Origin: Clostridia bacterium
GTDB taxonomy: Bacteria; Bacillota; Clostridia; Lachnospirales; Lachnospiraceae
Direction: 5' to 3'
Length of the DNA stretch: 34,271 bases
Assembly (NCBI GenBank): GCA_003252135.1
Contig: QKDK01000012.1
Span: 1 to 34,271, forward strand
A program made the position numbers and the translations under genes. Positions 1 to 34,271 of this stretch are shown piece after piece. Below the pieces are notes generated by a model. It saw only the letters and a list, made by a program, of their open reading frames with translations, ran no database searches and was not told where the DNA came from. The first letter of the stretch is position 1. Each line of letters starts with the position of its first letter.

Positions 1-102
1 ACCTATCGGCGAACCTATAGGATTAATGGAAACAGATACAATTTCTACAGTTCTAATGAAGATGGAGAAGGTTCCTATCTTACAATTACAAAAGATTATT
101 GA
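1..102 (+). CDS. C-terminal end of a repeat-domain protein (partial)
   Basis: The frame is open from base 1 to a TGA at 100-102. The last 33 residues include YRINGNRYNFYSSNEDGEG and end in LTITKDY. They match by eye the C-terminus encoded at about 1350-1442 (YIINGIRYTFLSRQEDGED, then LVITK). This is therefore the tail of a paralogue of the next gene, cut by the window edge. The function is unknown; I do not recognise the family. Confidence 0.6.
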   Translation, partial: TYRRTYRINGNRYNFYSSNEDGEGSYLTITKDY

Positions 103-214
103 ATCATTCGAAACGAATCGAAATGCAAGTATGAGTTTTGGATTAATTAACCAACGCAGTTTGGAGAAAACAGGAACCAATTGCTCACTAGTAATTCATT
201 AAGAAGGAGTGTCT

Positions 215-1442
215 ATGAAGAAGCTTATCGTATTAATAATTATACTTTTGTGTTACATTAACATCCTGTGCTAAGCAGATTGATGATAATATCCCTTCAT
301 CTGATGATGGGAGCGTTACCATAACGCAATCATTAGAGGAGATTACATCCTCTTTAAAAGCAACGCCAGAAGTAACCCCAAGTATATCTCCCACCATTAC
401 CATCACTCTTTCTGCAGAAAAACCGACTACTGTGCCAACGGTAGAACCAATTAACGAGCCCACTACAGAACCGACTTCATCGCAACCCCCTGAGCCAAAT
501 TTAACACCAAATCAAGTACCGTTATTTCTAGATGCGACATATGAATTGGACCCCATTGAAACCTTGGATTGGTTTAACCTTGATAAAGCTTCTATTCTAG
601 ACCTTTTTGGTGATGATTACGGTTTAATTGCTTCAGGGTATCAGCAAGGAGTCAGTCTATATGCATACAAGAATGGATTAGGGTTTGCATTTGATGAGGA
701 TCAGAAGTTGGCTTATCTAGAATGTGAAGACACAGTAGTATCATCCATTACACACGGAAAAATGAGTTTTAAACAAATAATGTACTTAATAACTCCTGTT
801 GATATCATGAATTTTCAAGATGATGGTATCATTTATTACTATATTGATATAGAGACAAGAGGACTAGTTTATCGCTACATCAGTTAGGAAGATCCGACCG
901 GAGCTAACTGTGATCTGCTCATATATTCATCAGAAGCAAACAAAAGTAATCCCGATTGTCTGGTTTGGAAACAGGGAACTGCTGCTTCGAACGAAATACA
1001 GGTAGTATTTCCGGACGACGCATATGAACCATTTGAAATCGATACGGATGCTATTGAACAGTATTTTCAATTAACCAGAGAAGAGTTGATTCAGTTACTT
1101 GGTGATGAATTTATTATCAGAAGAACAGGTGCCGAGCAGGAGTCAATCGGAATTGAATACCCAAGTGGTTTGTGTTTTACCTTTTCTGATAATACCATGT
1201 ATCTGTCAGACATATCATGCGAAGATACTGTGTCGTTTAAAGGTACACATGGTGGAATGAAATTCAATGAGATAATAGAAATACTAGGAGAAGGAGAGTA
1301 TAGTTATTATAATGATGAAGAAGTTGAATATATATGGTATAAGCATGTATATATAATCAATGGAATCAGGTATACCTTTTTAAGCAGGCAAGAAGATGGA
1401 GAAGATTCCCGTTTGGTTATTACCAAGACGCTGTTGAATTAA
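215..1442 (+). pseudogene. Two-repeat lipoprotein, broken by a frameshift and an in-frame TAG
   Basis: A GAAGGAG site (203-209) precedes ATG 215, which opens a lipoprotein-like leader MKKLIVLIIIL. That frame stops at once, but the adjacent frame carries a lipobox (LTSCAKQ), so one extra base lies at about 250-262. A Thr/Pro/Glu-rich linker follows, then a domain of about 110 residues ending at TAG 885-887. The same frame continues past the TAG to TAA 1440-1442 and encodes a second copy of the domain. Shared blocks are ECEDTVVSSITHGKMSFKQI in repeat 1 and SCEDTVSFKGTHGGMKFNEI in repeat 2. The TAG falls inside the end of repeat 1, where paralogues have a sense codon. Two lesions suggest a decayed surface lipoprotein. 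If alive, residual products could start at GTG 432 or ATG 1086. The domain has no function I can name. Confidence 0.6.
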
Positions 1443-1450
1443 GAGAAAAG

Positions 1451-1490
1451 AAAGGTATGAATTTTGTGCTAATAGAATTCGTACCTTTTT
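1451..1490 (+). terminator. Intrinsic terminator after the lipoprotein pseudogene
   Basis: AAAGGTATGAATT (1451-1463) pairs with AATTCGTACCTTT (1476-1488) with one G-T wobble and a 12-nt loop, and the stem runs into T residues. It lies 9 nt after the TAA at 1442. Confidence 0.65.
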
Positions 1491-1623
1491 GTCAGTATTC
1501 ATTTGCAATCTTCATAACATTATTTGAGGTTTATATAGCTGAAAGTGACCAGACAAGGATCAGTAATTACGCAACAGATATGTAATAGTAAATACATGCC
1601 TGGAAAAATAAGGCGATCATGTA

Positions 1624-2781
1624 TTATGCTTTAAAAAACCCGATGTTCCGATTCACAAGCTCTGATACTTCTTTTAACTTCTTCGCAGAAGAATCAAGAT
1701 TCTGAACATTCTGGTACACATCTTCCAAAGACGCAGTGACTTCCTGTGTTGAGGCAGAATTTGATTCGGATAGAGCGGCAAGACCATGTATGCCTTCAAC
1801 GACCTGAATTCGAACCTGGTCGCAAAGCTGTATTTTATGCTGAATCTCCTCGATGTCTTTTTGATGAGAAGAAATTCCGGTATTTACCTGAAGGACGCGG
1901 TCCATGGTACTGCTAAGTTTGAGCTTTTGGTCGTGAATGGTTTCGATGACTTCCGCCATCTGATGAACGCTCTTACCGGATTCCTCCGTAAGTTTTGCAA
2001 TGCTCTGGGTGATGCTGTCAGCGGAATGATTGGACTGGCTCGATAATTTGCCGATCTCATCTGCAACAACGGCAAAGCCTTTTCCGGATTCACCGGCTCT
2101 TGCAGCTTCAATGCTTGCATTCAGCGCAAGAAGGCTTGTCTGCCTGGCAATACCGGAGATCATTGCAACTGCTTCATGGATTTCTTTGACCGCCTTGTTG
2201 GTGTTATGGATCTGATGGTCAATGTTCTCAACGGCTTCGTTCGTAAGCTGATTGGTACGGTGCAGTTCTTCCATAATACGGACGGCTTCCTCACCGTCAA
2301 GCTTCATAGCGTCGGATTCCAGTTTTAACTTCCTGCTGTATTCAACAACTTCGCCGATCAGGCGTGCAATCTCGTCTGTCTTTTCTGAAACGCATTTACC
2401 TTCTTTTGTCTGCGCCTGTGAACTGGATGCGATCTGTGCCATGGCTTCATTGATGGTATGCATACTCTCCGATGTCTCTCCCATCATCTGCTCCAGAAAG
2501 GCACCGGAGTTCATAACTTCTCCGGAGGATGTATGAAGATCTGCTACAATTCTCGGCATTCTTAACGACCTTAGCAATCGAGCCGGAAATGGAAAGTATG
2601 GAGATGACAGCCATGATTATTATTATTAAGATGGCCAGGATAATCTTATGGGAGCCGGCACCGTTCAGCGCCAGGGTACTTACGACGGTTGACATTAGAA
2701 TCATTGGCATAAAGCTTAAGAAAAAAAGATTGATCTGAATGCTCTTGCTGCCTTCCTTTTTTGTTTCTTGCTTTTTGACAT
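1624..2781 (-). pseudogene. Methyl-accepting chemotaxis protein, frameshifted
   Basis: The ATG at 2779-2781 has a GGAGG site 6 nt upstream. Its frame (MSKSKKQ...) ends after about 21 codons. The natural continuation KEGSKSIQINLFFLSF with two membrane helices is in another frame (about 2757-2550). The signalling domain returns to the original frame at about 2550. One base added in the run of six A at 2757-2762 would restore the first junction. The signalling part has the classic tip ([20 protein letters not shown], then [17 protein letters not shown]) and coiled coils to NIGFFKA. The two helices are joined by a loop of only about 7 residues (NGAGSHK), so there is no outside sensor domain. Only about 20 residues separate TM2 from the methylation helix, so the usual HAMP segment is missing. 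This is best read as a gene damaged by deletion; sequencing error in the homopolymer could explain only the first shift. Confidence 0.7.
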
Positions 2782-2788
2782 AAAAAAC

Positions 2789-2864
2789 CTCCGTATAGGG
2801 TAGTGTTTGGACAGAATGATTAACTCATTGTCTGACTGAACTGATATTGCTATCCTATACGGAG
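2789..2864 (-). promoter_or_regulatory. Leader hairpin covering the chemoreceptor ribosome site
   Basis: CTCCGTATAGGGTAG (2789-2803) and CTATCCTATACGGAG (2850-2864) are inverted repeats matching at 14 of 15 positions, with 46 nt between them. In the minus-strand RNA the 3' arm contains the GGAGG site of the chemoreceptor gene. It is followed by six U and then the AUG, so the stem would hide the ribosome site or end transcription. The loop holds a smaller imperfect hairpin (about 2809-2834). No known riboswitch consensus was recognised. Confidence 0.5.
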
Positions 2865-2934
2865 TTTATTTATGATTTGTTTGCGAATTGTTTCTGTTTT
2901 GTTAATTCGACTGTAAAATAGATTGCAGTATGCT

Positions 2935-2987
2935 TGCATGCAATATCACTGCATGCAATATCGTTGCATGCAATATCGTTGCATGCA
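2935..2987. repeat. Tandem 15-bp repeat with four TGCATGCA palindromes
   Basis: TGCATGCA starts at 2935, 2950, 2965 and 2980, exactly 15 bp apart. The spacer is ATATCAC in the first unit and ATATCGT in the second and third. Adjacent palindromes can also form hairpins (GCATGCA, 7-nt loop, TGCATGC). The array lies 22 bp beyond the stop codon of the minus-strand GH29 gene and upstream of the chemoreceptor leader. A protein-binding array, a 3'-end structure or a slippage repeat are all possible. Confidence 0.85.
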
Positions 2988-3008
2988 GACGAGGGAAGCT
3001 ATTCCTCA

Positions 3009-4349
3009 TCATTTCTTCAGCTTGAATACAACAGCACCGAGTGCAGGATCGTGATCTCTGACAGAAATCCTGGTTCCCTCAGAAGTCGTATCGATCTCAG
3101 CTTTTGTTGCAGCATCAAGCGGCAAAAGTTCACCTTTTAGTTCCGGAATCAGATTCGGGATCAAGTCCGGGATCAGAACGGTTGTTGTACCACCTTTTAG
3201 GCTGTCAAGAATGACATATAAGCTTTCATCTGTCTCCGTAAAGTGTACATCTGCATCAGGAAGCTGCATGGAATTTCGGTCAGAGCATCGTGTCTTGTAG
3301 ATGGCCTCTTTGTTGATTTTAAGCCAGTCGCCAAGTCCTCTTAACTTTTCTGCCTGAATTGGCGGGATGGTGCCGTCTGCTTTTGGACCGATGTTGATCA
3401 GAAGATTTCCGTTGTTTGCCACAGTAGATACCAGCAGGCTGATCAGCTTTTCGACCGACAGGATGTGCTCGTCACCTTCCACGGCATTGTAACCAAAGGA
3501 AAGACCGAGACCGCGGCACATTTCCCACTTATCTTCTTTTGTCACAGAGCCGTATTGATATTCTTTTGTACTAAAGTCCTTCCATAACCCATTGAAGCGG
3601 TCATTTACAAGCCCGTCTTCGCAGGTGTTGTAATAGTGAGACAGTAGATAGGGAAGATTTCTTTCTCCGGCAAATGGCCAGCCGATGTCATTCCAGAACA
3701 GAGACGGGTGATACTTGTCGATCAGCTCCATGGATTGTTTATAGGCATAATCGGCATATTCATACGTCGGGCAGCAGTTTAGATTCACCTGGTCATCCGT
3801 ATAAATAGGGTCAGAGGCAAAGCGCCAGTCGATAATTCCGGAATAATAAAGTCCCATCTTCATATCCGCATCCCGAACGGCATCGGTAAGTTCACCGACC
3901 AGATCGCGCATTGGTCCTCGGTTGCCGGCGTGATACTCCGTGTACTTGCTTGGGAACAGACAAAAACCATCGTGGTGCTTTGTGACAAGGACTACGTAGC
4001 CGGCACCGGCTTCCTTGAAAAGAGATGCCCATTCCTTTGGATCAAAGTTCTCTGCCTTCCATAGGTCTGCGAAATTCTCATAAGGAAAATCTTTTCCGTA
4101 AGTCTTACTGTGATGTTCGAAGCTCGGCCCTCTGCCGATGTTGACCGAGTTAAAATACCACTCGGCATAAGGGTTGTTACAGAACCATTCTTCGTTGTTC
4201 ACCACACCAAGTTCGACGGTCGGAGGAGCAAACGCAGGGACAGAATAAAGCCCCCAGTGAATAAAGATGCCAAGTTTGCAGTCGTGATACCAGTCCGGAA
4301 CGGTGTGTTGTTTTAATGATTCCCAGGTAGGGCGAAATGTATGATTCAT
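3009..4349 (-). CDS. Alpha-L-fucosidase, GH29
   Basis: This is a retaining alpha-L-fucosidase fold protein of 446 residues. The N-terminal barrel shows KLGIFIHWGLYS (His31), VTKHHDGF (His125-His126) and SLFWNDIGWP, where Asp221 is the expected nucleophile. NNGNLLINIGP marks the end of the barrel, and a small beta domain follows. There is no signal peptide, so it should be cytosolic. ATG 4349 is preferred; an in-frame GTG at 4358 is also open, and neither has a strong ribosome site. The gene lies about 105 bp downstream of the LacI-type regulator on the same strand and is probably co-transcribed or driven from the gap. It likely trims alpha-fucosyl groups from imported oligosaccharides; linkage preference cannot be read from sequence. 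Confidence 0.88.
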   Translation of the reverse strand: MNHTFRPTWESLKQHTVPDWYHDCKLGIFIHWGLYSVPAFAPPTVELGVVNNEEWFCNNPYAEWYFNSVNIGRGPSFEHHSKTYGKDFPYENFADLWKAENFDPKEWASLFKEAGAGYVVLVTKHHDGFCLFPSKYTEYHAGNRGPMRDLVGELTDAVRDADMKMGLYYSGIIDWRFASDPIYTDDQVNLNCCPTYEYADYAYKQSMELIDKYHPSLFWNDIGWPFAGERNLPYLLSHYYNTCEDGLVNDRFNGLWKDFSTKEYQYGSVTKEDKWEMCRGLGLSFGYNAVEGDEHILSVEKLISLLVSTVANNGNLLINIGPKADGTIPPIQAEKLRGLGDWLKINKEAIYKTRCSDRNSMQLPDADVHFTETDESLYVILDSLKGGTTTVLIPDLIPNLIPELKGELLPLDAATKAEIDTTSEGTRISVRDHDPALGAVVFKLKK

Positions 4350-4388
4350 AGATGTCACACTGTCAGAAACAGCATATCCTTTCTAATA

Positions 4389-4408
4389 TTTGAATTACAT
4401 ATTTCAAA
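4389..4408. promoter_or_regulatory. Inverted repeat, possible operator before GH29
   Basis: TTTGAA (4389-4394) and TTCAAA (4403-4408) are separated by 8 bp in the AT-rich gap between the regulator and GH29. The size suits a small dimeric site, but AT-rich DNA makes such repeats common. Confidence 0.25.
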
Positions 4409-4454
4409 ATCATAGACAAAGTATAAAATATCAGGAACTGAAATTGAAGCAGAG

Positions 4455-5477
4455 CTACACGACAGGCAGTGTGCTTTCTCTTTTGACAAATTCAGTGCTG
4501 ATCAATATCTTCTGGGTACAGGAGGAGGGGTTATTGATTCTTGAGATCAGCCGTTCTACTGCTGCGAGTGCCATCTCCTGTTTGAAGACACGAATGGTCG
4601 TAAGCTTTGGATCCAGCAGATTACAGTACGGGGTATCATCAAAACCGACCACAGAGATATCCTTTGGAAGCGAATAGCCGGCATCCTTTAGTGCACGGAT
4701 TGCACTGAAGGCAATAATATCATTATCTGCAAAAAAAGCTTTGGGAATCTTCTTTCTGGTTGAAATCAGCTTTTGCATATCACCATAGGCACCTTCTACC
4801 GTAGGTTCAAGCATAAAGACCTGTTCCTCTTTATATGGAAGGTTATGTTCTGTCATACAGCGCTGGAAGCGGAGCATACGTTTTTCAAAGTTTGAGATCC
4901 AGATACTGCTGTGAAGGTAACCGATATCAGTATGCCCAAGAGAGATTAGATGTTCTACTGCTTTCAGTACACCGTCAGAATTATTGATGCACACGGTATC
5001 AACGTCCTGACTGTCGAACTGACTGTCAAGGAGCAGCATGGGTAGCTTTAAGGCACGGAAAAGGTCAACATCCTTTGCTGTCATCTCCGTAGCCAGAATT
5101 AAAAGACCGTTTGGATCTGTCTGAACAACAGAGTTCAGTACATCCTGAATATTATCAGTCTGCTCATTGATATAAGTAATCACAAGATTAAAGTTCTCCT
5201 GCCTTGTGGCACGGTTCAGCGATTCGATTAGCTGTGAAAAGAACGGTGTATCGGAAACAACCTTTCCATGCTTTTTGTAGACAATGAACTGAATGGATTT
5301 TCCTGAATCCTGAGGACTCACCTTAAGACCGCTGATGTCGTATCCGTTCTTTTCCAGAATGGACAGGACTTTATTTCTTGTGTCTTCACTGATACCAGGC
5401 TTGTTATTTAGTACAAGAGATACCGTAGCGGGCGATACGCCAAGCATTGCAGCGATATCCTTCGATTTTAATTTCAT
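4455..5477 (-). CDS. LacI-family transcriptional regulator
   Basis: This 340-residue protein has the classic LacI helix-turn-helix at residues 4-24 (SKDIAAMLGVSPATVSLVLN), the hinge region near residue 50, and a periplasmic-binding-like sugar domain. That domain shows AVEHLISLGHTDIGYLH, AFFADNDIIAFSAIRAL and DISVVGFDDTPYCNLLDPKL. The ATG has a GGAGAAG site. It is divergent from the 909-residue enzyme gene and upstream of GH29 on its own strand, so local control of the glycan genes is the simplest reading. In this family the ligand is usually a sugar released by the pathway and binding relieves repression; whether fucose or another product serves here is unknown. Confidence 0.9.
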   Translation of the reverse strand: MKLKSKDIAAMLGVSPATVSLVLNNKPGISEDTRNKVLSILEKNGYDISGLKVSPQDSGKSIQFIVYKKHGKVVSDTPFFSQLIESLNRATRQENFNLVITYINEQTDNIQDVLNSVVQTDPNGLLILATEMTAKDVDLFRALKLPMLLLDSQFDSQDVDTVCINNSDGVLKAVEHLISLGHTDIGYLHSSIWISNFEKRMLRFQRCMTEHNLPYKEEQVFMLEPTVEGAYGDMQKLISTRKKIPKAFFADNDIIAFSAIRALKDAGYSLPKDISVVGFDDTPYCNLLDPKLTTIRVFKQEMALAAVERLISRINNPSSCTQKILISTEFVKRESTLPVV

Positions 5478-5585
5478 ATCTTCTCCGTTCCTGCGCCATC
5501 AATAACGCAACTTAAGTAGGTATTTTCCATTATATTATTATGACAGTATATCATCATTCGGGAGCATTGGGAAGAGAATTTGATA

Positions 5586-5604
5586 AAATTTATTAAATAA
5601 ATTT
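5586..5604. promoter_or_regulatory. Perfect 19-bp AT palindrome in the divergent regulator gap
   Basis: AAATTTATT (5586-5594), a central A, and AATAAATTT (5596-5604) form a perfect palindrome. It lies between the divergent regulator and enzyme genes. An operator role is possible, but LacI-type sites usually have a central CG, and AT-only palindromes arise by chance. Confidence 0.3.
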
Positions 5605-5726
5605 GTCTTTTTTCACTTTCACTTTTTAACATGACAGAATTAAAAAACTCCTTTAAAAGAGCGGCTGACATGAGTTTGAACAATCTTCGGATATTTGTAC
5701 AAATTGCATTTAATTTAACGAAATGG

Positions 5727-5755
5727 TTGCATGGGATTAAATTCTTTAATATAAT
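5727..5755 (+). promoter_or_regulatory. Sigma-A promoter of the GH67-like/GH29/GH42 operon
   Basis: TTGCAT (5727-5732), a 17-bp spacer and TATAAT (5750-5755) make a near-consensus promoter, predicting a start near 5762 and a leader of about 175 nt. A second TTGCAT lies at 5704-5709. The whole gap 5478-5936 is AT-rich; besides this promoter and the 19-bp palindrome I see no gene in it. A direct repeat CACAAAGTCAG occurs twice at about 5896-5919, just before the chosen start. Confidence 0.7.
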
Positions 5756-5936
5756 TCAGTTCAGGTTAACAATGGAAAACTATGCGCACACAGCATACTG
5801 ACTGCAAAAAGAATTACCAGATGGACGCTTACAGATTTGAAAAATTCGTTCTGCAGGAGAGGAAATAACTTATAATATAGCAGGCGCGGCAGTGTCACAA
5901 AGTCAGGCACAAAGTCAGCGCGGGATTGGAGCAGAA

Positions 5937-8666
5937 ATGGAAAAAATACTATTAATGACAGGGGATAACGAAAACAAGCGTATCGCTCTTGGCGTCTCCT
6001 ACATAAAAAGAGCCCTTGAAAAAGCAGGGTATCAGACAGAAGAGGGGAAAGCTCCTGTAGATTGTGCAAAGTATAGAAAAACAGAGCATAAAAAAATATA
6101 TGTCGGTGAACTGTCTAATGACAGAATGATCGACTGGCTGTTACTGGAAGAGCTTCTGATTTTTCACGCAAAGGAACCAAAAGCAGAAGGCTTTACCCTG
6201 GAGACCTGTCCCGGAGAGCTGACCGTTGTTTGCGGCGGAGATGATACAGGTGCTTTATACGGATGCCTGGAGCTTGCAGAACGTATTGAAAAGGAAGGCA
6301 GTCTGCCAAAAGACCTGGTATATGCCGATGCGCCTGTGTACAAGCTCCGGGGACCGGCTGTCGGTTTACAGAAAACGAAGCTTGAACCACCACGGCTGAC
6401 CTATGAATACCCCATCACACCGGATCGTTTTCCCTGGTTCTATGACAAAGCAATGTGGCAGAAGTTCCTGGATATGCTGTTATCCATGCGTTGTAACGTA
6501 CTGTACATCTGGAGCGGACATCCATTTTCCTCCCTTGTCAAAGTGCCGGAATATCCGGAAGCGCTGGAAGTAACAGAGGAAGAATTTCAAAAGAACAAGG
6601 AAGTCTTTGGCTGGCTGACAGAAGAGTGCGACAAGCGCGGTATCTGGGTGGTATTAAAATTCTACAACATCCACATATCCTATCCATTTGCACAGGCGCA
6701 CGGACTGGAGCTGCTGCAGAGCAACATTCATCCGCTGGTGGAAGACTATACAAGAAAATCAATCAAAGAGTTCATCAAAGCATTTCCGCATATCGGTCTT
6801 ATGGTGTGTCTTGGAGAAGCACTCCGCGGAACACAGAATAAAACCGACTGGTTCATCAAGACCATCATCCCGGCAGTAAAGGATGGCATAGCAGAAGCTA
6901 AGCTTTTGGAGGAACCGCCGATTATTCTGAGAGGGCATGACTGCGACCCGATTGGTGCCATGACAGAAGCAAAAAAAATATACTCCAATCTATACACCAT
7001 GTGGAAGTATAATGGAGAAGGTCTGACGACCTGTTTTCCGAAGGGCAAATGGCAGAAGACACATCAGGGTCTGGCAGCCCTAGGCACTACCCATATCATG
7101 AACATCCACATTCTGGCAGATCTGGAGCCTTTCCAGTATAATGCCCCGAGATTTATACAGAAATGCGTGCAGGCCGGTACGAACCGCCTTGGAACCAACG
7201 GACTTCATCTGTATCCTCTCTTTTATTGGGACTGGCCCTACACACCGGACAATGAGACAAAGAGACTGCTGCAGATCGACCGGGATGAGCTATGGTATAA
7301 AGCCTGGTTCAGATATGCTTGGAACCCCGACCGTGAAGAAAAGGACGAGAACACCTACTGGACTCTTGTAGTAGCAGAACGCTATAAGATTTCCGTTGAG
7401 GCAGCAGCCCATCTGCTGGAAGCCATGGAAGCAGCAGGTCAGTGCGCACCAAGAATCCTCCAGCGTGTGGGAATTACAGAAGGAAACCGTCAGACCATGA
7501 GCCTTGGCATGCTGATGAGCCAGTTCACCAATGTAATCAAGTATCGTCCGAACAAGGAGCTCTGGTACAGTGTTGCAAGACGCGGTGAACAGCCGGATGA
7601 TTATGTGAAGCATGAACTGGCAGGAGAAGACCATATCGGAGAAACACCTTATGATATGGTAAAAGATGTGACAGCTTTTGCCAGGAAAGCGCAGGACGAG
7701 TATAAAGCGGCTAGTAAGCTCACTAAAAATATAACAAAGGACATGGCGATGGTCGGAACTGATATTGATGCTATTGCCCTGATGACATATTCTTATAGTA
7801 AAAAGGTCGAAGCAGCCATGGAGATCTTGTTCTATAAGTACACTATGGATGAAAAGTGCTTTGGTGATGCCAGTTTTTTGGAAAAGGCTGAGCAGCTGAT
7901 GAAGGAATCCCTTGATTATTACAGAGAATTATCCGTGCTGACAACCAGGACTTATCTGTATGCCAACAGTATGCAGACACCGCAGCGTAAGATACCATTT
8001 CCGAACGGTGAGACCTATGGGCACTGGAATCAGTGCCTGCAAGAGTATGAGCTGGAATTTAGGAACTTTAAGAAGCATCGCCTGGAGCTTGCAGACATAG
8101 TAGCACCTGGAAGCAACAAAAAGCAGGTGGAAGCAGTTCCTTTGACACCGGCACCTTACAAGCTGTTATCAGCCGGCAATGCAAAGGACTTGCAGGATCA
8201 GTACATACTGACAAAAGGGGCAGCCATCTTTACCGACTGTGATTACAAGATCCAGAACCTGGCTCCGGAGCTGTCAAAGCTTACAGGAGTGCGCATGGGA
8301 CTTGGAAAAGCAATTGAAGGCGGTGTGACGGTCAAGCTTGAACTTGAGGAGGACTCCTTTGTGCTGATTGGCTATATGAACGGCAAAGGTGTGGAATGGC
8401 TGCAGCTGCCGGACCTTGAGACGAACACACATGCAGATGACAGAGGCGGACTCACCGTTGTCTATGCTAATGCTGTCAAGGTCGAAAGCTGTCCTGTCAT
8501 TAACATTCATGCCTACCGCTATGAAAAGGGCATACACGAAATCTACTTTGGAACCGGTGCCTATATGATTGCAGGTGTCATCTCACAAAAGGAAACGATA
8601 ATTCCACGAAATGCGGATCTTGCAGGGGAAGGCTATGATACGCTTGACTGGATGTATGAAGAATAA
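5937..8666 (+). CDS. Large GH67-like putative glycoside hydrolase, possible alpha-glucuronidase
   Basis: The protein has 909 residues from ATG 5937, which has GGAG at 5928-5931; an open GTG at 5892 has no site and is rejected. The first ~150 residues look like the GH67/GH20-type N-terminal domain (GGDDTGALYGCLELAERI). A barrel follows (FLDMLLSMRCNVLYIWSG; GIWVVLKFYN). The segment FPHIGLMVCLGEALRG resembles by eye the region of GH67 alpha-glucuronidases that holds the catalytic acid, which would make Glu294 that residue. RGHDCDP and TMWKYNGEG are further barrel blocks. A helical region and a beta domain complete it. There is no signal peptide. First gene of an operon with GH29 (19-bp gap) and GH42. 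A nearby CE15-type esterase fits a uronic-acid substrate. The activity is inferred; it may represent a family not yet characterised. Confidence 0.55.
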   Translation: MEKILLMTGDNENKRIALGVSYIKRALEKAGYQTEEGKAPVDCAKYRKTEHKKIYVGELSNDRMIDWLLLEELLIFHAKEPKAEGFTLETCPGELTVVCGGDDTGALYGCLELAERIEKEGSLPKDLVYADAPVYKLRGPAVGLQKTKLEPPRLTYEYPITPDRFPWFYDKAMWQKFLDMLLSMRCNVLYIWSGHPFSSLVKVPEYPEALEVTEEEFQKNKEVFGWLTEECDKRGIWVVLKFYNIHISYPFAQAHGLELLQSNIHPLVEDYTRKSIKEFIKAFPHIGLMVCLGEALRGTQNKTDWFIKTIIPAVKDGIAEAKLLEEPPIILRGHDCDPIGAMTEAKKIYSNLYTMWKYNGEGLTTCFPKGKWQKTHQGLAALGTTHIMNIHILADLEPFQYNAPRFIQKCVQAGTNRLGTNGLHLYPLFYWDWPYTPDNETKRLLQIDRDELWYKAWFRYAWNPDREEKDENTYWTLVVAERYKISVEAAAHLLEAMEAAGQCAPRILQRVGITEGNRQTMSLGMLMSQFTNVIKYRPNKELWYSVARRGEQPDDYVKHELAGEDHIGETPYDMVKDVTAFARKAQDEYKAASKLTKNITKDMAMVGTDIDAIALMTYSYSKKVEAAMEILFYKYTMDEKCFGDASFLEKAEQLMKESLDYYRELSVLTTRTYLYANSMQTPQRKIPFPNGETYGHWNQCLQEYELEFRNFKKHRLELADIVAPGSNKKQVEAVPLTPAPYKLLSAGNAKDLQDQYILTKGAAIFTDCDYKIQNLAPELSKLTGVRMGLGKAIEGGVTVKLELEEDSFVLIGYMNGKGVEWLQLPDLETNTHADDRGGLTVVYANAVKVESCPVINIHAYRYEKGIHEIYFGTGAYMIAGVISQKETIIPRNADLAGEGYDTLDWMYEE

Positions 8667-8685
8667 TGAAAGGCAGGTAAATAGA

Positions 8686-10029
8686 ATGGAAAAAAAGAAA
8701 CCAAGAGAAATGACCGGGGCAGAGCTTTTGTCCATGTTAAAAAGCAGTATTAACTTAAAAAGTCTTGGCGGTGTAAAATGTGAGGAGCTCAAGCTTATGC
8801 CACAGGATCTTGATTGGTGGCGTGATGCAAAGGTCGGCATGTTCTTCCACTGGGGGCTGTATTCGATCCTCGGACGTGGTGAATGGGCACGGTTCAATGA
8901 ACAGATTCCGAAAGAAGAGTATGAGAAACTAGCCTATGAATTCAATCCTCAGGACTTTAAGATGGAAGAGCTTACCGGTCTTGCCAAGGAGTTTGGTGCA
9001 AAATACATGGTCATGGTCACAAGACATCATGACGGATTTGCACTGTGGGACAGTCCCGGCAGCTATGAGGATTTTACCACCTTCAAAACCGGTGCAAAAC
9101 GTGATTTTGTGAAGGAATATGTGGAAGCCTGCAGAAAAGACAAAATGGCGGTCGGGGTATACTATTCTCCGATGGACTGGCGATTCCCGGGATATTTTGA
9201 CCCGGAAGGCCTTCCGGAAAATGCAGCCCTGATGAAAAAGCAGTGTTACGAGCAGGTCGAAGAGCTCTGCAGTAAGTACGGCAAGATAGACATCATGTGG
9301 TATGACGGCGGCTGGCTTGCACATAAAGGGAGCGACACCTCCAGTGCCTGGTTCTGGGAGCCGGTCGAGTTAAACAAGATCGTTCGAAAGTACAATAAAA
9401 AGACTCTGTTGAATCCGCGTTCCGGTTATGAAGGAGATTTCTATTGTGATGAAGGCTCTCATGAAATCACAGGAAAGATGCTGCCGGTACCGTGGGAAAA
9501 GAATATGTGCGTCTGCAGCGGTGCATCCTGGGGATGGATGGAGAATGACCCGGTATCTGATTTTAACTGGCTGATACATATGCTCGTAAATGTTATCACG
9601 CGTGACGGTAATTTCCTTTTGAATGTAGGACCTGACAAGAACGGCAAGCTCTCCAAAGAAGTGACCGACCGTATGCGCGAGATAGGTGCATGGCTCAAAA
9701 AGTATGGAGAAAGCGTTTACGGTACCAGAGGCGGTCCGATGGAGCCAGTCGATGGTGTATACGGTGCGACCTCAAAGGACGACCAGATCTTCCTGCATAT
9801 CATTGACACGAAAGAGTTCGCTAAGCTGACAGTTCCTTTTGAAGGCTATACCGTGATAAAATGCGATACCTTTGACGGTAAGGCACTAAGCTTCACACAG
9901 AACGAAGAGGGTATAAAGATCACACTGCCTGCTTCCTGTGAAGAGCCGGATATGATCGTGCGGCTGACAGTGGAGGGCAAGGTTAAGAAAAGGCAGAACG
10001 AAGAGATTTATTTTACCGGAAAAGGCTGA
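8686..10029 (+). CDS. Alpha-L-fucosidase, GH29 (second copy)
   Basis: This GH29 protein of 447 residues starts at ATG 8686 with AGGCAGG 8 nt upstream; the longer open frame from 8611 would overlap the previous gene and is not preferred. Motifs are AKVGMFFHWGLYS, VTRHHDGFALWDSPGS and KIDIMWYDGGW, where Asp207 is the expected nucleophile, followed by RDGNFLLNVGP. A C-terminal beta domain follows the barrel. No signal peptide is visible. It differs clearly from the copy at 3009-4349 (WYDGGW rather than WNDIGW), so the two enzymes probably handle different fucosyl linkages. It sits 19 bp after the GH67-like gene and 38 bp before GH42. Confidence 0.9.
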   Translation: MEKKKPREMTGAELLSMLKSSINLKSLGGVKCEELKLMPQDLDWWRDAKVGMFFHWGLYSILGRGEWARFNEQIPKEEYEKLAYEFNPQDFKMEELTGLAKEFGAKYMVMVTRHHDGFALWDSPGSYEDFTTFKTGAKRDFVKEYVEACRKDKMAVGVYYSPMDWRFPGYFDPEGLPENAALMKKQCYEQVEELCSKYGKIDIMWYDGGWLAHKGSDTSSAWFWEPVELNKIVRKYNKKTLLNPRSGYEGDFYCDEGSHEITGKMLPVPWEKNMCVCSGASWGWMENDPVSDFNWLIHMLVNVITRDGNFLLNVGPDKNGKLSKEVTDRMREIGAWLKKYGESVYGTRGGPMEPVDGVYGATSKDDQIFLHIIDTKEFAKLTVPFEGYTVIKCDTFDGKALSFTQNEEGIKITLPASCEEPDMIVRLTVEGKVKKRQNEEIYFTGKG

Positions 10030-10067
10030 TAAACGTGCGCTGATGCAGCGCAGAACGGAGATAAATT

Positions 10068-12074
10068 ATGCAATACGGAGTATCTTATTATCCGGAGCAC
10101 AAGACCCCGGATGAACTGGAGCATGATCTGCGTATGCTCAAGGAATCAGGGATCAATACGGTCCGCATGGGCGAATTTGCCTGGTGCCGCATGGAACCTG
10201 TCCTTGGCGAGTTTCACTTTGAATGGTTAAAAAGTGCGGCAAAAGAGCTTTATAAAGCAGGCATCAAAACGGTATTTTGTACGCCGACAGCCTGTCCGCC
10301 CGCATGGATGATCGAAAAAAATCCTGAGATTCTTTATGTGGATAACCGAGGCGTTACAAGGCCCTTTGGCGGCAGAAGACTTTACTGCTATAACAACGAG
10401 ACCTTCAGGGAGCATTCTCAGAGAATTACAGAGGCTCTGGCAAAGGAGTTTGGAGACAAACCTTACACAGCAGGCTTCCAGATCGATAATGAACCGGCGC
10501 AGGAAGGCACCGGAAGATGCCACTGTGCAGTATGCAGAACGAAATTTACAGCCTGGCTGGCAGATAAGTATCAGACGATCAACGAATACAACAGGCGAAG
10601 CGGCAGTATCTTCTGGTCTCAGGAATACGACAGCTTTGATCAGATACAAATGCCTGTGAATACCATTGAGACTGGTGCACAGGATCCAATAAAAGCATAC
10701 TATGAAAATCCTACCTTACGGCTTGACTATGAGCGTTTCTGCAGCGAAAGCCAGAAGGAGTACCAGGATCTTCAGGCTGAAATCCTGCACAGATACTCCA
10801 AAGCGCCTGTCTCAACGAACGGCACAGGTCTTGCCACGAACAGTATTGATTATTATGACAGCACAAAGAATCTTGACTGTTATGGTTTTGACCTGTATCC
10901 CTCCCTGCGTGATTCGGCTGTCGACTCCTTTCCTTACGCTTTTGCCAGGGGAATCAAAGACGGAGCACCTTTCTGGGTCTTAGAATTCATGTCAGGCGGC
11001 GGACATCGCTTAAGCGGCAGCGGAAGACAGCAGCCAAATCCGGGGGCACTGCAGCAGGCAGTCTTACAGCAGTTCGCACACGGTGCTTCAATGTCACTGC
11101 ACTTCCAGTACAGAAGCTATCCTTTCGGTGCAGAACAGCTCAATTATGCGATTGTAGACCTGGACGGCGTGCCAAGACGCAGATACTATGAAATGAAAGA
11201 AACAGCGTTGATCCTTAAAAAGCTTGAGGTCATGGAAAAAGCAGGGTTTGATAACCAGACAGCATTATTGTTTGATTATGACTCCTTCTGGGCAATGAAG
11301 ATCAAGCCTGCGAATGACCCGGAGCTGACTTATGATGCTTATATGTCAAAGCTCTATAACAGTCTTGGTGCAATCGGCGTCAATGCAGATGTTATCTCTT
11401 ACGCAGCTGACTTTTCAAAGTATAGGTTCATAATCCTTTCGACTGCCTTTGTAATGACGAAAAAGATGCAGGAAAAATGCAGACAGTTCGTCGAGAATGG
11501 GGGTACACTGCTCATGACCTTCTTATCCTCTGTAAAAAATGAGGATAACATCGGCTATACTACACCGCTTCCTGCCGGTCTGAATGAGGTGTTCGGTGTT
11601 GTAGTGGAAGAGGTCGAACCGGTATTTGCTAACAATCATACGAAAGTAAAGCTGATATCTTCTGATACAAGCTGTACAGACAGTAAATGGAGCGAGCTTT
11701 TATCGGGCAAAGCATTAGCAGAAGCGGTTTATACGGAAGACTACAAAGCCGGCAGCATGGTAATCAGTAAACATGCATTTGGTAAAGGGATGGCATATTA
11801 TCTTGGAACAGATCTGGAAGAAGCAGCCATGAGAGAGCTTTTAGGCAGGATCTGTGAACAGACAAAGATAACGAAGAACCCTTTTATTGCTGAGGACAAA
11901 GTGGAGATCGTACGCAGGGTCATGAATGATAAAGAATACTACTGCATTTTTAACTTTACCAGCCGTGAGACAAAAATCGCAGCAGAAGTCCCGGTGAAAG
12001 ATCTGCTGACTGGTGAAGCATTACATTCAGAAATCGTACTGAAAAGAAATGGTTTTCTCTTTTTGGAAGTCTGA
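10068..12074 (+). CDS. Beta-galactosidase or alpha-L-arabinopyranosidase, GH42
   Basis: This 668-residue protein has the full GH42 layout. The barrel begins YGVSYYPEHKTPDELEHDL. Glu142 in QIDNEPA is the acid/base and Glu306 in FWVLEFMSGGGH the nucleophile. Cys107, Cys151, Cys153 and Cys156 (GRCHCAVC) form the zinc site typical of many GH42 enzymes. The trimerisation-type middle domain (about 395-600) and a short C-terminal beta domain follow. There is no signal peptide. The ribosome site is GGAGAT before the ATG. It is the last gene before a terminator. It would remove terminal beta-galactose (or alpha-L-arabinopyranose, a known alternative in the family) from the imported oligosaccharide. 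Confidence 0.92.
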   Translation: MQYGVSYYPEHKTPDELEHDLRMLKESGINTVRMGEFAWCRMEPVLGEFHFEWLKSAAKELYKAGIKTVFCTPTACPPAWMIEKNPEILYVDNRGVTRPFGGRRLYCYNNETFREHSQRITEALAKEFGDKPYTAGFQIDNEPAQEGTGRCHCAVCRTKFTAWLADKYQTINEYNRRSGSIFWSQEYDSFDQIQMPVNTIETGAQDPIKAYYENPTLRLDYERFCSESQKEYQDLQAEILHRYSKAPVSTNGTGLATNSIDYYDSTKNLDCYGFDLYPSLRDSAVDSFPYAFARGIKDGAPFWVLEFMSGGGHRLSGSGRQQPNPGALQQAVLQQFAHGASMSLHFQYRSYPFGAEQLNYAIVDLDGVPRRRYYEMKETALILKKLEVMEKAGFDNQTALLFDYDSFWAMKIKPANDPELTYDAYMSKLYNSLGAIGVNADVISYAADFSKYRFIILSTAFVMTKKMQEKCRQFVENGGTLLMTFLSSVKNEDNIGYTTPLPAGLNEVFGVVVEEVEPVFANNHTKVKLISSDTSCTDSKWSELLSGKALAEAVYTEDYKAGSMVISKHAFGKGMAYYLGTDLEEAAMRELLGRICEQTKITKNPFIAEDKVEIVRRVMNDKEYYCIFNFTSRETKIAAEVPVKDLLTGEALHSEIVLKRNGFLFLEV

Positions 12075-12158
12075 GAAAGAGCACTGTTCTATCAGGGATC
12101 ATAAAGAGAGCAAGCAGGTACATGTATATCTGTCCGCATATCGGTATGCGTGACTGGG

Positions 12159-12195
12159 AGCAGGCTGTTTAATCCGTGCAGCCTGCTTTTCTTTT
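12159..12195 (+). terminator. Terminator ending the first enzyme operon
   Basis: AGCAGGCTG (12159-12167) pairs perfectly with CAGCCTGCT (12179-12187), followed by TTTCTTTTC. It separates the GH67-like/GH29/GH42 operon from the importer promoter. A smaller stem CGCATA-TCGG-TATGCG lies just upstream. Confidence 0.85.
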
Positions 12196-12204
12196 CAATA
12201 ATTG

Positions 12205-12300
12205 GAATTAAATAGAATTAAATAAATTAAAATTTCTGTAAATATTATGGAGCAATCAAAAAATTGAACTAATTGAAAATAGTTAAAATTATTATAACTA
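12205..12300. repeat. AT-rich repeats upstream of the importer promoter
   Basis: GAATTAAATA occurs twice in tandem (12205-12224). TAGTTA (12280-12285) and TAACTA (12295-12300) form an inverted repeat with a 9-bp spacer just upstream of the -35 box. ATTGAA motifs recur at about 12272 and 12341. This is a plausible region for activator binding, for instance by the YesN-type regulator, but there is no consensus to compare with. The rest of the gap 12075-12437 contains only the terminator and promoter listed separately. Confidence 0.3.
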
Positions 12301-12314
12301 CAGGACTTGATTTG

Positions 12315-12343
12315 TTGACATTCAACAATAGTGTTGCTAATAT
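12315..12343 (+). promoter_or_regulatory. Strong sigma-A promoter of the importer operon
   Basis: A consensus TTGACA (12315-12320), a 17-bp spacer and TAATAT (12338-12343). The spacer contains the inverted repeat CAACA-ATAG-TGTTG (12323-12336), placed where a repressor dimer would block polymerase. Confidence 0.75.
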
Positions 12344-12437
12344 TGAACTTGCAAAGCCGCAAAAAAGCTAAAAACATACAATAAATCATCTTGTATCAGT
12401 TAAATAATTTAGTAAATATTCGTGAGGAGTGAAATCG

Positions 12438-13433
12438 ATGGCGAAACGTGTACCACAGGATAAAGGTATACCGGCGGACAAAGGTGTACTATCAAATAAA
12501 GGTATATCATCAAAGAATGGTACGAACAAAAGTGTTGGAAAAAGAATGTATGAATATAGATATATTTATCTTCTTGGAATCCCGGGAATTATCGTTTTGA
12601 TTTTGTTTAACTATCTGCCGATGAAAGGTCTTTTAATGGCCTTTCAGAATTACAACCCGCATCTTGGAATCACAGGAAGTGAATGGGTAGGATTAAAGCA
12701 CTTCTCAACACTGTTCCATGATGCAAAATTCTATCTTATGTTAAAAAACACTCTGGTTATCAGCGGACTGTCACTTCTGACATTCCCGGCACCGATCATA
12801 CTGGCGCTGCTGATGAACGAGGTAAGAAACCGTACGTATCAGAAATTTGTGCAGACAGCTGTGTATCTTCCACACTTCTTATCATGGACGATCATTGTCA
12901 GCCTTACATTTTTCCTTCTTTCTACAGAACAGGGTCTTGTTAATAAGATCGCTGTCGAAATGGGAAACGATCCGACTTCATATCTTTTCAGCAAGGTCTG
13001 GATTTACCCGATCATCGTGATTCAATCAGTCTGGAAGGGAATCGGCTGGGGCTCCATTGTATATCTGGCAGCAATATCCGGTATCGATCAGGGATTATTT
13101 GAAGCAGCAAAGATCGACGGAGCGACAAAGTTCCAGCAGATATTTAAAATTACTATCCCGTGTATTCTGCCGACTGTAGTCGTAATGCTGATCTTAAAGA
13201 TGGGTACTATCATCTCCGTAGATTTTGAACAGGTATTTCTTATGAATAATGCGATGGTCAAATCAAAGCTGGAGGTTTTTGAGATCTATATTTACAACAA
13301 CAGTATTGCAACCGGCAGTACACAGTATTCCTACTCTACCGCAATCGGTATGTTCAAATCTCTTGTTAATACATCACTGGTCATACTAACGAACTGGATC
13401 ACAACAAGGAAGGGCTTTGAAGGAGTATTGTAA
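12438..13433 (+). CDS. ABC sugar importer permease, LplB type
   Basis: This permease of 331 residues starts at ATG 12438, with GAGGAG at 12424-12429; an in-frame GTG at 12429 overlaps that site and is rejected. A charged, Lys/Gly-rich cytosolic N-terminus of about 35 residues precedes six membrane helices. The coupling-loop motif EAAKIDGATKFQQIFKITIP marks contact with the ATPase. The sequence type (YIYLLGIPGIIVLILFNYLP; MAFQNYNPHLGI) is that of the LplB/YteP group, which imports complex oligosaccharides with a large binding lipoprotein. It is the first gene after the strong promoter and works with the next two genes. No ATPase gene is present in the window. Confidence 0.9.
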   Translation: MAKRVPQDKGIPADKGVLSNKGISSKNGTNKSVGKRMYEYRYIYLLGIPGIIVLILFNYLPMKGLLMAFQNYNPHLGITGSEWVGLKHFSTLFHDAKFYLMLKNTLVISGLSLLTFPAPIILALLMNEVRNRTYQKFVQTAVYLPHFLSWTIIVSLTFFLLSTEQGLVNKIAVEMGNDPTSYLFSKVWIYPIIVIQSVWKGIGWGSIVYLAAISGIDQGLFEAAKIDGATKFQQIFKITIPCILPTVVVMLILKMGTIISVDFEQVFLMNNAMVKSKLEVFEIYIYNNSIATGSTQYSYSTAIGMFKSLVNTSLVILTNWITTRKGFEGVL

Positions 13434-13473
13434 ATCTGAATTATGAGAGTACAACCATAGAAATGAGGTAAAA

Positions 13474-14391
13474 ATGTCAACAGTTGCGCTACAAAATACA
13501 AAAAAAAGAAAAAGTAAGAAGCTTGGCATGAAGGCAAAAACACTCATTGGACAGCTGATCCTTGATTTTATTCTGCTGCTGCTGGCAGCTACCATGATAC
13601 TGCCCTTTGTTTATATCCTGATGGTTTCATTTACTGACGGAAGCGTATTTATCAGCGGTAAATTTACCCTCTGGCCTGAAAAATGGTCACTGGATGCCTA
13701 TAAACTGATACTGAACGGAAGCGGCTTCTTAAATGCCATGAAATCTACACTGTTCATAACACTGATCGGAACACCTTTGAATGTTATTGTAAATGCAGGA
13801 CTTGGCTACATGCTTTCAAAACCGGTTCCCGGAAAAAGTTTCATCAATAAAGCAGTAATGTTCACTATGCTGTTTGGTGCCGGAATGGTGCCTGCCTATA
13901 TCAACATCAGTAATCTCGGACTGATCAACAGCTGGTTCGCCTGCATACTTCCTGCTGCATGCGGTGCATGGACGGTAATGGTCATGAAATCTTTCTTCAT
14001 GAGCATACCAGATGAGCTTGAAGAAGCTGCAAAAATCGATGGCTGCGGGCCGCTCAGGATCTTTGCAGTTATCGTACTGCCGCTTTCAAAAGCAGTTATT
14101 GCAACCTTTACATTATTCGCACTGGTTTCTTACTGGAACACATACTTCAGTGCAATTATGTACATTACATCAAGTGATAAGATGCCGCTGCAGGTATATC
14201 TGCAAAAGATCGTCCTCACTTCGAACATCTCGGATGTAGTAGATATTCAGATTGATCTGGCCAACACGGTTCCGCAGGAGGTTATGCGTATGGCGGCGGT
14301 TATCGTAGTCGTTCTTCCGGTCATCTGTATCTATCCGTTCCTTCAGAAATACTTTGCAAAAGGTGTCATGATCGGTGCGGTAAAGGGTTAA
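13474..14391 (+). CDS. ABC sugar importer permease, YtcP/CarG type
   Basis: The second permease has 305 residues and starts 40 bp after the first, with a GAGGT site. It has six membrane helices and the coupling loop EEAAKIDGCGPLRIFAVIVLP. The N-terminal segment with FTDGSVFISGKFTLWPEKWS and the C-terminal KYFAKGVMIGAVKG are typical of the YtcP/CarG group paired with LplB-type partners. It forms the membrane channel together with the previous gene product. A 167-bp spacer with a short GGCTG/CAGCC hairpin but no T run separates it from the binding-protein gene, which may set different transcript levels. Confidence 0.9.
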   Translation: MSTVALQNTKKRKSKKLGMKAKTLIGQLILDFILLLLAATMILPFVYILMVSFTDGSVFISGKFTLWPEKWSLDAYKLILNGSGFLNAMKSTLFITLIGTPLNVIVNAGLGYMLSKPVPGKSFINKAVMFTMLFGAGMVPAYINISNLGLINSWFACILPAACGAWTVMVMKSFFMSIPDELEEAAKIDGCGPLRIFAVIVLPLSKAVIATFTLFALVSYWNTYFSAIMYITSSDKMPLQVYLQKIVLTSNISDVVDIQIDLANTVPQEVMRMAAVIVVVLPVICIYPFLQKYFAKGVMIGAVKG

Positions 14392-14558
14392 TCGAAATTA
14401 TCCGGAAAGATTTCAAGACGAAAATTCGCTTTGGGAGTTGACCGGATGATATATGGCTGGGGTTTTCAGCCGGCGGGGGTGTATACTGCACAACAGACCT
14501 GCTAAGCTACAAACAAGTGCAGATATAAGTACAGGTATTTAAAATAAGGAGGAGAAAC

Positions 14559-16268
14559 ATGAATAGGAATTTCAAAAAATTCGCAGCAATGTTACTTATG
14601 GCAGCTTTGGTTCTTTCAACCTTCGCAGGTTGCGGAAACAAAACAGACAACAGCACATCCGGAACAAATGCCGGAACAGAAAGTACAGCAACACCTACCG
14701 CAGCAGCAGACAGTAGTACAGACAGCACAGCAGCACCTACAGAAACACCCGCAGATACAAGCAGCGACGAACGTATGACAATTAGCGTTATGGGCGTTGA
14801 CTGGGGTTATGGTCCTCTTGCAAACAGTGAGATGGAACAGTACTGGGAAGATATGTTCAATGTAAACCTTGATATCGAATGGGTTAACTACAATGACTAT
14901 CAGCAGAAATGTAATACACTGATCGCTACAGGTAATCAGTATGATGTTACTCAGGTTTACAAAACAAATTCAAATTATTACTACCCGATCTTTACACAGG
15001 CTATTGATGCAGGAGAGTTCGTTGATTTAACACCTTACCTGTTCAACAACGGCACCGGTCTTGCTGAAACAAACTCAGTTATGTCCGGCTGGGACAGCAG
15101 CATGTGGGATCAGGCTTCATACAATGGCGGTATCTACATTCTTCCAAGAAGCAAAGCAGAAATCGCACAGCAGTCAGGTATCACAGTTCGTCGTGACCTT
15201 ATGGAAAAATACGGCTATACAGAAGAGCCTACCACAATGGACGGCTTAAAGGACTGGCTGATCGGTCTCTCTGACGCAGCAACAGCAGGAGAAGGACAGA
15301 AAGTTTATGCACTTGATTTTTATGGTGAAGACTTCATGACAGACCGTGTGAAAGCATTTGCAGTAGCATTCACAGGACAGATGGACTGGGGCATTGATGC
15401 AGCTGGTAACTACACTTACATGCAGTTCGCTGATGGATATCTTGATTTCCTGAACTGGATGAAAGATCTTTATGATGCAGGCGTTATCGATCCTGAATTC
15501 TCACTTGGCAACGCAGATACTTCAAAATGGAAAGCAGGCAACTCTGTTGCATATCTTACAGCATGGTATAACTGGAATCAGTCAGCTGACTTAACAAGCA
15601 ACAAGATCTTTGATGAAGGTACACCGGATACATACGAAGCTTGGTGTCTGCTTCCTGTAGAAGGAACAAAAGGCATGACAGTTTCTAACAATGCATATGA
15701 TATTGATTCTTGTATCGCAATCAGCTCAGCTTGTTCAGAAGAAAAGATTCAGAAGATTCTTGAAGTGTTCAATGGTACAGAAGCTGAATACCCAGGATAT
15801 GATATGCTTATGGCAAACGGTATCGAAGGTGTTCACTATAAATTACTTGATGACGGAACTGTTGATACATCAGATGAAGTTATGGGACAGAAGAGAACTG
15901 AAGGTTATGTTGGTGCCTGGAACCAGATCTTCTTAAAAGTTGATGCTGACCAGATCACAGCTAAGTTCATGAGAGCAGGAGCTAAACGTGCTTCCGATGA
16001 AAACATCGCTCGTGCACAGGAAATCAAAGCTTCCATCGAAGATTACCTTGGTACATCAGGTCTGAAATTTGCAACAACAAGCTTAACATCTGAAACATAT
16101 AACAATCAGTGGAGTGTTCTTACAAGCGACGTTAACACAATGTGTACAATGTACGTAATGGGTGAACTTACAGAAGCTGACTGGACTGATTTCGTAACAG
16201 ATATCGTAAACTCAGCAGATTACAAAGCAATTCAGGCTGAATTTGCAGCATCTGCAGCAGCAAAATAA
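14559..16268 (+). CDS. Sugar-binding lipoprotein of the ABC importer, LplA type
   Basis: This 569-residue protein has a strong GGAGGAG site. A lipoprotein signal (MNRNFKKFAAMLLMAALVLS) ends in lipobox FAGC with Cys23. A Thr/Ser/Ala-rich tether of about 45 residues follows, then a large family 1-type solute-binding fold. Length and the many surface aromatic residues (NYYYPIF, WYNWNQ) suit binding of an oligosaccharide. It should sit on the outer face of the membrane and deliver ligand to the two permeases encoded just upstream. The gene is followed by a hairpin terminator, consistent with high expression of the binding protein. Confidence 0.92.
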   Translation: MNRNFKKFAAMLLMAALVLSTFAGCGNKTDNSTSGTNAGTESTATPTAAADSSTDSTAAPTETPADTSSDERMTISVMGVDWGYGPLANSEMEQYWEDMFNVNLDIEWVNYNDYQQKCNTLIATGNQYDVTQVYKTNSNYYYPIFTQAIDAGEFVDLTPYLFNNGTGLAETNSVMSGWDSSMWDQASYNGGIYILPRSKAEIAQQSGITVRRDLMEKYGYTEEPTTMDGLKDWLIGLSDAATAGEGQKVYALDFYGEDFMTDRVKAFAVAFTGQMDWGIDAAGNYTYMQFADGYLDFLNWMKDLYDAGVIDPEFSLGNADTSKWKAGNSVAYLTAWYNWNQSADLTSNKIFDEGTPDTYEAWCLLPVEGTKGMTVSNNAYDIDSCIAISSACSEEKIQKILEVFNGTEAEYPGYDMLMANGIEGVHYKLLDDGTVDTSDEVMGQKRTEGYVGAWNQIFLKVDADQITAKFMRAGAKRASDENIARAQEIKASIEDYLGTSGLKFATTSLTSETYNNQWSVLTSDVNTMCTMYVMGELTEADWTDFVTDIVNSADYKAIQAEFAASAAAK

Positions 16269-16321
16269 GCAATAAAGTTACTTATATGTTCAGCATACTG
16301 AATTGGTGACTGATTGTTTAC

Positions 16322-16363
16322 AGCGGGGACCGGGGGAATGCCCTCGATCCCCGCTTTCTTTTA
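16322..16363 (+). terminator. Terminator/attenuator between importer and GH2 genes
   Basis: AGCGGGGA (16322-16329) pairs with TCCCCGCT (16348-16355), with further G-C pairs inside (GGGG/CCCT), followed by TTCTTTTAT. No clear promoter is seen before GH2 at 16423, so partial read-through probably feeds the downstream enzymes at a lower level. Confidence 0.8.
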
Positions 16364-16422
16364 TATAACAGAAGGTACTGTATTGATCAGGCAGTGCATA
16401 AATACAGACATGGAGGATTATA

Positions 16423-19400
16423 ATGTCAAATCAGGATTTTTTCCGCGAGATAGCGATGACCAAGCATCCGATAGCCAATACAGACAAGGAGGTCATACCG
16501 CTTCCGATACCGGACAGGTATTTTCATGCAGTGGAAAAGAAAGAGAAGACCGGTTCCATATTCAAAGGCGAAAGCAGCTTTGAAGAAAAGACTGCCGAAT
16601 ATTATCAGGAATTAAAGAGATTAAAGAAAAGATACCAGCCCTTTATGGAGAACCATCTGCCAAAGCAGGAAGCCACAGTACAGATAAAGGAATTCAAAGA
16701 GTTTGAATTTCGTTACCTGCTTACAGGAGAGCGGTTCACAGAACGCAGCGAAAAAAAAGACTGGGAGCCGGTTACCGTTCCTGACTACCGCGGACCTGCA
16801 GATGAACATGGAAAGTGGAGATGCTACTATAAAACAATGTTTACTGTGCAGGATGAAATTGATTGCAGACATCGATACATACTGCGTTTTCAATGTGTGG
16901 ATTATCGTGCACTGGTCTATGTGAACGGTAATTTCGCAGGTGAACATGAAGGTTTTTTTGCTCCGTTTGAAATGGATGTAACAGATTATCTGGACTACGG
17001 GTTTGGAAAGACACAGGAACTGATCATAGAATGCAGGAATGATTATACTATTCTGGGGACAGGACCGGTGCTTGACGGTGATAAGATTTATGCGGCAACA
17101 GGGCCTGGCTGGGATGATCCTGAAACAGGCTGGCATCACTGTCCTGCAGGTGCCGGCGTGTTTGGCAGAGTAACCCTGGAATATCGTCCGCTTCTTCATA
17201 TCGATGATATATTTGTTCGTTCTGATATTGATCATGATGCAGTGGAGCTTCGTATCGGAATCATGAATTACGGCAGAGAAGTTGAAACAGATTATCAATT
17301 GGCAGTTTCTCTGCTTCCTAAGAACATTCACTCTGGTCTGGACAGACTGACAGAGGAAATCGGAGCACTTGCCGCAAAAGTTCCCTTTATTGGCATCGGA
17401 AAAAATGAATATCGCTACCAGATACCGATTCATGATTACAGGCTTTGGGAATGTGATACGCCTTATCTGTATGGTGCGCTTGCATCACTGACAAAAGAGG
17501 AAGAACCGGTAAGCAGCAGAACAGGGACCTTTGGTATTAAAAAATTCGAACAGGATGTGTCTGATACAGCACCTGACCACAGAAAAGGCCGATTCTTTAT
17601 GAATAACAAGCCGATAGTGCTTCGCGGAGCCAATGAGATGGGGCACCTGCAGCAATGTGTCATGAAAGGAGATTTTGACCTTCTGGTCGAAGATATTCTG
17701 ATCGCCAAGATGTGCAGCCTCAATTATTATCGCGTGACGCAGCGCCCGGTACAGGAAGAGATCTACGATTATTTTGATATGCTTGGCATCATGCATCAGT
17801 GCGATCTGCCGCTGTTTGCTTTTTTACGCAGGAACCAGTTCGCAGAAGCAGTAAAACAGACCGTGGAAATGGAGCATCTGATCAGAAGTCATGTTTCTTC
17901 TGTCATGGTGACCTTTATTAATGAACCGATGTGTATCAGGAGAACTGCAGATCCTGGCGACAAGTTCTCAAAACGCTATGATGCCAAAGGACACAGGCAC
18001 CTGCTTCGTGATGAACTGGAGGCTTTCTTTTCTGCGGCTCGAAAAGCAGTTTATGTGGAAAATCCTGATCGCGTCATAAAAAATGTGGAAGGAGATTATG
18101 ATGCGCCGACTGCAGAAGGTATGCCTGATTTCCACACCTATACCATGTGGTATACCAATCATGGTGAACCAATCGGAAGACTGATGAAAGGTTATATGCC
18201 GCCGGTCAAGGAAGGATGGATGATCGGCTGCGGTGAATATGGTGCAGAAGGACTTGATAACACCGATATCATCAGAGAAAGATATCCTAAGGAATGGCTG
18301 ACAGAGGATGAGCATGGGCACTGGTATCCGGACAGAATCGTTCGCGCTCAGTCACATTCTGTTCAGGGCGACTGGTTTGAGGAACAGAATACGATGGAAG
18401 ACTGGGTCAGAGAAAGCCAGATACATCAGGCTAACGCAACCAGACTGATGACAGATGCTTTCAGAAGACGCGGCGATGTGATCAACCAGACAGCGATTCA
18501 CCTGCTGATCGACGCCTGGCCGTCTGGATGGATGAAAACACTGGTCTGCTGTGATCGGGCACCAAAGCGTGCATACTTTGCCTATCAGGAGTCTCTGGTG
18601 CCGCTTCGCATCAATCTATTTACAGACCGATGGTATGTATATGAAGGTGAACACATAGGTGTTGAGACCTGGCTGCTGAATGATACGGCAAAAGCACAGG
18701 AACTTACCATAAAAGCTGAACTGACCAATGCAAAAACAAACGAATTATACGAATGCTATGAAGGAAAAGGCTGCGTAGGCGCAGCAACAGCAATTTGCTC
18801 CGGCTTATTACCAGTTACGCTCCCCAGCGTGAAGAAAGCAACTGCGATCCGCCTTACAGCAATCATATCCGATGCATTTGGTACAGCTTTGAATCAGGAA
18901 TCTATCCTGATCACCTGCTACCCAAAGACAAAAGCAAGGCAAAAGGTCACAGCTGTCGGTGATGCGGCCAGACAGATGCTGTCAGAACTGGATATAAAGG
19001 AATCAAAGGACGCGGATGTCCTGCTTTGCAGTGATGTCAGTGAAGAAGGAATGAAGCTTTTTTCAGATGCAGTTGCGAGTGGAAAAAAAGGTATACTGCT
19101 TTTGGATAAGCAGCTTTCTGTAAGAGCAGACGGCTGCCTGCTTGAGACAAAACCATGCCAGGCAGTATTTTACGGCGGAACAAAAACAAAAGACTATCCG
19201 CTTTTCATGATGTATAATAAAGAAAAAGGTTATATTGATTTTACGGGACAATGGATCATCAGCAGTGACAGAGAAAGTGAAATTCTTGCCTTTACATATG
19301 ATAAAAAAGGCTTCAACGGAAGCATCGGCCCAAAGAACAAGCTTCCCTTTGCTGCCAGATATCAGGGAGATCATGCAGAATTTACCGCCATAAGTATCTC

Positions 19401-19467
19401 CTGGCAGAATAAGCTGTGCTGCAATCCGAACCTGGATTATTTTCTTTTATCATTGATCCTGGAATAA
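16423..19467 (+). CDS. GH2-family glycoside hydrolase
   Basis: This 1014-residue protein has a GGAGG site. A unique ~100-residue N-terminal extension precedes the sugar-binding jelly-roll (about 105-260; YVNGNFAGEHEGFFAPFEMD), an Ig-like domain (about 265-385) and a barrel from RGANEMGHLQ. Glu501 in TFINEPM fits the acid/base and Glu605 in IGCGEYGAEGLD the nucleophile. A C-terminal beta/Rossmann-like part completes it. There is no signal peptide. GH2 includes beta-galactosidases, beta-glucuronidases, beta-mannosidases and arabinopyranosidases. The typical lacZ motifs are not obvious, so the substrate is open; beta-glucuronidase or beta-galactosidase would suit the neighbours. It is first of a three-gene set with CE15 and GH95. 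Confidence 0.82.
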   Translation: MSNQDFFREIAMTKHPIANTDKEVIPLPIPDRYFHAVEKKEKTGSIFKGESSFEEKTAEYYQELKRLKKRYQPFMENHLPKQEATVQIKEFKEFEFRYLLTGERFTERSEKKDWEPVTVPDYRGPADEHGKWRCYYKTMFTVQDEIDCRHRYILRFQCVDYRALVYVNGNFAGEHEGFFAPFEMDVTDYLDYGFGKTQELIIECRNDYTILGTGPVLDGDKIYAATGPGWDDPETGWHHCPAGAGVFGRVTLEYRPLLHIDDIFVRSDIDHDAVELRIGIMNYGREVETDYQLAVSLLPKNIHSGLDRLTEEIGALAAKVPFIGIGKNEYRYQIPIHDYRLWECDTPYLYGALASLTKEEEPVSSRTGTFGIKKFEQDVSDTAPDHRKGRFFMNNKPIVLRGANEMGHLQQCVMKGDFDLLVEDILIAKMCSLNYYRVTQRPVQEEIYDYFDMLGIMHQCDLPLFAFLRRNQFAEAVKQTVEMEHLIRSHVSSVMVTFINEPMCIRRTADPGDKFSKRYDAKGHRHLLRDELEAFFSAARKAVYVENPDRVIKNVEGDYDAPTAEGMPDFHTYTMWYTNHGEPIGRLMKGYMPPVKEGWMIGCGEYGAEGLDNTDIIRERYPKEWLTEDEHGHWYPDRIVRAQSHSVQGDWFEEQNTMEDWVRESQIHQANATRLMTDAFRRRGDVINQTAIHLLIDAWPSGWMKTLVCCDRAPKRAYFAYQESLVPLRINLFTDRWYVYEGEHIGVETWLLNDTAKAQELTIKAELTNAKTNELYECYEGKGCVGAATAICSGLLPVTLPSVKKATAIRLTAIISDAFGTALNQESILITCYPKTKARQKVTAVGDAARQMLSELDIKESKDADVLLCSDVSEEGMKLFSDAVASGKKGILLLDKQLSVRADGCLLETKPCQAVFYGGTKTKDYPLFMMYNKEKGYIDFTGQWIISSDRESEILAFTYDKKGFNGSIGPKNKLPFAARYQGDHAEFTAISISWQNKLCCNPNLDYFLLSLILE

Positions 19468-19491
19468 TCAAGAACAATAAGGAGAGTTGAA

Positions 19492-20601
19492 ATGGACACA
19501 CAGGTCAGCCAGGAATTATGCAGCAGAAAGCTGCCGGATCTTTTGACTTTCACAGACGGAACAGCAGTGAAAGAAAGGAAAGACTGGAGTAAAAGAAGAA
19601 AGGAAATCGAGCAGCTCTTACAACGTGAATTCTGCGGTACATACCCGGATTTTCCGCTGACGGTATCCGGAGAAGTGGTCAGAGAGGACAACAGCGGATT
19701 TGGAGGGAAAGCGCTCATACAGACCATTATGCTGCATGTAAAATCCTCCTATTCATACCTGACGTTTCCGTTTCAGCTATGTCTCCCGAAAAGAAGAGCT
19801 GATGCGCCGGTGTTCTTTTATTTTTCTTTTACCCCTGTAATAGCAGACGGATTGGGAGAAGAGATACTGGATAACGGGTTTGGTATCGTGAATCTTTATT
19901 ACCAGGATGTCACGAGCGATAAGGACGATGAGTTTGCAAGCGGTGCCGGAAGATTTTACAGCAGAAATTCTTTTGACAGCTGGGGTAAGCTTGCCATGTG
20001 GGCATGGGGCATGCAGCGCATCATGGATTATCTGTTTAAGGAATGCGAAAACGGAAGCGTAAAACTGAAAAGCCTGGATCTGACCAAAAGTGCAGTGATG
20101 GGTCATTCAAGACTTGGAAAGGCAGCACTGATCTGCGGAACAATGGATGAAAGATTCTCGCTGGTGGTCTCCAACGATTCAGGCGGCGGCGGAGCGGCCC
20201 TGTTTCGTAAAAAAACGGGAGAAGGTATACAAGACCTTGCTAAACACGGCTCAAGAATCTGGTTCTGTGAGAATTTCTTTAAGAACCATGCCACGCCGGA
20301 GGAACTGCCCTTTGACCAGCACTTTCTGCTTGCCCTTACTGCACCAAGGCACTTGTATGTGTGCAGTGCTACAGAGGATGACTGGGCAGATCCTTTATCC
20401 GAGTACTTAGCTTGTGCGGCTGCAACACCGGCTTATGAGATCCTTGGGTGCAAGGGACTGATAACGGATGGAAAATTTGCCAGCCCCGAGGTGCCTTACC
20501 ATGAAGGCAGTATAGGGTATCACCTGCGGACGGGCACCCATCACCTGGGAAGATATGACTGGCAGCAGATCATGGAATACAGGAGAAAACATAATGTATA
20601 A
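19492..20601 (+). CDS. CE15-type glucuronoyl esterase, apparently cytosolic
   Basis: This 369-residue alpha/beta hydrolase carries the CE15 signature. The nucleophile Ser206 lies in VMGHSRLGKAAL and is followed by the family block VVSNDSGGGGAALFRKK. The C-terminal histidine lies in GYHLRTGTHHLGRYDW (His350 or His351). CE15 enzymes cleave esters of (4-O-methyl-)glucuronic acid, classically between xylan and lignin. Known members are mostly secreted, but the N-terminus here (MDTQVSQELCSRKLPD) is hydrophilic with no signal. This suggests that an esterified uronic-acid oligosaccharide is imported and de-esterified inside. The gene starts 24 bp after GH2 with a GGAGAG site and overlaps the GH95 start by 8 bp. 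The substrate ester could also be a different alkyl or sugar ester. Confidence 0.82.
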   Translation: MDTQVSQELCSRKLPDLLTFTDGTAVKERKDWSKRRKEIEQLLQREFCGTYPDFPLTVSGEVVREDNSGFGGKALIQTIMLHVKSSYSYLTFPFQLCLPKRRADAPVFFYFSFTPVIADGLGEEILDNGFGIVNLYYQDVTSDKDDEFASGAGRFYSRNSFDSWGKLAMWAWGMQRIMDYLFKECENGSVKLKSLDLTKSAVMGHSRLGKAALICGTMDERFSLVVSNDSGGGGAALFRKKTGEGIQDLAKHGSRIWFCENFFKNHATPEELPFDQHFLLALTAPRHLYVCSATEDDWADPLSEYLACAAATPAYEILGCKGLITDGKFASPEVPYHEGSIGYHLRTGTHHLGRYDWQQIMEYRRKHNV

Positions 20602-22939
20602 TGCAATATGCCATACCCTTTGCCTTGGTAAGGCAGCAAGAAGATGGGATGACGGACTTCCTGCAGGCAACGGCAGGATAGGTGCCATGGTCATGGGGAA
20701 GGTCAACGAAGAAACGATTTTTATTAATGAAGAATCTCTTTGGTTCGGGCCAAAAAGAAAGCGCACGAATCCTGACGGGAAAGCTCATATCGCAAAAATT
20801 CGTGAACTGCTGCTGCAGGGAGAAGTGGAGGAAGCTGCCTTTCTCGCCAAGATGTCAATGACCTCCGCGCCAAAATACAACAATCCCTATCAGCCGGCAG
20901 GAGATCTCAGACTTTGCTTCATGCGGCATCAGGGAAAAGTCACTGACTACAGCAGGACACTTTTTTTGCAGGATGCAGTTGTAAAGGTGAATTATAAGAT
21001 TGACGATTCAACATACTGCAGAGAGCATTTTATCAGCACAGCCTATCAGGTCATGGTCATTCGTCTGACGACAGATCATCCGATGGGAATATCTGTAAGT
21101 GCCAATATGAGCCGCAAGCCTTTTGAAGAATTCACAGGAAGCATTGCAGCCGATACCGCAGGGAACTGGGGTAGAAATGGTGATCAGGGTGTTTATTATC
21201 TGACAGGTGTCCGCATCAAAGCAGAGCCTTTTGATGACCATAGAGGAAAGGACTTTGAAGCAGGTATCATGGGCGATTTTGTATATGCCAGGAACGCGAA
21301 GGAAGTTATCCTCTATCTGAGCGTTGGCACTGATTTTTCTGACATTGAAAAAGCAGAGCAGAAACAGCTGGCCTACGAGCCTGGACCAATGACTGATCAT
21401 TGTCCTGACAGACTTCTTGACAGAATCAATCATATTCTGGATGAGGCACAGACAGCAGGCTTTCAGACAATAGCAGAGAAACATAAAGAAGACTATCATA
21501 AGCTCTATGACCGGTTCTCTCTGGAGATAAATACAGTAAATGAAGTACGTGCGATTCCTTTTATGGAAAGCATTATGGATGAGATACGCAGCGGAAAAGA
21601 AGAGAATATGGATCTTTTGACGCAGCTTCTTGTCAATTATGCAAGATATCTGATGATATCATCCTCTTATCAGTGTCATCTTCCCTCTAATCTTCAGGGA
21701 CTGTGGAATGGTTCCTATGAGCCGCCGTGGCAGAGTCAGTATACGATCAATATCAACACCGAGATGAATTACTGGTTCGTTGAAAAAGCCGGTCTTTCAG
21801 AATGTCATCTTCCGCTGTTCGAACATCTGAAGCGTATGCTGCCAAACGGCAGGCAGACAGCAAAGGACCTGTATGGATGTGAAGGCTTCTGTGCTCATCA
21901 CAATACGAATCTGTGGGGATGTACAGATCTTGAAGGTATCTTTGATGCTTCTCCCTTCTGGCCTATGGGAGCAGCCTGGCTGTCACTGCATACCTATGAG
22001 CATTATGCATTTACAAAGGATGAGGTGTTTCTTGAACAGACTGCCATGCCGCTCATGCGGGAAGCTATACGTTTCTTCGAAGGATACCTGTATGAATCAG
22101 AGGATAAGATGCTGCTGACAGGTCCTTCCCTTTCACCGGAGAATACCTATCTTTCAAAGGCAGGGCAAAAGGGCGCGCTCTGTATGGCACCGACAATGGA
22201 TTCGTCCATCCTGCGCGCATTATTGACCGACTATCTGGAAGGACTTGAGATACTTGGAGAGAAGGATTCGGCAGAGTATAAAAAGCTGTCAGCTATGAAG
22301 AACAGACTTGTACCGCTGCAAATCGGTGCGGACGGCAGAATTCTTGAGTGGTATCAGGAATATGAGGAAACAGAACCGGGACACAGGCATATCTCCCATA
22401 TGTTCGCACTTCATCCGGGAAAAGAGATCACACAGGATAATCAGGCGCTTTTTTCTGCAGCACAGAAATCTATAGCCTACAGACTGGAACATGGCGGCGG
22501 ACATACCGGCTGGAGCAAAGCATGGCTCTGCTGCTTTATGGCCAGATTAAAGGATGCAGACAATCTGTACAGGAATTTATTTCAGATGATGCAGAAATGT
22601 ATACAGGATAATCTGCTGGATATGCATCCGCCGTTTCAGATCGACGGCAATTTTGGATTTGCAGAAGCAGTCATCGAAGGGATCGTACAGTCCCATGCCG
22701 GATATATCGAGCTTCTGCCTGCCCTGCCAAAAGCATTCAGGAGCGGCAGAATAAAAGGTGTCGGACTTATAGGTGCCGTAAGTGCTGATATAACATGGTC
22801 AGATGGGCTGCTTACAGAATGTATACTGACGGCAAAAACTGATACCACTGTGCAGATTTGCTGGCAGGGAAGAAAAAAAGAGCTGATTCTTGAAAAGAAC
22901 AGCCCTTGTAAGCTTACAGCGACAGACTATGTTTTTTAG
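20594..22939 (+). CDS. GH95 alpha-L-fucosidase or alpha-L-galactosidase
   Basis: The protein has 781 residues from ATG 20594, served by AGGAG at 20581-20585 inside the end of the esterase gene; the longer frame from 20555 is not preferred. The N-terminal beta domain has WDDGLPAGNGRIGAMVMG. The (alpha/alpha)6 barrel has NLQGLWNGSYEPPWQSQYT, HHNTNLWG (Asn437 and Asn439, the pair that assists the base in this family), LSPENTYL (Glu516, expected acid) and FQIDGNFGF (Asp684). GH95 inverts alpha-1,2-fucosyl links, and some members remove alpha-L-galactose from plant glycans. No signal peptide. The 3' end overlaps the convergent kinase gene by 26 bp with no terminator between them. Confidence 0.9.
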   Translation: MYNAICHTLCLGKAARRWDDGLPAGNGRIGAMVMGKVNEETIFINEESLWFGPKRKRTNPDGKAHIAKIRELLLQGEVEEAAFLAKMSMTSAPKYNNPYQPAGDLRLCFMRHQGKVTDYSRTLFLQDAVVKVNYKIDDSTYCREHFISTAYQVMVIRLTTDHPMGISVSANMSRKPFEEFTGSIAADTAGNWGRNGDQGVYYLTGVRIKAEPFDDHRGKDFEAGIMGDFVYARNAKEVILYLSVGTDFSDIEKAEQKQLAYEPGPMTDHCPDRLLDRINHILDEAQTAGFQTIAEKHKEDYHKLYDRFSLEINTVNEVRAIPFMESIMDEIRSGKEENMDLLTQLLVNYARYLMISSSYQCHLPSNLQGLWNGSYEPPWQSQYTININTEMNYWFVEKAGLSECHLPLFEHLKRMLPNGRQTAKDLYGCEGFCAHHNTNLWGCTDLEGIFDASPFWPMGAAWLSLHTYEHYAFTKDEVFLEQTAMPLMREAIRFFEGYLYESEDKMLLTGPSLSPENTYLSKAGQKGALCMAPTMDSSILRALLTDYLEGLEILGEKDSAEYKKLSAMKNRLVPLQIGADGRILEWYQEYEETEPGHRHISHMFALHPGKEITQDNQALFSAAQKSIAYRLEHGGGHTGWSKAWLCCFMARLKDADNLYRNLFQMMQKCIQDNLLDMHPPFQIDGNFGFAEAVIEGIVQSHAGYIELLPALPKAFRSGRIKGVGLIGAVSADITWSDGLLTECILTAKTDTTVQICWQGRKKELILEKNSPCKLTATDYVF

Positions 22940-24755
22940 CAACCTCCGTGGGCAGCATAGGCAGGAACAGAATTGATATTTCAAAACCGGAATCATGAAT
23001 GGAATTGTCCGGATACAGACCGCAGGGTTCACCGAATACAATACGCAGACGGTTATGTACATTAGGAAGAGCAAAGCCGCCGCTGTCCTTGTTTTCGAAG
23101 ATAGAACCCTGCAGTTTTTCTTTTAAGCGAACAAGTTCTTCCTCTGAAATGGCAAGCCCATTGTTGGAAAGTGTAAGCCGGATATAGGAGATACCATTGA
23201 TCTCTTCTCTTTTGCCAGACAGCGTGATCAGATTGTCTTCAATGTTTTGATTAATACCGTGGATAAAGTAGTTCTCGATCAGAGGATGCAGCGTGTTCTT
23301 TGGCAGAGCATAGGGCAGGAAGGAATCATCGATATCAAATTCATATTCGAAATTCCCGAACCGGTACATATACAGTTCAATCAGCTTTTCGCACTGTTCA
23401 AGCTCTTCTGACAGGGAGACAAAGAAGTCCCTGCGCATCTGATTACGATAAATACCAGACAGCAGCAGGATCATCTGGGAGGCATCCTGTGCTCTGCCCT
23501 GTGCGATCTGAACTCGGATCATTTCAAGCGTATTGTATAAAAAATGAGGGTTTATACTGGTCTGCAGGGCATATAGCTCCGCTGTCTGCTGCTGCATGAC
23601 ATAAACATAGCTTTTTTCCACATTGTCCTGTAATTTATCGCACATCAGATTGAAGCCTTCTATGATGGCAGAAAATTCATCGTTGGTTTCGTCTGTCGGA
23701 ATCCGGTAATCCAGATTGCTGCCGCCAAGCTTTGACATACCGTCCCGGATAAAGGTCACTTTATCATTGGACATTTTGGTAATAAAGCGGAACAGCAGGA
23801 TAGAAAAGACACAGATAAACAGAATCAGGACAAGGATCAGCTGCCTTGGATAACCAAGGGATACCCTGCTGTAAGGCAGCATCAGAGATACCAGATACTC
23901 ATATCTGCCATTGTAAATGTAAGATAGATAGGTGTTCCTGCCTTCCAGTCTGGTCTCCTCCCCTGAGACTGTAATATTTTGTACAGTCTCCGGAAGTGAT
24001 GCAGTGATTGAATCCGGAACAGGAAGATGCTCTGCATCTGTTGACTGATACAGAATATCTCCGGAAAGGTCGGTTATGGAAAAGATGGCATCCTCTGAAA
24101 GATACTGTTCACTGACAGAGCTGACCAGATCCTCGGTAGAATACAGCACAATGATCTGACCAAGGGAAGCCAATGCGGTATTATTCTGATTATATATGGT
24201 GCCGGATAGGCCATACATGTGATCACTTAGAGCACCGAGTCTTTCGTTCAGAGAGACAAGAACGGTCTCGTCAATGAATTTCAATGAATACGGTGAATAG
24301 GAAGGGTATATGGATTCGGCGCGAAGGGATTCGATCGTTTTATACTGCAGGTCGAACAGATAAAGGCGGTTGGTGATATTGGAATGAAGAAGAATACCGA
24401 TGCAGTTGAAATCGCGCATGCAGATATCGTAGAATACATTAACAAGTGCATTGGACAGAGCAGGATTTATGGTCTGCTCAGGATCTGCTGTACAGAGCTT
24501 GCACAGATTATCATAATCGGATGTGTTCTGGAACAGCGGCTCCAGTGTGTTGTAAAAATAATGGCATCTGGTATTAAAAATGCGATGAAGGTCATTCAGA
24601 ACGATATCATACTCCTTGATATAATTGACCTTTTCATATTTGCTCAATATAGTATTGCTGATGAGCACCAGAGGTATGGACAGAAGGAAAATAAGAGCAA
24701 TGAAGAGCGCCATGGTCTTAGCGTAAAAACTGTGATACGTTTTTTTGTTTTTCAT
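22914..24755 (-). CDS. Sensor histidine kinase, YesM type
   Basis: The kinase has 613 residues from ATG 24755, preceded by GGGGG about 9 nt upstream; an ATG 7 codons earlier is weaker. Helix 1 is at about residues 13-34, then an extracytoplasmic sensor domain to about 303, helix 2 at about 305-325, a HAMP segment, and the His_kinase motif ALQTSINPHFLYNTLEMI with His404 as the phosphorylated residue. The ATPase domain has TLHPLIENYFIHGI (N box) and ALPNVHNRLRIVFG. YesM-type kinases sense extracellular sugars and pass phosphate to YesN-type AraC regulators, here encoded at 27660-29189. The gene is divergent from an orphan binding protein. Confidence 0.9.
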   Translation of the reverse strand: MKNKKTYHSFYAKTMALFIALIFLLSIPLVLISNTILSKYEKVNYIKEYDIVLNDLHRIFNTRCHYFYNTLEPLFQNTSDYDNLCKLCTADPEQTINPALSNALVNVFYDICMRDFNCIGILLHSNITNRLYLFDLQYKTIESLRAESIYPSYSPYSLKFIDETVLVSLNERLGALSDHMYGLSGTIYNQNNTALASLGQIIVLYSTEDLVSSVSEQYLSEDAIFSITDLSGDILYQSTDAEHLPVPDSITASLPETVQNITVSGEETRLEGRNTYLSYIYNGRYEYLVSLMLPYSRVSLGYPRQLILVLILFICVFSILLFRFITKMSNDKVTFIRDGMSKLGGSNLDYRIPTDETNDEFSAIIEGFNLMCDKLQDNVEKSYVYVMQQQTAELYALQTSINPHFLYNTLEMIRVQIAQGRAQDASQMILLLSGIYRNQMRRDFFVSLSEELEQCEKLIELYMYRFGNFEYEFDIDDSFLPYALPKNTLHPLIENYFIHGINQNIEDNLITLSGKREEINGISYIRLTLSNNGLAISEEELVRLKEKLQGSIFENKDSGGFALPNVHNRLRIVFGEPCGLYPDNSIHDSGFEISILFLPMLPTEVAKKHSLSL

Positions 24756-24822
24756 TGATAGAATCCCCCGTGTCATCTCTTGTTTTCGGTCCGCCGCTTT
24801 TTGGAAAAATGAGGTGCAGCGG

Positions 24823-24851
24823 TTGAAAAACTTTACAATATATTATATGAT
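24823..24851 (+). promoter_or_regulatory. Promoter of the orphan binding-protein gene
   Basis: TTGAAA (24823-24828), a 17-bp spacer and TATGAT (24846-24851) lie in the short gap between the divergent kinase and binding-protein genes. With the kinase start at 24755, any regulator bound here could affect both. Confidence 0.6.
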
Positions 24852-24914
24852 AACAGACAGTAGAATGCAATGCCCGAAGGGGCTTACCTGATTTTCAGGG
24901 GTTGGAGGCAAGGG

Positions 24915-26666
24915 ATGAAGTCTTACAGAAAAAAGCATATCGGGAAGTATATCAAAGCAGGAAAATACGGTGTGCTTTCTGTGATCTGCATGTTAAGTGC
25001 CCTGCTGACTGCTTGTGCGGGGACAGAGGAAGAAGATACAGAAACGAGCAAAGGGTACACACTGACTGCGTTCATTCAGCAATCTGTTTCTGATGAGACT
25101 GGTATATGGAATAACTGGGCAGCAGAAAAGCTGAAGGAAGATACAGGGATCATGCTGGACTTTTATCCGACAGGAGACAATGTTGAAAAAAAGATCCTGC
25201 AGTATATTGTGGCAGGAGAGATACCGGATATAATCGGCTTCAAGGGGACAGATCAGGTGCAGTATGCGCTGGATGCCGGTCTGCTGCTGCCTTTGGAAAA
25301 ATATAAGGATGAACTTCCGAATCTGTTTGAAAATGAAATATATGCAGACGCCATAGAATATACCAAATCAAATGTCGGCGATGAAAGCGGACTTTTATAT
25401 GTTATGCCGACCTCTATCGGAGAAAACGGGATGAATGCCTATAACTGGATACCCCTGCTGCAGTGGAGCGCTTATAAAGAAATCGGTACACCGCCTCTCT
25501 CTACCCTGGAGGATTATCTGGATGTTGTGGAAGAGATGATGAAGGTTAAGCCGCTCAACGAAAACGGAGAGAAGATATACGGTTTTTCACTTTTTTCTGA
25601 CTGGGATAAAAATACAGCACTGGAAGTAGCAACATTATCTTTTTACTATGGGATCGATACGGAATACGTATCTGACCTGATGGAGACAAATGTCATTACC
25701 AGAGAGATCAGTTCTGTTCTTGATGAAGACAGCTTTTACAAAAGAGCCCTGCATTTTTACTTTGAAGCGAACCAGCGAGGACTCTTAGATCCGGAATCTG
25801 TAACGCAGACATACAAAAATGCAAGTGAAAAGTATAGCGAAGGCCGTGTTATGTTTTCCTACTTCAGCTGGCTGACCGGCAGTTATAACCTGGCATCATC
25901 CGGCCATGTCAATAATGAAAATGATGTTGACGGCTACGCTACCATCGTGGCTGATGATATGAAGCTTTATGAAGCTCCGAATCAGACAGTTGGAAGAAAC
26001 TGGTATTTTGCGATCAGCTCCTCCTGCAAGGATGTTGATAAAGCCTGCGAACTTTTGAACTGGCTCTATGATGAAGATACCATTTCCTATCTGTATAACG
26101 GACCGCAGGGCATTATCTGGGACTATGATGAAAGCGGAGAACCTTATGTGCTGGAGGATGGATGGAAGTATGTTGATAATTCAGAAACGGCTGAGCTTCC
26201 TGTAGACGGAGGAGGAACCCTTCTGGATGGCTCCTATGCTTTTAACGCACTCGGTATACAGGCACAGACCTTTGTGAATAGCGCTTACAGTATCAGCTAC
26301 CGTTACTGGCCGACCACGCTGGACAGGTCTCCTACCCTGATGCAGCAGGAAGTCCTGGATTTTCTTGGTACGAATACACTTGGAGATTACCTGAGACAGC
26401 ATGATATGATTGCAAAATCCACACAGGCAGTCAATATGCTTCCAGTGATCCCTGACCGAATGCAGAGCATTATTACGAAGATCGGAGAGTATGTGCAGGC
26501 TTATTCCTGGGATATCATCTATGCCAAAGATGAAGAGGAGTTCAACCTGCTTTGGGAGGAAATGAGGACACTGGCATATAACAACAATATGGATGTTGTG
26601 GAAGCCTATTATGAAAATGCCTGGAAAAAGGCTTTAAATACAGCACAGCAGTATGAAGGGGAGTAA
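24915..26666 (+). CDS. Orphan extracellular sugar-binding lipoprotein
   Basis: This 583-residue protein starts at ATG 24915 with GGAGG at 24904-24908; the frame open from 24870 is not needed. After a basic start (MKSYRKKHIGKYIKAGKYG) comes a hydrophobic stretch and the lipobox LLTAC. The rest is a large LplA-like solute-binding fold (GEIPDIIGFKGTDQVQYALD; GRVMFSYFSW). No permease genes adjoin it, unlike the binding protein at 14559. It is placed between the kinase and regulator genes of one two-component system. It may be an alternative receptor for the same permeases or a ligand-presenting partner of the kinase sensor domain. Confidence 0.88.
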   Translation: MKSYRKKHIGKYIKAGKYGVLSVICMLSALLTACAGTEEEDTETSKGYTLTAFIQQSVSDETGIWNNWAAEKLKEDTGIMLDFYPTGDNVEKKILQYIVAGEIPDIIGFKGTDQVQYALDAGLLLPLEKYKDELPNLFENEIYADAIEYTKSNVGDESGLLYVMPTSIGENGMNAYNWIPLLQWSAYKEIGTPPLSTLEDYLDVVEEMMKVKPLNENGEKIYGFSLFSDWDKNTALEVATLSFYYGIDTEYVSDLMETNVITREISSVLDEDSFYKRALHFYFEANQRGLLDPESVTQTYKNASEKYSEGRVMFSYFSWLTGSYNLASSGHVNNENDVDGYATIVADDMKLYEAPNQTVGRNWYFAISSSCKDVDKACELLNWLYDEDTISYLYNGPQGIIWDYDESGEPYVLEDGWKYVDNSETAELPVDGGGTLLDGSYAFNALGIQAQTFVNSAYSISYRYWPTTLDRSPTLMQQEVLDFLGTNTLGDYLRQHDMIAKSTQAVNMLPVIPDRMQSIITKIGEYVQAYSWDIIYAKDEEEFNLLWEEMRTLAYNNNMDVVEAYYENAWKKALNTAQQYEGE

Positions 26667-26716
26667 TAAAAAATAGGGTATTAAAGACCAGCATAGGCAG
26701 AAAGTCAGGTAAACAT

Positions 26717-27670
26717 ATGAAGGTGATCGGGGAAGGAAATTATGAAGAGACACTAACAAAGGGAATAACGGCATTGCGTGAAAAGGATTATCAGAAGGGA
26801 TTTCTTTCAAGTACAGACGGTACAAAACTGTTTTATGAGATTTACAGATGCAGTGAGGCGAAAGGCTCCATAGTTATTTCACATGGCTTCTGCGAGTTCA
26901 CGCAAAAGTATGAAGAGGTAATTCTGATGTTTGCTGCTGCCGGTTTTGATGTTTATATTTTCGATTACAGAGGACACGGACATTCGGAAAGGAAGGTAGA
27001 AGATCTTTCCATGGTGCATGTTGATTCTTACGAGGAATATGTAGAGGATCTGCATAGTGTTGTGACACAGACGGCATTAAAGGATAGTAAAGAAAAGCCG
27101 CTGTATCTGTATGCACACTCTATGGGCGGTGCGATAGCTGCATTATATCTGGAAAAATATCCGCAGGTATTTAAGAAAGCTGTTCTGACTTCTCCGATGC
27201 TTGAGGTAGACAGCGGGGCTCACTGGAATGGTTTTGTATGGCTGCTGATGCTGCTGAAAAAAGCTGCAAAAAAAGACAGGACCTATGTACAGGGACACGG
27301 AAGGTTTACCGGGAAAAAAGAGTTTGAAAAAAGCGGCTGCACCTCGGAGAACTGTTATGATCACATTTTCAAAAAGAGACTCGAAGACAAAGAATACCAG
27401 ATGAACGGTGCTTCCTGCGGTTGGGTGCTGGCAAGCTTACGTGCAGTCAGAGCCCTGCAGAGGAACGCAGAGAAAGTGACAACACCTGCATTGCTCTTTC
27501 AGGCAGGGAGAGAAACCATGGTCAAACCGGGCGGTCAGTTCGCTTTTGCAAAGAAAGCAAAGCAGGTGGAACTTATAGAAATAAAAGAATCCAGACATGA
27601 GATATACAATGCTCTGGATTCTGTAAAGGAACCATATTATGAAAAAATCGAGGCTTTTTTCATGAGGTAA
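26717..27670 (+). CDS. Alpha/beta hydrolase, monoacylglycerol lipase/PldB-like
   Basis: This 317-residue protein has the alpha/beta hydrolase fold of the Hydrolase_4 group: VISHGFCEFTQKYEEV (oxyanion region), YIFDYRGHGHS, nucleophile elbow AHSMGGAIAALYLEKYP with Ser135, and His294 in ESRHEIYNALD. The acid position reads QAGRETMVKPGGQ, with Glu266 where relatives usually have Asp. No signal peptide or membrane segment is seen. It follows the orphan binding protein by 50 bp on the same strand and overlaps the regulator gene tail by 11 bp. It could be a lysophospholipase-type housekeeping enzyme or an esterase acting on acyl groups of the imported glycan; the sequence does not decide. Confidence 0.82.
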   Translation: MKVIGEGNYEETLTKGITALREKDYQKGFLSSTDGTKLFYEIYRCSEAKGSIVISHGFCEFTQKYEEVILMFAAAGFDVYIFDYRGHGHSERKVEDLSMVHVDSYEEYVEDLHSVVTQTALKDSKEKPLYLYAHSMGGAIAALYLEKYPQVFKKAVLTSPMLEVDSGAHWNGFVWLLMLLKKAAKKDRTYVQGHGRFTGKKEFEKSGCTSENCYDHIFKKRLEDKEYQMNGASCGWVLASLRAVRALQRNAEKVTTPALLFQAGRETMVKPGGQFAFAKKAKQVELIEIKESRHEIYNALDSVKEPYYEKIEAFFMR

Positions 27671-29189
27671 GACTTGATATTTTTTTGTTTCGGCGGTAAG
27701 CGACAGGTGATACATTAAAATATCTTTTGAAAGAGCGGTTAAAATACGTCTGGCTGGAAAAGCCGACCTGATCTACGATGTCCTTCATCTTCAGATCAGA
27801 CGATTCGATCAGATGAGCGGCATAATTCAGTCTTGCTTCTGCAAGATAATCATTAAAATAATATCCGGTCTGTTTTTTAAACATGTTGCCAAGGTAAGAC
27901 GGTGACATGTTTAATTTTATGGCAAGTGTTTTTAATGAAATATCTTTATCTGAAAAATCGTGCACTGCTTTGATGACAGCGTCCACAAAAGGAAATTCAT
28001 TTTGTGAGAGCAGAATTGCATTCGAACACTCCTGTATGAAGTTCAGGCTGAAATCAAGATATTGTTTTTGCTGCAGACCTTTTTTGGGAAGAGCAGCAAT
28101 CATCGTAGTGATGGAGGGATATCGCATGGGCAGTTCGATAATATCCTTTGTCAGCTTGCGAAGCAGGTAGGGAAGCATCAGAAGACAGACATGGTAAGCA
28201 GATTCAGAGGTACTGGCAGCAGTGAAAATTCTTCTGGCAGCCAGAAGATAATCATCCAGTTGAAAAACAGCAGAAGAATTCAATGGTGAGAACTGGTCAT
28301 CCAGGCACTTGCTTATGCCATACAGATTCTGGTGATACAAAAAGTAAGGCAGCTGGCTGTAGGTCAGATAGAGCATGGTGTGAGCCACGGCATAGCTTTC
28401 CGGAACATTGGTATAAAAACCGACAGTTGTACCGACAGATATAAAAAGAGGGAAGTCCAGGAGCGATGACTTTTGCTCAGCTTCCTCAATGACCAGTTTT
28501 TTTATATCACGAACCTGTCCAACCATGGACAGGATACAGACAAGCCGCTGGGGGGATTCAAAATATATGGTAGACATGCAGTTTCCGACCAGTGACGAAA
28601 GCAGCATATCATAAAATTCAGACATCTTTAAGGAATCAGAAGAGGGGCTGTTGAAGATCACAACAGTATAGTTGTCAGAGTCCACATTAATGCCAAGAAG
28701 AGTGGCACGTTCTGAGAGCTCATTCGGTGACAGAAGGTTCTTTACCCACTGTTCTGCAAAGTTGCTGCGAAAGGTCAGGATGGAAGCACCAAAGGAACGT
28801 GAAATCTTTTCTCTTTCCTGCATGTTATTGGCGAACTGGCTGATAGATTCAGTCAGATCATTTGGGTCGAGCGGTTTCAGAAGATAGTTCTCTGCTCCGT
28901 TACGCATGGCTGAACGCACATATTCAAAATTGTTGTAGGCACTCAGGACTATGGCTGTGAGCAGCGGATTAATATCCTTTGCTGCCTTGATCAGTTCAAT
29001 TCCGCTCATCTGCGGCATGGAAACATCCGTTATCAGCAGATGGACAGCATGTGTTCGGATGTATTCAAGTGCTTCTAGCGGGGAAGTCGTGGAAAAACTG
29101 ATTTCGATATTATACCCGGACCAATCAATGGCCGTAAGTAGATCTTCGATGATGTATGATTCATCATCAACCAATACTGCCTGATACAT
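27660..29189 (-). CDS. Response regulator, YesN type, with AraC DNA-binding domain
   Basis: The regulator has 509 residues from ATG 29189, with AGGAGA upstream; the longer frame from 29222 lacks a site. The receiver domain shows Asp8/Asp9 (VLVDDES), the phosphorylation site Asp55 (LLITDVSMPQMSG) and Lys105 (NYLLKPLDP). A long middle region of about 270 residues links to a C-terminal AraC pair of helix-turn-helix motifs (LKTLAIKLNMSPSYLGNMFK; MKDIVDQVGFSSQTYFNRSF). It is the evident partner of the YesM-type kinase although separated from it by two plus-strand genes. It probably activates the importer promoter, the binding-protein promoter, or both. Confidence 0.92.
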   Translation of the reverse strand: MYQAVLVDDESYIIEDLLTAIDWSGYNIEISFSTTSPLEALEYIRTHAVHLLITDVSMPQMSGIELIKAAKDINPLLTAIVLSAYNNFEYVRSAMRNGAENYLLKPLDPNDLTESISQFANNMQEREKISRSFGASILTFRSNFAEQWVKNLLSPNELSERATLLGINVDSDNYTVVIFNSPSSDSLKMSEFYDMLLSSLVGNCMSTIYFESPQRLVCILSMVGQVRDIKKLVIEEAEQKSSLLDFPLFISVGTTVGFYTNVPESYAVAHTMLYLTYSQLPYFLYHQNLYGISKCLDDQFSPLNSSAVFQLDDYLLAARRIFTAASTSESAYHVCLLMLPYLLRKLTKDIIELPMRYPSITTMIAALPKKGLQQKQYLDFSLNFIQECSNAILLSQNEFPFVDAVIKAVHDFSDKDISLKTLAIKLNMSPSYLGNMFKKQTGYYFNDYLAEARLNYAAHLIESSDLKMKDIVDQVGFSSQTYFNRSFKRYFNVSPVAYRRNKKISSLTS

Positions 29190-29365
29190 AATGGATTCTC
29201 CTGATGTTGTAACGTTAAACAACCGCTGGCTGCCCGGTTAAAGAGACAATTATTATAGTATCATAGGTTTGTTTTTATTTCAAACTTTTTTAAATAAAAT
29301 TAGACAAAAACAGATGAAAAAAAAGCGCAAAATTGCTAGAAAATGGACACAAGTGCAACATAATA

Positions 29366-29374
29366 TGCTATAAT
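29366..29374 (+). promoter_or_regulatory. Extended -10 promoter before the P-loop gene
   Basis: TGCTATAAT (29366-29374) is an extended -10 element (TGn plus TATAAT); no consensus -35 is seen, as is usual for this type. It lies about 110 bp before the P-loop gene. The rest of the 29190-29487 gap is AT-rich. It includes a minus-strand TATAAT at about 29252-29257 that may serve the regulator gene. Confidence 0.5.
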
Positions 29375-29487
29375 GAAAAATGGTAGCAGCAGAATATGGC
29401 GGAATCAAAATCTGCGATATTTTCAGAAAATGTAAGAAGGATCTGGCAACTGGTTAACACTTTTTTGCAAGAAAGATGGGATTACAT

Positions 29488-30210
29488 ATGGAGAAGCTGT
29501 ATTTAATTGAAGGCCTGCCGGGGACAGGAAAAACAAAGCATGCATTCGGACTCAAGGATAGTCTGGAACGCAGAGGGTATAAGGTTACATTATTTGACGA
29601 GGGCAATAACAGGATTCCGACTAACTTTTCGAATGTAGCAGTCATGACAGAAGAAGAATTTCAGGCTGTTAATAAAAAGAAACAGCTGGACTCATCGGTA
29701 ATTCGCTTTGAGGGACATTGTTTTGTGAGAACAGATGACCTTCCTAAAAAAATAAAAAAAGCGGTGCACCCCTATGAGCTTGGTGAACCGTCCGACTTTC
29801 GTATGGATGCGGAGAGTTATATCCGCATGGGCTGTATGATTGTTGAAAAGAGAATGAAGGAAATCGAAAAAATCGAAGGTATCGTGATCCTGAACAGCGG
29901 ATTTTTGCAGACGCCTCTGAACGACATACTATTCAGAAAAGGTACAGACGAACAGGCGCTTGCTTACATTGAGAAGATTGCAGATACTTATACAAAACAT
30001 GATGCAGTCTGTGTTTATCTTGACCGGAATAACGTGGAAGCCTCCATCGATATTGCAAGAAAGAAAAAAGGGGAAGACTGGTACAGGCATGAACAGCATC
30101 TGGAAGCAAAGACAGGAAGCAGGAATCATATCCAGAGAATGTACAAGCTTGAGAAAGAAATTCTGAACAGCAATATGATACCGTGGACTGAATATGTATT
30201 AACGGCATAG
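29488..30210 (+). CDS. P-loop NTPase/kinase-like protein of unknown function
   Basis: This 240-residue protein begins with a Walker A loop at once: MEKLYLIEGLPGTGKTKHAF, Gly9 to Thr16. A second start four codons earlier (29476) is possible. Later blocks are GYKVTLFDEGNNRIP, IEGIVILNSGFLQ (a Walker B-like strand without the acidic end), DILFRKGTD and AVCVYLDRNNVEASIDIARK, which resembles the lid/base region of small-molecule kinases such as adenylylsulfate or nucleoside kinases. It is not linked to the glycan genes by strand or spacing and has its own promoter. Substrate unknown; phosphorylation of a small molecule is a guess from the fold. Confidence 0.75.
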   Translation: MEKLYLIEGLPGTGKTKHAFGLKDSLERRGYKVTLFDEGNNRIPTNFSNVAVMTEEEFQAVNKKKQLDSSVIRFEGHCFVRTDDLPKKIKKAVHPYELGEPSDFRMDAESYIRMGCMIVEKRMKEIEKIEGIVILNSGFLQTPLNDILFRKGTDEQALAYIEKIADTYTKHDAVCVYLDRNNVEASIDIARKKKGEDWYRHEQHLEAKTGSRNHIQRMYKLEKEILNSNMIPWTEYVLTA

Positions 30211-30228
30211 AGGATAAGAACAATTCTT

Positions 30229-30328
30229 CAGAATCAGTGAAAGTGAAAGTAAATACAAGGATGACGGCATGATCAATGCAAAAGAACTGCTCTTCATTTT
30301 ATTATTTTGCTTTTCATCACTGATTCTG
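30229..30328 (+). repeat. Long-range 12-bp inverted repeat followed by a T-rich run
   Basis: CAGAATCAGTGA (30229-30240) is the exact reverse complement of TCACTGATTCTG (30317-30328), followed by TTTTATTTT. The 76-nt loop contains the ribosome site and start of the small ORF at 30269. It could be a terminator with a long loop after the P-loop gene, or a structured leader. Confidence 0.6.
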
Positions 30329-30406
30329 TTTTATTTTCCTGACCGGCAGCGTTTCTGTATAAATTTGATGAACCTTGCAGCCTGCTGTCTGTACTTTATA
30401 GATTAG
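30269..30406 (+). CDS. Possible 45-residue hydrophobic peptide
   Basis: The ATG at 30269 has AAGGA about 8 nt upstream and opens 45 codons to TAG 30404-30406. The product starts MINAKELL and then runs LFILLFCFSSLILFYF, a single membrane-helix-like stretch, followed by PDRQRFC and a second hydrophobic part with LAACCLYFID. The frame lies partly within a 12-bp inverted repeat and ends before the ileS promoter. It resembles small membrane peptides in composition only; without homologues it may be a chance frame in AT-rich DNA. Confidence 0.3.
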   Translation: MINAKELLFILLFCFSSLILFYFPDRQRFCINLMNLAACCLYFID

Positions 30407-30473
30407 TAACAAAATGAAAAAACCAGACTCTGCCTGTGAACGGCCAAAAAGGGCAGCCAAATGAATAAAAACA

Positions 30474-30502
30474 TTGACATTATGCGACTTTCGTATTATG
30501 AT
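30474..30502 (+). promoter_or_regulatory. ileS: Sigma-A promoter of the ileS T-box transcript
   Basis: Consensus TTGACA (30474-30479), a 17-bp spacer and TATGAT (30497-30502). The predicted start at about 30509 is just ahead of the T-box stem I, so the leader RNA is about 325 nt. Confidence 0.8.
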
Positions 30503-30504
30503 AT

Positions 30505-30764
30505 TTCCCATAAAATAAGCAAAAACGATGACAGAGAGAGTATCCGTTCAAGGAAAACAACAGCGAGTCGGGGACAGTGTGAGCCTGATGTGAGTAAAGA
30601 ACGAGGAAGATCACTCTGTAGTTGCGAGACTGAATGTGCAGAAAAGGTAAGTCGAGCCGGGGACGACCGTTATATGGTGACTGTATGAAGCCTGGCTTCG
30701 TACATGAGAATAGGTGGTAAAGCGAGAAACATTTGATCTCGTCCTGTTTGGACGGGATTTTTTT
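30505..30764 (+). promoter_or_regulatory. Isoleucine T-box leader
   Basis: The gap between the P-loop gene and ileS is filled by a T-box. In stem I, ACAGAG (30531-30536) pairs with CTCTGT (30614-30619). The specifier loop shows GGAAG then ATC (30610-30612) followed by A, and ATC is an isoleucine codon, matching the downstream gene. The T-box sequence is AGGTGGTAA (30712-30720), reading on to AGCGAGA, which can also pair with TCTCG of the terminator. Uncharged tRNA-Ile should stabilise the antiterminator and let ileS be transcribed. Confidence 0.9.
30736..30764 (+). terminator. T-box-controlled terminator of ileS
   Basis: ATCTCGTCC (30736-30744), loop TGTTT, GGACGGGAT (30750-30758, one wobble) and seven T. 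It lies directly after the T-box sequence, 72 nt before the ileS start codon. Confidence 0.9.
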
Positions 30765-30835
30765 ATGTAGTCAGGAATGAAAACTGCTCCGCAGGTGAAG
30801 AGCTTTAGAAGTCAATAAGCAGGAGGATAACAGGA

Positions 30836-33800
30836 ATGTATGAGAAAGTAACGGCTGACCTTAATTTTGTTCAGCGCGAAAAAAATGTGGAAGAGTTCTG
30901 GAAAGAGAACAGGGTTTTTGAAAAAAGCATGGAGAACCGGGAAGGTGCGCCTGACTATATGTTCTACGACGGACCGCCGACCGCTAACGGTAAACCGCAT
31001 ATCGGTCATGTACTGACCCGCGTTATCAAGGATATGATTCCGAGATACCGTACCATGAAGGGATACATGGTTCCAAGAAAAGCCGGCTGGGATACCCATG
31101 GACTTCCGGTCGAGATCGAAGTGGAAAAACTGCTCGGATTGAACGGCAAAGAGCAGATCGAGCAGTACGGTATGGCACCATTTATTGAAAAATGCAAAGA
31201 AAGTGTCTGGCAGTACAAAGGAATGTGGGAAGATTTCTCGGGAACCGTTGGTTTCTGGGCTGATATGGACAACCCATATGTTACCTATCACAATGACTTC
31301 ATTGAATCCGAATGGTGGGCATTAAAACAGATCTGGGACAAGGGACTGCTCTATAAAGGTTATAAGATCGTGCCATTCTGCCCAAGATGCGGAACGCCGC
31401 TTGCATCCCATGAAGTGGCTCAGGGCTATAAGGATGTCAAAGAAAAATCCTGTTACGTAAAATTCCCGGTAAAGGACAGCAGGGACGAGTATATTCTGGC
31501 CTGGACAACAACGCCCTGGACACTTCCTTCCAATGTGGCTCTCTGTGTACATCCTGAGATCACCTATGTTAAGGTTAAGGTCGGTGTTGACGAAAAGGGC
31601 AGTGTGGTAAAAACTGCCGATAAGGAAACTGCTAAAAAGGCCGGCGCCGAAACAGGCAGCATGGATAATATTGATGAAAATACAACCGTTGCGGCTGCGA
31701 CCGAATATTACTATCTTGCCAAAGACCTTCTCTCTGTTATTGAAGGCGACTATGAAATTATCGAAGAATTTGTCGGTAGGGACCTTGAATATAAAGAATA
31801 TGAACCGTTATTTCCATATGCCTTTAATGACGCAGATGGAAATGCAGACATAACGTCGAATCGTAACAATGTGAAGGGCAAGAAAGCCTTTTATGTTACC
31901 TGCGGTGAATATGTGACTACAACAGACGGTACTGGTGTAGTTCATATCGCACCTGCTTTTGGTGAAGACGATGCACAGATCGGACGTAACTATGACCTTC
32001 CGTTTGTGCAGCTTGTGAATGAAAAGGGCGAGATGAAGGCTGAAGCAACTGATGTTGCCGGACTTTTCTGTAAAAAGGCAGATGAACCGATCCTTTCCCT
32101 GCTTGGCAAAAATAAGACCCTGTTCAAAATCATGAAATACGAACACAGCTATCCGTTCTGCTGGCGCTGTGATACACCGCTCATTTACTATGCTCGTGAA
32201 TCCTGGTTCATCAAGATGACAGCCGTAAAAGAAAACCTGATAAGGAACAACAACACCATCAACTGGATTCCAAAGAGCATTGGTGTCGGACGTTTCGGCG
32301 AATGGCTGGAGAATGTTATCGACTGGGGCATCAGCCGTAACCGTTACTGGGGAACCCCTTTAAACATCTGGCAGTGTGAATGCGGCCAGATGCACTCGAT
32401 CGGAAGCATTGAGGAACTGCAGAAATTATCTGGTTGTGCAAGCGATGTGGAGCTTCACCGCCCTTATATTGATGAGGTTACCTTCCCCTGCGAGAAGTGC
32501 GGCAAGACCATGCACCGTGTGCCGGAAGTTATCGACTGCTGGTTCGACAGCGGGGCTATGCCATTTGCACAGCATCACTATCCTTTTGAAAATAAGGATC
32601 TGTTCGAAAAACAATTCCCGGCCGACTTTATCTCGGAAGCCGTCGATCAGACAAGAGGCTGGTTCTATTCCCTGCTTGCGATCTCGACCCTGCTCTTTGA
32701 TAAAGCGCCTTATAAGAACGTAATCGTCCTTGGACATGTTCAGGATGAGAATGGTCAGAAGATGAGCAAGTCCAAAGGAAATGCAGTCGATCCGTTCGAC
32801 GCACTTTCCGAGTATGGTGCCGATGCCATCCGCTGGTACTTCTATGTGAACAGCGCTCCCTGGCTGCCGAACCGTTTCCACGGTAAGATCGTGACCGAAG
32901 GACAGCGTAAATTTATGGGTACCCTTTGGAATACGTATGCGTTCTTTGTTCTGTATGCAAACATTGATAATTTTGATGCTACAAAATATACTCTGGAATA
33001 TGACAAGCTTCCTGTTATGGATAAATGGCTGTTATCAAGACTGAATTCTGTTGTAAAAGCAACGGATGAGAACCTTGAGAACTATAAGATTCCGGAAGCA
33101 GCAAGAGCATTGCTTGATTTTGTAGACGAGATGAGCAACTGGTATGTGCGCCGAGGCAGAGAACGTTTCTGGGCAAAAGGCATGGAGCAGGATAAGATCA
33201 ATGCTTATATGACGCTTTATACAGCCCTTGTCACTGTTTGTAAGGCAGCAGCACCGATGATTCCGTTCATGACAGAACAGATCTACCGCAACCTGGTATG
33301 CAGCATCGACAAGAAAGCACCGATCAGCGTGCACCTTTGTGACTTCCCGAAGGTAAAAGAAGAATACATCGACAAAGAGCTCGAAAAGAACATGGATGCT
33401 GTACTGCAGATCGTAGTTCTCGGACGTGCCTGCCGTAATGCATCGAACATCAAGCAGCGTCAGCCGATCGCCGACATGTTCGTGAAATCAGAAGTAAAAT
33501 TATCTGCATTTTATACAGAGATCATAGAAGACGAACTGAACGTAAAATCAGTGACCTTCCGTGATGATGTGGATACGTTTACCTCTTACTCGTTCAAACC
33601 ACAGCTTCGTACCCTTGGAAAGCGATTCGGCAAACAGCTGAACAGCTTACGTGAAGTTCTGACATCTCTTGACGGTGCGACTGCAATGAAAGAGATCAAA
33701 GAGAATGGGACGCTTACCATAGAACTTGACGGCGTAACCGAAGTTCTTGAAAAAGATGACCTGCTGATCGAGATCAATCAGACCGAAGGATTTGTATCTG

Positions 33801-34108
33801 ATTCCGACCGCGGCGTTACAGTAGTTCTTGATACGAAACTGACACCGGAACTGATTGAAGAAGGTTTTGTACGTGAGATCATCAGTAAACTGCAGACCAT
33901 GCGTAAGGAAGCAGATTTTGAAGTAATGGATAAGATCACAGTATACCAGACAGGCAATGAGACCATTGAAGCGATCATGAAAAAGAACGAGACCATGATC
34001 AAGTCTGTTGTTCTTGCAACAAGCTTTATTTATGGCAGTACAGACGGTTATTCAAAAGAGTGGAACTTAAACGGCGAGGACGTAACCCTTGCGGTAAAGA
34101 AGAACTAG
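30836..34108 (+). CDS. ileS: Isoleucyl-tRNA synthetase, type 2 (eukaryote-like)
   Basis: This 1090-residue protein charges tRNA-Ile in the cytosol. HIGH is at residues 55-58 (YDGPPTANGKPHIGHVLT) and KMSKS at 642-646. The editing domain carries GTGVVHIAPAFGEDD, and zinc-type cysteine pairs occur at FCPRCGTP and FCWRCDTP and near CEKCG. The length and motifs (YDGPP with HIGHVLTR, GWDTHGLPVE) fit type 2 IleRS, longer than the common bacterial type 1; type 2 enzymes are often tolerant of mupirocin. A lysine/alanine/glycine-rich insertion of about 35 residues (around residues 248-285, containing KTADKETAKKAGAETG) lies at the start of the editing domain. A GGAGG site precedes the ATG. A T-box with an ATC specifier controls it. 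Confidence 0.97.
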   Translation: MYEKVTADLNFVQREKNVEEFWKENRVFEKSMENREGAPDYMFYDGPPTANGKPHIGHVLTRVIKDMIPRYRTMKGYMVPRKAGWDTHGLPVEIEVEKLLGLNGKEQIEQYGMAPFIEKCKESVWQYKGMWEDFSGTVGFWADMDNPYVTYHNDFIESEWWALKQIWDKGLLYKGYKIVPFCPRCGTPLASHEVAQGYKDVKEKSCYVKFPVKDSRDEYILAWTTTPWTLPSNVALCVHPEITYVKVKVGVDEKGSVVKTADKETAKKAGAETGSMDNIDENTTVAAATEYYYLAKDLLSVIEGDYEIIEEFVGRDLEYKEYEPLFPYAFNDADGNADITSNRNNVKGKKAFYVTCGEYVTTTDGTGVVHIAPAFGEDDAQIGRNYDLPFVQLVNEKGEMKAEATDVAGLFCKKADEPILSLLGKNKTLFKIMKYEHSYPFCWRCDTPLIYYARESWFIKMTAVKENLIRNNNTINWIPKSIGVGRFGEWLENVIDWGISRNRYWGTPLNIWQCECGQMHSIGSIEELQKLSGCASDVELHRPYIDEVTFPCEKCGKTMHRVPEVIDCWFDSGAMPFAQHHYPFENKDLFEKQFPADFISEAVDQTRGWFYSLLAISTLLFDKAPYKNVIVLGHVQDENGQKMSKSKGNAVDPFDALSEYGADAIRWYFYVNSAPWLPNRFHGKIVTEGQRKFMGTLWNTYAFFVLYANIDNFDATKYTLEYDKLPVMDKWLLSRLNSVVKATDENLENYKIPEAARALLDFVDEMSNWYVRRGRERFWAKGMEQDKINAYMTLYTALVTVCKAAAPMIPFMTEQIYRNLVCSIDKKAPISVHLCDFPKVKEEYIDKELEKNMDAVLQIVVLGRACRNASNIKQRQPIADMFVKSEVKLSAFYTEIIEDELNVKSVTFRDDVDTFTSYSFKPQLRTLGKRFGKQLNSLREVLTSLDGATAMKEIKENGTLTIELDGVTEVLEKDDLLIEINQTEGFVSDSDRGVTVVLDTKLTPELIEEGFVREIISKLQTMRKEADFEVMDKITVYQTGNETIEAIMKKNETMIKSVVLATSFIYGSTDGYSKEWNLNGEDVTLAVKKN

Positions 34109-34114
34109 ATTTTA

Positions 34115-34156
34115 GCTCCGGGAATGTCGCAAGGATGCGGTTCCTGGGGCTTTTTT
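34115..34156 (+). terminator. Terminator after ileS
   Basis: GCTCCGGGAA (34115-34124) pairs with TTCCTGGGGC (34141-34150) with two wobbles, followed by six T. It starts 6 nt after the ileS stop. No gene is seen in the remaining 115 bases to the window end. Confidence 0.85.
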
Positions 34157-34271
34157 GCGGATTTTACACTTCTTGCCTGCAGGCACTGGCAAAGAATCAT
34201 GGGACGCTTCCAGCCTGAAAATGTATGATCCAATATATATACCAATGTAAAATCAAGCAGAAATCATATCA

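Follow-up and report, generated by a model that had tools for sequence, protein, structure and literature searches.

Family GH138 includes an alpha-galacturonidase that acts on side chain A of rhamnogalacturonan-II (RG-II). In the RG-II system of Bacteroides thetaiotaomicron, we take BT0997 to be a GH138 enzyme and BT0992 and BT0996 to be GH2 enzymes, and a GH95 L-galactosidase is presumably also present. RG-II is a pectin of great complexity. It is present across land plants (PMC12168206), and its chain A contains L-galactose (L-Gal), glucuronic acid (GlcA) with reported methyl esters, fucose, and alpha- and beta-linked galacturonic acid (GalA) (PMC7939467). B. thetaiotaomicron removes alpha-GalA with BT0997, beta-GalA with BT0992, beta-GlcA with BT0996, fucose with BT1002 and methyl esters with BT1017 (PMC7939467). 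BT1002, a GH141 enzyme, releases 2-O-methyl-xylosyl-fucose (PMC10154630, PMC7939467), which contains the one RG-II bond that this organism leaves uncleaved (PMC7939467). The system also includes BT1001 and BT1012, among others. In the open-access literature searched, we met no description of a Gram-positive RG-II locus; PMC11003169, PMC10981690 and PMC11218088 do no more than mention or count GH138.

Here we analyze a window of 34,271 nucleotides (the whole of the stretch studied) from a Clostridia bacterium of the Lachnospiraceae (contig QKDK01000012.1). Judging from its genes, the window likely carries a module with which a Clostridia-type bacterium catabolizes side chain A of RG-II (Table 1). 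As in B. thetaiotaomicron, the same chain A bonds are predicted to be targeted. Whereas the enzymes of that organism carry signal peptides, those of the window lack them and are encoded together with an ABC importer. The window also has a CE15 in place of the methylesterase BT1017, GH29 (with GH31 in relatives) in place of the GH141 enzyme BT1002, and a GH42 beside a single GH2.

Composition and extent of the locus

The gene families, their conserved linkage, their co-occurrence across genomes and the enzyme N-termini without signal-like character were established directly. Family annotation, which covered 20 of the 39 window ORFs, placed seven genes in carbohydrate-enzyme families: GH29a, GH138-like, GH29b, GH42, GH2, CE15 and GH95. 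None of the seven products has a signal-like hydrophobic N-terminus by a hydropathy test, which is distinct from a SignalP call: the maximal 15-residue Kyte-Doolittle mean over the first 60 residues was 0.11 to 1.31, whereas the two binding proteins, both with lipobox cysteines, reached 2.30 and 2.42. In the GH29b ORF, an LTGC pattern occurs at residue 12, probably upstream of the real start, but hydropathy peaks at just 0.70. Family searches and hydropathy thus confirm the original prediction of seven carbohydrate enzymes without signal peptides beside an LplB/YtcP-type importer, and its proposal of import followed by intracellular dismantling fits this combination. The arrangement differs from a Bacteroides-type PUL in having ABC permeases and enzymes without signal-like N-termini; neither SusC/SusD nor a transporter ATPase was found among the 20 annotated window proteins. 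No Rfam family matched the window at gathering thresholds, and a tRNA scan found no tRNA genes.

Table 1 Features of the window, with coordinates and supporting matches
Feature	Position	Strand	Basis or remark
GH29a	3009..4358	-	PF01120 E 5e-100; divergent from module
LacI-family regulator next to GH29a	4455..5477	-	PF13377 + PF00356
GH138-like alpha-galacturonidase (predicted)	5892..8666	+	924 aa ORF; real start probably slightly internal
GH29b, alpha-L-fucosidase-type	8611..10029	+	PF01120 E 6e-72
GH42, active-site signature altered	10068..12074	+	PF02449 E 4e-103
LplB-type sugar ABC permease	12429..13433	+	PF00528 E 1e-16 (BPD_transp_1); kept in related loci
YtcP-type sugar ABC permease	13474..14391	+	PF00528 E 6e-13 (BPD_transp_1); kept in related loci
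Solute-binding lipoprotein 1	14559..16268	+	lipobox Cys and hydrophobic N-terminus
GH2, distinct type	16423..19467	+	GH2 Pfam domains
CE15 glucuronoyl esterase	19492..20601	+	PF22244 E 7e-37
GH95	20555..22939	+	PF22124 E 7e-145
Sensor histidine kinase	22914..24776	-	PF06580 E 7e-19; recurs with module
Solute-binding lipoprotein 2	24870..26666	+	PF01547 E 2e-7; lipobox; recurs with module
Response regulator, AraC-type DNA-binding domain	27660..29222	-	PF00072 + PF12833

The module common to related genomes comprises GH138, GH29, GH42, GH2, CE15, GH95, often GH31, the importer, two binding proteins and a two-component system, and in the window it spans about 5892-29222. The extent first assigned to the locus fell short on the right, where we extend the conserved unit to about 29222, taking in the histidine kinase, the second binding protein and the response regulator, which elsewhere also recur with the enzymes. 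In three full loci, G250 (C21 for the response regulator), G179 and G271, solute-binding lipoprotein 1 is 61-64% identical and the response regulator 45-47% identical. The histidine kinase is likely to regulate the locus. The divergent GH29a/LacI pair (3009-5477) was found next to a GH138 module in just two loci, the window and its closest relative, L039, and GH29a is likely a unit separate from the module. Away from the window, the organism's genome carries an apiosidase-like gene (E 9e-99), five GH78 matches and UxaC.

Recurrence of the GH138 module across genomes

The 924-residue gene at the left end of the module, which the original prediction left without identity, encodes a relative of the GH138 enzyme BPa0997 (PDB 6hze/6hzf). 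The homology is full-length (residues 96/97-922, E 3e-191 to 3e-192). Against NCBIfam NF049878 (AlphGalctur) the protein scored 940.3 bits (E 1e-282), below the equivalog cut-off of 1300 bits, and for that reason we call it a relative rather than a proven functional equivalent. Its residues E309 and E376 align with E294 and E361 of BPa0997 and are invariant in 12 sequences; both catalytic positions hold Glu in all 76 of the GH138 homologues compared. Counted along the alignment, E376 is the position of the E361S mutant named in the BPa0997 structure entry, and we take BPa0997 E294 to have a catalytic role. The protein is predicted to be the alpha-1,2-galacturonidase of chain A.

GH138 is present in 11 of 299 same-family genomes, a set that includes the window's own genome, the source of the GH138 and GH2 queries. 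CE15 above the cut-off occurred in 11/11 GH138 genomes and 29/288 others (p 7e-11), the window's GH2 type (E 1e-60) in 11/11 and 1/288 (p 3e-19), and GH31 at no less than 57% identity in 8/11, one being the query's own genome, and 1/288 (p 1e-12), p values that overstate independence because the genomes share ancestry and because CE15 lies near GH138 itself in 5 of the 11. The CE15 and GH2-type associations also hold where GH138 is on another contig. There, G181 has the order GH2-CE15-GH95-GH29-GH42-GH31, G220 has GH2-GH95-GH29-GH42-GH31, its GH2 and GH95 separated by a CE15 match, G157 and G255 have GH2-CE15-GH95, and G098 has CE15-GH95 together with GH29-GH42.

We also compared 81 GH138 loci (80 others and the window), counting partners by protein-against-DNA search at E 1e-30. 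All six partners (GH95, CE15, GH2, GH29, GH42 and GH31) lie in the fetched stretch of four loci, five of the six in the window and L105, and none in 28 of the 81. Ten loci (L041, L044, L046, L054, L055, L056, L060, L061, L069 and L114) are evidently records already in the 299-genome set and are not added evidence. Galacturonate-catabolism genes (UxaA/UxaB/UxaC-like) neighbour GH138 in 12 loci, apiosidase-like genes in 11 and GH78 (rhamnosidase) in 23. The search for the same gene order, proposed earlier as a check, found the module recurring in related genomes.

Predicted enzyme roles and candidate substrates

The best PDB match of the CE15 is PvCE15 (8q6s, E 2e-57). It has the GHSRxGK serine motif (GHSRLGK at 204) and the C-terminal catalytic His in RTGTHHLGRYDW; motif and His are kept in 11/11 cluster members, window included, a count that leaves aside five further CE15 sequences chosen by the motif itself. 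We predict that its target is the methyl ester on the chain A GlcA. For CE15 enzymes in Bacteroidota pectin loci, the PvCE15 study puts forward RG-II uronate esters as possible targets (PMC10807430). Our CE15 resembles those enzymes in its pectin context and has PvCE15 as its best solved match; unlike them, it is tied to GH138 in 11/11 GH138 genomes, all of a single Gram-positive-type family, and its predicted location is the cytosol.

In the GH95 protein (P0010), the TxNxN motif reads TININ: as in BACOVA_03438, the position two residues ahead of the first catalytic Asn holds Thr rather than His. The Thr is also found in 7kmq, which we take to be a fucosidase. It occurs in 26 of 28 GH95 proteins of GH138 loci, the other two falling outside the search pattern, and as a marker it is indefinite (PMC4491172). 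We predict that the GH95 acts as an alpha-L-galactosidase and removes the terminal L-Gal from chain A. The GH29b ORF overlaps GH138 by 56 bases, so its true start is probably internal; a GH29 also lies immediately 3' of GH138 in L039, L040, L041, L042, L054, L098 and L105, and GH29b is predicted to remove the chain A fucose.

The window GH42 lacks the canonical beta-galactosidase signature, namely the Trp after the nucleophile and the His after the conserved Glu that three solved GH42 relatives keep. In 18/18 subgroup members covering the region, both residues are lost, and a GGH..GxGR-type stretch and Asn stand instead; both GH42 proteins of L060, also a GH138 locus, retain the canonical pair. 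The window GH42 is predicted to be a beta-uronidase, for beta-GalA or beta-GlcA. For the GH2, a profile search against solved structures returned beta-glucuronidases, beta-galactosidases and others with no clear nearest type, and an AlphaFold model had a mean pLDDT of 67.9, with a long catalytic-barrel stretch (431-579) below 50; we predict a chain A beta-glucuronidase or beta-galacturonidase. Sequence does not settle the specificity of the GH2, GH42, GH29 and GH95 enzymes.

The window locus has no GH31, and the best match in its own genome (assembly 80% complete) is 43-44% identical; G161 and G271 are likewise without a close GH31. The best solved relatives of the L041 GH31 are alpha-xylosidases such as BoGH31A, and the GH31 of relatives is a candidate enzyme for cleaving the 2-O-methyl-xylosyl-fucose bond. 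No 2-O-methyl-xylosidase was met in the open-access literature searched. With this GH31 included, the enzyme families of the module number seven and would match the seven outer chain A bonds: L-Gal, GlcA methyl ester, beta-GlcA, 2-O-methyl-xylose, fucose, alpha-GalA and beta-GalA.

From these assignments we infer the activities, their substrates, the order of cleavage and the transported oligosaccharide. A chain A-bearing oligosaccharide would be released extracellularly by other enzymes or other bacteria, a step for which no enzyme of the locus accounts. One lipoprotein or both would bind it, and LplB/YtcP would import it with an ATPase presumably encoded elsewhere. Within the cytosol, its outer residues would be taken off singly: L-Gal by GH95, the GlcA methyl ester by CE15, beta-GlcA by GH2 (or GH42), fucose by GH29 (preceded in several relatives by GH31, which would take 2-O-methyl-xylose), alpha-1,2-GalA by GH138 and beta-1,3-GalA by GH42 (or GH2). 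GH78- and apiosidase-type enzymes from outside the locus would then act on the leftover rhamnose-apiose stub.

The original prediction of an acidic glycan bearing an alpha-L-fucose-type sugar agrees with chain A. Its candidates, arabinogalactan or cereal glucuronoarabinoxylan, are probably wrong: they fit less well because characterised relatives of the GH138-like protein act on RG-II chain A, the module follows GH138 while GH67 does not, and galacturonate-catabolism, GH78 and apiosidase genes neighbour GH138 elsewhere. Another pectic or arabinogalactan side chain, ending in GlcA or GalA and cut by a GH138 relative of altered specificity, is an unlikely substrate: the GH138-like protein does lie under the equivalog cut-off and arabinogalactan portions of RG-I carry terminal GlcA (PMC10807430), but the partner families match every outer chain A bond and apiosidase-like genes recur near GH138 (11/81 loci).

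A complex cereal glucuronoarabinoxylan, from which GH95 would take L-Gal, CE15 a uronate ester and GH42/GH2 (with GH31 in relatives) other decorations, appears less likely still. Like the window, PUL-XylL of B. ovatus has a GH95, and it pairs this with a GH31, the family found in our relatives, the two releasing L-Gal and xylose, respectively, from corn xylan (PMC4491172). Unlike the B. ovatus xylan loci, whose xylan families include GH10, GH43, GH67 and GH115 (PMC4491172), the window has GH138 and none of those four families among its 20 annotated proteins. Xylan as the substrate of the locus is unsupported, as GH67 is not associated with GH138 (2/11 against 24/288, Fisher p 0.25) and was not found in the organism's own genome. 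The organism may nevertheless use xylan or arabinogalactan separately, because two GH115 genes, which favour the cereal xylan reading, lie elsewhere in its genome. We know of no role for GH138 in xylan. Least likely is acidic, GalA-bearing and fucosylated xyloglucan, with GH95/GH29 releasing fucose, GH42/GH2 beta-galacturonosyl or galactosyl residues and, in relatives, GH31 xylose: GH95, GH42 and GH31 are a common set in xyloglucan use and the alpha-xylosidase kinship of the L041 GH31 would suit it, but no beta-glucosidase family was found among the annotated window proteins, the window locus has no GH31, and GH138 and the nearby uronate-catabolism and apiosidase genes of other loci would be left unexplained.

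Implications of a proposed import-first route

RG-II chain A is, as stated, the substrate that we favour. The wider claim is that Gram-positive bacteria have a complete cytosolic chain A pathway, in which GH31 and GH29 replace GH141 by splitting 2-O-methyl-xylosyl-alpha-1,3-fucose, the GH42 subgroup is a beta-galacturonidase and CE15 is the RG-II GlcA methyl esterase; taken jointly, this is a tentative proposal, possible rather than probable. The module is directly testable because cultured carriers exist, namely Robinsoniella peoriensis (L041) and Murimonas intestini (L054).

RG-II is eaten by people, and in the literature covered here its described bacterial breakdown rests on Bacteroides. 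If Clostridia and their relatives indeed follow an import-first route, RG-II would have a wider set of users, and cross-feeding on chain A oligosaccharides would be suggested. CE15 would gain a concrete substrate, and the GH31, GH42 and GH2 subgroups would become candidate enzymes for RG-II bonds, including the one that B. thetaiotaomicron leaves uncut (PMC7939467).

The GH138-like protein and its relatives

The GH138-like protein (924 residues) gave no match in a Pfam search. Almost all of it aligned with the NCBIfam alpha-galacturonidase model (E 1e-282, 940 bits), without reaching the cut-off of 1300, and it matched BPa0997, a GH138 enzyme of solved structure (E 3e-191 to 3e-192). Counted along the alignment, E309 and E376 correspond to the catalytic glutamates E294 and E361 of BPa0997, the second of which is mutated in a deposited structure. 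Both residues were invariant in 12 sequences of one alignment and in 76 of 76 aligned homologues. The founding GH138 member is BT0997. This protein is described in PMC7939467 as an alpha-galacturonidase of chain A, a side chain of rhamnogalacturonan-II (RG-II).

A 2021 survey places the GH137-GH143 group mainly in Bacteroidetes, with some Acidobacteria (PMC7922503). When we scanned named genomes, 89 relatives were confirmed; the best 80 came from Clostridia, Lachnospiraceae among them, from numerous Paenibacillus and from two actinobacteria. Among 299 same-family genomes, 11 carried a GH138 gene at E 1e-30, namely the window's own and ten from other genera. Antisense open frames of ~770-1300 codons overlie the GH138 gene in L047, L048, L087, L112 and L117; the one scanned (L048) had no Pfam or NCBIfam match, and these are most likely chance frames.

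Locus content and GH138 neighbourhoods

The window is contig C181 of a 3.57 Mb assembly that is 80% complete. All seven carbohydrate enzymes of the original prediction are present, as is its importer, and the claim that the enzymes lack signal peptides was borne out by a hydropathy test, which showed no hydrophobic N-terminal segment in them. Both binding proteins have lipobox cysteines. The bounds of the original prediction were not confirmed: in related genomes the histidine kinase, the response regulator and the other binding protein, which extend to 29222, recur beside the enzymes, whereas the GH29a/LacI pair was found there only in L039, the closest relative.

Features of the locus and of its closest relative, L039
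Feature	Position	Strand	Remark
GH29a	3009-4358	-	GH29a/LacI pair (3009-5477): among related genomes, found there only in L039
LacI	4455-5477	-	
GH138-like	5892-8666		L039 GH138 86% identical
Alpha/beta-hydrolase (PF12146)	26717-27670		between second binding protein and response regulator; not seen in recurring set
Response regulator	to 29222		
GH106-like rhamnosidase (PF17132, E 1e-17)	L039:6674-9913		between LacI and GH138; no such gene in window

Neighbours were recounted by protein-against-DNA search (E 1e-30) in 80 loci plus the window. As the loci span at most 10 kb on each side of GH138, the counts are lower bounds, and the family names rest on one representative per family.

Neighbours of GH138 (n=81 loci)
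Neighbour	Loci
GH29b type (window's)	34
GH95	28
GH78	23
GH42	17
GH2 type (window's)	14
GH31	13
At least one of UxaA/UxaB/UxaC	12
CE15	11
Apiosidase-like gene	11

Loci with all six partners (GH95, CE15, GH2, GH29, GH42, GH31) numbered four: L041 (Robinsoniella peoriensis), L042, L054 (Murimonas intestini) and L098; the window and L105 had five, and 28 of the 81 loci showed none. A trio of UxaB-like Mannitol_dh, UxaA-like and GH138 genes was seen in L052, L055, L056, L060, L061 and L067-L069, several also with UxaC. Galacturonate catabolism genes directly adjoin GH138 there, an order that suggests galacturonate as the product. Paenibacillus loci (L076, L080, L082, L085, L086, L088-L091, L102, L108, L113, L115) repeatedly show a different gene order, GH29-GH138-GH95-BNR_2-MGH1-like GH-BNR_2 and, in most of them, AraC next, with neither CE15 nor the window's GH2 type on the neighbourhood map.

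Co-occurrence across genomes

CE15 exceeded the family cut-off in 40 of the 299 genomes, including all 11 with GH138 (Fisher p 7e-11; this and the other co-occurrence p values are optimistic because the genomes share descent). It lay close to GH138 in five of the 11 and on a different contig in six; in five of these six it adjoined GH95, with GH2, GH29, GH42 or GH31 close by in varying combination, while in G093 the stretch read held CE15 and none of these families. At E 1e-60 the window's GH2 was found in 12 genomes, the 11 GH138 genomes and G158 (p 3e-19). GH31 relatives of at least 57% identity occurred in nine, eight GH138 genomes, among them the source of the query (G250), and again G158 (p 1e-12); the same search gave matches only 42-47% identical in the window's genome, G161 and G271. 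G158 (locus L153) has the module's GH2 type, CE15 and close GH31, and no GH138 match at E 1e-30; the gene is either missing from the assembly or lost.

Proposed matching of the enzymes to RG-II chain A

Chain A, as assembled from PMC7939467, is L-Gal-a1,2-GlcA-b1,4-(2-O-Me-Xyl-a1,3)-Fuc-a1,4-(GalA-a1,2)(GalA-b1,3)-Rha-a1,3-Api-b1,2-GalA. We infer that the module holds one family per outer bond: GH95 would release L-Gal, CE15 would cleave the ester of GlcA, GH31 would remove 2-O-Me-Xyl, GH29 Fuc and GH138 alpha-GalA, and GH2 and GH42 would act on the two beta-uronides. To break down the Rha-Api stub inside these, a rhamnosidase and an apiosidase would be required; on other contigs the window's genome has five matches to GH78 and three to apiosidase-like genes, the best of the latter at E 9e-99, and UxaC, for uronates, is present in the genome. 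A second large sugar locus there (L136, L137; G000:C107:1-40000), with GH29, an importer, two GH78, GH106-like, GH43-like, two GH42, GH127 and genes with matches to relatives of DUF1537-type kinases and of the beta-keto acid cleavage enzyme, could target chain B of RG-II or a different side chain of pectin.

In BACOVA_03438 one position contacts O6 of L-Gal (PMC4491172); the window's GH95 carries Thr there, but so does 7kmq. In the GH42 subgroup, all 18 members covering the region lack the Trp and His that three solved GH42 enzymes keep, and have a conserved GGH..GxGR-type stretch and Asn in their place. The usual residues are kept in both GH42 of L060 and both on contig C107 of the window's genome; one on its contig C94 differs from either type. 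The substitutions of the subgroup fit a changed sugar, perhaps a uronate.

Methyl esters on chain-A GlcA, and methylesterase action needed before beta-glucuronidase could act, are reported in PMC7939467. The best solved match of CE15 was PvCE15, from a study that saw no sign of pectin methylesterase activity and suggested that uronate esters of RG-II might be targeted (PMC10807430). A part for CE15 in RG-II breakdown has therefore been suggested before; what our analysis adds is its link to GH138 across genomes.

B. thetaiotaomicron is stated to cut 21 of 22 RG-II linkages, leaving 2-O-Me-Xyl-a1,3-Fuc intact (PMC7939467), and its GH141 enzyme to free the 2-O-Me-Xyl-Fuc disaccharide (PMC10154630). 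The module has GH29 instead of GH141, plus GH31 in several relatives, and among solved enzymes the L041 GH31 is closest to alpha-xylosidases, which makes GH31 a candidate for this bond in the window's relatives, not in the window itself.

The import idea of the original prediction stands; its named substrates, arabinogalactan and cereal glucuronoarabinoxylan, are probably wrong. GH67 (xylan alpha-glucuronidase) showed no link to GH138 (26 of 299 genomes, two of them GH138 genomes, p 0.25). In our judgment, unchanged by the recount, the module most likely serves Clostridia-type bacteria for a variant of RG-II chain A breakdown in which import comes first.
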